NCBI RefSeq assembly: GCF_003574835.2
Contig: NZ_CP063196.1
Coordinates: 4,278,001 to 4,342,000 of the forward strand
Length of the DNA stretch: 64,000 nucleotides
Source of the DNA: Thermobifida halotolerans
Lineage (GTDB): Bacteria; Actinomycetota; Actinomycetes; Streptosporangiales; Streptosporangiaceae
Direction of reading: 5' to 3'
Below, piece by piece: positions 1 through 64,000 of the stretch (positions within the stretch are counted from its first letter, which is position 1; the number at the start of each line of letters is the position of its first letter). Position numbers and translations under genes: made by a program. Below the pieces are notes generated by a model. It searched no databases and had not been told where the DNA came from. It worked only from the letters and a program-made list of their open reading frames with translations.

Positions 1-2437
1 CCAGCACCCGGGCGTGGGTGATGGTCCGGCGTTTGATCAGCGGGATGTCGACGTCCTGAACGGGCAACGGTTTCTTGGAACTGCCTCCCGTGATTCCCAC
101 CACCCAACGAACGAGTTCTCCCCTGGCTGTCTGCTTCCGGATGTAGGAGAGAAGGTTGTCCGGATTGGCGGTGAGGACACGGGGCGAAACGTGGAAACCC
201 TCCAGGAACTCCACAACGGCTTCGGGTGGGACGTTCCGACGGAACAGGCCCCTTCCTGCACCGTGTAGCCGTTCCTCCGGCACGGGGTCGAGCGGAAGGA
301 TCCGCTCGACGAGCCGTTGCAGACGTTCGTGACCGTCCTCCTGGGCCTTTCTGTCTGTCCGCATAACCAGCGTCTCCGCCCTGGTCCCGGCCAGGCTCAC
401 CTTCATCGCCGTGGACGAGCGCATCTTGGCTGCCGCCGTGACCTGGAGGTTGCCTGTCCCCTCCCGTATGCGCAGCCCAACGTCTCCGGGAGTCTTCTGT
501 GCTCTGGAGATGGCGGCGGTGAGGTCCATCAGTTCCCGGTTGGCCCGGGTGATGTGGACGTAGTAGTTGATCAGCTCTCTGGTGGTGTACAGCCGGATGA
601 CGTCCAGGTATCCGGGACGGTAACCGAACCAGCGTCCCATCTGGAGCAGGGTGTCGTAGGTTCTGGAAGCCCGCAGGTAGTAGGAGACGGTGAGGCCCTC
701 CAGGGTCAGCCCCCGGGAGAGTTTGTCGCCTCCGACCGCAACCACGGTGACCGGGGTACTCGACTGGTAGTCGAGTACGTCGGCGACGCTGCCGTTGATC
801 CGCTTCACGTTGGCAGCGGCCTCGTCCAACACGTGGGGGACAAAACTCTCGATGTCCTCCCAGGACACCCGGGGTCCGACCTGGGCACTGACGTCATCGC
901 GGTTGGCGATCTCCTCGTGGGTCGGAACGAAATCCCTCTTCCACAGGTCGGTCAGCCGTTCCTGCAGAGCGATCCCGGCGTCCCCGTAGTCCCCCCAGGA
1001 GTCCGCCATGCGCCGCAGATGGTGCTCGATCTGACGGGCGACCTCGCCCTGGACGTCCGTGAACCGGGTCACGTGGACGAGCATGGTGTTGTGTCCACCG
1101 ACTTCGCCGTTGTTCCTCTCCCGGGCCTTCCGGATCGCCGTGGCCAACACGAAGGCGTCCAGCGCCTCCACCAGCGACCCCGGAAGCGACACGTCGGGAA
1201 CATGGCCCTTCCTGTGACCGTCCGGCATCCAGTCCCTGTGGTCACCGACCTCGTGAACGATGGGGAGTGGCTCACGGATGTCCGCCGCGGTGGGATCCTC
1301 CAACCCGAAGACGAGTTCCGGGCCGCAGTAGTTCGACGGGGGTTCCAGTGTGACGAGGAAGCTCCGTGGAAACAGGTCCTCGCCGTGCTCAGGGTGGTCT
1401 GTGCTGTGGGGGATGAAGATGTTCGCGAAGGGCGTCGCCGTGTATCCCAGGTACGCCCGCTTCTCGAACAACTCCAGCAGCCCCCGGATGGCCTTGTTGA
1501 TCGCGGTGGGGTCGTGCTCGGGGTCGCTGTGGTCTCCTCCCCTGGTGGGGCGTTTCGTGTCCACCGAGGCGTAGTCGGCCTCGTCGTCGATGAGGAGGAG
1601 CGGTGCTCCCCCTACCAGCTTCGGCTCTCCCTGCGGGCCTGAGGCGAAGTTCCCCAACCAGTCTCTGAGGTTGGCCAGGATCCGCGCGTTCTTCTTGGCG
1701 ACAACGAGTATCGGCACCTCGTGGATGTTGACCGGTGTTCCCTGGAACTGTGCCGTGGTGAAATCACTGTCCTGCGTCGTCACCGGTATACAGATGGTCG
1801 ACACCCTGCCCAGGTTGCCGACACCGATGTCCATGGAACTGTCACTGGTCCGGTCGCGGCTGAACCTGCTGTTGAAGCCCAGGAACTCCAGATCCAGCCT
1901 CGCCTGGGTCTGGTGCCGGAGACTCTCGTGCTGGCTGGTGAGCACGATGATGACCCGGTAGCCGGCATCCACCGCCTTACAGATCACACCGGTGTAGTTG
2001 GCGGTCTTACCGGACTGGACCTGGCCGTAGACCATGCCGTAGGTCTTCCACTCACCAGCGCGTCGGGGGTCCTCCAGAAGTCCGAGGATCTGGTCGGTTG
2101 TCTCGTCGAGCGCCTCGACGACACTCTCCCTCCGGGTACGCCGGAACCAGTCGGCGTAGCGTCTCCAGTAGGAGAAGTCGATTTCACCACGGCGTTCCTC
2201 CAACCAGGGGACATGGTCGCTGGGATCGCTGACCACCGTCGCCCTCGGGACCCAGACGTCGAACTCGGCCTCGAGTCTGCGGAAGAGAACGTCCGCGGAA
2301 ACGGTGCCGCCGTCGGAGAGCATTCCGAGAGTTCTCCGAACAATCTCACGGAGCCGTTCGGGGGTACGTTCGTGTCTCGGCAACTCCGAGACCTGCTGCT
2401 TGGCCAGGAGCAGCGCGGCCTCCGTGAGATCGAGCAT
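1..2437 (-). CDS. Z1-domain P-loop protein of a MORC/Z1 defence system (3' end off-window)
   Basis: The reading frame starts at ATG 2437, overlapping the stop of the upstream MORC gene by one base, and stays open for 812 codons to the left edge, so the C terminus is missing. Visible motifs: P-loop GQVQSGKT at about residues 138-145, Walker-B-like LLLIDDEAD near 280, YLGYTATPFAN near 330, GGDKLSRGLTLEGL near 568 and QMGRWFGYRPGY near 598. These are the signature blocks of the Z1 family, helicase-like P-loop proteins found beside MORC/MutL-type GHKL ATPases in restriction-like gene neighbourhoods. Translational coupling to the MORC gene suggests one complex. Role in DNA recognition or cleavage of invading DNA is inferred. 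Companion genes typical of such loci (DNA methylase, PD-(D/E)XK protein) would have to lie left of the window. Confidence 0.88.
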   Translation of the reverse strand, partial: MLDLTEAALLLAKQQVSELPRHERTPERLREIVRRTLGMLSDGGTVSADVLFRRLEAEFDVWVPRATVVSDPSDHVPWLEERRGEIDFSYWRRYADWFRRTRRESVVEALDETTDQILGLLEDPRRAGEWKTYGMVYGQVQSGKTANYTGVICKAVDAGYRVIIVLTSQHESLRHQTQARLDLEFLGFNSRFSRDRTSDSSMDIGVGNLGRVSTICIPVTTQDSDFTTAQFQGTPVNIHEVPILVVAKKNARILANLRDWLGNFASGPQGEPKLVGGAPLLLIDDEADYASVDTKRPTRGGDHSDPEHDPTAINKAIRGLLELFEKRAYLGYTATPFANIFIPHSTDHPEHGEDLFPRSFLVTLEPPSNYCGPELVFGLEDPTAADIREPLPIVHEVGDHRDWMPDGHRKGHVPDVSLPGSLVEALDAFVLATAIRKARERNNGEVGGHNTMLVHVTRFTDVQGEVARQIEHHLRRMADSWGDYGDAGIALQERLTDLWKRDFVPTHEEIANRDDVSAQVGPRVSWEDIESFVPHVLDEAAANVKRINGSVADVLDYQSSTPVTVVAVGGDKLSRGLTLEGLTVSYYLRASRTYDTLLQMGRWFGYRPGYLDVIRLYTTRELINYYVHITRANRELMDLTAAISRAQKTPGDVGLRIREGTGNLQVTAAAKMRSSTAMKVSLAGTRAETLVMRTDRKAQEDGHERLQRLVERILPLDPVPEERLHGAGRGLFRRNVPPEAVVEFLEGFHVSPRVLTANPDNLLSYIRKQTARGELVRWVVGITGGSSKKPLPVQDVDIPLIKRRTITHARVL

Positions 2438-3915
2438 CACATCTCCTCACGCGAATCAGACTCGATGACATCCCTGATGAGCCCGGGATGGCGGCAGAAG
2501 GGTTCGGCACCGGCCAAGGCCTCCGCCAGTGCCCTCCGTTTCAGTGGGTCCCGTGGAAGTCCGGTCAACATGGTGCGGAACGTCGACAGGACCTCCTCAA
2601 CCTCGGGTGTTCGGTCGTGGGATGACCCCCCGGAGAAGCCCACAGCGGCTTCCTGGGCGATCAACTGCACCGGAAGTGTCGCCTCGATGAGGCGCAGCAC
2701 TCCCTCAACCGCCTCCCCACCCGGCTTGTCCAGCATCTCCGCGATGAGCGGATGCTCCCTGTTGATCGCGTACTCGGACTGCCCCAGACGGCGGACCTGC
2801 TGCCATACCGGTTGCACCTCACGGAGGTCGCGCGGACGGGCCACCGGGGTCCCCCTGTGGGTGAACACCTTCTCCGACCTGGCCCGGACGCTCTCGGCAA
2901 GCTCGATGATCCTTTTCTCCAGGGCCACGGGGGGCCGCACGGTCGACTTCCTGACGTCCACCTCCCAGGCGAGGTCGGCTCCCGGCGGAATCTCCACAGC
3001 AACCCTGGCCAGTCTGGTGTGTGCGGAGTTGTGCATGCCTCCGAGACCGAGCCAGCTTCCTGCCACAACCAGTCGGTCCCCCCGGTACACGTAGAAGCCC
3101 TGCCGGGCGAGCATGCCGCCCGGCCCGGATGCCTTCCTGGCCTCCTGGGAACTCAGCCGGGAGGGATGGGGAAGAACCACGGGATTGACCCTGACCCGGT
3201 AGCCCTCGTACTCCAGTTCCTCGAAGCCGCGGTCCTGGGTGGCTGGGTGGCGGCGCAGGTACGGATCCAGGGGGGTCAGCTGTCTCCGTCCCATGTGGAG
3301 GGTGATACGTCCGTCCTCCATGAACCGGTGGAAGAGCAGGGAGAGTTCGCGCCCCGCCTCGGTGATTCTGCGCTGGAGTGTCTCCCCCTCCCCGAGCCTG
3401 TCCAGGTTCCGCCAGAGTACGACGGTTCCCTGTCCCGAGAAACCGAGCAGGTCAACAATCTTGAGGGCTCCCTCGTCTGCTTCGGTGAGTACGAGCCACT
3501 GGCCGTGTTCTGCGACGTGGTCGACATCCCAGGTCCGGGCGACCAGACGCCCCTCCCCGTTCCGGGACAGCACGCTCAGCTTCCTGGCCTGGGACAGAGA
3601 TGCGGTCTTCAGGCCGAGCCCGAAACGCCCCAGATCGCCTTCTGTCCGTTCCTGCCTGGGATTACGCGCAAACCGCATTGCCTCCCGGAGTTCCTGTTCA
3701 CTCATACCGCGACCGTCGTCCACGACCGCAATCCAGGCCTTGCCGGGATCTGAGTTGTAGGCGATACGGACGTTCCTCGCCCCTGCCGTGATGCTGTTGT
3801 CCACGAGGTCGGCCAGTGCGGTCGCCAGGTCATACCCGAAGGCCCGCAGCGACTCGACGAGATCCTCGGCCCGGGGGTCGAGACGCTCCACAGCAGCAGG
3901 CTCGGGTGACTCCAT
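2437..3915 (-). CDS. MORC/MutL-like GHKL ATPase (defence)
   Basis: A 492-residue protein with an N-terminal GHKL ATPase domain: helix with ALADLVDNS (about 33-41, Mg-binding Asn), DDGRGM (66-71) and GRFGLGLKTAS (96-106). This is the HATPase_c_3 arrangement seen in MutL and MORC proteins. No histidine-kinase phosphoacceptor region is visible, so it is not a sensor kinase. The ATG at 3915 is chosen because the ATPase domain begins directly after it and a GGAGG lies upstream with 13-nt spacing; an in-frame ATG at 4434 would add about 170 low-complexity residues. Prokaryotic MORC proteins occur with Z1 proteins and helicases in restriction-like operons; a clamp-like ATP-driven role on DNA is inferred. 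The downstream Z1 gene overlaps its stop. Confidence 0.88.
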   Translation of the reverse strand: MESPEPAAVERLDPRAEDLVESLRAFGYDLATALADLVDNSITAGARNVRIAYNSDPGKAWIAVVDDGRGMSEQELREAMRFARNPRQERTEGDLGRFGLGLKTASLSQARKLSVLSRNGEGRLVARTWDVDHVAEHGQWLVLTEADEGALKIVDLLGFSGQGTVVLWRNLDRLGEGETLQRRITEAGRELSLLFHRFMEDGRITLHMGRRQLTPLDPYLRRHPATQDRGFEELEYEGYRVRVNPVVLPHPSRLSSQEARKASGPGGMLARQGFYVYRGDRLVVAGSWLGLGGMHNSAHTRLARVAVEIPPGADLAWEVDVRKSTVRPPVALEKRIIELAESVRARSEKVFTHRGTPVARPRDLREVQPVWQQVRRLGQSEYAINREHPLIAEMLDKPGGEAVEGVLRLIEATLPVQLIAQEAAVGFSGGSSHDRTPEVEEVLSTFRTMLTGLPRDPLKRRALAEALAGAEPFCRHPGLIRDVIESDSREEM

Positions 3916-4267
3916 GTCGCGCTCAAAGCCTCCTGTGACGACGTCTGGGGCGGGGAGAAGACACAGATACCAACTGTGGACGGACTTCGGTAGGGCTCGG
4001 AGGAACTGTTCTGTGTCACCGCGCCCCCGTACGGGGAGCGGCGGGGTACGGGGCCTGCGGGGAAGCGTGCTCTCCCGACTTCCGAGTTTACCGACAGGAA
4101 TTTCGGCACTGTCGGGAGCCCTTCGGACCGATCCCAGCAGCCCGAAAGGGAATGTACCCATAATTGGGGAAGAAGAAGCTCCAGGCTTGGTGTAGTGTCG
4201 ATCTCTTTGTAAACAATCCCCACAACAGCAACGGAAAGAGATCAGCCGAACACCCAGAGAGAAGAGA
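3916..4267. other. Divergent intergenic region, MORC and helicase genes
   Basis: This 352-bp spacer separates the leftward MORC/Z1 pair from the rightward SF2 helicase, so promoters for both must lie here. It is more AT-rich near 4150-4230 than the flanking coding DNA. I see no gene in it. One candidate promoter is listed separately. Confidence 0.6.
4187..4215 (+). promoter_or_regulatory. Candidate promoter for the SF2 helicase gene
   Basis: TTGGTG at 4187-4192 and TAAACA at 4210-4215 are spaced by 17 bases, about 50 bases before the helicase ATG. The -35 match is fair and the -10 match weak, so this is only a candidate. Confidence 0.3.
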
Positions 4268-6043
4268 ATGGATTCATTCGGCCAGCTCACCGAGGAGGAC
4301 CGTTCCAGAGCCGTTGAGGTCCTCAACAACAGGCTGACTCCCGGTGACCTCAGGGAAGTCCTCGACAAGGAGAAGAAGAACAACAGGACAGCTACTGTTG
4401 AATCCATTGTTCTCGAGGCCGAGAGAAGGCCCACACGAGGGCGTCCCAGGACCCACCTTCCCGACGAAGAACTCGCCCAGTTCCTGGTCGACCTCCGTGG
4501 GATCTCCCTACTGGAGGGAAAGGATGCCGGGAGAGAACTCAGGTTCCGCCTCGCCCGTCGAGCTTCGGATGACGAACTCGACCAACTCCACGGTTACGAG
4601 CACGGGCAGAAGAGCCGCAGGGGGAGGAAAGCCCAGGCAGAAGCTGTGGCCAGGAGACCCTGGCACTCCGGGAAGAGTTGGCCGAGGTACTTCGTACGAA
4701 CCCTCGGTCTACCACTGGCCTTCTCCGGTCTTCCCGGCTCCGAGAAAGAGCCGGAGAACCTTGAGGTGGCGCCTTTTGTTCCACTCTCCCCCCTCGAGGC
4801 CTTCCAGGAGGAACTCAGGAAACAGGCGCTTGACGTCCTCAGCTCCCCAGCGGGTACCAACCGTGGAATTCTCTCCCTTCCCACCGGTGCCGGGAAGACC
4901 CGTACAGCCGTCGAAAGCCTGGTTTCCTGGAAACTTTCCCAGAAAGATTGTCCTATCATCCTCTGGATCGCCCAGAGCGAGGAACTGTGTGAGCAGGCGG
5001 TACAGTCGTTCAGGGAGGTCTGGATCGACCTCGGCCACCGTCCCGAGAGAATACGCTCCAACCTGACCATCGCCAGGTTCTGGGGGAGCTCCTCCGTACC
5101 GGCCCCCGAAGAGACCGACGTCATCGTGGCGAGCATCCAGAAACTCCACGCCACGGTCCGCGACGAGACTTCGGAGAACCGTTCCGCCCTTACCTCCGTT
5201 GGTGAGCAGCTCGGTGTGGTCGTTGTGGACGAGGCACACCGCATCGACGCCCCCAGTTACAGTGATGTACTCGGTTTCCTGGGCGTCGACATCTCCCCCT
5301 CATCCCGGTCGACTGTTCCCCTACTCGGCCTGACCGCAACGCCCTACCGCAGCGATGACGAGGGAAGCCGCCGGCTCGCGAGGATGTTCCACGGCCGACT
5401 GCTGAGGTCAGAACCGCTCGGCAACGACCCGATCAGCACGCTACGTTCCCGGGGCGTACTGTCGAACGCAGAGCACGAACTTCTACGGCACGACGCCCCG
5501 GAATTCGTCATGGACCGGAACAGGAAGTTCGTCGAGCACTTCGAACAGTTCAACGAGTTCCACTCGGGTTTCCTCCAGGAGATCGGAGAGTCGGAGAAGC
5601 GGAACAGGGCTCTCTTCGAGCGGATCAAGCAGATCCCCGAGAATTCCCCGACGCTCTTCTTCGGCTGTACCGTCGAGCACGCCGAGGCCATGTCCGTGCT
5701 TCTCCGCCGTGCTGGGCGCACGGCGGAGGTCATCACCGGACAGACTCGGAGTGCAACACGTCGTGCGCTCATCGAGGAGTTCCGGGCGGGAAACATCTCC
5801 GTCCTGTGCAACTACGGAGTGCTGACAACCGGATTCGACGCCCCACGGGTGGAGACCGTCGTCATCGGCCGTCCCACCCTGAGCCGGGTGCTCTACGAGC
5901 AGATGATCGGCAGGGGTATGCGGGGGCCCCGCTTCGGGGGAACACGAACGTGCACGGTCATCGACGTCCAGGACAACATCCGTTTCCGGGGAGAGTTGGC
6001 GTACAACCGGTACGCGCAGTACTGGTCCAGGGAACGCGGTTAG
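4268..6043 (+). CDS. DEAH-box SF2 helicase of the defence island
   Basis: A 591-residue superfamily 2 helicase. Walker A LPTGAGKT lies near residue 204, VVDEAH near 320, LTATPYR near 356, and the C-terminal motif VI region QMIGRGMRG near 545, with TTGFDAP just before it. The layout is that of type III restriction-subunit/ResIII-like helicases. The first 190 residues are charged and unassigned. ATG 4268 follows a purine-rich GAGAAGAG. The gene is transcribed away from the MORC/Z1 genes and converges on drmB with only 49 bases between stops. ATP-driven DNA translocation is expected from the family; partnership with MORC/Z1 or with DrmAB is inferred from position. No nuclease motif was recognised in it. 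Confidence 0.85.
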   Translation: MDSFGQLTEEDRSRAVEVLNNRLTPGDLREVLDKEKKNNRTATVESIVLEAERRPTRGRPRTHLPDEELAQFLVDLRGISLLEGKDAGRELRFRLARRASDDELDQLHGYEHGQKSRRGRKAQAEAVARRPWHSGKSWPRYFVRTLGLPLAFSGLPGSEKEPENLEVAPFVPLSPLEAFQEELRKQALDVLSSPAGTNRGILSLPTGAGKTRTAVESLVSWKLSQKDCPIILWIAQSEELCEQAVQSFREVWIDLGHRPERIRSNLTIARFWGSSSVPAPEETDVIVASIQKLHATVRDETSENRSALTSVGEQLGVVVVDEAHRIDAPSYSDVLGFLGVDISPSSRSTVPLLGLTATPYRSDDEGSRRLARMFHGRLLRSEPLGNDPISTLRSRGVLSNAEHELLRHDAPEFVMDRNRKFVEHFEQFNEFHSGFLQEIGESEKRNRALFERIKQIPENSPTLFFGCTVEHAEAMSVLLRRAGRTAEVITGQTRSATRRALIEEFRAGNISVLCNYGVLTTGFDAPRVETVVIGRPTLSRVLYEQMIGRGMRGPRFGGTRTCTVIDVQDNIRFRGELAYNRYAQYWSRERG

Positions 6044-6048
6044 TCAGA

Positions 6049-6078
6049 GGTGGTGGCCGCGTGCCCGCGACCACCACC
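6049..6078. terminator. Hairpin between convergent helicase and drmB
   Basis: Arms 6049-6061 and 6066-6078 form a 13-bp stem with one mismatch and a 4-base loop, just after the helicase stop (6043) and before the drmB stop (6093). It probably terminates both converging genes. Confidence 0.6.
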
Positions 6079-6092
6079 CGCCAGCGGAGCGG

Positions 6093-7853
6093 TCAGGGAA
6101 GGTTCTCCATGAGCAGGAGACGGTCCAACCCCTGGTTCCGGTGTTCACACGAGGTCTCCGAAACGAACAGACAGGAGTAGCAGGCCGCCCCGCCCGACGA
6201 CGTCGTCTCCGCGCATAGAGGATCGTTGGAACAGGTGTCCACATCCTGTAGCGCGTACGCCAACACCCGGTCGAAGCGGTTGACCAGAGAGACGAGGCCT
6301 CCGAGAGTGCCGTCTCCTCCCGGTTGGACCGTGTAGAGCAGAATTCCCCCGCCGACCGCCACCCCGTTCTCGATCCGGGTGTAGATCCGTTCACGAATCG
6401 CCGCCGAGGAGTAGCCGGAATCAACCGACAGAGCCCAGAGCAGCCGATGGGCCAGACTGTGCCACCAGACGTGCTGTGGGTGGGGGAGGACCTCACTGTC
6501 TCCCCGTTCACCGGGCTGCTGGGAGTCATGACGGCTCTGCCAGATGGTGGCTCTTCCGCCGGTGGGGGTGAACGGGCCGTCGACCAGGTCGACGAAGATT
6601 CCCTCACCGAACAGTTCCACCCCGGGGTACCAGGTCAAGCCGTGACGCTCAAACGCCGTGGGCACAACCTGACCGGTTGTGGGCTCCAGACGGCGGTAGC
6701 CGGTCTGTACCATCACCATCCTGAGCCTGCTCACCGGAGCAACCCGGAAGGTGAGTCCCTCGTTCGGTCCCCGGAAGGTCCGAACGCCCGACCGGTGTAT
6801 CTCGAAGAGGGGGGCTTCCTCCCTGCCAGCCGTACCGGACCGAACCGGGGCGCCGTGGGTTGCGGCCTCGCTGAGACGTTCGAGTTCGGCATCCCGTACC
6901 GACGACGATGGTGGTTCCTCCGTTTCCCCGGTCAACTGGGAGAGCGCGACTTCGATCTCCCGCCAGGGGATCTGGGCGAGGTAGTTAAGGTCGGCTTCGG
7001 AAAGTCCGGCCTTCTGCGCCACGTCGAGCAGCCCCTGACGCTCCAGTCGGGTGAAGCTGGCCAGGGTGCGGATCCCCATGAGGAGAGCACTGTCTCCCAG
7101 CAGATCGTGCAACCGGGCTGGCATGTTCAGGATGGTGAGCGCGGTCTGGATCTCGGTGGTGCGGAGATTGGCCGCTCCTCTCTGCACTATGCGCGCCGGT
7201 CGTGAGCACTGCGCCTCTCCGGTGTCAGGACGTCGTCCAGTCTCCACCTGGCGCCCCGTGCACTTCCACGTACGCCCGTACGCGCTTCCGAAGTTGGCTC
7301 TGTGCTTACACTTCGGACACTGGATCTCGACCTTCCTGAGGGCACGTCCTCCCCCGTTCCAGCGGTAGTGGTCCGTCTGGCAGGGCGATCCGCCCTGGTG
7401 TACCAGGCTCCGCCACGGAACCTCGTCCAGATGCCCGGCCTCGCACGCGGTAACGAAACGGATCGCCTCCCGGCCGGCTTTCTGTCTTCTCAGACTGTTG
7501 GCCATTCTGGGACACTCGGGACACCCCGAACCCATCCTGTAGAGAACCTGGTGGCCCTGGTGTTGGGTGCAGAGTGCCCAGGCCGGAAACCCGTCGGTGG
7601 GATAGATGGCACTGTCCGCCGGTAGCCCCAGTTCGGCGTTGGTTGGCATCCGGACGATCCTGGCGCTGTCCAGAGCACCTCTGGACAGCCTCTCGTCGAG
7701 AATCTCGAACTCTCTGGGGCTCCTGCCGATCGCGGTGAAGAGGTCCCCCAACGACTTGAGTACGACCGGTCCGGAGGGGGTCTCGACAATGCTCCCCGGC
7801 CCGAAGGTCGTGACGAACTGGGACGGACGTATCTCCTGGTAGGACTTGGCCAC
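6093..7853 (-). CDS. drmB: DrmB-like DUF1998 protein (DISARM core)
   Basis: A protein of about 586 residues opening with the family-typical stretch IRPSQFVTTFGPGSIVE. Paired cysteines (CPEC and CPKC in the N-terminal half, then a C-terminal Cys-rich block with CSNDPLC, CYSC and a late C-E-H) suggest zinc binding and match DUF1998 proteins. DrmB is the DUF1998 partner of the DrmA helicase in DISARM anti-phage systems, where the two load on incoming DNA. The start is either TTG 7859, which overlaps the drmA stop, or GTG 7853, which has better spacing from GGGGAAGG; I chose GTG. Translational coupling to drmA supports a DrmAB complex. No DrmC phospholipase-D gene is seen. Confidence 0.85.
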   Translation of the reverse strand: MAKSYQEIRPSQFVTTFGPGSIVETPSGPVVLKSLGDLFTAIGRSPREFEILDERLSRGALDSARIVRMPTNAELGLPADSAIYPTDGFPAWALCTQHQGHQVLYRMGSGCPECPRMANSLRRQKAGREAIRFVTACEAGHLDEVPWRSLVHQGGSPCQTDHYRWNGGGRALRKVEIQCPKCKHRANFGSAYGRTWKCTGRQVETGRRPDTGEAQCSRPARIVQRGAANLRTTEIQTALTILNMPARLHDLLGDSALLMGIRTLASFTRLERQGLLDVAQKAGLSEADLNYLAQIPWREIEVALSQLTGETEEPPSSSVRDAELERLSEAATHGAPVRSGTAGREEAPLFEIHRSGVRTFRGPNEGLTFRVAPVSRLRMVMVQTGYRRLEPTTGQVVPTAFERHGLTWYPGVELFGEGIFVDLVDGPFTPTGGRATIWQSRHDSQQPGERGDSEVLPHPQHVWWHSLAHRLLWALSVDSGYSSAAIRERIYTRIENGVAVGGGILLYTVQPGGDGTLGGLVSLVNRFDRVLAYALQDVDTCSNDPLCAETTSSGGAACYSCLFVSETSCEHRNQGLDRLLLMENLP

Positions 7854-7855
7854 GG

Positions 7856-10800
7856 TCAACCCCTTCCCCTGACCGAGGTCGTGGCCTCGACCTCCCGCAG
7901 GGAGTTCGGGGCGTTCTCGAACACTTCGTCCGTTCCGGCCACGTGGTGTGCCAGATCGCCGAGTACCACCGGGGAGGATGCCGGACGTGTGACGGTGCTC
8001 TCGTGGAAGAGCAGACTTCCGCCGTGCTGTTCCGCGGTGTCACGCCAGCGGTCGAGTTCGGCTCTCATGTGTTCGGCGACTTCCGATTCCTGTGGACGTC
8101 TCATGACGGGTTGTTCTGCCGCCCTGATCTCCAGAAGTTCGGGAACGAGTTCGACGTCGGGTTCCGTGCGGGCGGAACTCATCTCGTCCGCACGGCAGTA
8201 CCAACCGTTCTTGATGCGTTGCTGGACACGCCAGCGGCTGTCAACCGCCACGGTTCCTTCCGGCCCCTCCAGTCGGGCGGCCTGCCGCAGCAGACTCACC
8301 GCGAGCGGCCCCAGCGCCCGATCCCGCGCCCTGGGGGCGAAGGGATTCACGGTCACGGGTTCGACATGGCGGTAGAGGGTGTGGTGGTACCCGGCGAAGT
8401 ACTCGTAGTGGCTCAGGTCCCGAGGGCGTGAGGCCCGGTAGAAGGTCACCACGAGGCCGCCCGTCGACCGGCCGACCCTACCGGTTGCCTGGATGTAGGC
8501 GGAGGTTGTCTTGGGTTGGCCGTTCACGAACATCAGCCCGAGTCGGTCCACGTCGACTCCGGTCCCGAACATGGATGTCGCGACGACCACGCTCACGGTC
8601 TCGTCCTCGTCCGGAATCCCTTTACCGAGATCCTCGAGCATCCGGGGCAACCGGAGGGAGTCCGCCCTGCTCGACAACTCCATCGGGTCCAAATGCTCGC
8701 TGAGTGTCCGGGATTCGGAATCCCCCGCGATGCTGTTCAGTCGTTGGACGATGTCCTGACGGACGAGTGCCACGGCCCCCGCCAACTCCCGGATGGCGTT
8801 GAAGTAGCCCACCAAGGTCCAGAACGGGTCGAGGCTTCTCTCGGACGCACCGGCTCCCAGCCTCTCCAGCGGTTCCTGGAGAAGCCGTGACCAGGCTCGG
8901 ACCAGAGGTGTCTGGGCACCTCGTCCCGGCGCCACCAGTCCCACGTAGAGACGTCCGGGGCCATCGGAGTCCAGCGGGTGCCCACTGTCTCCCCAGGAGA
9001 AGAACGAATCGTCAACCCGTGCTCCTGGCGGAGGAAAGACCTGCAGGTCCCGTGCGAACAGTGACTGCACCTGTTCTTCGGCCTGTCGGACCGTGGCCGT
9101 GGATGCTATGTACTTGGGGCGTACGAGCGTGTCCCCGACGCGGGTGGTGGCAAGAAGGTCGATCCCCGTCTCGTAGAGCCCAACCATGCTGCCCAACGGT
9201 CCCTCGATCAGATGCAGCTCGTCCTGGAGGATCAGTTCCGGGGGCCGCAGCCGTCCGATCGCACTACTCCTTCCCCAGGTGGGATTCTCCCGGGGCTTGA
9301 CGGGAAAACCCGATCTGCCACTCGGCGGTACCCACGTGCGGTAGTAGCCGAGATACTCGTGCTGCTTGTCGACGTTTCCGAAGATCGCCGCTGCTCTGGG
9401 CTCGTAGGCGAGCCGGGCGAACTTGTCGACGGTTGCGATGATCATGGACGGGCATCTCGCGTAGATCTGCTCGTCCACGGTCCACGCGGGAATCGGACAG
9501 CGGGTGGAGGTTCCGTCTCCCCTGTCGAATGCCTCGGGTACCGGCCAGGGCCCCGCATGGGTCTGCTCATCCCAGACCACGTCGGTGTTGAGATCACAGT
9601 GCGGGTTGGGGCAGAAGAGCTCGAACTCGACGTCTTCCTCCTTCCGCGCCATCACACTGCGGACGAAGTAGCCGGGCCTGGTGGCACGGGCCGATACGAG
9701 GTAGGGCCTGTTGGCGAACAGGTTCCGGAGGACGTGGTCCCCGAACCAGGTGTCAACTCTGTTGGCTGGAACGTCCTCACCTACGCGAAAGGTGAGGGAC
9801 ACCGTTGCGAACTCCTCGGCCGCGTGGGGAGTGACCTCAACAGAGAGGACCTCGAACGGCTCCTGGGAGAGCTGTGACGCTTCGGCAGGCACTGGAGGCT
9901 CCACCTCACCCAGAACGAGGTGGAGGGTGACGGTCTCTCCCGCGGCCAGCCCGTCAGATGGGATCGCGAGCACCGCCCTACAGGAGGGGCAGTTCAGGAT
10001 CTGGGCTGGCTCGCCCTCGCCTTTCTTGCCACTCAGGATCGACAGGGCACCGAAGACCGGGATGTGCTTCCCCGAACTGTCCCTGTAGGCGAAGTCGTGC
10101 AGGTTGTTCGGGGTGACTCCGCCACCGACCCAGAGTCCGATCGAGAACCGGTGAGTGCCCCAGGGAAGGTCACCCGCGTCCTTCCAGCCCGTCGGGCGCC
10201 ATCCACGCTCTCTGGGGGTTCCCGTTGTCCGTAGGAACTCGCATGCGGTGACCAGTGCCAGCGCCCTCCGGTACTGCTGGATCGTCAGGAGTCGGAGGGT
10301 GTACCGGGAGAGCACCGCCACTCCTGATCCCCCGTCAGGCCGTCTCTCACGGAGTGCACGGAGCCTCCGATGGGCGAGGGTGAACGCCGCCAGTCCCAGA
10401 TACGCCTCGGTCTTGCCACCACCGGTCGGGAACCACAGCAGGTCACAGACGTTCCGGTCCGGGTGGGCCTCCTCCACCACGGCACGTATGTTGATCAGTT
10501 GGAACGCCAACTGGAAAGGCCACCAGGGATTGACCTTCCCCTTCGTCCACCTCGACTGGAGCGCGATCGCCCGGTTGGCGAAGCAGAAAGCCATCCGGGC
10601 GTCGTGGTCTGTTGCCAGAACCTCGATTCCGTCACGGACGCGTTCGAGGGCTCCACGGCAACCAGCAACGTGTCTCTGAAGAGCGGGGTTGGCGGCCAGT
10701 ACATCGTCTTCGCCCCCGGCCAGGGCGTCGATCCAGCGACCGTATCCGTCCGCGAGCGGTGTGAGCGCCTCCCGCAACTCGACCCCGTCCGAGAGTTCAG

Positions 10801-11767
10801 CCAGTTTCAGGGGGTTGAGCTCGGGGGCCTCCCCCCAGTCCTCACGCCAACTCTTGTTCGGGGCGTTGACCGGTACCACGGGAACGAATTCGGAACGGGC
10901 GTGGGGAGCCTCGAACTCCGCCGCTGTCTTATTGTCGAAGAGGTGCCGACCGTCAGTCCAGACAAACGGAGCACGCGTCCCCCTCAGCCCTCCGGAGTGT
11001 GGCCGTTCCGGATCCACAGCCTCCCACAGTGCGGAGCACAGGTGGCCGCGCGCCAGAACCGGACGTTCCCCGTAGAGGAGGTCAAGCCCCTCCTCCTCGG
11101 GGTCGTGCGCCGGTCTGCTGCGCTCGACCGGAACAAGTCGACTGTCCCCGTGGCACCGGACACGGATCTGGGGTTGGAAGACATGATCCTGGGGTTTCGG
11201 TCTGTCGGATTCCGCCAGAGAACCGTTGACGAGGAACAGGGAGACCCTCCAGACTCCGCTTCTCGCGTCCTCACGGCTCCGGATCTCGAGTCTTACCGCC
11301 GGATCCGAGGGGTCGGTGAGGGAACGGGTGGTGGAACAGTCCACTGACCTCCAGACGACACCGTACGGCCTACGCTCCCAGGAGCCCTCGGTCTTCCCGT
11401 ACCTCGCCCAAGTGCAGCAGAGGTCGAGAGTCGGAACGGAGGGGCTCTCGACCGCCAGCGAAATCCCCATGGAAGCCGGGCGGGACATCGGGTCCAGAAC
11501 CAGTGAGGGCAGGGACGCCACCCCAGAGCCGCTTCCCGGAACCACCGTGCCCGGGTCTGCTTCGTCTTCGGCGGCGCTCTCCGATTCACCGGCGAGCTCC
11601 TCGTCCGAGTCGAGCTCGACCGACAGAGTGCTCTCCGGCGCGAGGACACCCACGATGTATTCGTCGAGAGGGTCCTCGGTGTCGGCCGTCATCCGTTCGG
11701 TCGGTCCCTCACGCGGTCCCAGCACCTCTGCGACCAACGCTTCGACCAGACTGTCCCGCTCGCTCAC
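7856..11767 (-). CDS. drmA: DrmA-like large SF2 helicase (DISARM core)
   Basis: A 1303-residue protein starting at GTG 11767 behind GGGAGG. Helicase motifs are spread over the middle and C terminus: Walker A DLLWFPTGGGKTEAY near 445, DELHLIEG near 845 in the DExH position, STATVRQ after it, and ATGRVGRS near 1095. A roughly 440-residue N-terminal extension precedes the helicase core, as in DrmA. DrmA is the DNA-translocating core of DISARM and acts with DrmB. The drmA stop overlaps the drmB start region. Codon use looks like the neighbouring defence genes and less GC-biased than the chromosome to the right. Which methylase or nuclease completes the system is not visible; the HNH gene upstream is the obvious nuclease candidate. 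Confidence 0.87.
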   Translation of the reverse strand: MSERDSLVEALVAEVLGPREGPTERMTADTEDPLDEYIVGVLAPESTLSVELDSDEELAGESESAAEDEADPGTVVPGSGSGVASLPSLVLDPMSRPASMGISLAVESPSVPTLDLCCTWARYGKTEGSWERRPYGVVWRSVDCSTTRSLTDPSDPAVRLEIRSREDARSGVWRVSLFLVNGSLAESDRPKPQDHVFQPQIRVRCHGDSRLVPVERSRPAHDPEEEGLDLLYGERPVLARGHLCSALWEAVDPERPHSGGLRGTRAPFVWTDGRHLFDNKTAAEFEAPHARSEFVPVVPVNAPNKSWREDWGEAPELNPLKLAELSDGVELREALTPLADGYGRWIDALAGGEDDVLAANPALQRHVAGCRGALERVRDGIEVLATDHDARMAFCFANRAIALQSRWTKGKVNPWWPFQLAFQLINIRAVVEEAHPDRNVCDLLWFPTGGGKTEAYLGLAAFTLAHRRLRALRERRPDGGSGVAVLSRYTLRLLTIQQYRRALALVTACEFLRTTGTPRERGWRPTGWKDAGDLPWGTHRFSIGLWVGGGVTPNNLHDFAYRDSSGKHIPVFGALSILSGKKGEGEPAQILNCPSCRAVLAIPSDGLAAGETVTLHLVLGEVEPPVPAEASQLSQEPFEVLSVEVTPHAAEEFATVSLTFRVGEDVPANRVDTWFGDHVLRNLFANRPYLVSARATRPGYFVRSVMARKEEDVEFELFCPNPHCDLNTDVVWDEQTHAGPWPVPEAFDRGDGTSTRCPIPAWTVDEQIYARCPSMIIATVDKFARLAYEPRAAAIFGNVDKQHEYLGYYRTWVPPSGRSGFPVKPRENPTWGRSSAIGRLRPPELILQDELHLIEGPLGSMVGLYETGIDLLATTRVGDTLVRPKYIASTATVRQAEEQVQSLFARDLQVFPPPGARVDDSFFSWGDSGHPLDSDGPGRLYVGLVAPGRGAQTPLVRAWSRLLQEPLERLGAGASERSLDPFWTLVGYFNAIRELAGAVALVRQDIVQRLNSIAGDSESRTLSEHLDPMELSSRADSLRLPRMLEDLGKGIPDEDETVSVVVATSMFGTGVDVDRLGLMFVNGQPKTTSAYIQATGRVGRSTGGLVVTFYRASRPRDLSHYEYFAGYHHTLYRHVEPVTVNPFAPRARDRALGPLAVSLLRQAARLEGPEGTVAVDSRWRVQQRIKNGWYCRADEMSSARTEPDVELVPELLEIRAAEQPVMRRPQESEVAEHMRAELDRWRDTAEQHGGSLLFHESTVTRPASSPVVLGDLAHHVAGTDEVFENAPNSLREVEATTSVRGRG

Positions 11768-12101
11768 CAGAGTTCCTCCCGGTCCTGACTGGGTTTGGGG
11801 CCGGAGGAGAGCAGCCCTTCACAGATGGGCTCAGCCCCAGGACATGACCGTACACAGCGTCAAGGACAGACCTGAAGCCCGGAAGACCAGGTCACCGACC
11901 TACTACACAGCCAACGCGTTCCCTGAAAGACTAGGACCAATCAGTCCCTATCGCAGCAAAAAGGGCAGAAATCTGCCTGCTCGCTGTACCGAGAAGGCAG
12001 GGGGCGGTCCGGTCGTCCTGTGGAGCGCCGGCCGCTCCTTCTCCGGTGGGCAGCAAGCAGACAGCGTTCGTCAACGACCACGAACGGGAGACTGGTCAGG
12101 A
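11768..12101. other. Divergent intergenic region, drmA and HNH genes
   Basis: This 334-bp spacer lies between the drmA start and the HNH gene start, which face away from each other, so it should carry both promoters. I found no gene and no convincing -35/-10 pair. Confidence 0.5.
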
Positions 12102-12824
12102 ATGAGGGACCCCGCCTGGGCCTGGGAGGAAATCGTTCTGGCGTGTGCTCTTGTCGAGCAGAACGGACGTCGGGAACTCAGGGAGCATGACCCTGCAACC
12201 GTCGAGTTGTCCCGCCTGCTACAGCGGTTGCCGATCCATCCGCCCAGTGTCCGCTCCGGTGTCTTCCGGAGTCCCGGAAGTGTCTCGCGTAAGACGACCG
12301 ACCTGGCCACCCGTTATCCCGGCTACTGGGGAAAACCCACGCGCGGCAGCAAGAAGGACCAGGAGGTGGTCAATGCCTTCGTGGAGGCTCCCGAGCAGAT
12401 GCTCGCAACCGCAGCGCGTATCCGGGAGAACGCACTCACCGGTCGTCTTCACAAACTTCTTCCGGTGCTTGACGAGGTCGAACCGGAGGAGGTCAGTGCC
12501 GCGGAGGGGCGCCTTCTCTACCTGATCCACCGCACCCGTGAACGTGACCCCAAGCTACGGAAGGCCAAGATCAGGCAGACCCGCACCGCGGGAAGACCGG
12601 TTGCCTGCGAGGTGTGCGGTTTCGACTTCGGGCGCACGTACGGGCAGCGCGGAGCCGACTACATCGAATGTCACCACATCGTGCCGCTCCACCACATCGG
12701 AGAGAGCGTGACACGACTGGAAGACCTCGCTCTTCTCTGCTCGAACTGCCATCGGATGATCCACAGGACACGGCCGTGGCTCACGCCAGGCGAGTTGAAG
12801 GAGATTGTGGAGAACCGTCGATGA
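12102..12824 (+). CDS. HNH endonuclease (defence island)
   Basis: A 240-residue protein with a C-terminal HNH nuclease domain: CEVCGFDF near residue 168, ECHHIVPLHH near 190 and LLCSNCHRMIHR near 212. The two CxxC pairs form the usual zinc site and the HH pair supplies the catalytic histidine. The N-terminal 150 residues are helical-looking and unassigned, possibly a DNA-recognition region resembling those of McrA-type nucleases. ATG 12102 is preceded by CAGG; the frame is open further upstream but without protein-like sequence. It lies next to drmA in divergent orientation and may supply the cleavage activity of the island. That role is inferred. Confidence 0.85.
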   Translation: MRDPAWAWEEIVLACALVEQNGRRELREHDPATVELSRLLQRLPIHPPSVRSGVFRSPGSVSRKTTDLATRYPGYWGKPTRGSKKDQEVVNAFVEAPEQMLATAARIRENALTGRLHKLLPVLDEVEPEEVSAAEGRLLYLIHRTRERDPKLRKAKIRQTRTAGRPVACEVCGFDFGRTYGQRGADYIECHHIVPLHHIGESVTRLEDLALLCSNCHRMIHRTRPWLTPGELKEIVENRR

Positions 12825-12897
12825 GTCTCACAGAAGTGTGAGAGCCGCCCGGACCGGAATCCGGGTGTCTGTCCAGCCCCAGACAATGAAACGATTT

Positions 12898-12925
12898 CAG
12901 CCGGCTCCATGCACAGAGCCGGCTG
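12898..12925. terminator. Perfect 10-bp hairpin between convergent genes
   Basis: CAGCCGGCTC at 12898-12907 and its exact complement at 12916-12925 flank an 8-base loop, between the HNH stop and the leftward small membrane gene. A second overlapping 9-bp inverted repeat (12924-12932 with 12945-12953) follows. Together they look like a bidirectional terminator. Confidence 0.65.
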
Positions 12926-12972
12926 GTGGCTGCCCTCGTCAAGACAGCCACCAATCCTCACAGGATCTTCGG

Positions 12973-13146
12973 TTAGGTCATGTTGATGGTCACGGCCATA
13001 CCGTTGGCAGCAGCAACCAGACTGACCGCAGCCCCGATGACCAAAAGCAGCAGCGCCAGGCGAGTGGTCCGGGGCCAACTGCCCAGTGAGTCCCCAACCA
13101 CCTGTACAACCGCCTTGAGCACGGGTCCCAGCCAACGCAGATCCAT
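12973..13146 (-). CDS. Small single-span membrane protein (57 aa)
   Basis: The frame begins at ATG 13146 with an AGGAGAGG ribosome binding site upstream, which argues that it is translated. The product has an amphipathic N-terminal half containing several basic residues and then one hydrophobic segment around LALLLLVIGAAVSLVAA, predicted to span the membrane. I recognise no family. It is the last gene before the putative attachment site and points toward the HNH gene. Small membrane peptides accompany some anti-phage systems, but nothing in the sequence proves a link. It could equally be an element-borne orphan. Confidence 0.5.
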   Translation of the reverse strand: MDLRWLGPVLKAVVQVVGDSLGSWPRTTRLALLLLVIGAAVSLVAAANGMAVTINMT

Positions 13147-13273
13147 CGCCTCACCTCTCCTGAAAAAAGAAAAAGGACCCAACGTGGTCTGGCAACCGCT
13201 AACACCGAGGCTCGCACTCTGCGAGGAGAAATCCGCAGATGCGGCAAGGTGAAACTTGCCCTTACACGACAAA

Positions 13274-13294
13274 ACAGCCACCAATAGTGGCTGT
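13274..13294. repeat. Inverted repeat upstream of small membrane gene
   Basis: ACAGCCAC (13274-13281) and GTGGCTGT (13287-13294) form a perfect 8-bp stem with a 5-base loop. The 12-mer ACAGCCACCAAT starting at 13274 also occurs at 12944-12955, so direct copies bracket the small membrane gene. Operator, hairpin or recombination scar are all possible. Confidence 0.5.
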
Positions 13295-13666
13295 AACAGA
13301 CTGCCGCGACCACGTCGAATCCACTTGGACCGACTTATGAAGTTTGTCCTCGGGAGGATCTCTCTCCGAGGAAGTAGCCATTGACCCCTGAGGCGTCAGA
13401 AAGGAGAGTAAGGGGAGAGCGGGGATCTGTCAAGTCCATTGATGTGGACAACACACCCGAAGCCTCCGTCCGTGTCGCGTTCCCAACCGACTCTCCTGAC
13501 CTTGATGTCCTGCAGTATCACTCGGCACTGGATCGCCCTCGACTCGTTCCCGGACTGCTCTGAGTTCCCGGCCCCGCGACAAATGCGCGACAGAGTTCCC
13601 GCCGCCACATCGAACTCTTGACAAACCCGCAGGTCACAGCACCAAAAAGCCCTTCCATACAGTTCC
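13295..13666. other. Non-coding stretch before attachment site
   Basis: I see no supported gene here. A leftward frame is open for about 90 codons to 13396 but has no start codon with a ribosome binding site and no recognisable protein features. Confidence 0.4.
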
Positions 13667-13711
13667 CTACGGATCAGAAGGTTGGGGATTCCATTCCCTC
13701 CGAGCGCGCCA
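13667..13711 (+). other. 3' half of tRNA-Arg(ACG): putative attachment site
   Basis: These 45 bases read as anticodon loop CTACGGA, 3' anticodon strand, 5-base variable loop, T arm beginning GGGGATTC, acceptor strand CGAGCGC, discriminator G and CCA: exactly positions 32-76 of a tRNA-Arg(ACG). About three bases differ from the usual actinobacterial sequence, in the T arm. The 5' half is absent, so it is not a functional tRNA. Site-specific integration into a tRNA gene leaves an intact gene at one end and a 3' copy in the same orientation at the far end. The element would therefore be the DNA to the left, with the intact tRNA beyond the left edge. Confidence 0.72.
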
Positions 13712-13928
13712 CACTGGATAGTGTCTGACCTGGCCGTTCTCCCTTCGGGAGGGCGCCTTTGCCGTGTATACGGGTGCCGTCGGGGGTGTACGGGGGCGCG
13801 ACAGAGTTCGCGCGGGGCGGCGGGAGCCCGGCCGGGCCGCGCGGGCCGGCGGTCTCGTTGTCCTGCTCCAGGAAGGAAGGCGGCGGGAGCCGGTGAGCAA
13901 CGGATCTCGCCGCCGCTCACCGGGGACC

Positions 13929-14921
13929 TCAGTTCCCGTCTCCGGCCGCTTCGGCGTCGGCGATCCTGCCGCGCAGCATGAGACTCATCACCGCCATGAA
14001 CCGGTCCGTCCGCCGCCGGCCGAGCACGAACGGGTTCTCCCCGTCGGGCTGGTTCCTGAGCTGTTCGACGCGGTCGAGTCCGTGGTCGACGGGGTGGTTG
14101 GACAGTTCCACGTCCACCTTCGCCCTGCGCATCCGGTTCCGGAAGGAGCGGATGGACGACAGGTAGGTCCGCAGTTCCGTGAGTGTCTCGGGCGGGTTGG
14201 TACCGCCCCACAGCATGGCCGTGTGGCGCTCGGAGCCCGCCCGCACCGGGAAGATGGGCGAGACGGTGCCCGGGGTGTGGCCGGGGGTGTGGTGCAGGTG
14301 GATCGTGGTGTCGCCGAGCGTGAGCCGCTGCCCGTCGGCGATCTCCAGGTCCCGGGCGGGGGCGTCGTCCGGCCGGGTGCGGGCGACGAGGTCCCAGTCG
14401 GCCGGTGACATCAGCACGCGCGCCCCGTAGCGGTCGGCGAGATACCGCGCTCCTCCGAAGTGGTCGTAGTGGCCGTGGGTGACGACGACATACCTGACCG
14501 TCTCCGGGTCGGCTCCCAGTTCCCGCAGCCCCGGGACGATCACGTTCTCGGCGTCTTCGGCAGACCTGAGCGCGTCGATCAGCACGATCCCGTCGTCCGT
14601 CAGGACCGCCATGGCGTGGACGAAGCCCACGCTCAGCATCGCGAGGTCGTCGAACAGCTTCACCGGGGCCGGGGGGTCGGGGAAGTCGGGAATGCTGACG
14701 TCGGGGGTGAGTGCCCTGACGAGAGCCAGCAGGACCGGGTCCTCCCCGGCCAGCCTGCGGGCGCGGTCGTAGTGGATCTGCCCGCCGGTTCCGGCGGCCG
14801 CGGCAGGCGAGGCGAGACCGACCACGCCGGCACCGGCCGCGAGCCCGAGGGCGGCGAGTTGGCCGAAGCGGCGCCTGGAGAGGTGGTCGGCCGTGCCGTC
14901 GCGGCGCGGAGAAGACTCCAT
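13929..14921 (-). CDS. Tat-exported metallo-beta-lactamase-fold hydrolase
   Basis: A 330-residue protein with an N-terminal Tat signal: SRRRFGQLAALGLAAG followed by an Ala-rich h-region and ASPAAAAG cleavage region. The mature part carries THGHYDHFGG near residue 150, the HxHxDH zinc site of the MBL fold, and a downstream HHTPGHTPG histidine block. Start ATG 14921 sits behind CAGGAGAATCACC. Family members hydrolyse diverse esters, lactams or thioesters, or are oxidoreductases; the substrate cannot be read from sequence. It stands alone and is probably active outside the membrane with two zinc ions. Confidence 0.82.
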   Translation of the reverse strand: MESSPRRDGTADHLSRRRFGQLAALGLAAGAGVVGLASPAAAAGTGGQIHYDRARRLAGEDPVLLALVRALTPDVSIPDFPDPPAPVKLFDDLAMLSVGFVHAMAVLTDDGIVLIDALRSAEDAENVIVPGLRELGADPETVRYVVVTHGHYDHFGGARYLADRYGARVLMSPADWDLVARTRPDDAPARDLEIADGQRLTLGDTTIHLHHTPGHTPGTVSPIFPVRAGSERHTAMLWGGTNPPETLTELRTYLSSIRSFRNRMRRAKVDVELSNHPVDHGLDRVEQLRNQPDGENPFVLGRRRTDRFMAVMSLMLRGRIADAEAAGDGN

Positions 14922-15273
14922 GGTGATTCTCCTGACTGTTGTGGCGGACGAGCGGAGAGCGACCGCGCCCCATGAGCCTGTACGGCCGGAGACGGCGCCG
15001 CCCACAGAGGTTCGATACCGCTCGTTCCTCTCCGGTTCGCCGCGGATACGCGGTGTCACGCTGTACCGCTCACCGCTGCACGGCGGCGACCGCGCGGACC
15101 TGGCCGGGCAGCGGGCGTCCGCCCGGCGCTCGGTGGGAGGACCGGGAATTTCCACAGCCTGTGGAGGAGGCCCCGACCCGTCCGCCCGTCGGGCACGTGC
15201 GGTCTCGGAGCACCCGGTGTCCCGAGACCGCACACCGCCCGCTCCTGCGCTGTCGGTTCTGGCGCTGAGTAGG
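14922..15273. other. Intergenic region with a 15-bp palindrome
   Basis: No gene is supported in these 352 bases. TCCACAG-C-CTGTGGA at 15151-15165 is a perfect palindrome with 7-bp arms, very similar to the longer palindrome at 49423-49441, suggesting a shared DNA-binding site. Confidence 0.5.
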
Positions 15274-15723
15274 TCATCCAGACATGCGGGGCGCGCCCGG
15301 CGCCGGATCCGGTGCGGAGGTGCTGCGGGTGCGTCGGGTGAACTGGTCCAGTGCCCAGGCGCCGGGGCCGAGGACGGCGATGAGGAGGAAGGCCCAACTG
15401 TACATCGCGGCGAGTTCGCCGCCGTTGTTGAGGGGCAGCAGTGCCTGGGGTTGGTGGACGAAGAAGTAGGCGTAGGCCATGGAGCCGGAGGCGAGGGTGG
15501 CGTTGGTCCGGGTGAACAGGCCGATGAGGACGAGGGCGCCGCAGACGAGTTGGATGAGTGCGGCCCACCAGCCGGGCCAGGTGGCGAGTTCGATGGCCTG
15601 GCCGGTGCCCCGGTTGCCGCCGAGTACCCCGAACAGGGAGGCCACGCCGTGGAGCAGGAACATCAGTCCCACGACCATGCGGAACAGGGCGAGGACCGGT
15701 TCACGGAATTGGTCCAGATTCAT
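15274..15723 (-). CDS. DoxX family membrane protein
   Basis: A 149-residue protein with four hydrophobic segments (around FRMVVGLMFLLHG, ALIQLVCGALVLIGLF, ASGSMAYAYFFV and YSWAFLLIAVLGP), the topology and spacing of DoxX proteins. The GLMFLLHGVASLFG stretch is typical. DoxX-type proteins are associated with quinone or thiol redox in the membrane; in mycobacteria a relative partners with superoxide dismutase. The function here is unknown. It lies upstream of the metallo-hydrolase gene in the same direction, but 350 bases apart, so co-transcription is uncertain. Confidence 0.82.
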   Translation of the reverse strand: MNLDQFREPVLALFRMVVGLMFLLHGVASLFGVLGGNRGTGQAIELATWPGWWAALIQLVCGALVLIGLFTRTNATLASGSMAYAYFFVHQPQALLPLNNGGELAAMYSWAFLLIAVLGPGAWALDQFTRRTRSTSAPDPAPGAPRMSG

Positions 15724-15811
15724 GAGATCACCTCGAAGGGGACGCGCGGGCGGCGGCCGGGGCGCGTGGGGACCACCCCGGCCGCCGGAACGCGGTCGAA
15801 CGGAACGCGGA

Positions 15812-16768
15812 TCAGTCCTCGGCGATCCAGCCGACCATGATTCCCATCACGCCCTCATGGGAGTGACCGGGGATCACATACCGGGCCGTGGTGCGCAGGT
15901 AGTCGCCGCGGTCGATCCGGCCCAGGTCGCCACTGCACGGCGGCATGTCCGAGATCTGGCCGTGCCCGTTGAGGTCGATGAACTCGGGGGTGCCGCCCTC
16001 TTCCGCGGTGATGTGGCAGAGCGTCTGGCCGCGGTCGGACAGGTTCACGGTCCACAGGGAGTGCCCGGAGTGGTGCAGGTGGCCGCGCATGTGCACGAGG
16101 TCGCCGGAGACGGTGGAACGCCACAGGTCGGACTCCTCGCTGGTGCCCTCGGGGGCGTCGTAGGCGCTGCCGTAGCAGCCGCCGACGTCCAGCCACAGCG
16201 GCGTGAGCGGCTCCAGGTCGGCGCTGGAGGGCACGTGGGTGAAGGTGACGGAGATCTTGACCGTCTTCTCCTCGTGCGAGTGGTTCATCAGGTCGTAGTT
16301 GAGGTACCAGCGCTCGGAGCCGCCCACGTGCAGCCCGTACCCGTCGGGGAAGTCGCTCGCGACCCGCTCGTTTCCGGAGGCGAGGACCCGCTGTGAGCCG
16401 CCGCAGACGGTGTCCCGCTCGCTGGCGTTGAACATCACGAAGTGGTGCAGCATCGCCCCGGTGTTGACGTTGGCCTCCGAGCCGTCCTCGTAGAGGAGCG
16501 TGGGGTCGAAGCCGGTGATGTAGCAGTCCTCGCACGGCCTCTCGACGTTCAGTTCGATGCCGCTGGTCTCGGAGCCGCCGTGGCCGCCTTCCCCTCCGTC
16601 ATGGGGCGCGGCGGGAAGGGTGAAGGGGCCGTATTCCACGATTGTGGTCTGTTCGACGCCGGTCGGCTGCGCCGCGGCCGGGGCCTGGGCGGCGCCGACG
16701 GCGAACAGCGCCGTGCCGAGCGCCAACGCGGCCGCGGCCGCGGTTGACATGATTCTTTGCAGGGACAC
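15812..16768 (-). CDS. Secreted protein resembling copper type II monooxygenases
   Basis: A 318-residue protein starting at GTG 16768, four bases after GAGGAGG. A Sec signal (ALALGTALFAVGAAQAPAAA) precedes a His/Gly-rich linker. The body contains MLHHFVMF, VHMRGHLHHSGH and IPGHSHEGVMGIM. The HH, HxH and late Met are arranged like the CuH and CuM ligands of peptidylglycine/dopamine monooxygenase-type enzymes, and four or more Cys could form disulfides. I infer a secreted copper protein, perhaps an ascorbate-dependent monooxygenase or a copper-binding relative without that activity. It is a single gene with no clear partner beyond nearby DoxX. Confidence 0.6.
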   Translation of the reverse strand: MSLQRIMSTAAAAALALGTALFAVGAAQAPAAAQPTGVEQTTIVEYGPFTLPAAPHDGGEGGHGGSETSGIELNVERPCEDCYITGFDPTLLYEDGSEANVNTGAMLHHFVMFNASERDTVCGGSQRVLASGNERVASDFPDGYGLHVGGSERWYLNYDLMNHSHEEKTVKISVTFTHVPSSADLEPLTPLWLDVGGCYGSAYDAPEGTSEESDLWRSTVSGDLVHMRGHLHHSGHSLWTVNLSDRGQTLCHITAEEGGTPEFIDLNGHGQISDMPPCSGDLGRIDRGDYLRTTARYVIPGHSHEGVMGIMVGWIAED

Positions 16769-17426
16769 GATTCCTCCTCGGGAGAACTCCTGGAAAGAAG
16801 ATCAGGGGGCAGGCGGGATTTCCGGATGGGATCTCTCCCCCGCGCACGGAAAGCACCGAGCGTGGAAACGATCGACACTGGTCGGAAGGGGGTTCTGCCC
16901 GGCCGGACACGGCCGTGGATGCGGTTGGACTCGTGTCCGCCGCCGGTCCCGGTCTCTTTGCGCACTGTTGAGGGCAGCCCCGGGACGGACGGGGGCGCTG
17001 GTCGGTCGACACCTTCGTCGGCGCGTTCTCCGCATTCGGACCGGCAGGGGTGGGCCTGCCGAACGCGGTTGATTCCCTGATATGCCCTCAGTGCGGTTCT
17101 CTAAGAAGAGTGACCGTCAGTGAGTCGAATGTCAACGGAAAGTGACTATCCAAAGAATGGACGACACCCCTCCCTCCTTACCACCAGTAGTTTTCCGACC
17201 ACCCGGTGAAGAGAACCGGTGATTTCGCCGATGAGGTGGCGGGGCGCGGTTGCCGCTCGCCGCGATCTTGCTTCCACAGCCACACTCAGTGCCCGAATCC
17301 GCCCCCGGGGACAGGGAGGTGGGTGTCCGCTCCAAAATTCCTGAACCGGTGTCGATTCCGCCCGCGCCCGTTCGACGCAAGGGTAGAGGGGCGATCAGCG
17401 GCCCCGGCGACAACAGGGAGACAGCG
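16769..17426. other. Divergent intergenic region
   Basis: A 658-bp spacer between the leftward secreted copper-type protein and the rightward YCII gene. No gene was found. It contains the candidate ECF42 promoter listed separately; the remainder shows nothing I can assign. Confidence 0.5.
17350..17376 (+). promoter_or_regulatory. Candidate ECF42-dependent promoter
   Basis: TGTCGA at 17350-17355 and CGAC at 17373-17376 are separated by 17 bases, 50 bases before the YCII start codon. ECF42 sigma factors are reported to recognise TGTCGA in the -35 and CGA/TC-type sequences in the -10 region and to drive their own DGPF/sigma operon. The match of motif, spacing and position supports autoregulation. 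Confidence 0.6.
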
Positions 17427-17849
17427 ATGAAGTACATGCTCATCATGCGCACCACCGACGCGGCGGTCGAGGCCTCCAAGAACGTGGACTTCGAGGAGAT
17501 CATCAACGCGATGGGCGCCTACAACGAGTCGATGATGAAGGCGGGCGTGCTGCTGGCGGGCGAGGGCCTGTCCGATGCCGAGGAGGGCTTCGTCGTCGAC
17601 TTCGACGCCGAGGAGCCGATCGTCACCGACGGCCCGTACGGCGAGACGCACGAGCTGTTCAACGGGTTCTGGATCATCCAGGTCGCCAGCAGGGAAGAGG
17701 CGGCCGAGTGGGCGAGGCGCGCCCCGCTCGGGCCGGGCAGCAAGCTGGAGGTGCGTCGCGTGACCGACACGGAGGACTTCGCCGACTACGCCGACAACGA
17801 GTACGTCAAGAAGGAAGCCGGATGGCGCAAGGAGCTCGGCACCGAGTGA
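17427..17849 (+). CDS. YCII/DGPF-domain protein, ECF42 partner
   Basis: A 140-residue single-domain YCII protein beginning MKYMLIMRTTDAAVE, with the family block TDGPYGETHELFNGFW (DGPF variant DGPY) near residues 71-86. Proteins of this type are encoded next to ECF42 sigma factors in many actinobacteria and are thought to be part of the regulated output; their biochemical activity is not established. ATG 17427 follows GGGAGACAGCG. The gene overlaps the sigma factor start by four bases, so the two are translationally coupled. Confidence 0.88.
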   Translation: MKYMLIMRTTDAAVEASKNVDFEEIINAMGAYNESMMKAGVLLAGEGLSDAEEGFVVDFDAEEPIVTDGPYGETHELFNGFWIIQVASREEAAEWARRAPLGPGSKLEVRRVTDTEDFADYADNEYVKKEAGWRKELGTE

Positions 17850-19099
17850 CCGGGGCAGCGGTGAATCCCGAGACGACGGATCTTCGGCGCACGGTCGACG
17901 CCGTCTGGCGCATCGAGGGCCCGCGCGTGGTCGCGGTGCTCGCCAGGATGACGGGCGACGTCGGCCTCGCCGAGGACCTCGCGCAGGAGGCTGTCGTCGA
18001 GGCGCTGGAGTCGTGGCCGGAGCAGGGCGTCCCGCGCAACGCGGGCGCCTGGCTCACGGCCGTGGCCAAGCGCCGCGCGATCGACGCGTGGCGGCGGCGC
18101 GAACGCCTCGACGAGCGGTACCGGGCGATCGCGCGCGACCTCGACGAGGCGGCCGAGGACGAGTGGCAACCGATCGACGACGACGTGCTGCGGCTGGTGT
18201 TCGCGGCGTGCCACCCGGCGCTCTCCCGGGAGTCGCAGGTCGCGTTGACGCTCCGGGCCGTCGGAGGTCTCACGACCAGGGAGATCGCCCGGATGCTGCT
18301 CGTGCCGGTCGCGACGGTCCAGGCGCGCGTCACGCGGGCGAAGAAGACGCTCGCCGCCGCCCGCGTGAGGTTCGAGACGCCGGACCCGAACGAGTGGGGC
18401 GAGCGGCTCGGCGCGGTCCTCGGCGTCGTCTACCTGGTCTTCACCGAAGGCTACGCGGCGACGTCGGGGGACCGCTGGATCCGCACGGAACTCGCGAACG
18501 AGGCGCTGCGGCTCGGGCGGGTCCTCGCCGGCCTCCTCCCCCGGGAAGCCGAGGTGCACGGACTCCTCGCGCTCATGGAGCTGCAGGCGTCCCGGTTCGC
18601 GGCACGCATCGCATCCGACGGTTCGCCGGTCCTGCTGGCCGACCAGGACCGCACCCGCTGGGACCACGCGCAGATCGCCCGCGGCCGGGCGGCACTGAAG
18701 AGGGCCGGCGCCACGGGGCGGGGCCTGGGCCCGTACGGGCTGCAGGCGGCGATCGCCGAGTGCCACGCGGTGGCGCCCAGCGTCGAGGAGACCGACTGGC
18801 AGCGGATCGTGCTCCTCTACGAGGCGCTCGGCCGGATCGCGCCGAGCCCGGTCGTGGAACTCAACCGCGCGGTCGCGGTGTCGATGGCGACGGGCCCCGG
18901 GGACGCCCTGCGGATCGTCGACCGACTCACCGAGAAGGGGGCGCTGCGGGGCTCGCACCTGCTGCCGAGCGTGCGCGGTGAGCTGCTCGCCCGCCTGGGA
19001 CGCACCGAGGAGGCACGCTCCGAACTGCTCGTGGCGGCGGAGCTCGCGGCCAACGAGCGCGAGCGCGCGGTGCTGCGGGCGAAGGCCGAGGCGCTGTGA
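17846..19099 (+). CDS. ECF42-type RNA polymerase sigma factor with C-terminal extension
   Basis: A 417-residue protein. The first 180 residues hold sigma-70 region 2 (EDLAQEAVVEALESWP) and region 4 (TTREIARMLLVPVATVQAR). The remaining 230 residues are a helical, TPR-like extension beginning around PNEWGERLGAVLGVVYLVFTEGY cut short here to LGVVYLVFTEGY, the hallmark of the ECF42 group, where the extension is needed for activity. No anti-sigma gene is adjacent, as usual for this group. GTG 17846 overlaps the YCII stop; an in-frame GTG at 17861 is less well placed. The predicted promoter at 17350-17376 suggests positive autoregulation. Confidence 0.9.
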   Translation: MTGAAVNPETTDLRRTVDAVWRIEGPRVVAVLARMTGDVGLAEDLAQEAVVEALESWPEQGVPRNAGAWLTAVAKRRAIDAWRRRERLDERYRAIARDLDEAAEDEWQPIDDDVLRLVFAACHPALSRESQVALTLRAVGGLTTREIARMLLVPVATVQARVTRAKKTLAAARVRFETPDPNEWGERLGAVLGVVYLVFTEGYAATSGDRWIRTELANEALRLGRVLAGLLPREAEVHGLLALMELQASRFAARIASDGSPVLLADQDRTRWDHAQIARGRAALKRAGATGRGLGPYGLQAAIAECHAVAPSVEETDWQRIVLLYEALGRIAPSPVVELNRAVAVSMATGPGDALRIVDRLTEKGALRGSHLLPSVRGELLARLGRTEEARSELLVAAELAANERERAVLRAKAEAL

Positions 19100-19139
19100 G
19101 GACCGGTGCCGCACCCTTCGGAGACTTCCAGCCGATGCG

Positions 19140-19596
19140 GGGTGTGGCGCGGTTCTCCAACGCGCGGGTGATGCGCGGGCGCATGGACGGGTGGATCCGG
19201 TACCGGTCGGTCTCGTCCGGTTCCACCCAGGCGCCCCGGGTGGACTCCGCATTCGAGGCGGCTCACCGCGGAGAGGCCGGGCGGCCAGCACTGTGGAGAA
19301 CTCCTGGCGGGCCTCGTCGTTGCCGGTGCAGCGGATGACGTGGCCGGGGTCGGTGTAGACGCCGGCGAGCCCGGTGGTCTCGCAGCGGATCCCGGTCTCC
19401 TCCGGTGTCTCGCACCCCCGCCTCGGCCAGGCGCTCCCCGAGGTCCACGGCTCCGCCGGGCGGTGCCCGGTTACCGTTGTCGCTGCGGCGGATCAGCAGC
19501 AGCCGCCCCATCGCGTACGGCGACGTTGACCGGCGGCACGATGCCCGTGGCCTCCGGCGCGTTCGGATCGTTGAGGTGGTCGATGCGGCGGGCCAC
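19140..19596 (-). pseudogene. Nudix hydrolase pseudogene with about three frameshifts
   Basis: Reading leftward from GTG 19596 (AAGGAG upstream), the frame gives an N terminus MARRIDHLNDPNAPEATG typical of Streptomyces-like Nudix enzymes, then shifts after VNVAVRD. The next frame supplies MGRLLLIRRSDNGN and PPGGAVDLGERLAEAGVR, the start of the Nudix box. A second shift in the box continues as TPEETGIRCETTGLAGVYTD and DEARQEFSTVLAARPL; a third gives the tail EPDETDRYRIHPSMRPRITR. All pieces are collinear and recognisable, so this was one intact gene that decayed recently. It cannot make an active enzyme unless the sequence has errors. Confidence 0.8.
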
Positions 19597-20893
19597 GCGC
19601 TCACTCCTTGCTGTCCACCCTCTGGGCGGGTCGTGGTGGGTCCCCGGTCCACGGGTGTCCACGATCCGACGGTCCCATTGGCGCCCGGCCGCCGCGCCTT
19701 TTCCGGGGGTTTCCGGAAAGCGCGCCTGACAGGAGCCCCGAGGGCGCCTGTGCGAGCCGGCGAATCTGACCGCTGGCCAGCGGAGTCAGCGACGCTCGGA
19801 CAGGCCGGCCCCGGTAGCCGCGCGGCAGGGCCCAGCGCTCCAGGAGGTCGTCGCTCCGTCCTCGCTGACCGTTCTTCCGTGCCGGAAGCGCCGAGTACAT
19901 CGGGAACCCTGATGAGGACCGGGAGGCCGAACGCGTCGACCGGGTGCCCTCGGCCCGCGTCCCACCCGGTTCTGAGTGGTTGGCTCGATGGGGCGGAACC
20001 GAGGAGTGGAGACTGAGAGAGCGAAGCGACGAGACCGGCGCACGGTGTCGGTCGGGGCGGTCCGGAGGAGGCCGATCCGGTCGGCTGATGAGGATTTCGC
20101 GGGAGAGTCGGTGTCCCTCCGCCTGGGGGCTCGTTCCGCACCGCGCCAGTGGTGGGCGCACGGCCCGCTCCCCCGCTCCGGCAGGGCCTCCCCGCCGCCG
20201 GGACGGCGGGCATCGACCACCGCGTGCCCGTAGAGGCCCGACAACGTCGCGGAGGAGATCACCCCGTGGTCGGAAAGAGACGCGTCGGGGTTTTCCCTCC
20301 CTTCTTCTCCTTTGACAGCGGACCGCCTCCGATTTCTCACCCGGAGTGACAGAATGCCGCCGAAAATCAGGGACCCGGCCATCAGAGCGCGCCGTTTCGG
20401 ACCGGAGAAGCGAATTCCGGACCGCCGTACCGAGGACCACGGCAACGCCGTTCCCGAACCGGAGGTCTCCGCAATTCCGGAGGCACGGTGGAACTCGCCC
20501 CGGCCGTGCACGCCCCCGACACCCGAGGCCGCGGCCGTGTCCACCGGACCGTTCACGGTATCGCCCCGACCACCGGAAGGATCGGCGGTTTCGGGAGGAG
20601 GCCGCCTGCCGGGCGGGGCCGAACGGCATTGGTGAGCGTGCCTACACCGGGCCGCGACCGCCTGCCGGGCACGGCGTCCGCCACTACCATTCCTGGATGT
20701 ACGCGCTTGACACCCGCGTTACCGGTGAACTTTCGGGGGAAGAATTCCTCGCCGGGTACGGCGGCAACATCATCGAGCGGAACAGATTCGTCGCAACGTT
20801 CCCAACCTGATGTCGGGAGCCGGTCCGGACTCGTTTCCGGACCGGCTCCGACGTCAGCTCCGGGCATCGCGTGAGAGGGAAGGACGGGAGCAC
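19597..20893. other. 1.3-kb region without a supported gene
   Basis: Several long frames are open here because of high GC, but none has a ribosome binding site, normal codon bias and recognisable domains together. A 37-codon rightward frame at 20697-20810 is possible but unsupported. The last part should hold the promoter of the IclR gene. Confidence 0.5.
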
Positions 20894-21658
20894 GTGACAG
20901 AAGGTCGGGGGCCGACCCCAGACGTGGACAGCGCCAGACGGGTGCTGGAGATACTGCTCCTGTTCTCCGAGGAGCGTCCGACTCTCAGCGTGGAGCAGAT
21001 CGCCGACGACACCGGCATCCCGGTCTCTTCCGCCCGCCGGTTCGTCGCGCTGCTGCGGGAACTGGACCTGGTGGAGGAGAACGGCGGCGGCGCCTACGCG
21101 CTCTCCCCGAGAATCCTCCTGCTGTCCCGAAGCGTCGAGCAGGCCCTGCGGATTCCGAAGGTCCTGCGTCCGCTGGTCGAGCAGCTCTCGGAGGTCACCG
21201 GTGAGACCGCGCTGGTGATCCGGCGCGTGGGCGACTACGCGACCTGTGTGGAGATCAGCCAGACCGAGCACGCCATCCGCCTCTCGTTCGCTCCCGGCCA
21301 GGCCATGAGCCTGCACCGGGGGGCGGGCCCCAAGGTCCTGCTGGCGGCCATGGGGGAGGACTGGGCGTCGCGCTACTTCGACCGTCTCGAACCGATCCCG
21401 CCGCTGTCGGAGCGCAACATGGTTCTCGCGGAGATTCCCGACATCGTCTCGCGGGGGTGGGCGATCAGCGCGTCGGAGGTGGACGAGGGGGTCTGGGCGG
21501 TGGCGGCGCCGATCACGGTCGCCGACAAGGTGATCGCCTCGGTGGCGGTCGCCGGTCCGCACTTCCGGATCGACGAGAAACGCGCCGACTTCATCCGTGA
21601 GCAGGTGGTCGCCGGTGCGGCGGAGATCTCGCGCTCGCTGAGCACCTGGCGGAGCTAG
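20894..21658 (+). CDS. IclR family transcriptional regulator
   Basis: About 254 residues: an N-terminal winged helix (SARRVLEILLLFSEERPTLS, then IADDTGIPVSSARRFVALL) and a C-terminal IclR effector domain with RLSFAPGQAMSLHRGAGPK and a late VAVAGPHFRID. IclR proteins sense small metabolites, often aromatic or carboxylic acids. GTG 20894 lies five bases after GGGAG and gives the usual family length; an in-frame ATG at 20810 would add 28 residues. The Nudix gene follows 105 bases downstream on the same strand. The target genes are unknown. Confidence 0.9.
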   Translation: MTEGRGPTPDVDSARRVLEILLLFSEERPTLSVEQIADDTGIPVSSARRFVALLRELDLVEENGGGAYALSPRILLLSRSVEQALRIPKVLRPLVEQLSEVTGETALVIRRVGDYATCVEISQTEHAIRLSFAPGQAMSLHRGAGPKVLLAAMGEDWASRYFDRLEPIPPLSERNMVLAEIPDIVSRGWAISASEVDEGVWAVAAPITVADKVIASVAVAGPHFRIDEKRADFIREQVVAGAAEISRSLSTWRS

Positions 21659-21763
21659 GACCTGCCCGGTGGACCGGTGCCGCCCCTGACACCGGGGCCC
21701 GGCACACGGAGAACGACCGCTGGTGGCAACGCCACCGCGAAGCAGCGCAGAGGAGAACCTTCC

Positions 21764-22198
21764 GTGACCGTCAGAACCGCTGTGGACAAGGCCCTCTGCT
21801 ACATCGTCCGCGGCGGCGAACTCCTGGTGTTCCGACACCTCGGCCACAGCCCCGAGGAGGTCGGTGTCCAGGTGCCCGCCGGTACCGTCCGCGCGGGCGA
21901 GTCCCCCGAGGACGCCGCACTGCGTGAGGCGCGGGAGGAGACCGGACTCGACGGGTTCCGCCTGGTCCGCAGGCTCGGGAAGACCACCTACGACATCACC
22001 CCGTACCGGTTCGAGGTCCAGCACCGCCACGTCTTCCACCTCGCGCTGGACGGCGATGCGCCCCGCCGCTGGCGCAGCCGCGAGCACCACGACGGTACGC
22101 GCCCGCCCACCGAACTGGAGTGCTTCTGGATCCCGTTGGAGCACGGGCACGTCCTCCAGTCGGGCCAGGGCGCCCTGCTGGGTCGGCTGTGGGAGTAG
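21764..22198 (+). CDS. Nudix hydrolase
   Basis: A 144-residue protein with an intact Nudix box: GTVRAGESPEDAALREAREE followed by TG, fitting GX5EX7REUXEEXGU. The N terminus DKALCYIVRGGELLVF forms the first strands of the fold. GTG 21764 sits eight bases after AGGAG. Nudix enzymes cleave nucleoside diphosphates linked to other moieties; the substrate cannot be predicted. Same-strand position behind the IclR gene suggests possible co-transcription. It is unrelated at sequence level to the decayed Nudix gene at 19.1-19.6 kb. Confidence 0.88.
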   Translation: MTVRTAVDKALCYIVRGGELLVFRHLGHSPEEVGVQVPAGTVRAGESPEDAALREAREETGLDGFRLVRRLGKTTYDITPYRFEVQHRHVFHLALDGDAPRRWRSREHHDGTRPPTELECFWIPLEHGHVLQSGQGALLGRLWE

Positions 22199-22431
22199 CG
22201 CTCCCGGTTCCGGGGCCAAAAAAGGAGGACCAGTACCCCACCGCCCGCTCACCGCGGCGCTGAGCGGAAACGGGTCGGGCAGCACGGAGGGCACGACGGT
22301 CGTGCGCACGTCGACGACCGTCCGCCGCAGACCCTACGGGAGGTCCTTCCGCGAGCCGACCGATTTTCCGGAGCGCTGTCGCCGTCGGGAAACCACTGGG
22401 CGGGAAGCAGCTTCCGTGGAATGCTCCGCAT

Positions 22432-23085
22432 ATGGATCTCCTCGCAGTCCTTCCGGCTTTCCTGCTCGCCGTCGTGTTGATCTCGGCGTCTCCGGGACCG
22501 GCCATGGCGCTGATCTTCCGGCGGGCCGCGCTCCGGGGGTTCCGGCCGACCGTGGCGACGGTGCTGGGACTGGAACTGGGCATCTACCTGTGGGCGCTGG
22601 CCGCCGGGGCGGGGCTGGCCGCGCTGGTGGCGACCTCGGAGACCGCCTACCTGGTGCTGCGGGTCGCGGGGGCGGCCTTCCTGGTCTACCTGGGGGTGCG
22701 CTCGTGGATCGCGGTGTTTCGCTCCGGGGGCGAGGACGGCGGTACGGCCGACTCCGCCGTGCCGGGCTCCCCGCAGCCCCGCGGATCGGCCGCCAGAGCG
22801 TTCGGCGAGGCCCTGGCCGTGCAACTGGCCAACCCGAAGGCCGCGGTGTTCATGTTCGCCTTCTATCCGCAGTTCGTCTCACCCGACCAGCCGCTGCTGC
22901 GGACGACCGCGCTCCTGGCGCTGCTCCAGGTCGCCGTGGAGACCGCGCTCTACCTGGGTCTGGCCGCGGGTGTGGCACACGTCGGCGCGTGGTTCCGCCG
23001 TCCGGTGGTCCGCCGCCGCCTCGAAGCGGTCACCGGGACCGTGCTGATCGCGCTCGCGGGGCGGGTGGCGTTCAGCCCGCGCTGA
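22432..23085 (+). CDS. LysE/RhtB family exporter
   Basis: A 217-residue membrane protein with six predicted helices. The N-terminal ISASPGPAMALIFRRA is the conserved PGP motif of LysE/RhtB amino-acid exporters, and AVQLANPKAAVFMFAFYPQF matches the second conserved region. The loop of about 40 residues between helices three and four is Gly/Ser-rich. Family members export amino acids or small metabolites by proton antiport. It stands alone, 230 bases after the Nudix gene. Confidence 0.9.
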   Translation: MDLLAVLPAFLLAVVLISASPGPAMALIFRRAALRGFRPTVATVLGLELGIYLWALAAGAGLAALVATSETAYLVLRVAGAAFLVYLGVRSWIAVFRSGGEDGGTADSAVPGSPQPRGSAARAFGEALAVQLANPKAAVFMFAFYPQFVSPDQPLLRTTALLALLQVAVETALYLGLAAGVAHVGAWFRRPVVRRRLEAVTGTVLIALAGRVAFSPR

Positions 23086-23263
23086 CCGGGGAGGCTCAGG
23101 ACGGTTCCGTCCCGCCCCGCCCCTGGTCGCAGCCCCTCTCGGAGCGGGGCGTTCGGCCCCTCACGGGGGAGTGCCGGCGGCCCCGCTCGAACCCGTGACG
23201 GTTGCCCGGCGTACCCGTGGGTAGCGACGACGGGCAGCGGAGCAGAGAGTGGAAGGGACAGCG

Positions 23264-24535
23264 GTGGGTCAGGCAAACATCTTCGTGATCGGGCTGGACG
23301 AGACCAACCTGGACACACTCCGGCACCTGCCGAATCTGGCGGAGTACCGGATCCATCCCCTGCTGGACAGGGCGGAGTTGCAGGAGGGCGCGACGATCCC
23401 CGTCGCCGACCTGCTCGCCAAGGCCCAGAAGACCCTGGACTCCTTCGGAGGAAGCGTCGACGCGGTCGTCGGCTACTGGGACTTCCCGGTGAGCACGATC
23501 GTGCCGATCCTGTGCGCCCGCTACGGGCTGCACGGCCCGAGCCTGGAGTCGGTGGTCAAATGCGAGCACAAGTACTGGAGCCGTCTGGAACAGCGGAAGG
23601 TGATCGACGAACTGCCCAACTTCGCGCTCGTCGACCTCGACGACGACCCGCGTCCTCCCGGGGGGCTGCGGTTCCCGATGTGGCTCAAACCGGTCAAGTC
23701 GTTCTCCTCGGAACTGGCCTTCCACGTGGCCGACGAGGAGGAGTTCCACGCCGCGGTCGAGGAGATCCGCGAGGGGATCTCCCGCGTCGGCGAGCCCTTC
23801 GAGTACATCCTCGACCAACTCGACCTGCCCCCGGAGATCGCCGACGCGGGCGGTCGGGCCTGTCTGGCCGAGGAGGCGCTCACGGGAGTGCAGGCCGCGG
23901 TCGAGGGCTACGTGTACAACGGCGACATCACCGTGTACGGGGCGCTGGACTCCGTCAACTACCCCGACTCCTCGGTCTTCCTGCGCCACCAGTACCCCTC
24001 GCGGCTGCCCGAGCATGTGCTGCGGCGGTTCGACGACATCGCCGAGCGGGTGATCGGGCAGGTCGGACTGGACAACGCGACCTTCAGCATCGAGTTCTTC
24101 TACGACCCCGAGACCGACGAGGTCAACCTGCTGGAGATCAACCCGCGGCACTCGCAGTCGCACGCCGAACTGTTCGACTACGTCGACGGCGCGCCCAACC
24201 ACCACTGCATGGTCAGCCTCGGGCTGGGCCGCGACCCGGACCTGCCACACCGCAGGGGCCCCTACCGTCTGGCCGCCAAGTGGTACCACCGGCGGTTCGC
24301 CGACGGCGTGGTGCGGCGCGCCCCCACCCGGGAGGAGATCGAGCGACTGGAGCAGGACCTCCCCGGGGTGAAGGTCGACCCGGTCGCCCAGGAGGGGCGG
24401 CGGCTGTCCGACCTGGTCGGGCAGGACAGCTACAGCTACGAACTCACCCACGTCTTCGTCGGCGCGGACAGCGAGGAGGAGCTGCGGGCCAAGTACGACC
24501 GCTGTGTGGCGTCGCTGCCCTACGAGTTCGACTGA
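23264..24535 (+). CDS. ATP-grasp ligase
   Basis: A 423-residue ATP-grasp protein. The N-terminal domain begins QANIFVIGLDETNLDTLRHL; the ATP-binding region includes FPMWLKPVKSFSS (phosphate-loop lysines), and the metal site appears as FSIEFFYD followed by EVNLLEINPRHSQSHAE. The enzyme should activate a carboxylate as acyl phosphate and join it to an amine or thiol. GTG 23264 follows GAAGGGA with five-base spacing; GTG 23249 is an alternative. The CocE-type hydrolase gene starts 40 bases downstream, forming a probable two-gene operon: one enzyme may make an amide or peptide and the other may cleave or transfer it. Substrate unknown. Confidence 0.85.
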   Translation: MGQANIFVIGLDETNLDTLRHLPNLAEYRIHPLLDRAELQEGATIPVADLLAKAQKTLDSFGGSVDAVVGYWDFPVSTIVPILCARYGLHGPSLESVVKCEHKYWSRLEQRKVIDELPNFALVDLDDDPRPPGGLRFPMWLKPVKSFSSELAFHVADEEEFHAAVEEIREGISRVGEPFEYILDQLDLPPEIADAGGRACLAEEALTGVQAAVEGYVYNGDITVYGALDSVNYPDSSVFLRHQYPSRLPEHVLRRFDDIAERVIGQVGLDNATFSIEFFYDPETDEVNLLEINPRHSQSHAELFDYVDGAPNHHCMVSLGLGRDPDLPHRRGPYRLAAKWYHRRFADGVVRRAPTREEIERLEQDLPGVKVDPVAQEGRRLSDLVGQDSYSYELTHVFVGADSEEELRAKYDRCVASLPYEFD

Positions 24536-24575
24536 CCGACCGGTTCCCCGCCCGGAGAGGAGGAGAGGCCCGCCC

Positions 24576-26600
24576 ATGCGCACGGTCACCACCCTGCCCC
24601 ACGACATCAGGGAGGAGGAGCACGTCCGGATACCGATGTCCGACGGTATCCACCTGTCGGCCCGGATCTGGCGGCCGACCTCCTCCGACGACGACCCGGT
24701 CCCGGCGGTGCTGGAGGCCATCCCCTACCGCAAACGCGACCTCACCTCCGTGCGCGACTCCGTCCACCACCCCTACATCGCCGGGCACGGCTACGCGTGC
24801 GTGCGGGTGGACCTGCGCGGCACCGGGGAGTCGGAGGGCGTGCTGGTCGACGAGTACCTGGAACGGGAGCAGCGCGACATCGAGGACGTGCTCGCCTGGA
24901 TCGCCGTCCAGCCGTGGTGCACGGGGCGGACCGGGATGATGGGCATCTCCTGGGGCGCCTTCACCGCGTTGCAGGTCGCCGCGCGCCGCCCGCCCAGCCT
25001 GCGCGCGATCGCCATCGCGTCGTTCACCGACGACCGCTACGCCGACGACATGCACTACATGGGCGGCTGCCTGCTGTCGGACAACCTGGCCGAGGCGGGC
25101 ACCATGTTCGCCTACGCCACCTGTCCGCCCGACCCCGAACTGGTGGGCGACCGCTGGCGGGACATGTGGCTGGAGCGTCTGGAGCACAGCCGCCCCTGGG
25201 TCCTGGAGTGGCTGCGTCACCAGCGGCGCGACGACTACTGGCGGCACGCCTCGGTCTGCGAGGACTACTCGGCGGTGCGCTGCCCGGTGCTGGCCTCCAG
25301 CGGCTGGGCCGACGGCTACTCCAACGCGGTGACGCGGCTGCTGGAGAACCTGGACGTGCCGCGCAAGGGGCTGATCGGCCCGTGGTCGCACAAGTTCCCG
25401 CACCTGGGGCAGCCCGGCCCGGCGATCGGCTACCTCCAGGAGGTGGTGCGCTGGTGGGACCACTGGCTCAAGGACGTCGACAACGGGGTGATGGACGGCC
25501 CCGTACTGCGCGCCTGGATGCAGGAGAGCGTGCCGCCGTCCACCTCCTACGAGGAGCGTCCCGGCCGCTGGGTGGGCGAGCCGACCTGGCCGTCCCCGCA
25601 CATCACTCCGACGACCTTCCCGCTGGGCGGGAACCGTCTCGCCGCGCCCGGGGAGACGGTGACCGAGACCGGGCTGACCGTGCGCTCGCCGCTGTCGGTG
25701 GGCCAGTTCGCGGGCAAGTGGGCCTCCTACAGCGCTCCGCCCGACCTGCCCTACGACCAGCGGGAGGAGGACGGCGGCTCCCTGGTGTTCGACAGCGGGG
25801 TGCTCACCGAGCGGGTGGAGATCCTCGGCGCGCCAACCGTCGAACTGGAGTTGTCGGTGAGCGAACCCGTCGCGATGGTGGCCGCGCGACTGTCGGACGT
25901 GGCGCCCGACGGCAGCGCCACCCGGGTCAGCTACGGGCTGCTCAACCTCACCCGGATGGACGGCCGCGACGACCCGGAGCCGTTCGTTCCGGGGAGGCGG
26001 TACCGGGCCACGGTGCGGCTCAACGGTGTGGCGCAGGCGTTCCCGCCGGGGCACCGCATCCGGCTGTCGCTGTCCACCTCGTACTGGCCGCTGGCCTGGC
26101 CGCCGCCGCGGCCCGTGCTGCTGACCGTGTACACGGGGTCCAGCACGCTGACGCTTCCGGTCCGTCCGACCAGCGAGTCCGACGAGGTGGTGAAGGACCC
26201 GTTCGGCCCGCCCGAGGGCGCGCCGCCGTTGTCGACCACCCGGCTGCGCCCGGCCGAGCAGCGGTGGCGGGTCTCACGTGACCTGGTCGACTACCGGTCG
26301 GCGCTGGAGATCGTCAAGGACACCGGAACGGTGCGCTACGAGGCGGTCAACCTCGACGTGAGCCGCCGCGCCGAGGAGTGCTACGAGTCGGTGGCCGACG
26401 ACTTCACGTCGGCGCGCGGCGAGACGACGTGGACGATGGAGTTCCGCCGCGGCGACTGGAAGACGCGGACCGTGACCCACACCGCGCTGAGCTGCACGGA
26501 GACGGAGTTCCTGGTGTACGCGACACTCGACGGCTACGAGGGCGAGCACCGGGTGTTCTCCCGCCAGTGGAACGAACGGCTGCCCCGCGACCACGTCTGA
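24576..26600 (+). CDS. CocE/NonD family (S15-like) hydrolase
   Basis: A 674-residue alpha/beta hydrolase of the X-Pro dipeptidyl-peptidase/CocE type. The nucleophile elbow is GISWGAF (Ser near residue 127), the aspartate is expected around GWADGYSNA, and the histidine in IGPWSHKFPH. A C-terminal jelly-roll domain follows (PTVELELSVSEPVAMVAARL). Substrates of the family are acyl esters and amides, including cocaine and X-Pro peptides. ATG 24576 follows a strong GGAGAGGAGGAGAGG. No signal peptide, so cytoplasmic. It pairs with the preceding ATP-grasp gene, a combination that suggests a joint role in amide or ester metabolism. Confidence 0.88.
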   Translation: MRTVTTLPHDIREEEHVRIPMSDGIHLSARIWRPTSSDDDPVPAVLEAIPYRKRDLTSVRDSVHHPYIAGHGYACVRVDLRGTGESEGVLVDEYLEREQRDIEDVLAWIAVQPWCTGRTGMMGISWGAFTALQVAARRPPSLRAIAIASFTDDRYADDMHYMGGCLLSDNLAEAGTMFAYATCPPDPELVGDRWRDMWLERLEHSRPWVLEWLRHQRRDDYWRHASVCEDYSAVRCPVLASSGWADGYSNAVTRLLENLDVPRKGLIGPWSHKFPHLGQPGPAIGYLQEVVRWWDHWLKDVDNGVMDGPVLRAWMQESVPPSTSYEERPGRWVGEPTWPSPHITPTTFPLGGNRLAAPGETVTETGLTVRSPLSVGQFAGKWASYSAPPDLPYDQREEDGGSLVFDSGVLTERVEILGAPTVELELSVSEPVAMVAARLSDVAPDGSATRVSYGLLNLTRMDGRDDPEPFVPGRRYRATVRLNGVAQAFPPGHRIRLSLSTSYWPLAWPPPRPVLLTVYTGSSTLTLPVRPTSESDEVVKDPFGPPEGAPPLSTTRLRPAEQRWRVSRDLVDYRSALEIVKDTGTVRYEAVNLDVSRRAEECYESVADDFTSARGETTWTMEFRRGDWKTRTVTHTALSCTETEFLVYATLDGYEGEHRVFSRQWNERLPRDHV

Positions 26601-26620
26601 GCCGCCCCGCGGGTCCGGGC

Positions 26621-26654
26621 GCGGTCGGCCGGGGGAGTTCCCCCGGCCGACCGC
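26621..26654. terminator. Perfect 15-bp bidirectional terminator hairpin
   Basis: Arms 26621-26635 and 26640-26654 are exactly complementary around an AGTT loop, between the CocE-type gene stop (26600) and the pabC stop (26697), which converge. It marks the left border of the biosynthetic cluster. Confidence 0.85.
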
Positions 26655-26696
26655 CCGACGCCCTCCGGCCGCTCGCGTCTCCCCGATCGGCCTCGT

Positions 26697-27491
26697 TCAC
26701 CAGGGCAGCGGCCTCCGCAGGGCGTCCAGATGGGCGCGCCACCGCTGTGCCCGCCGCTCGGCTCCCGGACGCACCGGGCTTCCGACCCACTCGGTCACCA
26801 CGCGGATCCCGTGGAGCGCGTTCACCAGCCAGGTCTCGCATCCGTGCAGTCGGGACGGGGTCGCGTTCCGGGGGCGGACCGCGACCCCGAGGTCGTGGGC
26901 GTGCTCGACGAGCAGCCCGGCGGTGACGCTGGGCAGGACGTCCAGGTCGGGGGACGGGACACAGAGGTCGTCCCCCTCCCACCACAGCAGCGCACTGGTC
27001 GTCGACTCGGTCAGCACACCGCTTTCCGTGGTCAGCAGCGCGTCGTCGGCTCCGCCCCGGATCGCCTGCTCACGCACCTCCGCCAGCGCCGACAGGTCCG
27101 GCCCCTTCACCCGGGGGTGCTCGCGCGGGTCGGCGCCGTCCCAGCACAGGACACGGACGCGGGTGCCGCGGGTCGGCGCCGGGCGGAGGAGCAGGTCCAG
27201 GCGGGGCCGCTCCCCGCCGGTCAGCTCGACCCGGGGAAACCAGTCGCCCTGCCGGGGCAGCGCGGCGACCATGTCCGCCCAGAACCCGTCAAGGGTCCGC
27301 CGGTCGAGTCCGCCCCGCTCGGCGCATGCCCGGCCGAACCGGGACCGGTGCCGTTCGATGGCCCGGACCTCGCCGTCCGCCACGAGCCAGGAGTCGGCGG
27401 CGACGACGGGCAGCCCGTGGTCCTTCTCCTCCCGCAGGCCCGTGTCGGGGGACCAGGACAGGCGCCGGGAGAGCGCGATGTGCGGCGCCAT
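26697..27491 (-). CDS. pabC: 4-amino-4-deoxychorismate lyase (PabC-like)
   Basis: A 264-residue class IV aminotransferase-fold protein. Lys129 in HPRVKGPDLSAL fits the pyridoxal-phosphate lysine, and ESGVLTESTTSALLWW with LPSVTAGLLVEHA match the cofactor-binding blocks. In this family PabC removes pyruvate from aminodeoxychorismate to give 4-aminobenzoate; D-amino-acid or branched-chain transaminases are alternatives, but the PabAB gene in the same operon makes the lyase role likely. ATG 27491 lies two bases after the stop of the flavin monooxygenase gene. It is the last gene of the leftward block. Confidence 0.8.
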   Translation of the reverse strand: MAPHIALSRRLSWSPDTGLREEKDHGLPVVAADSWLVADGEVRAIERHRSRFGRACAERGGLDRRTLDGFWADMVAALPRQGDWFPRVELTGGERPRLDLLLRPAPTRGTRVRVLCWDGADPREHPRVKGPDLSALAEVREQAIRGGADDALLTTESGVLTESTTSALLWWEGDDLCVPSPDLDVLPSVTAGLLVEHAHDLGVAVRPRNATPSRLHGCETWLVNALHGIRVVTEWVGSPVRPGAERRAQRWRAHLDALRRPLPW

Positions 27492-27493
27492 GG

Positions 27494-28723
27494 TCAGTAC
27501 CGTCCGCCCGGGTTGGTGGCGGCCCCGGTGCGGGGGCCGTAGGGCGCGTACTCCAGCCAGGCGCCGCACGCCGGGACCAGGGGGGCCAGCCGGGCCGCCA
27601 CCGACTGCCCGAGTCGGCGTGTGCGGCTTCTGGGCCGCAGGTGGTCCAGTGCCACACCGGCCGCCCTGCTGTTGAAGACCGCCGCCTCACGGCGCTGGTG
27701 CGCGAAGCGGTCGACGGCGGTCTCCCGGGTGCCGGGCTGTTCGAGTGCCTCGGTGACCGCCGAGGCCGCGGCCACCGCGTCGGCGATCCCGCTGTTCAGC
27801 CCGCGGGCTCCGAACGGCGGGAAGAGGTGGCAGGACTCGCCGACCAGCAGCACCCGCCGGTTCCGGTCGGTGAACGCCTCGGCGACCACCTTGAGGAACC
27901 GGTACCGGGACACCCACAGCAGGCGGTCGGCGTACCTGGCGGGGACCACGCGCGCCATCCACCGGCGGACCGCGTCCTCGCTCGCGTACTCGTCGGGATC
28001 GTCGTCGTCCTTGCACTGGAGGTCGAGTTGGAAGCCGCCCGCGAACGGCACCCTCATCACGCTTCGTCCGCCGAGGCCGGGATGCTCGTAGTGGAAGACG
28101 CGCTCCAGCGGAAGCGGATCCGCCGCGTCCTCCTCGACGTCCACCACGACGTGGAAGGCGTTGGACCGCTCCCCCCTGAGCTCGATCCCGAGGGAGCGGC
28201 GGACCCCCGACCGGGCACCGTCGGCGGCGACCACGTAGTCGGCCCGCCACTCCGCGCCCGCCGCGGTCCTCAGTCGCACCTCCTCGGGCGTGGTCTCGAC
28301 CTCCACGACCTCGGAGTCCCAGGCGAACTCCACCCCCGCGGCGCGGCACTCGCGCATCAGGTGCCGCTCGGTCTCCACCTGGCGGAGACTGGTGAAGGGA
28401 GGCACGCTCCCCTCGGGCGGCGGCGGATAGGTCCGGCAGAAGACCTCCCGTCCCCGGTACAGGGTGCGTCTGGTCGACCAGACCACCCCGTGGTCGGCGA
28501 TGCTCCTCGCCACCTCCGGGCGGATGCGTCCGAGAAGCTGCAACGACTCCCGGTGGAGGAAGAGCGCTCTGCTCCCGGGACGGACCCGGTCCTCGGACTC
28601 GGCTTCCAGCACGGTGACCGGCAGTCCCGAGCTCCGCAGCGCCAGCGCCGCCGTGAGCCCCACCGGCCCCGCCCCGACGACCAGGACGGGACGGCGCCCT
28701 GCACTATCCAACCCAGTGTTCAT
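27494..28723 (-). CDS. FAD-dependent aromatic monooxygenase (copy 1)
   Basis: A 409-residue class A flavoprotein hydroxylase. Dinucleotide motif VLVVGAGPVGLTAALAL at the N terminus, DG motif YVVAADGARSGVRRSLG in the middle, and GESCHLFPPFGARGLNSGI in the GD-motif position, where the usual Asp is Glu. Family members hydroxylate phenols and aminobenzoates, sometimes with decarboxylation, using NAD(P)H. It is paralogous to the gene at 41.4-42.6 kb: both share RPGSRA, WVSRYRF and FPPFGARG blocks. ATG 28723 follows GAAAGGCAG. A role in hydroxylating the 4-aminobenzoate-derived unit is inferred from operon membership. Confidence 0.85.
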   Translation of the reverse strand: MNTGLDSAGRRPVLVVGAGPVGLTAALALRSSGLPVTVLEAESEDRVRPGSRALFLHRESLQLLGRIRPEVARSIADHGVVWSTRRTLYRGREVFCRTYPPPPEGSVPPFTSLRQVETERHLMRECRAAGVEFAWDSEVVEVETTPEEVRLRTAAGAEWRADYVVAADGARSGVRRSLGIELRGERSNAFHVVVDVEEDAADPLPLERVFHYEHPGLGGRSVMRVPFAGGFQLDLQCKDDDDPDEYASEDAVRRWMARVVPARYADRLLWVSRYRFLKVVAEAFTDRNRRVLLVGESCHLFPPFGARGLNSGIADAVAAASAVTEALEQPGTRETAVDRFAHQRREAAVFNSRAAGVALDHLRPRSRTRRLGQSVAARLAPLVPACGAWLEYAPYGPRTGAATNPGGRY

Positions 28724-28793
28724 GTCTGCCTTTCTCACGCGGCCCTCCGGTGGGGTCCGGGAGGGAGGACGGCCCCTCCCTCCCGGACCGCGG

Positions 28794-30392
28794 TCAACCG
28801 GCCACCGTCTCCCGGTCGATGACGGGAAGGGTCCCCTCCTCGAACATCCTGCGGATCTGGACCCGCTGGATCTTCCACGTCGACGTGCGCGGCAGGTCGG
28901 TGAACCGCACCTGGACCGGCTCGGCCAGGGGCGGCAGACCGTGGACGGCCTCCTTCCAGCGCTCCGTGTCGAGGGGCGCGTCCCGACGGGTGGCCACGAC
29001 GGGGACGGGCTCACCGGAGGGGGAGGCGACGATCACGACCTCCAGCAGCTCGTCCAGCCGGGACAGCAGCACGTCCTCCAGTTCGAGGTTGCTGTCGACG
29101 CTGTCGATCTGGTCGATGTCGCGGTCGGTCAGGAAGAGCATCCCCCACCGGTTGAGGTAGCCCATGTCGCCCAGGCGCCACCAGGAACCGTTGAGCTGGC
29201 CCCGGTAGCGCTCGTCCTCCCCGAGGTAGGTGAGCACCCGGCCGCGGCTGCGCACCTCCAGGTGGCCGGTGCGTCCTCTGCGCACGGGCCTGCCGTCCGA
29301 TCCGACGACCCGGACCCTGATGAAGCCGGGGAGGGGGATTCCGACGCAGCGGCCGTCCGTGGTCTGCGCGCTCTTGGACGTGTACCACCATCCCGAGATC
29401 GGACCGGTCTCACTCTGCCCGTAGAGCTGCACCATCAGCGGGTTCTTCCGGCGGGAGGCGCCCAGCAGCCGCTGGATGGTGCGCGGGTGGATGGCGTCGA
29501 AGGTGGTGCTGTAGTAGCGGACGCTGGCGAGGGGCGCCCCGGGGGCGTCGACCAGGTCCTCCCACTGGATGAAGTTGTTGGGATGGGTCTCGACCAGTCC
29601 GGGCCGGGTGCGGGTGAAGATCGGTCCGACGGAGTCGGGTTCGGGGTCGACCAGGATGTCCATCGGGTTGCCGTAGTTGACGAACACTCCCAGGGAGTGG
29701 AAGAAGCGGGAGTGGACGAAGGACATGCACAGCGCCACCCGCTCCCGCCCGCGCACCGGCCAGGCGATGGCCTGCTGGGGCAGCAGTCGGTGGAAGAGGG
29801 TCTGCGCGGTGTGCACCATGAGCTTGGAGACGCCGGTCGTCCCGGAGGTGTGGGTGATGAGCGCCGGCTGGCTCGGGTGCAGCCGCACCGGGGGGCGGCG
29901 GGGGGCGGCGTCCAGGTCGGTCAGGGAGCGGCCGGAGGCGTGTGCCCTCGTCCCGGCGAGGAGCACGCCCGAGGTCAGCTCGGACACGGCCACGCCCCGC
30001 AGGTCCCCGTCGAGCTTGTCCGCGTCGGTGACCAGCCAGGGGCGGTCCAGCCGCCGCAGGAGTTCGTCGACGATCTCCCCGCCCAGCGCGGGGGACAGCG
30101 GAACCGGGACGGCGCCGATCCGGGCGGCGGCGCACACGGTCAGGGATATGTCGAAGTTCGCGCCCTTGTAGACCGCGATCCTCTCCGTGGGGCGGACTCC
30201 CGCCTCCCAGAGGCGGGCCGCGAGGTCGTCGATGATGTCGGCGAGGTCCACGTAGTTCAGGTCGGTCCCGCGCTCGGGGAAGGTGTCGAGCGGCCTGTCC
30301 AGGGTGACGGGGACGCCGCCGTGGCGGGCCGCCGCCCTCTCGAAGAGCAGGCCGAGGAAGAAGGCGCGTTCGGGGAGGATTCTCTGCAGCAT
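28794..30392 (-). CDS. Acyl/aryl-AMP ligase (ANL superfamily)
   Basis: A 532-residue adenylate-forming enzyme. P-loop ITHTSGTTGVSKLMVH, then LYGQSETGPISGWW, hinge region FLTDRDIDQIDSVDSN, and the C-terminal catalytic lysine in TSTWKIQR. It begins MLQRILPERAFFLGLLFERA. The full two-domain architecture fits a CoA ligase or an AMP ligase that charges a carrier protein or amine; no carrier protein is seen in the cluster. ATG 30392 is chosen by homology-like N terminus; only a weak AGGAC precedes it. It differs clearly from the neighbouring benzoate-CoA-ligase-like protein, so two different acids, or two steps, may be activated. Confidence 0.8.
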   Translation of the reverse strand: MLQRILPERAFFLGLLFERAAARHGGVPVTLDRPLDTFPERGTDLNYVDLADIIDDLAARLWEAGVRPTERIAVYKGANFDISLTVCAAARIGAVPVPLSPALGGEIVDELLRRLDRPWLVTDADKLDGDLRGVAVSELTSGVLLAGTRAHASGRSLTDLDAAPRRPPVRLHPSQPALITHTSGTTGVSKLMVHTAQTLFHRLLPQQAIAWPVRGRERVALCMSFVHSRFFHSLGVFVNYGNPMDILVDPEPDSVGPIFTRTRPGLVETHPNNFIQWEDLVDAPGAPLASVRYYSTTFDAIHPRTIQRLLGASRRKNPLMVQLYGQSETGPISGWWYTSKSAQTTDGRCVGIPLPGFIRVRVVGSDGRPVRRGRTGHLEVRSRGRVLTYLGEDERYRGQLNGSWWRLGDMGYLNRWGMLFLTDRDIDQIDSVDSNLELEDVLLSRLDELLEVVIVASPSGEPVPVVATRRDAPLDTERWKEAVHGLPPLAEPVQVRFTDLPRTSTWKIQRVQIRRMFEEGTLPVIDRETVAG

Positions 30393-30457
30393 GTCGGTCC
30401 TAGTCCGGTAGTCGTCTCGTCGGGGAGGGGGAGGGGAAGTCCGGGGGCCGGTACCTG

Positions 30458-31924
30458 TCACCACGTGCCCTGGCGGACCCGGAAGCGCTGGATCTTCCCG
30501 GTCGCGGTACGCGGAAGCGCGGCGACCACCTCGACGCTCCGGGGCACCTTGAACGCGGCGAGTTCGGCTCTGGCCCGGCTGATCAGTTCGGTGGCGAGTG
30601 TCTCGGGGGAGGGCGACGACGGTTCGGGGACGACGAACGCGCGGAGTCTGCTCGCGCCCCGCCCGTCGGTGACGCAGGCGACGGCCACCTCCTTCACGCC
30701 TGGGTGGGCGCCCAGGACGTGCTCGATCTCCAGCGGGGAGACGGTGATCCCGCCGACCATCTCCAGGTCGTCCGTACGCCCCAGGTGGGTGTAGGTCCCA
30801 TCCGGGTTGCGCACCGCCCGGTCCCGGGTGGCCAGCCAGCCGTCGACCAGGGTCTTCGCGGTTTCCTCGGGGCGGTTCAGGTACTCGGCCATCACGCTCG
30901 GGCCGCGCGCCCACAGTTCGCCCTCCTCGCCGTCGCGGACCCGGTTGCCGGCCTTGTCGCGCACCTGGAGTTCGAATCCCCGGACGGGCCTGCCGATCGT
31001 CCCCGGCGTGTCGGAGTCGATCCCGTTGGCGCACATGGCGTGTCCGGCCTCGGTCGATCCCAACTGGTCGAGGACGGGGACGCCCAGGAACCCGGTGAAC
31101 CGCTCGTGGAAGGGAAGGGTGAGCTTCTCACCCGCCGAGACGGCCGCTCTGAGGCTCGCGAAGGCGGACGGGTCGGTCTCGGCGGCCAGGTTTCCGTAGG
31201 CGGACGGCACCCCGTACAGGACGGAGACGCCGTGCCGCTCCACCAGTTCGGCCACCAGCGCGGGTTTGGGGCGTTCGGGGGTGAGCACCGCCGATCCGCC
31301 CGAGAACAGGGGGAAGACGAAGGCGTTGCCGAACCCGTAGGCGAAGAAGAGCTTGGAGATGGAGAGGGTGACGTCCTCGGGCCGCAGGCCCAGCCGCGGC
31401 TCGCCGAACGCCGCGTGGTAGAAGGAGGGGTCGCTGTGCCGGTGGACCGCGCCCTTCGGCCGCCCCGTGGTTCCGGAGGTGTACTGGACGTACAGCGGGG
31501 TGTCCCCGCTGACGTCGAGTGCGGGGCCGGGACTGTCGCGCCGTGCCGCGTCGACCAGTTCCGCGCCGCGCAGCACCGTGACACCGGTGAACCGCTCGGC
31601 GGTCTCCTCCCCCGCCACGACGTGGGTGACCCGCGCGTCGGCCACGATGAACTCGTGGTCGCCCTTCGGCAGGGCGGGGTTGGTCAGGACCGCGGTCGCT
31701 CCGAGCCGCGCGGTCGCGAGGAAGGCGACGGCCCAGGCGATCCCGTCGGGGAGGGCCAGGAGCACCCGGGTTCCCGCGGCCACCCCCCGGCCCGCCAGCA
31801 CGGTGGCCGCTCGGGCCGCCAGGTCGTGCACCTCGCCGTGGGTCCAGACGTGGTCTCCCTCCAGGAAGGCCGGACGCGACCACCAACGGCGCGCACGGGC
31901 CTCCAGGTCCGCGGAGACGTTCAC
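30458..31924 (-). CDS. Benzoate-CoA ligase-like enzyme
   Basis: A 488-residue ANL enzyme with VQYTSGTTGRPKGAVH (P-loop), DQLGSTEAGHAMCAN, HLGRTDDLEMVGGITVSP (hinge and motif A8) and LPRTATGKIQRFRVR with the catalytic Lys. Overall pattern, including SISKLFFAYGFGNAFVFPLF, is that of benzoate/4-hydroxybenzoate-CoA ligases. Likely reaction: ATP-dependent thioesterification of an aryl acid such as 4-aminobenzoate or 4-hydroxybenzoate, both of which this cluster can probably make. GTG 31924 is preceded by AGGAG with seven-base spacing. It lies between PabAB and the second ligase in the same operon. Confidence 0.83.
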   Translation of the reverse strand: MNVSADLEARARRWWSRPAFLEGDHVWTHGEVHDLAARAATVLAGRGVAAGTRVLLALPDGIAWAVAFLATARLGATAVLTNPALPKGDHEFIVADARVTHVVAGEETAERFTGVTVLRGAELVDAARRDSPGPALDVSGDTPLYVQYTSGTTGRPKGAVHRHSDPSFYHAAFGEPRLGLRPEDVTLSISKLFFAYGFGNAFVFPLFSGGSAVLTPERPKPALVAELVERHGVSVLYGVPSAYGNLAAETDPSAFASLRAAVSAGEKLTLPFHERFTGFLGVPVLDQLGSTEAGHAMCANGIDSDTPGTIGRPVRGFELQVRDKAGNRVRDGEEGELWARGPSVMAEYLNRPEETAKTLVDGWLATRDRAVRNPDGTYTHLGRTDDLEMVGGITVSPLEIEHVLGAHPGVKEVAVACVTDGRGASRLRAFVVPEPSSPSPETLATELISRARAELAAFKVPRSVEVVAALPRTATGKIQRFRVRQGTW

Positions 31925-32030
31925 CGTGGTTCTCCTCTCGTGTGGGCCGCGGGGGACGGTTCGGTCGGGGACGGGCCGTGCGGCACCGCGCACCGGAGGG
32001 AGGAAGCACCGCTCCGGTTCCCGCGCGGGC

Positions 32031-34124
32031 TCATCGGCGCACCGCCTCTGAGGTCCGGTAGGCCCGCAGGGGGGCGTTGGCCTTGAGCAGCATCTCCTCG
32101 TACTCCTCCTGTGGGTCGGAGTCGAGGACGATCGCGCCGCCCGCGCCGATCCGCCAGCGGTCCCCGATCCGCACGGCCGTGCGGATGACGATGTTGAGGT
32201 CGGCCGCCCCGTTGCAGGAGAGGTAGCCGATGGAGCCGGAGTAGACTCCGCGCGCCTCGGTCTCCAGCTCGTCGATGATCTCCATGGTCCGGAGCTTGGG
32301 CGCCCCCGTCATGGACCCGCCGGGGAAGCAGGCGCGGACGCAGTCGACCGCGTCGGTCTCCGTGCGCAGCCGCCCCCGGATCGTCGAGACCAACTGGTGG
32401 ACGGTGGTGTAGGACTCGGTGGCCATGAGGCGGGGGACGTGGACGCTGCCCACCTCGCACACGCGTCCCAGGTCGTTGCGGAGGAGGTCCACGATCATCA
32501 GGTTCTCCGCGCGCGTCTTGGCGCTCGACGTGAGCGAGTCCCTCAGCCGCGCGTCCTCCTCCGGGGTGGCTCCTCGGGGGGCGGTGCCCTTGATGGGCTT
32601 GGTCTCCACACCGCCGTCGCGGGTGATGGACAGGAACCGCTCGGGCGAGGAGCAGGCCACCTCCAGCTCCTCCCCGAGGCGCAGGTAGGCGCCGTAGGGC
32701 GCCGGGTTGACCGCGCGCAGGCGGGTGTAGAACTGGTAGCCGTCCTCGACGGCGGGCAGCCACACCGAGTTGGTCAGGCAGATCTCGTAGCTCTCCCCCT
32801 CCAGGAGTTTGCTCTGGCACACGCCGATGTCCGCGACGTAGCGGTCCCGGCCGACCGTGAGATGGGCCTCGACGTCCACCGGAGCCGCGGCGCCGTCCGC
32901 GGCGGGCCGCGGCTCCGGTGCGGACCGGATCAGGAACTGCACCACGGAGGCGGTCTTCTCCAGCCAGTCGACGGCCTGGGCGACGCTGTCGGCGGTCCCG
33001 TCGCTCATAGCGACGAGATAGGTGGCGTCCTCCTGGTGGTCGACCGCGACGAACCGGTCCGCGAACAGCCACACGGCGTCCGGCGCCGGTGACCGGTGCC
33101 GGTTCGGGGATCCGCAGTCCGCCTTCGTCTCGTAGCCGAAGTACCCCACGTACCCGCAGGTGAAATCGAACGGGAGCTCGGTGTTGTCCACGCGGCGCCG
33201 TGCGAGCTCCCGCCCGAGGTAGTCGAAGACGGTCCCGAGGACCCGGCGAGGCGCCTCCCCGGTCCGGGTGACCTCCACCTCCTGGTCCTCGACGCGGTAC
33301 CGGACGGTCTCCGCCAACGGTCCGGCGGTGTCGCCGAGGAAGGAGAACCTGGACCAGCCGGGTTCGATCCGGGCGCTGTCCAGCCAGAAGGACGGCTCCG
33401 GGGAGTCGGCGTACAGGCGGGAGAACAGCGCCTGCGTGTCGACGGCCGCCTCGACCACCCGGACGTGCAACTGGGTGTGCTCCGTTGTCCTCCCCGGCCG
33501 CTCCGTCCCGGCCGTCCCGCTCCCGCCGCGGCGGCCGGAGACCGTGTTGTGAGCGGCGGCGAGCCTGCGGAAGTTCTCCAGCAGGCGGTGGCCGTGGTCC
33601 GTCTCGATGGACTCGGGGTGGAACTGCACGCCCCAGAGGGGCCGGGTCCGGTGCCTGAGCGCCATCAGGGTGCCGTCCTCGGCCCAGGCGACCGCCTCCA
33701 GCGATTCGGGCAGCGGTTCGGCGACGGCGAGCGAGTGGTACCGGACCGCGGTGAACTCCTGGGGGATGCCCTCGAACAGTCCCTCCCCCGTGTGGGTGAC
33801 CCGGGTCAGGTAGCCGTGCCGGGCCTCCTTGGCGGGGAGCACGGCCGCTCCCTCACTGGCGGCGATGCCCTGGTGGCCGAGGCAGACCCCCAGCACCGGA
33901 ACGGAGGCCCTGGCGATCACCGCCGCGGAGACACCGAAGTCCCGGGGGCGCTCGGGGTGTCCCGGGCCGGGTGAGACGACGATGCTGTCGAACCTGTCGA
34001 AGTCGAGGTCGGTGTCGGAGGCGTCGTTGGTGACGACGGTCGGCTCCTCGCCGTTGACCTCGGCGATCATCTGGAACAGGTTGTAGGTGTAGGAGTCGTA
34101 GTTGTCGATCAGGAGGGTTCTCAT
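32031..34124 (-). CDS. pabAB: Fused aminodeoxychorismate synthase PabA-PabB
   Basis: A 697-residue fusion. Residues 1-190 are a class I glutamine amidotransferase with VSPGPG, Cys81 in LGVCLGHQG and the HPES pair at 169-171. A Gly/Ser/Thr-rich linker leads into the chorismate-binding domain (about 210-695), with EICLTNSVWLP and PGGSMTGAPKLRTMEII. PIKGT near 509 carries the Lys typical of PabB-type 4-amination; anthranilate synthases have Ala here. Amidotransferase-first order is that of antibiotic-cluster PabAB, while PhzE is reversed. The enzyme makes 4-amino-4-deoxychorismate from chorismate and glutamine. ATG 34124 lies 16 bases after the DAHP synthase stop. Confidence 0.92.
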   Translation of the reverse strand: MRTLLIDNYDSYTYNLFQMIAEVNGEEPTVVTNDASDTDLDFDRFDSIVVSPGPGHPERPRDFGVSAAVIARASVPVLGVCLGHQGIAASEGAAVLPAKEARHGYLTRVTHTGEGLFEGIPQEFTAVRYHSLAVAEPLPESLEAVAWAEDGTLMALRHRTRPLWGVQFHPESIETDHGHRLLENFRRLAAAHNTVSGRRGGSGTAGTERPGRTTEHTQLHVRVVEAAVDTQALFSRLYADSPEPSFWLDSARIEPGWSRFSFLGDTAGPLAETVRYRVEDQEVEVTRTGEAPRRVLGTVFDYLGRELARRRVDNTELPFDFTCGYVGYFGYETKADCGSPNRHRSPAPDAVWLFADRFVAVDHQEDATYLVAMSDGTADSVAQAVDWLEKTASVVQFLIRSAPEPRPAADGAAAPVDVEAHLTVGRDRYVADIGVCQSKLLEGESYEICLTNSVWLPAVEDGYQFYTRLRAVNPAPYGAYLRLGEELEVACSSPERFLSITRDGGVETKPIKGTAPRGATPEEDARLRDSLTSSAKTRAENLMIVDLLRNDLGRVCEVGSVHVPRLMATESYTTVHQLVSTIRGRLRTETDAVDCVRACFPGGSMTGAPKLRTMEIIDELETEARGVYSGSIGYLSCNGAADLNIVIRTAVRIGDRWRIGAGGAIVLDSDPQEEYEEMLLKANAPLRAYRTSEAVRR

Positions 34125-34140
34125 CGCGAAGCTCTCTTCT

Positions 34141-35592
34141 CTACGGCCGTGTCCACACCGCTTCGTCCGCTGCCGGTACCGGCTGTTCCGAACCGCCGTC
34201 TCCTCCCCGGGCGAGCAGTCGGCCCGTCAGGTCGGCGATCATGATCGACTGCTTCTCGTTCAACCGCGGGTCGCACAGGGTCCGGTAGCCGTCACCGATC
34301 TCCTCCGCGCTCATCGGACCGCCCTCACCGACGCACTCGGCGCTGTCCCCGTCCGCCACCTCCAGGTGCAGACCGCCCGGCCGCTCGCCGACGTCGCGCA
34401 GGACCTCGAAGAAGCCCCTGATCTCGGCGGCGATCCGCGCCACCCGGCGGGTCTTGCGGCCGTCGGGCAGCCTCTCGGTGTTTCCGTGCATCGGGTCGCA
34501 CACCCACACCACGGGGTGTTCGGCGGCCCGGACCGCCCGGACCAGCCCGGGCAGCCGGTCGTGGACCGCGTCGGCTCCCATCCGTGAGATCAGGGTGAGC
34601 CGCCCCGGTTTCCGGGTGGGGTTCAGGGCCTCGCAGAGCCCGACGACCTCGTCGGGAGTGGTGCTCGGACCGATCTTGCAGCCGACGGGGTTGGCGATGC
34701 CCGCGTGGAACGCCACGTGCGCCTCGCCGAGTCGGCGGGTGCGGTCCCCGATCCACGGCATGTGGGTGGACAGCAGGAACCACTCCCCGGTCTGGGGGTC
34801 CCGGCGGACCAGCGGCTCCTCGTAGTCGAGGATCAGCGCCTCGTGGCTGGTCCACAGCCCCGTGTGCGCCCATCCGCCGCTCGGAGAGCGGCGGGTCTCC
34901 CCGTAGTCGCCGAGGATGGAGCGGAGGGACCCGTCCCACGACCGCACCAGCCCGGCCTCGTCGACGTGGCCGGTGGTGAACGGGGCCGGCCACGCGTCCG
35001 GCAACCTGCGCACCGCCGTCTCGTGGGCGATGATGTACAGCTCGTTCAGCACGGCTTTGGACGCGCGGTAGGCCCCCAGGAGGCGGCTGGGGTCGGGGGT
35101 CCGCAACCGCTCGTCGGCGCGCGGGTCGTTCACCATCTCGCCGCGGAAGGCCACCAGTTCGCGACCGTCGACGGTCTCCGTCGGCCGGGAGCGGGGTTTG
35201 GCGAACTGTCCGCCGATCCGGCCGACGGTCACCGTCGGCAGACCGGTACGGTCGCTGATCGCCTCGGCCATGGCCCCGATCAGTCGGTTCTTGCCCCGGA
35301 CCGCGGCGGCTCCCGAGGCGTCCATGGGTTCGGCGCAGTCGCCCGCCTGGAGCAGGAACGCCCGGCCGGACGCGGCCTTGGCCAGGGACACCTCCAGACG
35401 GCGGACGTCGGCGACCGAGGTCAACGGGGGCAGGGTCGCCAGGCGGTTCCGGACCGCGTCCAGGGCCGCGGTGTCCGGCCACGAGGGCTGCTGCCTGATC
35501 GGAAGTCGCCGCCAGTCGTCCCGGCGCCAGACGAGGGACTCGCTGCGCCGACCGGGGAGTATCGCGGCGGTCGGTGATGCTGCCGTGTACAT
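34141..35592 (-). CDS. Class II DAHP synthase
   Basis: A 483-residue type II (plant/AroH-like) 3-deoxy-D-arabino-heptulosonate-7-phosphate synthase. Metal-binding Cys in LLQAGDCAEP, then VGRIGGQFAKPRS, THMPWIGDRTR, VGCKIGPSTTPDEV and WVCDPMHGNTE are diagnostic. It condenses PEP and erythrose 4-phosphate, the first step of the shikimate pathway. A copy inside a secondary-metabolite operon usually serves to raise chorismate supply, here for aminodeoxychorismate synthase directly downstream and probably for chorismate lyase. ATG 35592 sits behind GGATAGGAGCACC. Cluster copies of this type are often feedback-insensitive; that is not visible here. Confidence 0.93.
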   Translation of the reverse strand: MYTAASPTAAILPGRRSESLVWRRDDWRRLPIRQQPSWPDTAALDAVRNRLATLPPLTSVADVRRLEVSLAKAASGRAFLLQAGDCAEPMDASGAAAVRGKNRLIGAMAEAISDRTGLPTVTVGRIGGQFAKPRSRPTETVDGRELVAFRGEMVNDPRADERLRTPDPSRLLGAYRASKAVLNELYIIAHETAVRRLPDAWPAPFTTGHVDEAGLVRSWDGSLRSILGDYGETRRSPSGGWAHTGLWTSHEALILDYEEPLVRRDPQTGEWFLLSTHMPWIGDRTRRLGEAHVAFHAGIANPVGCKIGPSTTPDEVVGLCEALNPTRKPGRLTLISRMGADAVHDRLPGLVRAVRAAEHPVVWVCDPMHGNTERLPDGRKTRRVARIAAEIRGFFEVLRDVGERPGGLHLEVADGDSAECVGEGGPMSAEEIGDGYRTLCDPRLNEKQSIMIADLTGRLLARGGDGGSEQPVPAADEAVWTRP

Positions 35593-35731
35593 GGATCGGT
35601 GCTCCTATCCAGAGGAGGGCTCTTCGGTTCCGGACGCCGGTACGGTCTCGGGAGCCGGGCGCCCCGGCTCCCGGGACCGGTGACCGCGGAGCGGTCCACG
35701 AAGCGGCCGTCCTTCCTTCCCGGTGGCGGAT

Positions 35732-37108
35732 TCAGGCGGAGGCCACGGCGTTCACGACCGCCTTCGGCTCCATCAGGAAGCCGGCGAGGCTGCCGTCGTG
35801 CGGTAGTTCGGGCAGGGATGTCCACGGGCGGGTGCGTCCCACCACGACCTTGCGCACGCTCGGCTCCAGAACCAGCGCCTCGGCGAGGTCTTCCCGCTCG
35901 CTGAGCACGCTCACCACCAGCGAGTCACGCAGCGGAGCGATGCCGTCCTCCTCCCTCCAGGGCGCCACCACGACGAACGGGAACGGCAGCTCCGTGCCGA
36001 CCAGGGGATGAGACGGATCGTCGGTGGACACGACGAGGGGCCTCATCAGGACGTTGCCGTCGGCGGTCTCGGTCACCGGCCCGTCCGCGTAGTGGTGACC
36101 GGAGTGGTCGACCGCGCCCTCCGTCAGGTTCCGCAGATACTCGCGCATCGCGTCGGCGTCGTCCCGGTTGATCGCGGGAAGCACCGCCTCCGGGTCGGTC
36201 GGGGCAAGCAGCGGCAGCTTCGCGAGGCTCTCCGCCAACTGGTCGGCGAGCGCGGTGTGGTCGCCGTTGACCAGTACCGCCGAGATGTTGTTGCACCGGA
36301 CCCCGCCGTCGTCGGCGATCCAGTCCACGAGGTCGTCGACGAGGTCCTCGGTCACCGGCGCGTCGACCAGTGCCTTGCTGCGTCCGGGACCCCGCACCAG
36401 CACGTCGCCGCGGGTCCGCCAACGCTCCACCGCGCCCGGCCCGCCGTAGAACAGTCCCAGGTCGGTCTGGGTGAGCAGGTGCTCCCCCAGCTCGTGGCTT
36501 CCCGGCAGAAGACTCGCCTTCTCCGGGGGCAGTCCGGCGGTGAGCAGCGCCGCCATGAGCCGACGCGGGGTGAACGGGTCGCGGCTGCCCGGCCGGACGA
36601 GCACGCTGTAGCCGAGGGAGAGCGCACGCACCCACGAGACGTTGGGTTCGGGGTGGTTGTTGGGCACGATGGCGGCCAGCAGGGACCCCCGGGGCACCCA
36701 GCGCGTCTCGAACCCGGGCACGGCGAACGGCTGGGGGAGTTCCGCGCGGTTCAGCCGGTCGGTCCGGCCGAGGCTGTCCCTGATCCCCTCACTCGCCCGG
36801 TCGATGACGCCGATCGGTGCGCCCGTCGCGGCGCTGACCCGGCGCCGGTAGTCCTCGGGGGTCTCTCCGTCCAGTTCCGCCGCCGCGAAGAGCCGACCGG
36901 CCTCGGCGAAGACGTCGGGGTCCGGTGCCCCGCCGCCGGAGGAGCGGCGCATCCGGTTGACGGCGGCCTGCGCCAGGAGTCGGGGCGCCGTGCCGATCTC
37001 GGCGAGCGGGGTGCCGTCGACGCCGTCCAGCCGGGTCCGGTCCCTGCTGGGAACCGTCTCTCCGCAGACGATGGGGTTGATCCGGACCGCTGCCGTCGGT
37101 TCTGCCAT
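35732..37108 (-). CDS. Aldehyde dehydrogenase/LuxC-like aryl carboxylate reductase subunit (EhpG-like)
   Basis: A 458-residue aldehyde-dehydrogenase-fold protein with LuxC-like features: nucleotide-binding region around AAIVPNNHPEPNVSW and a likely catalytic Cys near residue 271 in GGVRCNNIS. Its start overlaps the stop of the adenylating EhpF-like gene (ATGA at 37108), so the two are coupled. In D-alanylgriseoluteic acid biosynthesis EhpF activates a phenazine carboxylate and EhpG reduces it to the aldehyde; by analogy this protein would reduce an aryl-AMP or enzyme-bound aryl thioester with NADPH. The likely substrate here is 4-aminobenzoate or a hydroxylated derivative. Acyl-CoA reductase activity on the ligase products is an alternative. 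Confidence 0.75.
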   Translation of the reverse strand: MAEPTAAVRINPIVCGETVPSRDRTRLDGVDGTPLAEIGTAPRLLAQAAVNRMRRSSGGGAPDPDVFAEAGRLFAAAELDGETPEDYRRRVSAATGAPIGVIDRASEGIRDSLGRTDRLNRAELPQPFAVPGFETRWVPRGSLLAAIVPNNHPEPNVSWVRALSLGYSVLVRPGSRDPFTPRRLMAALLTAGLPPEKASLLPGSHELGEHLLTQTDLGLFYGGPGAVERWRTRGDVLVRGPGRSKALVDAPVTEDLVDDLVDWIADDGGVRCNNISAVLVNGDHTALADQLAESLAKLPLLAPTDPEAVLPAINRDDADAMREYLRNLTEGAVDHSGHHYADGPVTETADGNVLMRPLVVSTDDPSHPLVGTELPFPFVVVAPWREEDGIAPLRDSLVVSVLSEREDLAEALVLEPSVRKVVVGRTRPWTSLPELPHDGSLAGFLMEPKAVVNAVASA

Positions 37109-38190
37109 CAGTAGACTCCCTCGATGACCTTTGTTCCGGACCCGTCCTGGTAGGGGGCGATGTCGGCGAGGCCGTCCACCGTTCCCGCGCCGGGCTCGAC
37201 CCGGGTGGCCATGTCGCGCTCCAGGACGTTGGGGAGGAACATGTCCCTGCTGAGCAGGTGCATGAGCACCCTGCCGCGCTCCCCGTGGCCGACCTGGTCC
37301 CGGGTCTCGGGGTCGACGACCTCCACGACGGACTGGGGGAAGAAGGGCGTGAACACGCAGTGGTGGGTGTCCCCCTCCGCCCGCGGGCGCTGCGGCGCGA
37401 TCCCCATCAGGGTGTTTCCGTAGATGGCGGCCACGGCCGCGTCGGGGAAGAAGGTGTTCTCGATCTGCCACAGGGTCTCCGCGCTGACGCTCGTCCCCGC
37501 CCACAGCAGCCCGAGCAGGCGCTCGGCGACCCGCTCGTACAGCGACGTCCGGGTGCAGAGGGCCTCCAGGACCGGCGGGGTGATGAAGAGCACCCGGATG
37601 TCCTGTGAGCTGACGATCAACTCCACCTGGTCGAGGAGGTATTCGCGGTACTCGTTGGCGAGGTCGGTCCGGCCCGCGGCGAGCAGCCGCTTGACCCAGC
37701 GCGGGTCGAAGTCGACGGTGAAGCACAGGGCGCCGCGCTCCGCGGCCAGGTGTTTGACGGTGCGGCCGACGACGTGGGGGCCGGTGGGGCCGACGTGCAG
37801 CCAGTCCCCCCGGTCGGGGAAGCCGTGCTCCCGCAGCACCGCGCTGACCCAGAGGACGTTCTGGCTGCGGGAGGCGCTGTCCACCACGCGCTTGGGCGCA
37901 CCCGTCGTGCCGCCCGACTCGAACACCTCGAAGGTGTCGCCTCGGGCGCCCGCCGGGATCAGGTCCTCCGCCGCCACGGTGCGCAGGTCGTCACTGAGAT
38001 CGGGGAAGCGGCGCAGGTCGCCGATCCGCTCGACGTCGGCGATCGGGTCGAATCCCAGTTTCGCGGCTCGTTCGAGCCAGAAGGGGGACCCGGTCTCGGG
38101 GGAGAAGTGCCATCTCAGGACCTCACGCATGTAGCCGTCCGGGTCCTTGGCGGCCTCCTCCGCGGATATCCCGTTCAACAGGTTTTCCAT
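37108..38190 (-). CDS. EhpF-like aryl-adenylating protein
   Basis: A 360-residue shortened ANL protein. Motifs: SPETGSPFWLERA (30-42), ESGGTTGAPKRVVD (91-104, P-loop), GPTGPHVVGRTV and AIYGNTLMGIAPQRPR. It ends at KVIEGVY with no mobile C-terminal domain, whereas full ligases have about 500 residues. This is the architecture of EhpF and of proteins labelled phenazine antibiotic biosynthesis protein. The family activates an aromatic carboxylate to the acyl-AMP for reduction by the adjacent ALDH. No phenazine core genes are present, so the substrate is probably 4-aminobenzoate- or 4-hydroxybenzoate-derived. ATG 38190 follows GGAGGTGGAC. Confidence 0.82.
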   Translation of the reverse strand: MENLLNGISAEEAAKDPDGYMREVLRWHFSPETGSPFWLERAAKLGFDPIADVERIGDLRRFPDLSDDLRTVAAEDLIPAGARGDTFEVFESGGTTGAPKRVVDSASRSQNVLWVSAVLREHGFPDRGDWLHVGPTGPHVVGRTVKHLAAERGALCFTVDFDPRWVKRLLAAGRTDLANEYREYLLDQVELIVSSQDIRVLFITPPVLEALCTRTSLYERVAERLLGLLWAGTSVSAETLWQIENTFFPDAAVAAIYGNTLMGIAPQRPRAEGDTHHCVFTPFFPQSVVEVVDPETRDQVGHGERGRVLMHLLSRDMFLPNVLERDMATRVEPGAGTVDGLADIAPYQDGSGTKVIEGVY

Positions 38191-38408
38191 GTCCACCTCC
38201 GCATTCACTGCGTCGTCGCTGTGTGCCCGCGTTCCGGCCCCGGCCGGCGGCGCCGGTCCGGCGGGGTCCCGGTTCCGGGGTCGGGGAGCCGACCGCTCCT
38301 CGGAGAGGTCCCGGCGGTCGGCGCGGGGTGTCCGGCGCACGGGCACGCGGCGGCCGTGCGCCGGACCGGTCGGGGAGAGGTCGGGGCTGTCTCCGGGCCG
38401 CTGCCGGG

Positions 38409-39944
38409 TCAGGAGACGGACTGCTCGAAGTCGAAGAAGCCGTGGGGGTCGTACTTCTTCTTGATCCGGTGGAGCCGGTGGCGGTTGTCCCCGTAGTAGG
38501 CCTCCCGCCAGTTCTCCAGGTAGGGGTCGGTGAAGTTCTGGAGCGTGTGGCCGTTCGCGTAGGAGTCGAACACCTCGAACCCGTCGTGGAGGTGCCCGAG
38601 CACCGTCTGCTTCTCCTCCTCGGAGGCGTCCGTACTGGTGAGGCCGAAGGTGAAGGAGATGTTGAACGCGGCGGTCCGGTGGAAGAACGCGGTGTCCCGG
38701 GGATCGGTGGAGTTGACCTGTCCGCCCATGACGCGCAGCGACATGACGCGGATCTGGCCTGCGGCGCGCCCGTTCTCGAACGCTCCCAGGATGTCCTCGA
38801 CGCCGGTCTCGGGAATCGGGTCGTCGACGAGCCGGGAGCGGGTGAGCCGGAAGGCGTCCCTGGGGAGGGTCCCCTCCGGGGTGGAGCCGGTCCGGTGGCA
38901 CTGCTCGACCGTGATCTCGGAGCATCCCCACACGCGCATCATCGCGTCGCGGTAGGGCAGGTCGACCGCGGAGCGCTCCGTCGGCTGCCGGCCCGTGAGG
39001 CCGACGAGCCGGTCGAGTTCGGTGTCGAGGGTGTCCAGGCTCCCCAGGGAGGTGCCCACGAGCTGCACCAGCGGCGCCGCCCCGGGCGTGGTCGGGGCGA
39101 TGACCAGCAGGTCGGCGGCGATCTCCTCGGGCAGGTCGGTGATCCACTCCTGCAGGCCCGTGATCAGGTGGACCGCGTCGTTCCAGTGCCACACGAGCCG
39201 GTACTGGCACATCCTGGTGATCGGGACCTGGTCGAGGGTGTACTGGGTGATGATGCCGAAGTTGCCCCCGCCGCCACCGCGTACGGCCCAGAGCAGGTCG
39301 GGGCGGCGGTACTCGTTGCAGACGACGGTCCGGCCGTCGGCGAGGACCACCCGCGCGGCCCGGATGTTGTCCGAGGCGACCCCGTGCTTCCGGCTGAAGG
39401 GACCCGTGCCGCCGCCGGTGACGAAGCCCGCGGCGGCCACGGTCGGGCAGGTGCCGTTGGGCAGCGCGATGCCGTGGGGAGTCAGCGCGTCCAGTGCGTC
39501 GACGGCCTGCAGGCCCGTCTCGATCCTCGAACACGTCGCACCCACCGACACCCCCTTCATCCGGGACACGTCGATGACGAGGCCCTCGGTCGTGGAGTAT
39601 CCGGCGTTGCTGTGCCCGCCGCTCCGGGCCGCCGTCCTCAACCCGTGGTCCTGGGCGAACAGGATGCCCGTGCGGACGTCGTGCTCGTTCTCGCAGTAGA
39701 GGACGGCGGCGGGGCGGATCCTGTCGTACTCGGCGACCTGGAGCTGGATCGCCTGGTCGTAGGAGGGGTCACCGGGCAGGACGACGTCGCCGCGGACGTG
39801 GCGGCGCAGCCTGTCCCACTTGCCGCGGCGGCCTCCGCCGTGGGCGAACGCGGGGGCGGCCGCCGACGCGCCCGCTCCCCCGGTCACGGAGGCTGCGGCG
39901 ACGGCGGCACCGATACGCAGGAGACTTCTTCTGTCGATAGCCAC
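38409..39944 (-). CDS. Tat-exported berberine-bridge-type FAD oxidase
   Basis: A 511-residue PCMH-type flavoprotein. Tat signal DRRSLLRIGAAVAAASV then an Ala-rich cleavage region. RSGGHSNAGYS supplies the histidine, and NGTCPTVAAAGFVTGGGTG the cysteine, of the double covalent FAD link of berberine bridge enzymes. The C terminus (YYGDNRHRLHRIKKKYDPHG) matches BBE domains. Such oxidases dehydrogenate alcohols, amines or phenols with oxygen, producing quinoid or coupled products. Export implies that this oxidation occurs outside the cytoplasm. GTG 39944 follows AAAGGGC. It heads the leftward block, with a 780-bp promoter region upstream. Confidence 0.87.
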   Translation of the reverse strand: MAIDRRSLLRIGAAVAAASVTGGAGASAAAPAFAHGGGRRGKWDRLRRHVRGDVVLPGDPSYDQAIQLQVAEYDRIRPAAVLYCENEHDVRTGILFAQDHGLRTAARSGGHSNAGYSTTEGLVIDVSRMKGVSVGATCSRIETGLQAVDALDALTPHGIALPNGTCPTVAAAGFVTGGGTGPFSRKHGVASDNIRAARVVLADGRTVVCNEYRRPDLLWAVRGGGGGNFGIITQYTLDQVPITRMCQYRLVWHWNDAVHLITGLQEWITDLPEEIAADLLVIAPTTPGAAPLVQLVGTSLGSLDTLDTELDRLVGLTGRQPTERSAVDLPYRDAMMRVWGCSEITVEQCHRTGSTPEGTLPRDAFRLTRSRLVDDPIPETGVEDILGAFENGRAAGQIRVMSLRVMGGQVNSTDPRDTAFFHRTAAFNISFTFGLTSTDASEEEKQTVLGHLHDGFEVFDSYANGHTLQNFTDPYLENWREAYYGDNRHRLHRIKKKYDPHGFFDFEQSVS

Positions 39945-40728
39945 AACTAGCCCTTTGCCTGGGTTGTCGGAAACGGAGGGGTGCCGGGGAGGGTCGGGGG
40001 CCGCGTCACCGCGGGCTTCCTCGGGTTGCGGCGGCACCGGCGGCCGCGTTCCCGGGATCGGCCGAGCACACCGGGGTGGCGGGGCGGTGTCCCGTTCGCA
40101 TCCGGCTCCTTCCTCTCCTCCGGTCGGACGTCCTTCGAACAATTCACAAAAGAGTTCCCGTACCGTCAGCGGAAAAGGTGTCCGGCAGGCCACCGGAAGG
40201 AAAACATCCCCTTTTTCCGCGGGGACCGCGGAGTTACTCCGAACCGCAGAAGCGCGGGTCGGCGGGGATGTCAGCCTCCGGAGGACGACAGGACGGCCAC
40301 CTCCAACCACTCACCGAATCCGGAAAGGCAGCACTCCGCCTCGGGATTCACAATCGGGCAAACACGGGAAGCGTATCCACCGGAATGCCCGATATAAATG
40401 GCAATTCGCTGGCTGGTCCCTGCCATCCGGGGAAGGGCTGAACATTGCCATCCCCGTGGTCCTGCGGCCCTCCGACTCCCTCCCCCGGAGCACCGGTGCG
40501 GCGGGGAGCACGGCCGGAGCGCCGTCGGTCCCCGTGGCTCCGACGTCGCCGGCCTCCGCTCCCGGCCTGGCGGACGCCGTGTCCGTCACCGGGGTCCCGC
40601 GCGGAACACGGGCTGGGAAAGTGGCGTGGAACATAGCAGTCCCTTGCCATTCCCTGCTCCCGTTCCAGCCGTTATCGTCTTTTCCTTGGAATGTCATGGC
40701 ACCGGAGCCGTGTGGAGGAGACAGCTTT
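39945..40728. promoter_or_regulatory. Divergent promoter region of the biosynthetic cluster
   Basis: This 784-bp non-coding stretch separates the leftward oxidase-to-pabC block from the rightward AhpD-like gene. It is locally AT-richer around 40140-40220 and 40385-40410. Three similar TGCCATCC/TGCCATTCC sites occur near 40425, 40445 and 40648 and could bind a regulator. I could not fix a promoter by eye. Confidence 0.45.
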
Positions 40729-41175
40729 ATGGCCGGCAATCGGGTTCAAGCCGCGAAGCAGCTTCCCGACGCGTACGCGAAACTCGCCGAAATCAACGGG
40801 ATCCTCGAAGGGGTCCTCGACCAGGAGCTCTACGAACTGGTCAAGCTCCGCGCCTCGTTTCTGAACGGGTGCGCTTTCTGCGTCGACCTGCACGCGCACA
40901 CAGCGATGAAATCGGGTGAGTCGGTGCAGCGCCTTCTCCTCGTCGGGGCGTGGCGGGAGGCCGGCGACCACTTCACCGACTCCGAGCGCGCGGCTCTGGC
41001 CCTTGTCGACGAGGTGACCAGGCTCGGCGAGCACGGTGTGTCGGACGGCGTCTACGCCGAGGTCGCCAAGCACTTCTCCGAGAAGGAGACCGCCGCGTTG
41101 CTCATGGCGATCGGGCTGATCAACCTGTACAACCGTCTCGGGGTCAGCACGGAGATGAAGCCGCCCAAGCGCTGA
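40729..41175 (+). CDS. Carboxymuconolactone decarboxylase/AhpD-like protein
   Basis: A 148-residue AhpD-fold protein. LRASFLNGCAFCVDLHAH contains the CxxC-x-D-x-H redox motif of the family near residues 47-55. Members are peroxidase-linked thiol reductases or decarboxylases. ATG 40729 follows GGAGGAG. It is the only rightward gene inside the cluster and is flanked by leftward blocks, so cluster membership is likely but not proven. It might detoxify peroxide formed by the oxidase, or act on the product. Confidence 0.85.
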   Translation: MAGNRVQAAKQLPDAYAKLAEINGILEGVLDQELYELVKLRASFLNGCAFCVDLHAHTAMKSGESVQRLLLVGAWREAGDHFTDSERAALALVDEVTRLGEHGVSDGVYAEVAKHFSEKETAALLMAIGLINLYNRLGVSTEMKPPKR

Positions 41176-41201
41176 GGCGGCACCCGATCTCGTCCCGGTC
41201 G

Positions 41202-41240
41202 GAGGGGACGGCCGGGAGGAACTCCCCCGGTCGTCCCCTC
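41202..41240. terminator. Terminator hairpin after AhpD-like gene
   Basis: GAGGGGACG with extension at 41202-41218 pairs with a near-complement ending at 41240 (one G-T pair, two unpaired bases). It lies between two converging genes. Confidence 0.65.
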
Positions 41241-41320
41241 ACCGGGGTCCGCTGGTCCGGTTCTGTGGTGGGTGGCGGCTTCTCCCTGGAGGACCGGGGA
41301 GAAGACGAGGCGTTCCCGCC
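41238..41320 (+). repeat. Dispersed repeat, copy A
   Basis: The sequence from CTCACCGGGG through GGTCCGGTTCTGTGGTGGG and GGCTTCT to a GGCGTTCC block is repeated, diverged, on the minus strand at 45909-45967 and 60489-60567. All copies begin CTSACYGRGGT and are non-coding. It sits between the AhpD-like gene and the second monooxygenase. Confidence 0.65.
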
Positions 41321-41410
41321 AGGCGCCCGGCACGGCCCGCCCCGGTCGGCAGCGGGTGGGGAGGCGCCCCGGTCACGCGGCCGCACGTGAACCCCGTCAC
41401 CAGGGTTCAG

Positions 41411-42553
41411 TCAGTACCGGACCTTCCGCAGCGGGGGGCCGAACGGCGCCGAGTCGAGCCACCGCCCCGCCGGTTCCCAGAACGGGGCGAGCAGCGCGGC
41501 TCCCCTCTGGCGCAGCCGGTCCGCTCGCGTACGGGCCAGCAGGTGCGCGCACGCCGCCCCGGCGGCCCGGCAGTTCTGCCACGCGGCGGCCCGCCGGTCC
41601 CTGTCGTAGGAGCCGACGTCGCCGTCGGCCACGGCGTCCACCGCCGCGACGGCGTCGACGATCCCCGAGTTCATCCCCCGGGCTCCGAAGGGGGGAAACA
41701 GGTGGGCGGCCTCTCCGGCGAGGAGCACCCGGTGGTGGTCGTCGACGAACCTCTCCGCGACCCGCTGGTGGAAGCGGTACCGGGACACCCACGTGACCTC
41801 GTGTCCGGGGAGTACGCCCGCCACCCATCCGGCGGTGTCGTCCGCGAAGTCGGCCGCCTCCTTCTCGTCGGCGCACTGGAGGTCGACGCGCCATCCTCCC
41901 CGGAACGGGACCAGGAGCACGTTGCGTCCGCCGACGCCCGGGTGCCGGTAGTGGAACACCCGCTCGGGAGGCAGCGGGCGCGCCGCGTCGGCGACGTCCA
42001 CGACGACGAAGTCGGTCCCCGACGTCGTGCCGGTGAGGGGTGTGCCGAGGGACCTGCGCACCGCCGACCGAGGGCCGTCGGCGGCAATCACGTGGGCGGC
42101 GCGTGTCTCGCCGCCGCCCGCCACCCGCACCCGGACGCCGTCCGGCCACGGGTCGACCCCCGTGACAGGGGTGCTCCAGGCGATCCGGCCCCCAGCCTCC
42201 TCGTAGGCGCGGCGCAGCCGGTCCTCCAGCAGCGTCTGCGGAAGGCTGGTGAACGGCGGGAGGTCGGAGGCCGTCCGCCTGCCGTAGGTGCGGGCGTAGA
42301 CCTGTCTGCCCGCCCACAGCGTCCGCTTGGTGCTCCAGACCAGGCCGTCGGCGGCCAGTTCCCGTCCCAGGCCCGGCCTGAGCCGTTCGAACGTCCGCAG
42401 GGAGGCCTGGTGGACGAAGACGGCTCTGCTGCCGGGGCGGACGCGTGTCGAGGGCTCCGCCTCCAGCACGGTGACCGCCATGCCGCGGCTCGCCGCGGCG
42501 AGCCCCGCGGTGAGCCCGACAGGCCCCGCTCCGACGACGACGAGCCCGCTCAT
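41411..42553 (-). CDS. FAD-dependent aromatic monooxygenase (copy 2)
   Basis: A 380-residue class A flavin hydroxylase starting MSGLVVVGAGPVGLTAGLAA. The DG motif is HVIAADGPRSAVRRSLG and the GD-position motif is GEAAHLFPPFGARGMNSGI, again with Glu for Asp as in copy 1. The two proteins are clear paralogues but diverged, so they probably act on different substrates or steps. ATG 42553 overlaps the stop of the chorismate-lyase-like gene (ATGA), so this hydroxylase may act on the 4-hydroxybenzoate-derived unit while copy 1 acts on the 4-aminobenzoate unit. That pairing is inference. Confidence 0.85.
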   Translation of the reverse strand: MSGLVVVGAGPVGLTAGLAAASRGMAVTVLEAEPSTRVRPGSRAVFVHQASLRTFERLRPGLGRELAADGLVWSTKRTLWAGRQVYARTYGRRTASDLPPFTSLPQTLLEDRLRRAYEEAGGRIAWSTPVTGVDPWPDGVRVRVAGGGETRAAHVIAADGPRSAVRRSLGTPLTGTTSGTDFVVVDVADAARPLPPERVFHYRHPGVGGRNVLLVPFRGGWRVDLQCADEKEAADFADDTAGWVAGVLPGHEVTWVSRYRFHQRVAERFVDDHHRVLLAGEAAHLFPPFGARGMNSGIVDAVAAVDAVADGDVGSYDRDRRAAAWQNCRAAGAACAHLLARTRADRLRQRGAALLAPFWEPAGRWLDSAPFGPPLRKVRY

Positions 42554-43158
42554 GAGGCGTCGACCAGACGGGGATCGAAGCGTTCCTCGACGTAGAGCAC
42601 CGGTGCTCCGCCGGAGCGGATGACGTAGCCGCGCCAGACCGCCCTCCCCGTGCCGGCGCGCTGGGCCTCGGTCCCCCGGTGCCACGGGGAGCGGCCGGAC
42701 GCCACGAGTTCCCGCTCGTAGTCCGCCGCGTACGGCGCCAGGGTCCGCCCCAGCGGCCGGGAGAGGTCCGCCAGGGCCGCGGCCAGCCGGGGGTCGGCCG
42801 CGGCACCGGCCACGACGATGTTCCGCGAGACCGGTGCGCCGTCCGGCGCCGCGAGCTCGGAGTGGCGGACGACGACCTGCGCGTCCCGGTCCAGGCGGAG
42901 GATGTCGGCGACACTCCGGCAGACACTCGGGGCGGGGCACCGGTCCTGCCGGAGCACCCGCACCGCCAGGGGGTGCCCGGTCCGCTGCTCCAGGAACTCG
43001 GTCGTGGAGCCGGTGTGCTCGACCAGCCGCCTGGTGACCGGATCGGCGAACTCCACCGGTCCGCGTCGGGAGCACAGGTCCAGACCGCATCGCGGTGGGG
43101 CTCCTCCGGGGAGGCCGGGGCATCTTCGGCCAGCCGGCGCGGGCCGGAGACTAGCCAT
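42550..43158 (-). CDS. DUF98-type chorismate pyruvate-lyase
   Basis: A 202-residue protein resembling the chorismate lyase family of mycobacterial Rv2949c (DUF98). Family landmarks: GSTTEFLEQRTGHPLAVRVL near residue 49, the central PLGRTLAPYAADYERELV, and the closing VWRGYVIRSGGAPVLYVEE with the Glu needed for pyruvate release. Such enzymes convert chorismate to 4-hydroxybenzoate and pyruvate. The first 30 residues are low complexity, so the true start may be internal. It overlaps both neighbours by four to eight bases, consistent with a coupled operon. A regulatory UTRA-like role is an alternative, but there is no DNA-binding domain. Confidence 0.68.
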   Translation of the reverse strand: MASLRPAPAGRRCPGLPGGAPPRCGLDLCSRRGPVEFADPVTRRLVEHTGSTTEFLEQRTGHPLAVRVLRQDRCPAPSVCRSVADILRLDRDAQVVVRHSELAAPDGAPVSRNIVVAGAAADPRLAAALADLSRPLGRTLAPYAADYERELVASGRSPWHRGTEAQRAGTGRAVWRGYVIRSGGAPVLYVEERFDPRLVDAS

Positions 43159-43942
43159 CTCCGACTCCCCCTCCCGGTTCCGCGCCCGCGCGCCGGATCT
43201 GCGTGAGGTGGGCGAGAAGCTGCTCTCTCGCGTGGTCGTGGATGAAGGGCCCCCAGGAGATCCGCGCTACCCCGAGGTCGGCCAACTCCCGGACGGAGAG
43301 CCCACCGGGAAGACACAGGATGTTCACGGGGCCGGGGATCTTCCCCACGAGTTCGCCGACGGTCTCGCGGCCGGACGCGAGAATGGGGAAGACGCAGTCG
43401 GCCCCGGCCGCGAGGTAGGCCTCGGCCCGCTGGAGCGTCTCCGCGACCAGTTCCGCCTCCGGTGTTCCCCCGCCGCTGATCCTGTCGCGCAGGAAGGTGT
43501 CGATCCGGGCGTTGACCACCAGGGGGGTGTCGCCCGCCGCCGCCCGGATTCCGGCGATGCGCTCGGCCTGCTCCTCCACGTCGGCGAGGGATCCTCTCGC
43601 GTGCAGGCTGTCCTCGATGTTGCAGCCGGCGGCGCCGACCTCGGTCAGCCAGCGGACGATCTCCTCGGCCCCGAGTCCGTAGCCGCCCTCCAGGTCGACG
43701 GTGACGGGCAGCGGCACCGAACGGACGATCCGGGCGGCGGCGGCCAGCATCTCGTCCCGGGGCGCGCTCTCCCGTCCGCCGTACCCCAGCGTGGACGCGA
43801 TACCGTCGCTGGTGGTCGCCACGGCGGAGAAGCCCGCGGCCTCGGCGGCACGGGCGCCTGTCACGTCCCACACGGTGGGCAGCAGCAGAGGGCCGCTCCC
43901 ATCGCTGTGGAGTCTCCTCAGTTCCTGCGCTTTCGAATTCAT
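43151..43942 (-). CDS. PEP mutase/isocitrate lyase superfamily protein
   Basis: A 263-residue TIM-barrel protein with TTSDGIASTLGYGG, TVDLEGGYG, CNIEDS and VNARIDTFL: the Mg-binding and substrate-loop positions of the PEP mutase/isocitrate lyase family. The KKCGH cysteine motif of isocitrate and methylisocitrate lyases is missing, and the EDK motif of PEP mutase reads EDS. So neither classic reaction can be assumed; hydrolysis, decarboxylation or C-C cleavage of a keto acid is possible. ATG 43942 overlaps the regulator stop. Its presence in an operon that releases pyruvate from chorismate is suggestive only. Confidence 0.8.
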   Translation of the reverse strand: MNSKAQELRRLHSDGSGPLLLPTVWDVTGARAAEAAGFSAVATTSDGIASTLGYGGRESAPRDEMLAAAARIVRSVPLPVTVDLEGGYGLGAEEIVRWLTEVGAAGCNIEDSLHARGSLADVEEQAERIAGIRAAAGDTPLVVNARIDTFLRDRISGGGTPEAELVAETLQRAEAYLAAGADCVFPILASGRETVGELVGKIPGPVNILCLPGGLSVRELADLGVARISWGPFIHDHAREQLLAHLTQIRRAGAEPGGGVGDG

Positions 43943-45246
43943 CCGTTGAGTTTCTCCGGATTCCTGTTCACCCAGTTCGCGATCTGGATACGGGACGAGC
44001 ACTGCAGCCTGCGCATGACCTCCCGTACGTGGTTGATCGCCGTCCACTCGGCGATCCCCAGGTGTTTCGATATCTCCCGGTTGGTCAGCCCGTCCGCCAC
44101 CAGTTCGGCCACCTGTCTCTGCCGCGGGGTCAGGATGGAGGGGTGGTCGCGCATCATCGAATCCCGACGGAGGGCGACGCCTCCCCGCACGCTCCTCTCG
44201 GCCGCTTTCTCCCGAACAAAGGTACGCATGGTGTTGAGAAACGTGAACCTGGGGCGGTTCTGCGAGTCGTGGCTGGCCCGGAGGAAATTCCGCTCTATCA
44301 GCATCCGCAGGAAGTGGTCGGCCCTCTCCGAGGACTCGCCGATGATTTCGCGCGCGCCGTCGAAGGTGAATTCCTCGTGTCCGCCGAGTTGCACCAGGAT
44401 TCTTCGCGCCTCGACCGGGAGCGCACGGTAGTGCCCTTCCAGCGCCTCGCGCATACTGCTGTGGCGCAGGGACACCGAGCCCGAGCCGCTGCTGAGTATC
44501 CCGATACCGTTCCGGATGCGCCGGTGCAGCGGTTCCGCTCCCAGGATCCGCAGCAACGGGGCCGCGAACTCGATGGCCAACGGCAGCCCGTCCAGGTCGT
44601 GCAGGAGTTCGGTGACCGCCGTCCGGTACTCGGCGGTCATCCCCGAGACGCGGAAGCTGCCGGACCTCTGCGCGAGGAGCCGTGTCGAGGGGGCGGCGAA
44701 GAACTCTTCGGCGGTCGCGCCCGGCCCCTTCGGCGGCAGGGGAAGCGGCTGCAGTTCGTAGATCCGCCCCTGATAGAGGCTGACCGCCTCCCGGCTCGTC
44801 ACCAGCAGGCTGAGGTTCGGGTCGCGCGCGAGGAGCCCCGTCATGACCCGGGTGATCCCCTGGTCGGCGGAGTCGTAGTTGTCGATCAGGAGGAGCCCGC
44901 GTCGCGGGGCGCCGTCCGCCGACAGCGGCACGGGGTGCCGGTCGGCGAGTTCGGCGAACGCCCTCAGCCTCTCCTCCGAGTCGGTGGCGGAGGCGCAGTC
45001 GAAGAGGTGGACTCCCCGTGGGAAGACCTCCTCCAGGCCGTACGCCACCGCCAAGGCCAACCGGCTCTTGCCGCAGCCCACCGGACCGGTGATGACCGTC
45101 GGATCCTTCCCTGAAGCGATGCCGTGGGAAAGCTCATCCAGCTCCCTTTCGCGCCCGATCATGGGAGGAAGGGCGTCGATCAGCTTTTTCATATCACCAG
45201 ACGTCAACGGTCGCAGAACGGGGGGAAACGGATCCATCAAAGGCAC
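43939..45246 (-). CDS. NB-ARC-type ATPase with LuxR C-terminal domain (cluster regulator)
   Basis: A 435-residue regulator. Walker A is VITGPVGCGKSRLAL near residue 52, Walker B GLLLIDNYDSAD near 118, and LLVTSREAVSLY follows, the NB-ARC/STAND pattern of AfsR and LuxR-type activators. The C-terminal HTH is LTPRQRQVAELVADGLTNRE with the helix ISKHLGIAEWTAINHVREV. It heads the operon with the PEP-mutase-fold, chorismate lyase and monooxygenase genes, so it is likely to be the pathway-specific activator. The start is GTG 45246 or ATG 45237; neither has a strong ribosome binding site. Confidence 0.87.
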   Translation of the reverse strand: MPLMDPFPPVLRPLTSGDMKKLIDALPPMIGRERELDELSHGIASGKDPTVITGPVGCGKSRLALAVAYGLEEVFPRGVHLFDCASATDSEERLRAFAELADRHPVPLSADGAPRRGLLLIDNYDSADQGITRVMTGLLARDPNLSLLVTSREAVSLYQGRIYELQPLPLPPKGPGATAEEFFAAPSTRLLAQRSGSFRVSGMTAEYRTAVTELLHDLDGLPLAIEFAAPLLRILGAEPLHRRIRNGIGILSSGSGSVSLRHSSMREALEGHYRALPVEARRILVQLGGHEEFTFDGAREIIGESSERADHFLRMLIERNFLRASHDSQNRPRFTFLNTMRTFVREKAAERSVRGGVALRRDSMMRDHPSILTPRQRQVAELVADGLTNREISKHLGIAEWTAINHVREVMRRLQCSSRIQIANWVNRNPEKLNG

Positions 45247-45908
45247 TCGTCATCCGATTGGCACGGCTCTCCAAGGGAAATCGGCACGCTACGAAAGCAC
45301 TTTCGGAACTGCCCTCCCCCCCCAGCAGAGAACACACTCCGACACTGGCCGTTGCGCATTCTACACGCCAGAAACAAAAAAAGAATAATAGTTTAAAACA
45401 AAACAAAAATTACTCTTAGTAACATGGATGTTACACACAGATCGGTGTCTCCACCTGGAGATACTTCGAGGGCTTTCTCGAAAAAAGACACAAATGCCCG
45501 ATTCGCCACCTATGAGAAGATTGACGCATCTCTCCGGTGTCCGCTTCCGGCCAGAAATGACCGATATACGGTCGTCAGAACAGGGACGATTTCTCCCCGC
45601 CGAATAGGCGGCCTCCACGGTGGGACCGAACGGCCGTCCACCGCCCGCTCCCCTCCGCCGCCCCGCCGGGCGGCTGCTCACCGAACTTTGATGACGGGGT
45701 CCGCGTGAGGCCGTGTGGCCGGAGTGCGGGTGGGTCGGCGCCCGGGAGCGCCTCCCCACTCCTGCGCCAGCCCACCCCCTCCGGCGGACGTGTCCTCACA
45801 ACGCGTCTCGCCCGCCCCCACGGGGCTGGGGGTGCAAGACCCTGAGGTTGCAAGACCCCCCGGGGTGGAGGTCACCCGGAAACCGATGCGGCAAAGTCAG
45901 GCGGGCCA
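45247..45908. other. AT-rich control region upstream of cluster regulator
   Basis: This 660-bp spacer contains the most AT-rich segment of the window (45365-45420, runs of A on the plus strand), unusual in this genome. No gene is supported. A TGCAAGACC direct repeat occurs twice near 45832-45858. The AT-rich tract probably carries the regulator promoter. Confidence 0.5.
45419..45434. promoter_or_regulatory. Perfect palindrome, candidate operator
   Basis: GTAACAT-GG-ATGTTAC has exact 7-bp arms, lies next to the AT-rich tract and about 175 bases upstream of the NB-ARC/LuxR regulator. It is a good candidate binding site for that regulator or another dimeric factor. Confidence 0.5.
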
Positions 45909-45967
45909 GGCGTTCCACCCCCTGAAGAAGCCCCCACCACAGAACCGGACCACCAAACCTCGGTCAG
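45909..45967 (-). repeat. Dispersed repeat, copy B
   Basis: Read leftward from 45967 it begins CTGACCGAGGT, continues through GGTCCGGTTCTGTGGTGGG and GGCTTCTT, and ends in GGAACGCC. It matches copy A at 41238-41320 and copy C at 60489-60567. Its start includes the stop codon of the flavodoxin gene. Confidence 0.7.
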
Positions 45968-46476
45968 TGGGCGACCACGGTGAGCTGCGCGGCGATGCTC
46001 TCCGCCCAGTCGTCGACCTCCGCCCAGTCGCGGAAGTCGCCGTAGCGTCCGCCCATCATCCTGTAGATGCCCCGGGCGAACAGCGGAAGGTGTTTCGGCT
46101 GGATGGCTCCGGCGAGCAGCCGGTGCTCGCGGGCTCCGACGGCCTGGCGGAGCTCGGGAGTGCCCCTGGGCTCCCCGCCCGCCTGCTCGAACCTTCCGCC
46201 GAGGACCCGCGCCAGTCCCACGCTGAACAGCCAGACGGGCCGCTGCGCGAGCGTGTCCGTCTCCCGGCGCGTGAAGTCGACGGCCTCCCTGAGCCAGGAA
46301 CTGCCGTGTACCGCGCTGCCGAGCACGAAGGCGTCGTAGCGGTCGAGGTCGGCCACGGGTTCGTCCAAGGGGCGAACGTCGACGTCGTGGCCGTGTTCGC
46401 GGAGGCGGTCGGCCACCCGCCGCGCGATCCCCTCCGTGGAGCCGTGTGCGCTCGCGTACCCGATCATCACCAGCAT
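45964..46476 (-). CDS. Flavodoxin-domain protein
   Basis: A 170-residue protein with the flavodoxin FMN loop at the N terminus (GYASAHGSTEGIARRVADRL) and the second FMN region DAFVLGSAVHGSSWL. It resembles flavodoxin-like proteins related to menaquinone-dependent protoporphyrinogen oxidase (HemG), which use FMN for electron transfer. ATG 46476 follows CAGGAGGTGCCGG. The stop lies inside a dispersed repeat. Physiological partner unknown; the surrounding stress genes suggest redox stress. Confidence 0.83.
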   Translation of the reverse strand: MLVMIGYASAHGSTEGIARRVADRLREHGHDVDVRPLDEPVADLDRYDAFVLGSAVHGSSWLREAVDFTRRETDTLAQRPVWLFSVGLARVLGGRFEQAGGEPRGTPELRQAVGAREHRLLAGAIQPKHLPLFARGIYRMMGGRYGDFRDWAEVDDWAESIAAQLTVVAH

Positions 46477-46593
46477 TCCGGCACCTCCTGACAGCCGTTG
46501 ACCGTGTGCTCCCACTACCCGGCGCAGGCCCCGGACCACCTCTCCGGAGCATCCCGCAGAAGGGGGGACAGTCCCGGGCCGCGTATCCGCCGT

Positions 46594-46869
46594 TCAGGAG
46601 GTGTCGCCTCCCCCGCCGGCACGCAGCACGTCCAGGCGGTGTCGGTACTCGTCCTCGTCGATCTCCCCGCGGGCGAACCGCTCCGGCAGGGTCTGCCCGG
46701 CCGCGCCGGACCCGCTGCTCCCCCGGTCGGTCCGTGACCGATCCCCTCTGGTGGCCGAACGGAGCAGGGCGATGATGGCCGCGATGAGCAGCAGCCAGAA
46801 CAGGATCATGGTGACCGTCATGGACACGGCGGCCCACCCGCCCATCCCGTAGCCGTAGTCCCAGTGCAT
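46594..46869 (-). CDS. SHOCT-domain small membrane protein
   Basis: A 91-residue protein with one hydrophobic helix ([20 protein letters not shown]) and a C-terminal SHOCT domain, [20 protein letters not shown]. This is a common actinobacterial architecture of unknown function, often near stress genes. ATG 46869 and the divergent DUF4389 gene share a 168-bp promoter region. Confidence 0.85.
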
Positions 46870-47037
46870 GCCGACCGTTCCTTTCCGGAAGGCAACGGGC
46901 CTGCTTCCGCTGTTTCCCGTACGCGGCCGGTCCAACGGGACGAAGGACCCGCGCTCCGTAGACCGACGGCACCCATCACTCGGGCGAAACGGGGCAGTCG
47001 CTTCCGTGGACGGCACGAACCCGAGGAGGTGGCTGAG

Positions 47038-47796
47038 GTGTCCGAGTCGACGGTTCCCACCCGGCGTTATCCACTCCGTGTCAGCGGCACCCTCGACCCG
47101 GGGGTGAGCCGCTGGTTGTGGCTGGTCAAATGGCTGCTGGCAATCCCGCACTACATCGTGCTGGCCTTTTTGTGGATCGCCTTCCTCGTGTTGACCGTGG
47201 TGGCGTTCTTCGCGGTCCTGTTCACCGGCCGCTACCCGCGGGGAATCTTCACCTTCAACGTCGGGGTGCTGCGGTGGAGTTGGCGGGTCCTGTTCTACGC
47301 CTACGGCGTGCTGGGCACCGACCGCTACCCGCCGTTCTCGCTGTCGGCGGACGTCGACTATCCGGCGCAGTTGGAGGTGGGCTATCCGCAGCGGCTGTCG
47401 CGGGGCCTGGTCCTGGTGAAGTGGTGGCTGCTGGCGATCCCGCACTACCTGCTGGTGGCGGCCTTCACCGCGGGCGGCGCCCGCGCCCTGGCCGGGGCCA
47501 CCGGGATGGACGGCCCCGGCCAGGGCGCCCAGGCGGCGCAGGACGGCGTGTGGGTGGTGCAGACCGCGCCCGGTCTGCTGGGCCTGCTGGTGCTGTTCGC
47601 GGCCGTCGCGCTGCTGTTCACCGGCGGCTACCCGCGCGGCATCTTCGACTTCCTGCTGGGCCTGCACCGCTGGAGGCTGCGGGTGATCGCCTACGCGGCG
47701 CTGATGACCGACGAGTACCCGCCGTTCCGCCTCGACCAGGGCGGCCCCGATCCGGCGGCGCCCGCGCGGACGGAGCAGCCGGGACAGACCGCCTGA
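47038..47796 (+). CDS. DUF4389 membrane protein
   Basis: A 252-residue membrane protein made of two similar halves, each with a hydrophobic hairpin and a GRYPRGIF or GGYPRGIF motif followed by LRW or LHRW, the internal duplication of DUF4389. The repeated WLLAIPHY block precedes each half. Function unknown. GTG 47038 follows GAGGAGG with eight-base spacing. A 70-bp gap separates it from the dehydrogenase gene. Confidence 0.85.
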
Positions 47797-47865
47797 TCGG
47801 GGCATACGGCGCGGGAGTCGCGGGTAGCCGGGCCGCATGCCGTCAACGACGCACGAGGAGGAACG

Positions 47866-49008
47866 GTGAAAGCGGTCGTTTACAAGGAGCCGTACAACGT
47901 GGCTGTGGAGGACGTCGACGATCCGCGCATCGAGGATCCGACCGACGCGGTCATCCGGATCACCACGTCGGCGATCTGCGGCTCCGACCTGCACATGTAC
48001 GAGGGACGCACCGGTGCCACCTCCGGCATGGTGTTCGGCCACGAGAACATGGGGATCGTCGAGGAGGTCGGCCCGGGCGTCGCGAGCATACGCAAGGGCG
48101 ACCGGGTGGTGCTGCCGTTCAACGTGGCGTGCGGATTCTGCAAGAACTGCATGGCGGGCAACACCGGGTTCTGCCTGACCGTCAACCCGGGTTTCGCCGG
48201 CGGGGCGTACGGCTACGTGTCGATGGGTCCCTACCGGGGCGGCCAGTCCGAGTACCTGCGGGTGCCGTTCGCGGACTTCAACTGCCTGCAACTGCCTCCC
48301 GGCAACGAGCACGAGGACGACTTCGCGATGCTCGCCGACATCTTCCCCACCGGCTACCACGCCACGGAGCTGGCGCAGGTCAGCCCCGGGGAGACGGTGA
48401 GCGTGTTCGGTGCGGGCCCGGTGGGGCTGATGGCGGCCTACTCCGCGATGCTGCGCGGCGCCTCCCGGGTGTTCGTGGTCGACAAGGTTCCGAACAGGCT
48501 CCAACTGGCCGAGCGGATCGGCGCGACCCCGGTCGACTTCTCCAAGGCCGACCCGGCGGAGCAGATCAGGGAGCAGACCGACGGCGAGGGCACGGACAAG
48601 GGCATCGACGCGGTGGGCTACCAGGCGACCGCGCGCGAGGGCGAGGAGCAGCCCGCGCTCGTGCTCAACACCCTGATCAACTCGGTCCGCCCCACCGGGA
48701 TCCTCGGGGTGGTCGGGCTGTACGTCACCGAGGACCCGGGCGGCCCGTCGGAGAGCGCGAAGAAGGGCGAACTGCTGTTCGCGATGGGCAAGCTGTTCGA
48801 GAAAGGACAGCGGATGGGCACCGGGCAGGCCAACGTCAAGACCTACAACCGGCAACTGCGCGACATGATCATCGCCGGGCGGGCCAAGCCGAGCTTCGTG
48901 GTCTCCCAGCGGGTCCCGCTCCAGCGGGCCCCCGAGGCCTACGAGCGTTTCGACAAGCGGGAGGAGGGCTGGACCAAGGTCCTGCTCAAGCCCCGCCAGG
49001 GCGACTGA
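47866..49008 (+). CDS. Zinc-dependent formaldehyde dehydrogenase-like ADH
   Basis: A 380-residue medium-chain dehydrogenase. Catalytic zinc ligands are in ICGSDLHMYEG and FGHENMGIVEEVG, structural zinc site CGFCKNCMAGNTGFC, and the NAD motif VFGAGPVGLMA. The long insert and sequence style fit glutathione-independent formaldehyde/aldehyde dehydrogenases (FdhA type) rather than simple alcohol dehydrogenases. It likely oxidises formaldehyde or small aldehydes with NAD. GTG 47866 follows GGAGGAACG. The HbpS-like gene follows 11 bases later, probably co-transcribed. Confidence 0.88.
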   Translation: MKAVVYKEPYNVAVEDVDDPRIEDPTDAVIRITTSAICGSDLHMYEGRTGATSGMVFGHENMGIVEEVGPGVASIRKGDRVVLPFNVACGFCKNCMAGNTGFCLTVNPGFAGGAYGYVSMGPYRGGQSEYLRVPFADFNCLQLPPGNEHEDDFAMLADIFPTGYHATELAQVSPGETVSVFGAGPVGLMAAYSAMLRGASRVFVVDKVPNRLQLAERIGATPVDFSKADPAEQIREQTDGEGTDKGIDAVGYQATAREGEEQPALVLNTLINSVRPTGILGVVGLYVTEDPGGPSESAKKGELLFAMGKLFEKGQRMGTGQANVKTYNRQLRDMIIAGRAKPSFVVSQRVPLQRAPEAYERFDKREEGWTKVLLKPRQGD

Positions 49009-49019
49009 GGAGGCGCGTC

Positions 49020-49418
49020 GTGAGCGTGACACTGGCACAGGCCCGAAGCGTCATCGAGGCGGGCGAGGCCAAGGCGGCCGAGATCGGGCAGCCGATGAAC
49101 ATCGCGGTCGTGGACGCGGGCGGCAACCTCGTCGCGCACGCCCGGATGGACGGCGCGTGGATCGGCAGCATCGACATCTCGATCAACAAGGCCTACACGT
49201 CGCGGGCGTTCGACATCGCCACGAAGGATCTGGCCGAGCACTCGCAGAGCGGCGGACAGTTCTTCGGCATCCACGCCTCCAACCGCGGCCGCGTGATGAT
49301 CTTCGCGGGCGGGATTCCGCTGCGGCGGGACGGCGCGGTCGTGGGCGCGGTCGGCGTCAGCGGCGGCACCGGGGAGCAGGACCAGGCTGTGGCCGAGGCG
49401 GCGGCGGCAGTTTTCTGA
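49020..49418 (+). CDS. GlcG/HbpS family heme-binding-type protein
   Basis: A 132-residue protein matching the GlcG/HbpS fold (DUF336): LAQARSVIEAGEAKAAEIG, then NIAVVDAGGNLVAHARMDGA and GGIPLRRDGAVVGAVGVSGG. Streptomyces HbpS binds heme and signals redox state to a sensor kinase; there is no signal peptide here and no adjacent kinase, so this may be a cytoplasmic relative. GTG 49020 follows GAGGAGG. Co-transcription with the aldehyde dehydrogenase is likely. Confidence 0.87.
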   Translation: MSVTLAQARSVIEAGEAKAAEIGQPMNIAVVDAGGNLVAHARMDGAWIGSIDISINKAYTSRAFDIATKDLAEHSQSGGQFFGIHASNRGRVMIFAGGIPLRRDGAVVGAVGVSGGTGEQDQAVAEAAAAVF

Positions 49419-49422
49419 GGGA

Positions 49423-49441
49423 TGTCCACAGGCTGTGGACA
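49423..49441. promoter_or_regulatory. 19-bp palindrome with DnaA-box-like arms
   Basis: TGTCCACAG-G-CTGTGGACA is a perfect palindrome with 9-bp arms; each arm resembles the actinobacterial DnaA box core. A shorter relative lies at 15151-15165. It sits right after the HbpS-like stop and may be an operator for the next gene. Confidence 0.5.
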
Positions 49442-49506
49442 GGGGCGGGCACTCCCGGGACGGCGGCGGGGGCACCCGCCCTGTTTCGACTCCGGAAGGG
49501 GAGGAA

Positions 49507-50067
49507 ATGGACGAGCACAAGGGATCCGACATCATCAGGGACTGGCCGGAGGAGTCGCGCGAGGCCGCCCAGTTGGTCATCGACGCCCACGGCGAACCGC
49601 ACGAGGCGACCCCGTCGCTGCTCAACTGGTACGGCGTGGGACCGTGGAAGCGGGTGACGGCGTCCCGCACGTTCCACGAGCACCACTTCCCGGTCCCGCA
49701 CATCGACTCGGTGGAGTCGTCCGTGGACTACCGGGTGCCGCCCGAGAGGTGCGCGGATCTCGCCCGGTTCGACGGGAGTGTCGTCGTCGAGCGCACCGCG
49801 GGCGAGGTCTCGGCCCGCTGCCACGACGAACAGGCGAACTTCCTGGCCCTCAACCTCATGCACGACATCGTCACGGGTCTCAGGAGCGCCGAGCAGGCCC
49901 GGAACTACTACGCCAAGGCGTTCCTGGACTATCGGCGCAAGGAGCCCACACCCTACATGGACAGGCTCCAGTTCCGCCCCGACGGCAACACCGCCGATCC
50001 CGACGAGCGGGTCCTGTCCGACGAGGACCTGCAGCGGGCGGTCGAGGAGGGACGGCGGAAGGGGTGA
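49507..50067 (+). CDS. Conserved hypothetical protein, unrecognised family
   Basis: A 186-residue soluble protein starting at ATG 49507 with GGGGAGG upstream. It is rich in charged residues and His/Trp (PSLLNWYGVGPWKRVTASRT, EHHFPVPHIDS), with no signal peptide or membrane segment. I do not recognise a domain. Normal codon use and a good ribosome binding site make it a real gene. Its setting among stress genes suggests a stress-related role at most. Confidence 0.75.
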   Translation: MDEHKGSDIIRDWPEESREAAQLVIDAHGEPHEATPSLLNWYGVGPWKRVTASRTFHEHHFPVPHIDSVESSVDYRVPPERCADLARFDGSVVVERTAGEVSARCHDEQANFLALNLMHDIVTGLRSAEQARNYYAKAFLDYRRKEPTPYMDRLQFRPDGNTADPDERVLSDEDLQRAVEEGRRKG

Positions 50068-50236
50068 CGAGGGCCCCGTGGTCCCGGTGGCGGGTGTCCC
50101 TGCGCCGGGACCGGTGCCGCCGTGGCCTGTGGGGCCGGAGGGCGTTGGGCGTCCCGGGGGCCGAAGCGCCGGGCGGGGTTTCGCTCCGGGGAAGCGGGTA
50201 GCCGCAGGACACGATCAGCGATGAGGGGAGTGACCC

Positions 50237-50464
50237 ATGGCGGTCCTGAACGACACCGAGGCGCTCAGGAAGATCCTCAACACTGTGGAGTTCCCCGCGA
50301 GCAGGGACGACGTCCTCGCCCACGCCGAGAACGCGGGCGCGTCCCGGGAGATCCTCAGCGCGCTGCGCGCGATGCCGCCCGCCACCTACGCCGAGGCGGA
50401 CGAGGTCATGCGCGCGGTCCCGACGGCCACGGCGACACCGGGGCGGCGCCGTCCGGGTGGCTGA
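50237..50464 (+). CDS. DUF2795 protein
   Basis: A 75-residue protein with the DUF2795 pattern: LRKILNTVEFPASRDDVLAH then EILSALRAMPPATYAEADEV. The family is widespread in actinobacteria and has no assigned function. ATG 50237 follows GAGGGGAG. It converges on the F420:NADP-type gene. Confidence 0.85.
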   Translation: MAVLNDTEALRKILNTVEFPASRDDVLAHAENAGASREILSALRAMPPATYAEADEVMRAVPTATATPGRRRPGG

Positions 50465-50512
50465 CCCGGCGGTCCTCCCGGTGTCCGGCCCTCCGACCGG
50501 AGGCCGCGGCCG

Positions 50513-51160
50513 TCAGGACGGCGCCAGGATCTTGAGTGCGGTGTTCCAGTTGAAGTCCTCCAGCGCGGGATTGGCCTGGAGTGTCATCAGCAGGAACTGG
50601 AATCCTTCGAGTTCGCGGGCGCGGCGCAGCGGCCCCGCGTCGATGGGGCGCAGTTCCGCGGCGGTCACCAGTTCGGCCATCGCGGTCTTGGCCTCCTCGG
50701 AGTCGCCCGCGACGAAGACGTCCAGCCGCTGACCGGCGACCTCGCCCACGGCCAGGGTGGCGGCGAAGGTGGTGTTGAACGCCTTGACCACGGTGGCCCC
50801 CTCCGCGGCGAGACCGGCGATCGTCTCGGCGGCGGAGGTGTCCGGGGGAACGGCCAGGGAGTCGAAGGTCGAGAAGTCGACGGGGTTGCTGATGTCCACG
50901 ACGATCTTGCCGGACAGGGCCCTGCCGTAGGAGGCGACGAGGTCCTTGGCTGCGTCGAAGGGCACCGCGAGCACGACGATGTCCCCCTCGGGTTCCTGGC
51001 CGACGGGTCCGGCGAGGATGTCCCCGCCGAGCCGGGCGGCGAGTTCGCGTGCCCTCTCCGCCTCACGGTCGAGGAGTTGGAGCCTTCGTGCCGCGGCGAG
51101 GACGCGGGTGCCGATGGCCGCGCCCATGTTGCCGGTGCCGATGATCGTGACGTCGGTCAT
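50513..51160 (-). CDS. NADPH-dependent F420 reductase-like protein
   Basis: A 215-residue single Rossmann-domain protein with TIIGTGNMGAAIGTRVL at the N terminus, VVLAVPFDAAKDL and VVDISNPVDF, and a C-terminal FQFLLMTLQ helix. This is the coenzyme F420:NADP oxidoreductase fold, which interconverts F420H2 and NADPH. Use of F420 fits the LLM-type flavoprotein gene close by, but the pair is separated by three other genes. ATG 51160 follows GGGAGG. Confidence 0.85.
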   Translation of the reverse strand: MTDVTIIGTGNMGAAIGTRVLAAARRLQLLDREAERARELAARLGGDILAGPVGQEPEGDIVVLAVPFDAAKDLVASYGRALSGKIVVDISNPVDFSTFDSLAVPPDTSAAETIAGLAAEGATVVKAFNTTFAATLAVGEVAGQRLDVFVAGDSEEAKTAMAELVTAAELRPIDAGPLRRARELEGFQFLLMTLQANPALEDFNWNTALKILAPS

Positions 51161-51333
51161 GGGAGCCTCCCTCGCGGGATGGGTGGCGGGGCGGCGGTCC
51201 TCTCGTGTCCCCGTCCGTTCCGGAGGGTCGCCCAACGATCGGGGCGGACACGGACCGCCTGGTCAGGGCACGGCTACCCGGTCCGGCCGAAGGCAACCGC
51301 CCCGCCCGGCCGAGCGCGGCCGGTGTGCGGCGG

Positions 51334-51825
51334 CTACTCCCGGTCCGGCAGGTCGGCGAGGTCCTCCTCGCCGCGCGCCAGGTGGGCGAGCACGGTCTCG
51401 CTGATCTCGGCGAGCGTGTCGAGCTGCCGGGGGGTGAGCAGGTCGAGGAACTCGGCGCGCAGCCGCGCGGTGTACTCGGGAGTGGCCCTCTCGACGGCGC
51501 AGCGGCCCTTGTCCAGCAGGCAGACCACGGCGCTGCGGGCGTCGGCGGGGTTGGGCTCGCGGCAGAGCAGTCCCCGTTGCGCCATGCGGCGGATCTGGTG
51601 GGACAGGCGGCTCTTCTCCCAGCCCAACGCGCAGCGCAGGTCCAGGGCGCGCAGTCTTCCCCCCGGACTCGCCTGGAGGGCGAACAGCACCTCGTAGTCG
51701 GCCCAGGACAGCCCGGCGTCCTGGTGGAGTCCCTGGTGCAGACGTGCCAGCAGCGCGGAGCTCATGCGCTGGTAGCCGGTCCAGGCACGGAGTTCACGCG
51801 CGTCGAGGGGGGAGCCGTCGCCCAT
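51334..51825 (-). CDS. MarR family transcriptional regulator
   Basis: A 163-residue winged-helix repressor: ADYEVLFALQASPGGRLRAL, LDLRCALGWEKSRLSHQIRR (recognition region) and GLLCREPNPADARSAVVCLL (wing, DxR). MarR proteins respond to phenolics and oxidants. It precedes the F420 reductase-like gene on the same strand, 173 bases apart, and may control it or its own gene. Confidence 0.9.
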   Translation of the reverse strand: MGDGSPLDARELRAWTGYQRMSSALLARLHQGLHQDAGLSWADYEVLFALQASPGGRLRALDLRCALGWEKSRLSHQIRRMAQRGLLCREPNPADARSAVVCLLDKGRCAVERATPEYTARLRAEFLDLLTPRQLDTLAEISETVLAHLARGEEDLADLPDRE

Positions 51826-51852
51826 GTCCCCAGGATAGTTGAGGTTGACAGG

Positions 51853-52242
51853 TCATCCAGTTGTGGACGGTTGCCCGCCCTGTCCGAGGAGCCAGTAGGT
51901 GACGGTCATGCCGACGAACGCCGCGCCCAGACCGGCGGCGAGGTTCGCGCCGGCATTGAGCAGGGCGTGCCACCGGGCGCCGCCGCGCAGCAGTCGCAGC
52001 GTCTCGTATCCGAAGGTGGAGTAGGTGGTCAGCGCGCCGCACAGGCCGGTGCCGAGCAGCGCCACGGCCGCCGCGGGCAGCGGCAGGGCGGTCAGTACGC
52101 CGATGAGCAGGCAGCCGAGGGTGTTGACGCACCACGTCCCCCAGGGGAGCGCCGAGCCGTGGCGGGCCTGGACCACGCGGTCGAGCAGGTAGCGCAGCGG
52201 CGCACCGACGGCCGCTCCCACGGCGACCAGCAGCGCCGTCAC
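51853..52242 (-). CDS. crcB: Fluoride channel CrcB/Fluc subunit 1
   Basis: A 129-residue four-helix membrane protein. GAPLRYLLDR, GTWCVNTLGCLLIGVL and GALTTYSTFGYETLRLL are the conserved Fluc blocks, including the N in the pore helix and the phenylalanine-bearing STFG segment. Fluc proteins are dual-topology dimers that expel fluoride. GTG 52242 overlaps the stop of the second copy. Two adjacent copies, as in many actinobacteria, probably form a heterodimer with fixed topology. Confidence 0.9.
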   Translation of the reverse strand: MTALLVAVGAAVGAPLRYLLDRVVQARHGSALPWGTWCVNTLGCLLIGVLTALPLPAAAVALLGTGLCGALTTYSTFGYETLRLLRGGARWHALLNAGANLAAGLGAAFVGMTVTYWLLGQGGQPSTTG

Positions 52243-52718
52243 GACGTGCCCCCTCGTGCGGCGACCCGGTCGAGCAGCGCGGCGGTGGCGGTGCTCGCCG
52301 CCCACACCGCGACCAGCGCGCCCGCCAGGTTGGCGGCCAGGGAGAGCAGTGCGACCCGCGGGTGTCCGGCGGTGAGGGCGGCCGTGGCGTCGGTGACGGA
52401 GGCGGAGAAGGTGGTGTAGCCGCCCAGCACGCCCACGCCCAGGAAGGGGCGGAGCAGCGGGTGGGTTCCCGGCCGACGCGTGATCACCTCCATGAGGACG
52501 CCGATCAGCGCGCAACCGGTCACGTTGACCAGGAACGTCGCCCAGTCCACGGTTGCGGGGGCCTGCGGCAGCGCGACGAGGACGGCGTGGCGCGCCAGCG
52601 CGCCCAGCATGCCGCCCGCGGCCACGGCGGCCACCGCCGGCCAGAGTCTCCCCCCGGTTCCGGAGGACGGGACGGGAACACCGGAGTCGGCCGCCTCCGT
52701 TCCTCCCCGGTCTGCCAC
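52239..52718 (-). CDS. crcB: Fluoride channel CrcB/Fluc subunit 2
   Basis: A 159-residue Fluc homologue with an N-terminal Ser/Gly-rich extension before the first helix. Blocks: LGALARHAVLVAL, FLVNVTGCALIGVLMEV and LGGYTTFSASVTDATAAL, where TTFS replaces the usual STFG-type motif. GTG 52718 is chosen; the next gene overlaps it by four bases. No fluoride riboswitch was recognised in the 180 bases upstream. Confidence 0.88.
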   Translation of the reverse strand: MADRGGTEAADSGVPVPSSGTGGRLWPAVAAVAAGGMLGALARHAVLVALPQAPATVDWATFLVNVTGCALIGVLMEVITRRPGTHPLLRPFLGVGVLGGYTTFSASVTDATAALTAGHPRVALLSLAANLAGALVAVWAASTATAALLDRVAARGGTS

Positions 52719-52754
52719 GTCGGCTTCCTCACTCCTGCGGGTTTCGGGTACCGA

Positions 52755-52769
52755 CAGGTACGGTACCTG
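52755..52769. promoter_or_regulatory. 15-bp palindrome between divergent genes
   Basis: CAGGTAC-G-GTACCTG is a perfect palindrome 37 bases upstream of the crcB operon and 133 bases upstream of the LLM-hemerythrin gene. A GTTGA-TCCG-TCAAC palindrome lies nearby around 52832. Either may be a regulator site. Confidence 0.45.
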
Positions 52770-52901
52770 CCCTGTGACCGCGGCGACTTCGCACATAAGT
52801 TGATGCGTCATCCAAATCGGATAAGGTTGATCCGTCAACAGATCCGACGTCCGAGAGCGGCGGGACCGCTTCCGGGCCGACCTCATCGGGGGCGACCACC
52901 C

Positions 52902-54539
52902 TTGACCGACTACGGCCACGAACTGCGATTCGGCACCTTCCTCACCCCGACCAACCAGGCTCCCGAGCGTGTGGTCGCGCTCACCCAGCTCACCGAGCAG
53001 GTCGGACTGGACCTGGCGACCTTCCAGGACCACCCCTACCAGTCCGCGTTCCTGGACACCTGGACCCTGCTGTCCTACCTGGCCGCCCGCACCGAACGCA
53101 TCAGCCTGGCGGGCAACGTGCTCAACCTGCCGCTGCGCCAGCCCGCCGTCCTGGCGCGCAGCGCCGCCAGCCTCGACCTGCTCAGCGGGGGACGGATCGA
53201 ACTGGGCCTGGGCGCGGGCGCGTTCTGGGACGGCATCGAGGCCATGGGCGGGCGGCGGCTCACCCCCGGACAGGGGGTGACGGCGCTCGCCGAAGCCATC
53301 GAGATCATCCGGGGCATCTGGGACGCGGACGAACGCCGCGCCCTGCGCGTCGAGGGCAGGCACCACCGGGTGGCGGGCGCCAAGCGCGGCCCCGCGCCCG
53401 CCCACGACATCGGGATCTGGCTGGGCGCCTACAAACCGCGCATGCTCCGCCTGGTCGGCCGCATGGCCGACGGCTGGCTCCCGTCGGCGTCCTACCTGTC
53501 CGACCTCGGCGACCTCGCCAGAGGCAACGCGGTCATCGACGAGGCGGCCGCCGGGGCGGGCCGCTCTCCCGACGCCATCCGCCGCCTGCTCAACATCAAC
53601 GGCGTGTTCGCCCGCTCGAACAACGGCTTCCTCAACGGACCGGTCGAGCAGTGGGTCGAGGAGCTCGCCGAACTGGCACTCGATGACGGGGTGAGCGTGT
53701 TCGTCCTCGGCGCCGACCACCCGGAGACGATCCAGCGGTTCGGCGAGGAGGTCGCCCCGGCGGTCCGGGAACTGGTCGCCGCGGAACGGTCCCGGCCCCG
53801 CCCGCCCGAGGGACCGGGCGCGGCCCTCGTCATGGACGTCCCCGCGGCCGCCGAGGAAGCCGAGCACGTCCCGGCCGCCGCCCCCGCACAGGACCGGTAC
53901 GAGCGGCTGGGCGTCTTCCCCACCCCCGACGACGGAACCCGGCTCAGCCCCAGAAGCGGGGAACTGTGGGACGAGAGCACCCGGCCCACCCTCCCCGACC
54001 GTCCCGGCCCCGAGGGCGGCTACGACGACACCGGCCGCGCCCTGGGCCAGCACCTCGTCGACGTCCACGACCACCTGCGCGAGGAGCTCGCCCGGCTCCG
54101 GGACCTCGTCGACCGGGTCCGGGCGGGCGCGCTGAGCGCGGGGGACGCCCGCTCGGCCATCAACCAGATGACCCTGCGGCAGAACGACTGGACCCTGGGC
54201 GCCTACTGCGCCTCGTACTGCCGGGTGGTCACCCAGCACCACACACTGGAGGACTCCTCGATCTTCCCGCACCTGCGCGCCCAGGAGAAGGAACTGGAAC
54301 CGGTCATCGACCGGCTCACCGAGGAGCACCACGCGATCCACCGGGTCCTCGACGACGTGGACCGCGCCCTGGTGGCGTTCATCAACCGGTCGGACGACTT
54401 CGCCCCGCTCCAGGAGGCGGTCGACGTGCTGACCGACGTCCTGCTGTCGCACCTGTCCTACGAGGAGCGGGAACTGGTGGAACCGCTGGCCCGCTACGGC
54501 TTCTACGCGGGGCAGGTCGGTTCGCCGCGGCGGCGCTGA
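52902..54539 (+). CDS. LLM-class flavin oxidoreductase fused to hemerythrin HHE domain
   Basis: A fusion of about 545 residues. Residues 1-300 are a luciferase-like (LLM) TIM barrel beginning LRFGTFLTPTNQAPERVVAL, with SLAGNVLNLPLRQPAVLARS and GRIELGLGAGAFWDGIEAMG; such enzymes use FMN or F420. An Ala/Pro-rich linker of about 80 residues follows. The last 160 residues are a hemerythrin-like four-helix domain with HLVDVHDHLREEL, HHTLEDSSIFPHL, EEHHAIHRVL and LSYEERELVEPL, positions that bind a di-iron centre. The fusion could couple oxygen or NO sensing to flavin chemistry. The start is uncertain: TTG 52902 has weak GGGGGCG upstream; ATG 52803 is the alternative. Confidence 0.85.
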   Translation: MTDYGHELRFGTFLTPTNQAPERVVALTQLTEQVGLDLATFQDHPYQSAFLDTWTLLSYLAARTERISLAGNVLNLPLRQPAVLARSAASLDLLSGGRIELGLGAGAFWDGIEAMGGRRLTPGQGVTALAEAIEIIRGIWDADERRALRVEGRHHRVAGAKRGPAPAHDIGIWLGAYKPRMLRLVGRMADGWLPSASYLSDLGDLARGNAVIDEAAAGAGRSPDAIRRLLNINGVFARSNNGFLNGPVEQWVEELAELALDDGVSVFVLGADHPETIQRFGEEVAPAVRELVAAERSRPRPPEGPGAALVMDVPAAAEEAEHVPAAAPAQDRYERLGVFPTPDDGTRLSPRSGELWDESTRPTLPDRPGPEGGYDDTGRALGQHLVDVHDHLREELARLRDLVDRVRAGALSAGDARSAINQMTLRQNDWTLGAYCASYCRVVTQHHTLEDSSIFPHLRAQEKELEPVIDRLTEEHHAIHRVLDDVDRALVAFINRSDDFAPLQEAVDVLTDVLLSHLSYEERELVEPLARYGFYAGQVGSPRRR

Positions 54540-54545
54540 CCCGGT

Positions 54546-54580
54546 CTCCGGCCGCCCCTCCCCACACGGGGCGGCCGGAG
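54546..54580. terminator. Perfect 13-bp terminator hairpin
   Basis: Arms 54546-54558 and 54568-54580 are exactly complementary with a 9-base loop, between the LLM-hemerythrin stop and the converging universal stress gene. Confidence 0.8.
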
Positions 54581-54587
54581 GGGCGGT

Positions 54588-55511
54588 CTACTCGCCGCCC
54601 GGTTCGCGGTGGTGCCGTACCACCGCGACGGGGGCGGAGGAGCGGTGCAGCACCGACTGGCTCACCGAGCCGAGGAGCAGCCCGGCGACGCTTCCCCGGC
54701 CGTGGGAGCCCACGACCACCAGGTCGGCGTACTCCCCGGCGTCGAGCAGCGCCTGGACGGGGTGCTCGTAGACGACACGGACCCCCACCGGGACGTCGAC
54801 GCCCTCCTCCGAACGCACCCTGTCGATCAGTTCGTCGATGTGCTTCTTCGTGCGTTCCTCGAACACGTCGAAGTTCATGGTGTATCCGGCGGCGGTCAAC
54901 GCCATCGGGTCGAGGGGCGCCGGAAGCTGCCAGCCGTGCACCACGGTCAGGGAGCCGTCCATGCGCGCGGTCTCCCGCAGCGCGAAACGCAGCGCCTCGC
55001 CGGAGACCTCGGAGCCGTCCACGCCCACCACGACCTGACAGCCGTGCACGCGCGCGGCGTCCGCCCCGGGCGGGACCACGACGACGGGGCAGGCCGCCCC
55101 GGCACTGACGCCCACACTCGTCGACCCCAGCAGCAGCGAGACGAGCGTTCCGTGCCCGCGCGTCCCCACGACCAGCAGTTCCGCCGCCTCGGAGACGGTG
55201 ACGAGAGTGCGGACCGCTCCCCCCTCGAACGCCGCGGTCCGCACGTGCAACCCGGGGTGGGCGGCGCGCGCCCGTGTCTCGGCCTCGGTCAGCATCGCGC
55301 TGACGCGCTCCCCGCTGTCCGCGATCTCCGGGCCGAAGGGGTCGACCATCGCGTACACGATCCGCAGTCCGGTGCCGCGCTCCACAGCGGCGCGTGCCGC
55401 CCAGTCGAGCGCTCCCCGGCTTGCCTCGGATCCGTCCACGCCCACGACGACCCCGAACCGGGTGTACTCGCCGCTCCGCTCCACCAGTCGTTCCACGCTC
55501 TCCGTCGCCAC
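54588..55511 (-). CDS. Tandem-domain universal stress protein
   Basis: A 307-residue protein with two Usp domains. Each starts VVVGVDGSE and ends with an ATP-loop: VVGTRGHGTLVSLLLGSTSV and VVGSHGRGSVAGLLLGSVSQ, fitting G2xG9xG(S/T). Tandem Usp proteins are induced under hypoxia and starvation in actinobacteria. GTG 55511 follows GGAGG; it transcribes away from the XRE-PNPOx gene. Confidence 0.9.
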   Translation of the reverse strand: MATESVERLVERSGEYTRFGVVVGVDGSEASRGALDWAARAAVERGTGLRIVYAMVDPFGPEIADSGERVSAMLTEAETRARAAHPGLHVRTAAFEGGAVRTLVTVSEAAELLVVGTRGHGTLVSLLLGSTSVGVSAGAACPVVVVPPGADAARVHGCQVVVGVDGSEVSGEALRFALRETARMDGSLTVVHGWQLPAPLDPMALTAAGYTMNFDVFEERTKKHIDELIDRVRSEEGVDVPVGVRVVYEHPVQALLDAGEYADLVVVGSHGRGSVAGLLLGSVSQSVLHRSSAPVAVVRHHREPGGE

Positions 55512-55772
55512 CCGAGCCTCCGTTCTCCGGCTTTTCTGTCCCTCACCCTGTGCTATCCCGGAACGCTCCTCAGCAGACAGTGCCCATCGGAAGCGACAGA
55601 ACAGGACGTTTGTCCTCCAATTCCCCGAATCCAGGGCGTTTCGCCAGGCGGCGGGGAGGACCTCAGCCCCGGACACCCGATCCGAACGGCCCCGCTACGT
55701 ACCCGGCCGCAGTGAGCATGATCAGGGAGAAAAGGGTTAGTCGCGCTTGTGAGAGACACAGTGGGAGGACTC

Positions 55773-56450
55773 GTGAACGTCAGGGACCAAAGGGCCCAGG
55801 GCGACCTCGGCCGCCGGGTGGCCTACCGCCGCGCCGAACTCGGCCTCTCCCAGGAGGAGGTGGCCGAACGCGCGGGCATGGCCGCCGGCTACATCGACTA
55901 TCTGGAGCGCAACCCGCCCAACCTCAGCCGGGGCGCGCTCACCCGCCTGGCCGACGCGCTGCGCACCACCCCCGACACGCTGCTGGGTGCGGGCTTCGAG
56001 GAGCCGGAGGGCGCGCGCGTCACCCACATTCCCCGACCGCAGTTGCGTGAGATCGACTCCCAGGAGTGCCTGGAGTTGATCAAGGCCGGAGGGGTGGGCC
56101 GCGTCGCCTTCACCGTGCCGGGCGAATCGGCGCCCACGGTGCTGCCGGTCAACTTCCTCGTGCACAACGAGAGCATCGTCTTCCGCACCACGGGCCACGG
56201 GGTCATCGCCGAACACGCGACCGACGGGTACATCTCCTTCGAGGTGGACCGGTTCGACGGCGCGACCAGCGAGGGGTGGAGCGTACTCGTGATCGGCCGC
56301 GCCCGCCCGATCCGCGACCCGCTGGACCTGTCGCGGCTGCGGGAGACCGCATCGGTCCAACCGTGGGCGGCCGGGGAACGGGACCTGTTCGTCACCATCG
56401 TTCCCAAGAAGATCACCGGACGCCGCGTCGCCCGCGAGACACCGGGGTGA
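55773..56450 (+). CDS. XRE HTH fused to pyridoxamine-5'-phosphate-oxidase-like domain
   Basis: A 225-residue protein. Residues 5-75 form an XRE-type HTH (GRRVAYRRAELGLSQEEVAE, then GMAAGYIDYLE), and residues 90-220 a PNPOx-like split barrel (LELIKAGGVGRVAFTVPGES, VLPVNFLVHNESIVFRT). Such fusions occur in dormancy-type gene sets and may sense flavin or F420 state. GTG 55773 follows GGGAGG; GTG 55749 upstream lacks one. It starts a rightward run of stress genes. Confidence 0.87.
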   Translation: MNVRDQRAQGDLGRRVAYRRAELGLSQEEVAERAGMAAGYIDYLERNPPNLSRGALTRLADALRTTPDTLLGAGFEEPEGARVTHIPRPQLREIDSQECLELIKAGGVGRVAFTVPGESAPTVLPVNFLVHNESIVFRTTGHGVIAEHATDGYISFEVDRFDGATSEGWSVLVIGRARPIRDPLDLSRLRETASVQPWAAGERDLFVTIVPKKITGRRVARETPG

Positions 56451-56590
56451 GGTCCGGCGCCGCCCGTCCGTTCCCCCGTGACATCCCCTGTGGAGACAGG
56501 GAATCCGCACCCGGCCCTCCCCATGGGCCCGGCCGTGGGCCTAGGGTGCCTGGTGGACCTGTCGAGCGGACGTGAGGAGAGACACCGGCG

Positions 56591-57505
56591 ATGCCCGATT
56601 CCCAACAGCTCCCCATCGTGGCCGGGGTGGACGGCTCGGCCAACAGCGACCGTGCGCTCGACTGGGCCGTCTCCCAGGCGACCCGGTCGCGCCGACCACT
56701 GCGTGTGATGCACGTCCCCGAACCGGGACTGTTGGCCCACTTCGGTTTCCCGCCGAAGGGGGATTCCGCCGAACGCGCGGTCCGGGCGGCTCGGGAGCTC
56801 GTCGACTCCCGCGTCGCCCGCGTCCGCGAGGCGGCCCCGGACCTCGCGGTCTCCGGAGAGGTGATCGAGGGGCCGCGCAACCGCTGCCTGGAGGACCAGA
56901 GCCGCGCCGCCCATCTGCTGGTGCTGGGAGCACACGGGCTCGGCGGCGTGGAGTCGCTGGTCACGGGATCGACCACGCTGAACCTGGCGGTCCACGGCTC
57001 CTGTCCGATCGTGGTGGTCCCCAAGGAGACCACCACCACGACGGTCTCCCGGGTGGTCGCGGGCACCGACGTGTCCAAGGCGTCGCTTCCCGCCGTCGAC
57101 CTGGCTTTCGCACAGGCCCGTCTGTGGGAGGCGGCACTGCGCATCGTGGTGGCGTGGGAGTCGTCGGCGTTCGCCTGGCCTGCGGACCAGGACGAGGGGT
57201 GGCCCGTCGACCAGGAGCCGTCCCCGGAGCAGGCCCGCGCCCGCATCGCGAACTTCCTGGCCGCCAAGGAGGCCGAGTACCCGAACGTGCCGGTGGAGAA
57301 GGAGATCGTGCCGGGCGCGGCGGTCCCCGTGCTGGTCGACGAGAGCGACCGGGCGGATCTGCTCGTGGTGGGGTCCCACGGCCACGGGCACGGCATCATG
57401 GAGTCGCTGAAGGACCTCGGATCGGTCAGTCGCGGGGTGCTGCGCCACGCGCGCTGCCCGGTGGCGGTCGTCCCCGTGCACTCGGGGAGCACCTCCACCG
57501 AATGA
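56591..57505 (+). CDS. Tandem-domain universal stress protein
   Basis: A 304-residue protein with two Usp domains: IVAGVDGSANSDRALDWAVS at the start, first ATP loop LGAHGLGGVESLVTGSTTL, and second domain VVAGTDVSKAS ending VVGSHGHGHGIMESLKDLG. The second loop is irregular in spacing, so ATP binding there is doubtful. It is 65 bases from the response regulator gene, likely in one operon. Confidence 0.9.
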   Translation: MPDSQQLPIVAGVDGSANSDRALDWAVSQATRSRRPLRVMHVPEPGLLAHFGFPPKGDSAERAVRAARELVDSRVARVREAAPDLAVSGEVIEGPRNRCLEDQSRAAHLLVLGAHGLGGVESLVTGSTTLNLAVHGSCPIVVVPKETTTTTVSRVVAGTDVSKASLPAVDLAFAQARLWEAALRIVVAWESSAFAWPADQDEGWPVDQEPSPEQARARIANFLAAKEAEYPNVPVEKEIVPGAAVPVLVDESDRADLLVVGSHGHGHGIMESLKDLGSVSRGVLRHARCPVAVVPVHSGSTSTE

Positions 57506-57571
57506 CCGGCCGCCGCGCGGTCCGGGTGGGGACCGGGGAAAACCTGCGCCGAATGAGGAGGACGGGGCTCG

Positions 57572-58243
57572 ATGACGGAAACCACTGACCCGATTCGGGT
57601 CTTCCTGGTCGACGACCACGATGTGGTACGGCGCGGCGTGGCGGCCTTCCTGGAGTCGGAGGGCGACATCCGGGTGGTCGGGGAGGCGTCGACCGCGGCC
57701 GACGCGGTCTCCCGGATTCCCGCGGCACGCCCGGACGTGGCCGTGCTCGACGTGCGCCTGCCCGACGGCAGCGGAGTCGAGGTGTGCCGGGAGGTGCGCT
57801 CCCGGCTTCCGGGACTGGCGTGCCTGATGCTCACCTCCTACTCCGACGACGAGGCCCTGTACCAGGCGGTCATGGCCGGGGCCGCCGGGTACGTGCTCAA
57901 GCAGATCCACGGCGCGGACCTGGTGGGCGCGGTGCGCACCGTCGCGGGCGGCGGCTCGCTGCTCGACCCGCAGAGCACGGCCCGGATCATGGAGCGCATC
58001 CGCGACCGGTCGGAGCGCGAGGATCCGCTGGCCCGCCTGTCGGAACAGGAGCGCCGCATCTTCGACCTCATCGGTGAGGGGCTGACCAACCGGCAGATCG
58101 GCGAGCGCATCTTCCTCGCGGAGAAGACGGTGAAGAACTACGTCTCCAGCATCCTGGCGAAACTGGACATGCAGCGCCGCACCCAGGCCGCCGCCTACGC
58201 CGCCCAGTTGAAGGCGGAGTCCTCCCAGCGCCGCGCCGAGTGA
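57572..58243 (+). CDS. NarL/DevR-type response regulator
   Basis: A 223-residue two-domain regulator. The receiver has the acidic pair at D14-D15, phosphoacceptor D60 in AVLDVRLPDGSG, MLTSYSDD and the Lys in GYVLKQI. The C-terminal LuxR HTH is LSEQERRIFDLIGEGLTNRQ with the recognition helix LAEKTVKNYVSSILAKL. It is closest in style to DevR/DosR, the dormancy regulator that controls Usp genes. No histidine kinase gene is visible nearby, so it is an orphan in this window. ATG 57572 follows GAGGAGGACGGGG. Neighbouring Usp genes are plausible targets. Confidence 0.9.
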   Translation: MTETTDPIRVFLVDDHDVVRRGVAAFLESEGDIRVVGEASTAADAVSRIPAARPDVAVLDVRLPDGSGVEVCREVRSRLPGLACLMLTSYSDDEALYQAVMAGAAGYVLKQIHGADLVGAVRTVAGGGSLLDPQSTARIMERIRDRSEREDPLARLSEQERRIFDLIGEGLTNRQIGERIFLAEKTVKNYVSSILAKLDMQRRTQAAAYAAQLKAESSQRRAE

Positions 58244-58273
58244 CGCCCCTTCCAGTTCCCGGAGGAGAAGAGC

Positions 58274-59164
58274 ATGGCCAGAACCGACAACGCGCTGATC
58301 GTGGCCGCGGTCGACGGCACGGAGCCCAGTCTGCGCGCTCTCGACTGGGCGGCGCGGGAGGCACGGCTGCTGGGGCGGAAGCTGCGCGTGGTGCACGCGT
58401 TCGACTGGCCGCTGCACTACCGTGTGCCGCGCGGCCTGCCCGGGTTCGACATCGACGAGTTCGCCCGGCGGGTGGTGCACGAGGCCGTGGACCGGGTGCG
58501 GGAGCGGGAGCCGGAGGTCGAGGCGGAGGCGCTGCACATCGTCGGCACGGTGGGGCCCACGCTGCTGCAGCAGTCGGAGAACGCGCACCTGATCGTGGCG
58601 GGCTCCCGGGGGCTGTCGGGGCTTCGCGCGGTGGTTCTCGGTTCGGTCGGCGTGCAGTTGGCCGCCCTGGCGGAGTGCCCGGCCGTCATCGTCCCCGACC
58701 GGGATCCGGGCGCGGAGACCGGGCGTGTGGTGGTGGGCGTGGACGGCTCCCCGTCCGCGCTGGCCGCGACCGACCGGGCGTTCGTGGAGGCCGAGGCGCG
58801 GAGGGCGACGCTGCGCGCGGTGGCCGTGGCGGGCAGCGCCTCCCACGGGGTCTTCGCCGCGCTGGAGACCCCCGAGGGCCCCGGCTCCCCGGAACGTGAG
58901 GCGGCCGTGGCGGAGGCCCGCCGCCGCCTGTCGGAGTCCCTGGCGGGGCAGCGGGAGCGCCACCCCGGCGTGTACGTGGAGGAGGAGGTCCTGCCCGGCC
59001 ACCCCGCCGAGGTGCTGATCGACGAGTCGGAGTACGCCGACCTCGTGGTGGTCGGCTCACGGGGCCGCGGCGGCTTCACCGGCATGCTCCTGGGCTCGGT
59101 CAGCCAGACCCTGCTGTCCCACTCCCACTGCCCGGTGATGGTGGTCCACGCGGCCAAGTCGTGA
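58274..59164 (+). CDS. Tandem-domain universal stress protein
   Basis: A 296-residue protein with two Usp domains: VAAVDGTEPSLRALDWAARE, first loop AGSRGLSGLRAVVLGSVGV, second domain VVVGVDGSPSALAATDRA and second loop VGSRGRGGFTGMLLGSVSQ. Both loops fit ATP binding. ATG 58274 sits behind GGAGGAGAAGAGC, 30 bases from the response regulator stop, so it is probably the last gene of that operon. Confidence 0.9.
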   Translation: MARTDNALIVAAVDGTEPSLRALDWAAREARLLGRKLRVVHAFDWPLHYRVPRGLPGFDIDEFARRVVHEAVDRVREREPEVEAEALHIVGTVGPTLLQQSENAHLIVAGSRGLSGLRAVVLGSVGVQLAALAECPAVIVPDRDPGAETGRVVVGVDGSPSALAATDRAFVEAEARRATLRAVAVAGSASHGVFAALETPEGPGSPEREAAVAEARRRLSESLAGQRERHPGVYVEEEVLPGHPAEVLIDESEYADLVVVGSRGRGGFTGMLLGSVSQTLLSHSHCPVMVVHAAKS

Positions 59165-59168
59165 TCCC

Positions 59169-59210
59169 GGCACCGGAGGGCGGCCCCGCGTGCTCTTCCG
59201 CCCCGGTGCC
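59169..59210 (+). terminator. Hairpin after universal stress gene
   Basis: GGCACCGGAGGGCGG at 59169-59183 pairs with 59198-59210 with a two-base bulge. It directly follows the Usp stop at 59164 and probably terminates that operon. Confidence 0.6.
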
Positions 59211-59309
59211 GCTCTCGGCCACGGGGACCTCCAGCCGTCAGACCTCGAAGACCTGGAGTTCCAGGTCCCTGGCGAGTGCGTCGACCAGGGTGGGGAGCTG
59301 GTCGGGGGC

Positions 59310-59795
59310 CAGTTGCAGACAGAGGCGTATGCTAGGTGCCTTCTCACGATGGGCCTCCCTCGCGAGAGTCCGGCCAAAATCAATGATCTGCTCCAAGCTC
59401 GCATGGACCGAAAGACGATCTTGAAGTCTGAGCGTCCGCCGTTCCTCTTGGTAGTGCTTGACGGGTCAGTGCTAAGCCGCCCAGTGGGAGGAAGAAGGGT
59501 CATCCACGAACAGCTTGGCCACCTTCTAGATCTGGGCGAACGTCCGAACGTCTCTCTACAGGCCATCCCATTTGAGACTGAGCGCCCCCCTGGCCTGTTT
59601 CATGCGTTTTCCCTGTTCATGGTGACCAACCAAGGAACAGTGCTGTACACAGAGACTCGACACTCCGGCACACCCACCGATGATCCGGGCATAGCGGCCG
59701 ATTCCGCTCGACACTACGGAGATCTTCGGGGAGCTGCTCTGCCCCAAGAGGCGTCCCTTCAGCTCATCGCACAAGCTCAGCAGGAGTCTTCGTGA
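59310..59795 (+). pseudogene. Truncated DUF5753 (Scr1-type) regulator, HTH missing
   Basis: The frame resembles the C-terminal effector half of XRE/DUF5753 regulators, from QLQTEAYARCLLTMGLP through RPPFLLVVLDGSVLSRPVGG and TETRHSGTPTDDPGIA to the end. Intact relatives have an N-terminal XRE HTH of about 100 residues, absent here. Just upstream (59238-59308) the other strand carries an unrelated-looking tail, LPTLVDALARDLELQVFEV then stop, so a deletion or rearrangement joined two remnants. A longer in-frame ATG at 59190 exists but reads through unrelated sequence. The protein, if made, could not bind DNA. Confidence 0.7.
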
Positions 59796-59983
59796 GTACC
59801 CACGATCTGAACTGGCACAAGTCCAGCCACAGCAATCCCAGTGGTGGACACTGTGCCGAAGTCGCGGAGACTCCGCGTGCGGTGCTGGCGCGTGACACGC
59901 AGTATCGGGAGCTGGGGCATCTGGACTTCACGCCCGGTGAGTGGACGGCGTTTCTGGCCGAGGTCAGGGCGGGGCGTCTGTAG
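59792..59983 (+). CDS. DUF397 protein
   Basis: A 63-residue DUF397 protein: LNWHKSSHSNPSGGHCAEVA, then VLARDTQ and FTPGEWTAFLAEVRAG. GTG 59792 overlaps the stop of the truncated DUF5753 gene by four bases. DUF397 and XRE/DUF5753 genes form the Scr1/Scr2-like pairs common in actinomycetes, proposed to act in a toxin-antitoxin-like or BldB-like manner. Here the regulator is broken and this partner is intact. Confidence 0.87.
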   Translation: MSTHDLNWHKSSHSNPSGGHCAEVAETPRAVLARDTQYRELGHLDFTPGEWTAFLAEVRAGRL

Positions 59984-60345
59984 CTGGTCCGCTTGCTGGT
60001 TCTTTGCACCCTCGGGGTCCTCGCCTCGGGGGTGTTGTCATGTGTGGGGGTGGTAGGTGTCGGCGAGTCGGGCGGGGTCGGCGCGGTAGGCGGTGCGTAC
60101 CACCATGCGGGGTGCCGCCGTGGTCTAGGTGTGCTGTTCTGGACGAGGACGATTCCGACGGGGTCACCCAAGACGGTGCGCTCAACGGTGACGGCTTCGG
60201 TGGGGTCGGTGTCGAGCATGGGCGCGACGGCGGGCGGCGCGGTCCGCGTGCGGTCAAACGCCCGTTGCCGCCGTACGCCCATCGCGGACTGCGGCACTTC
60301 CCCACCTCGCCGCTGGCCGATCGCGGTCAGAGCGCTCTCAGGACT
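59984..60345. other. Non-coding region after DUF397 gene
   Basis: I find no gene with start signal and normal codon use here. The DNA is a mosaic of short open frames, consistent with decayed mobile or TA-type sequence. Confidence 0.4.
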
Positions 60346-60570
60346 CACTGAGGTTTGACGGTCGCCTTCGCGACGGACACCGGCCGTGCGGAGAAGAGGG
60401 GGCGGCTGATCGGCCCAGGGCATTCCACACCGACCCCCGCGGTGGGACACCACCGGTTGCCCGTGGTGGCCCGCCCCGAACGCGGGGGTGGAATGCCTCG
60501 CCTTTCCCCGGTCTCTCCGAAAAGAACCCGCGCCCGCCGCAGAACCGAACACTCACACCTCGGTCAGAAG
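60346..60570. repeat. 225-bp inverted-repeat element (MITE-like), dispersed repeat copy C
   Basis: The ends read CTCACTGAGGT (left, inward) and, on the minus strand, CTGACCGAGGT (right, inward): imperfect terminal inverted repeats. Further in, GGCATTCCA (60419-60427) pairs with TGGAATGCC (60489-60497) and CCCCCGCG (60434-60441) with CGCGGGGG (60481-60488), around a central hairpin near 60451-60470. The right arm matches the repeats at 41.2 and 45.9 kb. No coding capacity. It looks like a non-autonomous mobile element or a repeat-derived hairpin. Confidence 0.6.
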
Positions 60571-60645
60571 CGGATGGGGCACGCCAGCGTGTCCGTGACC
60601 ACGAACGGCTGCGGGCACCTGATGCCGGGCTCAGCCGATGACCCG
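60565..60645 (+). pseudogene. Tyrosine-recombinase C-terminal fragment
   Basis: The frame QKRMGHASVSVTTNGCGHLM then PGSADD matches the last 27 residues of phage-type integrases (consensus style LGHSSITVTxDxYGHLFPG), but the catalytic Tyr position is Cys. Nothing else of the gene remains; the inverted-repeat element overlaps its left end. It is a scar of a former integrated element. Confidence 0.5.
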
Positions 60646-61068
60646 CGCTCGCCGTGGATGACGTGCTCGGTTCCGGACTGACGGGGGGCGCTCCGGACCA
60701 GTGCGGTGGCACAAACGGCGACACCCGTCCGCTGCGGCTCCCTGAACTGGGAGAACCCGGCGGACGGGCGTTACCTGTTCCTATCGCCAAGATCAACGGG
60801 GTCAGGCCGGGGGAGGCGGTCGGGTGGCGGGTGGTGTCTCGGCCGCGAGGCGCGGCAGCCCCGACCGCCGCTCCAGTCCCGGAGGGACTGCCACCACCCC
60901 GCGGCGCCTCACCTCCGAACCCCTCCACGACCATGCACCCACGCCAAAGCTGCCGGGCCTCCCGGCCGACAACCGCACGGCATCGGCTCCCGGCGGCGAG
61001 CCGACGCCCGCGCCCTCACCCGCCCCCAGACCGTCCTGACCGCCCTCGGTACCCCCGCTGACCCGCGA
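60646..61068. other. Intergenic region before cation ATPase stop
   Basis: No supported gene in these 423 bases. A rightward frame crosses the whole ATPase gene in antisense, but it is a high-GC artefact. Confidence 0.5.
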
Positions 61069-63753
61069 TCACCGTCGCGAGGCCAGCGCCCGGCGGATCG
61101 CCTTCTCGATCTCGACCACCACCAGCACGCTGAACGCCACCGCCACGATCCGCCACCACGCGTCGGCGTCCAACGGCTCCACGCGCAGCAGGATCTGGGT
61201 GGGCGGGAAGTACAGCGCCGCCACGTGCAGCACGAACGTGCCGATCGTGGCCGCCACCAGGAGCGGGTTGTGGTACGGCGGCACCCGCAGCACCGACTGG
61301 GTGGCCGAACGGGCGTTGCCCGCCTGGAACGCCATGAACACCACCATGGTCGTCAGCGCCACCGTCTGCGCCGCCGTCAGCGATCCGCTGCGGTCCCACT
61401 CCCACCAGAACAGCGCGAGCGTGCCGATCGCCATCACCACACCGGTCACCCCGATCCGCTGCCACAGCAGCGGCGAGACGATGCCCTCCCGGGCGGAGCG
61501 CGGCGGCCTGCGCAGCAGGTCCGGTTCGGCGCGCTCGAACACCAGCGCGATGTCCTGGAGCGCGCTGGTGACCAGGTTCAGCCACAGCAACTGGGCGGGC
61601 ACCATGAGCAGCGGCCAGCCCAGCAGGGTGGAGACGGTCAACGCCACTACCATCGCCGCTCCCGTGGACACCAGGAAGAACACGGCGCGCCGAATGTTGT
61701 CGAAGGTGACGCGCCCCTCCTCGACCGCGTGCACGATCGTGCTGAAGTTGTCGTCGGCGAGCACGATCTCCGACGCCTCACGCGCCACGTCGGTGCCGCC
61801 CCTGCCCATCGACACCCCCACCGACGCCGCCTTCAACGCGGGCGCGTCGTTGACGCCGTCCCCGGTCACCGCGACGACCTCGCCGTTGGCCTCCAACGCG
61901 CGCACCAGGCGCAGCTTGCCCTCCGGCGGGATCCGGGCGTAGACGTTGACATCGGCGACCGCCGCGCGCAACCGCTCGCCGTCCAGGTCAACGATCTGGT
62001 CGTAGGTCAGCACGGGGGCGTCCGGCTCGCAGATGCCCAGTTCGGCGGCGATCGCGCGGGCGGTGACCCCGTGGTCGCCGGTGATCATGACCACGCGTAT
62101 GCCCGCCTCGCGGCAGGCCCGCACCGACTCGCGGGCGCCCTCACGCGGCGGGTCCATGATGCCGACCAGGCCGAGCAGCACCATGCCGGACGGGTCCTTC
62201 GGGTCGACGGGAGCCGTCCCCGGCTCGTACGGCCTGCTCATCGCCAACGCCAGCAGCCGCAGCCCCTCCGCGGCCATCCGCTCCCCCGCCGCGTGCAGGT
62301 CCTCGGGGCGCACCGACTCCACCCCGGACTCCCCCGCCTGGCCGTCGCACATCGCCAGAACCCGCTCGGGGGCGCCCTTGACGAAGAGAACCTCCCGGTC
62401 CCCCCAGCGGCGCGCCGTGGCCGAGAAACGGCGGGCCGGTTCGAAGTGCACCTCGGCCGTCTTCGGGAACATCACGTCCCGTGCCGCGCGCAGCAGCCCC
62501 GCGTTGTGGGCGGCGTCCAGCAGCGCCACCTCGGTGGGATCGCCGTGTGCCTGGCGGTGGACGCCCTCTCCGCGCACCGTGGCCTCGTTGGTCAGCGCCC
62601 CACACAGCAGCAACAGCAGATAGGGGTCAACGTGTTCGGGGTCCTCGGCGGTGATGTCGCGGCGGTGGGGCCGCACCGCCGCCGGACCGATCCGCCCGTC
62701 CACCGGACTCCACAGCCGCCGCACGGTCATCCGGTTCTCGGTCAGGGTTCCCGTCTTGTCCGAGCCGATCACGGTGGCGCTGCCCAGGGCCTCCACCGCG
62801 AGCATCCGCCGCACGACGGCGTTGCGGCGGGCCATCCGGGTCACCCCGATCGCCAGCGCCACGGTGAGCACGATCGGCAGGCCCTCGGGCACCGCCGCGA
62901 CCGCGAGCGCCACCGCCACCAGCAGCAACTCCATCGGGTCGCCGCCCCGCAGCAGCCCGATGGCCATGACCAGGATCGCGGAGGCCACCGCCGCGACCGC
63001 GATGATCCGCGACAGCCTGCTCATCCGCTCCTTGAGCGGGGTGGCCGTCTCCGGTGCGCCCTTGATGAGTCCGGCGATCGCGCCGAGCTCGGTCCGGGCG
63101 CCGGTGGCGTACACCACGCCCGTGCCGCGTCCGCTGGCGACCATCGTCCCCGAATGCCCCACGCTGAGCCGGTCGCCCAGCCCCACCTCGGGGGCCACCG
63201 CCTCGGTGGACTTGGTGACCGGTTCGGACTCGCCGGTCAACAGCGACTCGTCCACCTCCAGGGCGTGCGCCTCGACCAGGCGGATGTCGGCCGGTATCCG
63301 ACTGCCCGACTCCACGAGCACCACGTCGCCCGGCACCAGGGCGGCGCTCTCCACCTCGAGGCGGCGGCCGTTCCGGACGACGTGGGCGTGCGGCTGGCTC
63401 AGGCTCATCAGCGCCCGCACCGCCTGTTCGGCCCTGCGTTCCTGGACGAACCCGATGACCGCGTTGACCAGCAGCGCCACCGCGATCACCGCCGCGTCCA
63501 GCCACTCCCCGAGGACGGCGGTGAGCACGAACGCGAACAGCAGGATGGCGATGACCGGACTGGCGAACTGGCGCAGGAACACCACGGCGGCGGACGTGGG
63601 AGGCGTCTCCTCCAGCGCGTTGGGGCCGTGGCGCTCCAGGCGGCGGCGCGCCTCCTCGTCGGTCAGCCCCTCGGGTGCCGTGTCCAGGGCCGCGAACGCC
63701 TCCGGGACATCCACGGCGTGCCACTTCCGCTCCCGTAGTGCGGGCTCGGTCAT
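61069..63753 (-). CDS. P2-type cation-transporting ATPase
   Basis: An 894-residue P-type ATPase. N-terminal cation-ATPase domain (LTDEEARRRLERHGPNALEE), actuator TGES in LLTGESEPVTK, ion-site helix AAVPEGLPIVLTVALAIG, phosphorylated Asp near 332 in SDKTGTLTENRM, and GDGVNDAPALKAASVGVSMG. The C-terminal six-helix domain is complete. PEGLP and overall pattern place it with SERCA/PMA-like P2 pumps, probably Ca2+ or another cation; specificity is not proven. ATG 63753 follows GGAAGGAAGAG. The Usp gene just upstream on the same strand suggests stress-linked expression, as in DosR regulons that contain a P2 ATPase (CtpF). Confidence 0.92.
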   Translation of the reverse strand: MTEPALRERKWHAVDVPEAFAALDTAPEGLTDEEARRRLERHGPNALEETPPTSAAVVFLRQFASPVIAILLFAFVLTAVLGEWLDAAVIAVALLVNAVIGFVQERRAEQAVRALMSLSQPHAHVVRNGRRLEVESAALVPGDVVLVESGSRIPADIRLVEAHALEVDESLLTGESEPVTKSTEAVAPEVGLGDRLSVGHSGTMVASGRGTGVVYATGARTELGAIAGLIKGAPETATPLKERMSRLSRIIAVAAVASAILVMAIGLLRGGDPMELLLVAVALAVAAVPEGLPIVLTVALAIGVTRMARRNAVVRRMLAVEALGSATVIGSDKTGTLTENRMTVRRLWSPVDGRIGPAAVRPHRRDITAEDPEHVDPYLLLLLCGALTNEATVRGEGVHRQAHGDPTEVALLDAAHNAGLLRAARDVMFPKTAEVHFEPARRFSATARRWGDREVLFVKGAPERVLAMCDGQAGESGVESVRPEDLHAAGERMAAEGLRLLALAMSRPYEPGTAPVDPKDPSGMVLLGLVGIMDPPREGARESVRACREAGIRVVMITGDHGVTARAIAAELGICEPDAPVLTYDQIVDLDGERLRAAVADVNVYARIPPEGKLRLVRALEANGEVVAVTGDGVNDAPALKAASVGVSMGRGGTDVAREASEIVLADDNFSTIVHAVEEGRVTFDNIRRAVFFLVSTGAAMVVALTVSTLLGWPLLMVPAQLLWLNLVTSALQDIALVFERAEPDLLRRPPRSAREGIVSPLLWQRIGVTGVVMAIGTLALFWWEWDRSGSLTAAQTVALTTMVVFMAFQAGNARSATQSVLRVPPYHNPLLVAATIGTFVLHVAALYFPPTQILLRVEPLDADAWWRIVAVAFSVLVVVEIEKAIRRALASRR

Positions 63754-63820
63754 ACGGTCTCTTCCTTCCGGGGCTGGAGCGGGCCTCTGCTGTCGGTCCG
63801 GCGCCCGAGGGAGGAAACGC

Positions 63821-64000
63821 TCACCGGTTGGGCACCACCATGACCGGGCGGGCCGCGTTGTGCAGCAACCCGTGGGCGACCCGGCCGAGCGCCAGTCGGG
63901 TGATGCCCCGGCTGCTGTGCGCGCCCACCACGACGAGGCGGGCGTCCCGTGCCGCGTCGGCGAGCGCGGCCACCGTCGGGGCCTCCACGACGTCACGGAC
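63821..64000 (-). CDS. Universal stress protein, C-terminal part (5' end off-window)
   Basis: The last 59 codons of a Usp gene: VAALADAARDARLVVVGAHS, the ATP loop region GAHSSRGITRLALGRVAH and the terminal LLHNAARPVMVVPNR before TGA at 63821. The frame runs off the right edge. It lies 67 bases upstream of the cation ATPase and is probably co-transcribed with it. Confidence 0.85.
   Translation of the reverse strand, partial: VRDVVEAPTVAALADAARDARLVVVGAHSSRGITRLALGRVAHGLLHNAARPVMVVPNR

What the first reader, a model, noticed from the sequence alone, without database searches (positions are those of the whole stretch)
26697..45246. Undescribed-looking 4-aminobenzoate/4-hydroxybenzoate hybrid biosynthetic cluster
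Seen: DAHP synthase, fused PabAB with PIKGT, PabC-like lyase, DUF98 chorismate lyase, EhpF-like and ALDH pair, two further ANL ligases, two FAD monooxygenases, exported BBE oxidase, PEP-mutase-fold and AhpD-like proteins, and an NB-ARC/LuxR activator. Known: PabAB+PabC make 4-aminobenzoate; DUF98 lyases make 4-hydroxybenzoate; EhpFG reduce an aryl acid to an aldehyde. Inferred: a small molecule joining or modifying two chorismate-derived C7 units, with aldehyde, hydroxyl and oxidised functions. With no PKS/NRPS/terpene core, rule-based cluster detectors may overlook it.
Basis: partly seen in the sequence, partly recalled or inferred. Interest (0 to 1): 0.88.

Follow-up and report, generated by a model that had tools for sequence, protein, structure and literature searches.

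The report
Aminobenzoate gene cluster with nitrite link
A bacterium of the Thermobifida group carries a conserved set of genes that should turn two simple aromatic acids into an unknown small molecule, and its relatives suggest that one step joins two nitrogen atoms using nitrite, a rare kind of chemistry.

Summary
The gene set is real and behaves like a specialised-metabolite cluster. It is co-conserved in 10 assessable genomes of Thermobifida, Nocardiopsis and Streptomyces ('type A'). A smaller core (PabAB-ANL2-ANL1-FMO1-PabC) occurs in 70 further loci, nearly all Streptomyces ('type B'), in identical order in 46 of 46 with full flanks. The DUF98 chorismate-lyase call is sub-threshold by sequence but supported by a predicted fold (best match 2nwi, Pfam DUF98). 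The most telling gene was missed: ANL1 (28794-30392) is sister, with full support, to ATP-dependent N-N-bond-forming ANL enzymes (Tri17, AvaA6 group) and carries their DxxH motif (7/7, against 0/25 ordinary ANLs). In 6 of 10 type-A genomes a nitrate reductase operon (a nitrite source) adjoins the cluster, though not in the window's own. In another genus, 10 of 10 genomes with a related enzyme carry an extra nitrate reductase within 1.6 kb; the 5 without it have at most one, housekeeping copy. I propose that PABA- and 4-hydroxybenzoate-derived rings are hydroxylated, one amine is diazotised with nitrite, an acid is reduced to an aldehyde, and the product is oxidised outside the cell. The N-N step and the product are inferred. 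My paper searches found no description.

The parts
26697..27491 (-). PabC-like 4-amino-4-deoxychorismate lyase (class IV PLP fold)
   Evidence: PF01063 97 bits; PDB ADC lyases weak; Lys in KGPDL conserved in 12 of 12 loci read; ends the PabAB cassette in 46 of 46 full-flank type-B loci
27494..28723 (-). FMO1, group-A FAD monooxygenase, travels with the PABA core
   Evidence: PF01494 138 bits; start with GxGxxG found at 28723
28794..30392 (-). ANL1, sister lineage of ATP-dependent N-N-bond-forming ANL enzymes; DxxH motif
   Evidence: PF00501; tree 100/100 with Tri17/AvaA6 superclade against 22 ordinary ANLs; motif 7/7 vs 0/25; NF058622 only 79 bits, cut-off 975
30458..31993 (-). ANL2, benzoate-CoA-ligase-type enzyme
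   Evidence: TIGR02262 358.5 bits (cut-off 375), FadD22 model 371 bits (cut-off 1228); PDB 2v7b E 1e-87
32031..34124 (-). PabAB, fused aminodeoxychorismate synthase
   Evidence: TIGR00553 351.8 bits above cut-off 328.4; PIKGT 12 of 12 loci read
34141..35592 (-). class-II DAHP synthase
   Evidence: PF01474 484 bits
35732..37108 (-). ALDH-fold acyl-AMP reductase candidate (EhpG-like by context)
   Evidence: PF00171 57 bits; Cys in GVRC 12 of 12 loci read; overlaps EhpF by 1 base
37108..38346 (-). EhpF-like small ANL enzyme
   Evidence: PDB 3hgu/3hgv EhpF E 2.2e-71; start uncertain, homologues begin nearer 38200
38409..39944 (-). BBE-type FAD oxidase with twin-arginine-like signal, probably exported
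   Evidence: PF01565+PF08031; best PDB flavin oxidases 9p1p, 9p1o and EncM; RRSLLR N terminus kept in T. cellulosilytica and Nocardiopsis FIRDI 009
40729..41175 (+). AhpD-like protein, CxxCxxxH
   Evidence: PF02627, TIGR00778; motif kept in every locus read, incl. 2 type C
41411..42553 (-). FMO2, probable paralogue of FMO1, overlaps the chorismate-lyase gene by 4 bases
   Evidence: PF01494 144 bits; tree; 10 of 10 type-A genomes
42550..43056 (-). DUF98-fold chorismate lyase candidate (ORF may extend to 43158)
   Evidence: PF01947 sub-gathering; fold match 2nwi; 9 of 10 type-A genomes
43151..44047 (-). PEP_mutase/ICL-fold protein; doubtful member
   Evidence: PF13714 240 bits; among type-A genomes only in the two Thermobifida; a 41-53% homologue lies in 22 of 70 type-B loci
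43939..45246 (-). NTPase/LuxR regulator
   Evidence: PF00196; 47-48% in Nocardiopsis; another HTH protein stands beside FMO2 in 5 of 6 Streptomyces type-A loci

Best explanation
A specialised-metabolite cluster that makes a small aromatic compound from chorismate through two branches. Supported by family or fold: DAHP synthase feeds the shikimate pathway; PabAB+PabC make 4-aminobenzoate (PABA); the DUF98-fold lyase makes 4-hydroxybenzoate; EhpF+ALDH form an acid-to-aldehyde pair. Inferred: FMO1 and FMO2, likely paralogues, hydroxylate the PABA- and 4-hydroxybenzoate-derived rings (most simply at the meta position, giving an o-aminophenol and a catechol); ANL2 activates an aryl acid; ANL1 activates nitrite with ATP and joins it to the arylamine, giving a diazo (or other N-N) group; EhpF/ALDH reduce a carboxylate to an aldehyde; the probably exported BBE enzyme performs a final oxidation. 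Nitrite would come from assimilatory nitrate reductase, encoded beside the cluster in 6 of 10 type-A genomes and elsewhere in the genome in Thermobifida. The two rings may be joined by azo coupling, but that is a guess.
For: Gene families, fold of the lyase, active-site residues, co-conservation in 10 type-A genomes. ANL1: tree 100/100 with Tri17, 8ztz, 9xb8 and an AvaA6 orthologue (L131, 1061 bits on NF058622) against 22 ordinary ANLs, 19 of them from the window's own genome; DxxH in 7/7 ANL1 and 19/19 superclade rows, 0/25 ordinary rows; the four best PDB chains (three enzymes) are DxxH enzymes. Nitrite: nas genes beside 6 of 10 type-A clusters, by predicted starts 11 bases after BBE in S. 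chumphonensis and 259 after PabC in Nocardiopsis FIRDI 009; DH37, verrucosisporus and chumphonensis keep a second NasC elsewhere. Independent case: 10 of 10 g30 genomes with a 9xb8-like ANL have an extra NasC 1.4-1.6 kb away; the 5 genus members without it have one (4) or no NasC; the one such locus read (L235) also has PabAB. NasC is best named assimilatory nitrate reductase (716-766 bits; formate dehydrogenase 511-546), with a NarK-type transporter beside it in most.
Against: ANL1 fails the NCBIfam diazotase model (79 bits; cut-off 975) and sits beside, not inside, the known clade. No nitrate reductase adjoins the cluster in the two Thermobifida, S. goshikiensis or JJ38; goshikiensis has no NasC above 38% identity. 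None of 70 type-B loci has NasC in its flanks; the two type-C genomes have NasC on other contigs, and G212, with an ANL1 homologue in a phenazine-like cluster, has none. Of 7 other genomes with superclade ANLs, only G027 has NasC within 10 kb of one (6.2 kb); two have it 21-25 kb away, four not on the same contig or not at all. Of 12 superclade neighbourhoods read, only L235 has nas. In Nocardiopsis the adjacent operon is the genus's single-copy nas locus (33 of 40 genomes have NasC), so there linkage could be positional. The ten g30 genomes are close relatives, so one event; their DxxH was read in five. The nearest solved structures to NasC are formate dehydrogenases, and it is below the NasC cut-off. 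PabC is below every equivalog cut-off. FMO regiochemistry, ANL2 substrate and the role of AhpD are unknown. No verified amide synthetase was in the tree. The ANL1 model was too poor to use (pLDDT 65).
Confidence: 0.5

Rival explanations
1. Plain PABA/4-hydroxybenzoate hybrid without N-N chemistry: ANL1 is an amide- or ester-forming ligase that couples two activated C7 units.
For: ANL-type amide synthetases exist (recalled); ANL1 keeps the A10 lysine and A5 glutamate of adenylating enzymes; general ligase models score higher than the diazotase model (PRK06187 123 bits vs 79).
Against: Tree and DxxH motif set ANL1 with N-N-forming enzymes; it does not explain the nitrate reductase linkage.
Confidence: 0.25
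2. Phenoxazinone-type dimer, as in grixazone (recalled): FMO1 makes 4-amino-3-hydroxybenzoate, EhpF/ALDH act like GriC/GriD to give the aldehyde, and exported BBE oxidatively couples o-aminophenols.
For: EhpF/ALDH pair, hydroxylase, PABA route and BBE related to EncM and mitomycin radical oxidase.
Against: Does not need CPL, FMO2, ANL1 or ANL2, all conserved in type A apart from CPL, not found in AJS327; type B has the same core without EhpF/ALDH/BBE in its flanks.
Confidence: 0.12
3. Phenazine cluster or a piece of one, because EhpF/ALDH are best known from phenazines (recalled).
For: EhpF/ALDH homologues at about 45% lie in loci with chorismate-binding enzymes, including the window genome's own at 2.04 Mb with a PhzF-family gene at 2048094.
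Against: The window has PabAB (GATase first, PabB-type) and no PhzF; the only PhzF-family genes of the genome are at 2.05 and 4.64 Mb.
Confidence: 0.03
4. The nitrate reductase linkage is accidental (insertion next to nas loci) although the cluster is a real PABA metabolite cluster.
For: Nocardiopsis cluster adjoins the genus's only nas operon; none beside it in Thermobifida, goshikiensis, JJ38, type B or type C.
Against: Several arrangements and genera, plus the extra copy in Streptomyces and in g30 with its 5 controls.
Confidence: 0.3

Closest known systems
ATP-dependent arylamine diazotases and N-nitrosylase Tri17 (CreM, AvaA6, CmaA6, Aha11; section 22 and part 1 of section 18 of review PMC11705231 read, plus passages)
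   Same: ANL fold, DxxH motif (seen in Tri17 and an AvaA6 orthologue), sister clade of ANL1; known members use nitrite on arylamines or hydrazones
   Different: ANL1 is outside the known clade and below the NF058622 cut-off; the known diazo clusters tabulated there make nitrite by the aspartate-nitrosuccinate pathway (CreE/CreD), 6 of 10 type-A clusters adjoin nitrate reductase instead
EhpF/EhpG of phenazine (D-alanylgriseoluteic acid) biosynthesis; GriC/GriD of grixazone (both recalled; EhpF name from PDB 3hgu)
   Same: small ANL enzyme plus ALDH-like partner, overlapping genes
   Different: PABA/4-hydroxybenzoate context instead of phenazine or 3-amino-4-hydroxybenzoate
crx/crexazone cluster (abstract and outline of PMC11429834)
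   Same: aminohydroxybenzoate with diazo-related genes and a LuxR-like regulator
   Different: starts from 3,4-AHBA; no PABA route in the abstract
mgo (mangotoxin) and ham (fragin/valdiazen) clusters (passages of PMC3298696 and PMC11705231)
   Same: mgo has a DUF3050 protein (MgoB), as in type-B and type-C relatives of this cluster; ham has an HDO protein (HamA)
   Different: mgo has an NRPS and MgoB was not essential there; DUF3050 was not found in the window genome, whose control rang nowhere
Agaritine, PABA-linked aryl hydrazine/diazonium of Agaricus (recalled)
   Same: a para-substituted C7 aryl unit with reduced carboxyl carbon and an N-N bond would look alike
   Different: fungal, genes not compared

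Membership tests
ATP-dependent arylamine diazotase (AvaA6/CreM/Tri17) | NCBIfam NF058622 equivalog cut-off (975 bits) | tested here: not met
   79 bits; ordinary-range ANLs reach 126, true orthologue 1061
ATP-dependent arylamine diazotase (AvaA6/CreM/Tri17) | place inside the clade of known enzymes | tested here: not met
   sister to the whole superclade, 100/100
ATP-dependent arylamine diazotase (AvaA6/CreM/Tri17) | DxxH motif shared by clade, absent from ordinary ANLs | tested here: met
   7/7 ANL1, 19/19 superclade, 0/25 ordinary; the motif is my own observation
ATP-dependent arylamine diazotase (AvaA6/CreM/Tri17) | nitrite source encoded nearby | tested here: inconclusive
   nas genes beside 6 of 10 type-A clusters, not beside the window's; CreE/CreD not searched
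ATP-dependent arylamine diazotase (AvaA6/CreM/Tri17) | nitrite- and ATP-dependent N-N formation | not testable with these tools
   needs enzyme assay
PabAB aminodeoxychorismate synthase | TIGR00553 cut-off and PIKGT (motif recalled) | tested here: met
   351.8 bits vs 328.4; 12 of 12
PabC 4-amino-4-deoxychorismate lyase | equivalog cut-off | tested here: not met
   best 42.8 bits vs 273; class IV fold and Lys kept
DUF98/Rv2949c chorismate lyase | PF01947 gathering score | tested here: not met
   14.6 bits vs 22; 2 of 4 members match at E<=10, best E 0.0014
DUF98/Rv2949c chorismate lyase | fold | tested here: met
   2nwi top, TM 0.75; GntR effector domains share the fold more weakly
EhpF/EhpG reductase pair | EhpF homology and ALDH with catalytic Cys | tested here: met
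   E 2e-71; Cys 12/12; activity and homology to EhpG itself untested
Phenazine cluster | PhzF in the cluster | tested here: not met
   PF02567 only at 2.05 and 4.64 Mb

The most novel reading that the evidence does not exclude
ANL1 founds a new lineage of nitrite-activating, N-N-bond-forming ANL enzymes that acts on PABA-derived amines. Parts of the wider DxxH ANL superclade draw nitrite from co-inherited nitrate reductase instead of the aspartate-nitrosuccinate pathway. Type-A clusters then make aldehyde-bearing aryl diazo/azo compounds, and at least 70 mostly Streptomyces loci carry a sister pathway, often (33 of 55 checkable) with a DUF3050 diiron-type protein.
Probability: 0.4. Interest if true: 0.85.

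Novelty: new variant of a known kind. Interest (0 to 1): 0.66.

Why it matters
If right, it gives a genomic signature (DxxH ANL + PabAB + nitrate reductase) for N-N natural products that CreE/CreD-based mining would miss, a dedicated role for assimilatory nitrate reductase in specialised biosynthesis, and a widespread, apparently unassigned Streptomyces cassette with a first testable function.

Tried and rejected
Membership of ANL1 in the curated diazotase family was tested and rejected; only a sister relation is claimed. Pfam PF01947 in the own genome gave nothing, so the lyase rests on fold. The ANL1 structure model was poor and no fold search was run on it. DUF3050 in the window genome: no match, but the control rang nowhere, so absence is likely, not proven. 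A regular-expression look for siroheme nitrite reductase in eight nas-bearing loci found none; it is crude. An error of mine: the PEP-mutase query was out of frame. One search repeats it in frame (and finds no internal stop in the other queries): type A has it only in Thermobifida (2 of 10), as I had concluded, but 22 of 70 type-B loci hold a homologue that one search missed. One search also took ANL2 hits for ANL1 positions and undercounted full-flank loci; one search corrects it. Gene prediction failed for L172; tblastn was used instead. Papers: EhpF (20, 22), 4-aminobenzaldehyde/aminodeoxychorismate (21), PABA clusters, diazotase structures (40), DUF3050 (48), diazotization+nitrate reductase (79, 0 papers), diazo+aminodeoxychorismate+nitrate reductase (88, 11 papers, none on this by title and abstract start). 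No cluster like this was seen in these listings; most subscription papers, bioRxiv and MIBiG were not searched.
Full report
WHAT IS THERE. Nine run as one minus-strand string (26697-39944) with gaps of -1 to 139 bases: BBE, EhpF, ALDH, DAHP synthase, PabAB, ANL2, ANL1, FMO1 and PabC, in order of transcription. AhpD is on the other strand; PEP-mutase, the lyase and FMO2 follow the LuxR-type regulator. FMO1 needs a start at 28723 to include its GxGxxG. The lyase fails Pfam but its predicted structure matches a DUF98 crystal structure best, and a Glu near its C terminus is kept in 9 of 9 genomes that have it.

WHERE IT COMES FROM. The window is G000:C1:4278001-4342000 of a 5.5-Mb genome.

CO-CONSERVATION. 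'Type A' (EhpF, ALDH, DAHPS, PabAB, ANL2, ANL1, FMO1, PabC, BBE, FMO2) was seen in 10 assessable genomes: the window, T. cellulosilytica, Nocardiopsis FIRDI 009, N. lucentensis (two contigs, taken as G105), Streptomyces DH37, verrucosisporus, AJS327, goshikiensis, chumphonensis and JJ38. The lyase is in 9 of 10 (not AJS327), AhpD in 9 of 10 (not seen in AJS327), PEP-mutase in 2, the LuxR gene in 4. An eleventh locus (NRRL B-1347, 5.2 kb) is too short to judge. Gene order differs between genera, yet the set stays together. 'Type B' is 70 loci (L061-L130; 68 named Streptomyces, one Wenjunlia, one unnamed actinobacterium) with ANL1 54-58% identical: PabAB-ANL2-ANL1-FMO1-PabC in the same order and strand in 46 of 46 with full flanks, AhpD in 46 of 46, DUF3050 in 33 of 55 with enough flank, an ABM-domain protein before PabAB in 52 of 53, a PEP-mutase homologue (41-53%) in 22 of 70; EhpF, ALDH, DAHPS, BBE and lyase in the flanks of 0 of 70. 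The scan kept the best 80 of 243 relatives, so type B is probably larger. 'Type C' (two genomes, L037-L040) has the core plus EhpF, ALDH, DAHPS, a tryptophan-halogenase-like enzyme, a flavin reductase and a DUF3050 gene overlapping ANL1.

TWO C7 BRANCHES. FMO1 and FMO2 group apart but next to each other (35 ingroup rows; 85/58 for FMO2 and 85/91 for FMO1; outgroups are too distant to root safely). FMO2 overlaps the lyase gene by 4 bases in the window and follows it in the other loci with both. The simplest reading is one hydroxylase per acid.

ANL1. By Pfam it is an AMP-binding enzyme. The best PDB matches are Tri17 (98.6 bits), 9xb8 'FadD' (97.6) and 8ztz (79.0), then FadD-1 at 68.1; Tri17 conjugates nitrite to hydrazones and makes diazo compounds from anilines (review PMC11705231, section 22 read). 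A tree with 22 ordinary ANLs, 19 of them from the window genome, separates ANL1 plus the Tri17/AvaA6 superclade with 100/100 support (midpoint root). A DxxH motif in the A4 region is in 7 of 7 ANL1 and 19 of 19 superclade rows and in 0 of 25 ordinary ANLs. Against this, ANL1 scores 79 bits on the AvaA6 model, no better than ordinary ANLs. So it is kin to N-N-forming ANLs; it is not a member of the described family.

NITRITE. In N. FIRDI 009, N. lucentensis, AJS327, chumphonensis, DH37 and verrucosisporus a NarK/NasC/NasB-type operon (NarK not seen in chumphonensis; NasB beyond the contig end in lucentensis) lies next to the cluster: after PabC or BBE on the same strand in the first four, 3.6-3.7 kb past FMO2 in the last two. 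It is not adjacent in the two Thermobifida, goshikiensis or JJ38. DH37, verrucosisporus, chumphonensis and JJ38 hold two close NasC copies, AJS327 one (adjacent), goshikiensis none. In Nocardiopsis NasC is single-copy (33 of 40 genomes), so that adjacency is weaker evidence. NasC fits NF047855 best (716-766 bits, below its cut-off of 1100; formate dehydrogenase 511-546), although its nearest solved structures are formate dehydrogenases.

INDEPENDENT CASE. Among 342 relatives searched with the diazotase model, ten of 15 genomes of one genus (g30) have a 9xb8-like enzyme (354-363 bits; DxxH read in five). All ten carry two NasC genes, one 1.4-1.6 kb from it; of the five without it four have one NasC and one has none. 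The NasC tree puts four linked g30 copies apart from five g30 housekeeping ones. In the one such region read (L235) PabAB lies beside it; a related locus in another genus (L234) has PabAB, a chorismate mutase and a prephenate-dehydrogenase-like gene, the 4-aminophenylalanine set by recalled knowledge, but no nas. The link is not general: of 12 superclade regions read only L235 has nas, and of 7 other genomes with superclade enzymes only G027 has NasC within 10 kb of one.

READING. PABA and 4-hydroxybenzoate are made, hydroxylated in parallel, one amine is given a second nitrogen from nitrite, a carboxylate is reduced, and an exported oxidase finishes the product. The PABA, lyase and reductase assignments rest on family or fold; hydroxylation sites, the N-N step, coupling and product are inference. 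I saw nothing like it in the paper listings.

Noticed in passing
L061-L130 (named records): A five-gene cassette PabAB-ANL2-ANL1-FMO1-PabC, usually with AhpD and an ABM/TM protein, is in 70 of the 80 loci kept from 243 relatives; the paper searches made gave no function for it.
   Followed up: partly
L094:4516-5295, L038:2252-3049 and 33 of 55 type-B loci with enough flank: A DUF3050 (haem-oxygenase-like) gene, the family of MgoB of the mangotoxin operon, sits beside the cassette; in type C it overlaps ANL1.
   Followed up: partly
L091:14150-17254 and similar type-B loci: A MocR-type regulator, two AhpD-like genes and a PEP-mutase homologue follow the cassette; the PEP-mutase (22 of 70 loci) is 41-53% identical to the window's.
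   Followed up: partly
L235:2619-14155 and L234:9440-16324: A second kind of cluster pairs PabAB with a 9xb8-like ANL; in L235 with a nitrate reductase operon, in L234 with chorismate mutase and prephenate dehydrogenase genes.
   Followed up: partly
G000:C1:2041797-2049000 (L049): The window genome has a second EhpF/ALDH pair in a phenazine-like locus with a PhzF-family gene.
   Followed up: partly
L037:18175-19944: Type-C relatives of the cluster include a tryptophan-halogenase-like gene and a flavin reductase, so a halogenated variant is likely.
   Followed up: no
window 4268-11767: Helicase (ResIII/DEAD), MrfA Zn-binding-domain protein and a 1303-aa helicase-domain protein in a stretch of lower third-position GC; looks like a mobile or defence-type island.
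   Followed up: no
window 52362-54539: Luciferase-like monooxygenase fused to a hemerythrin domain.
   Followed up: no
window 22432-24535: LysE-type exporter beside an ATP-grasp enzyme; LysE is kept next to the cluster in T. cellulosilytica.
   Followed up: no
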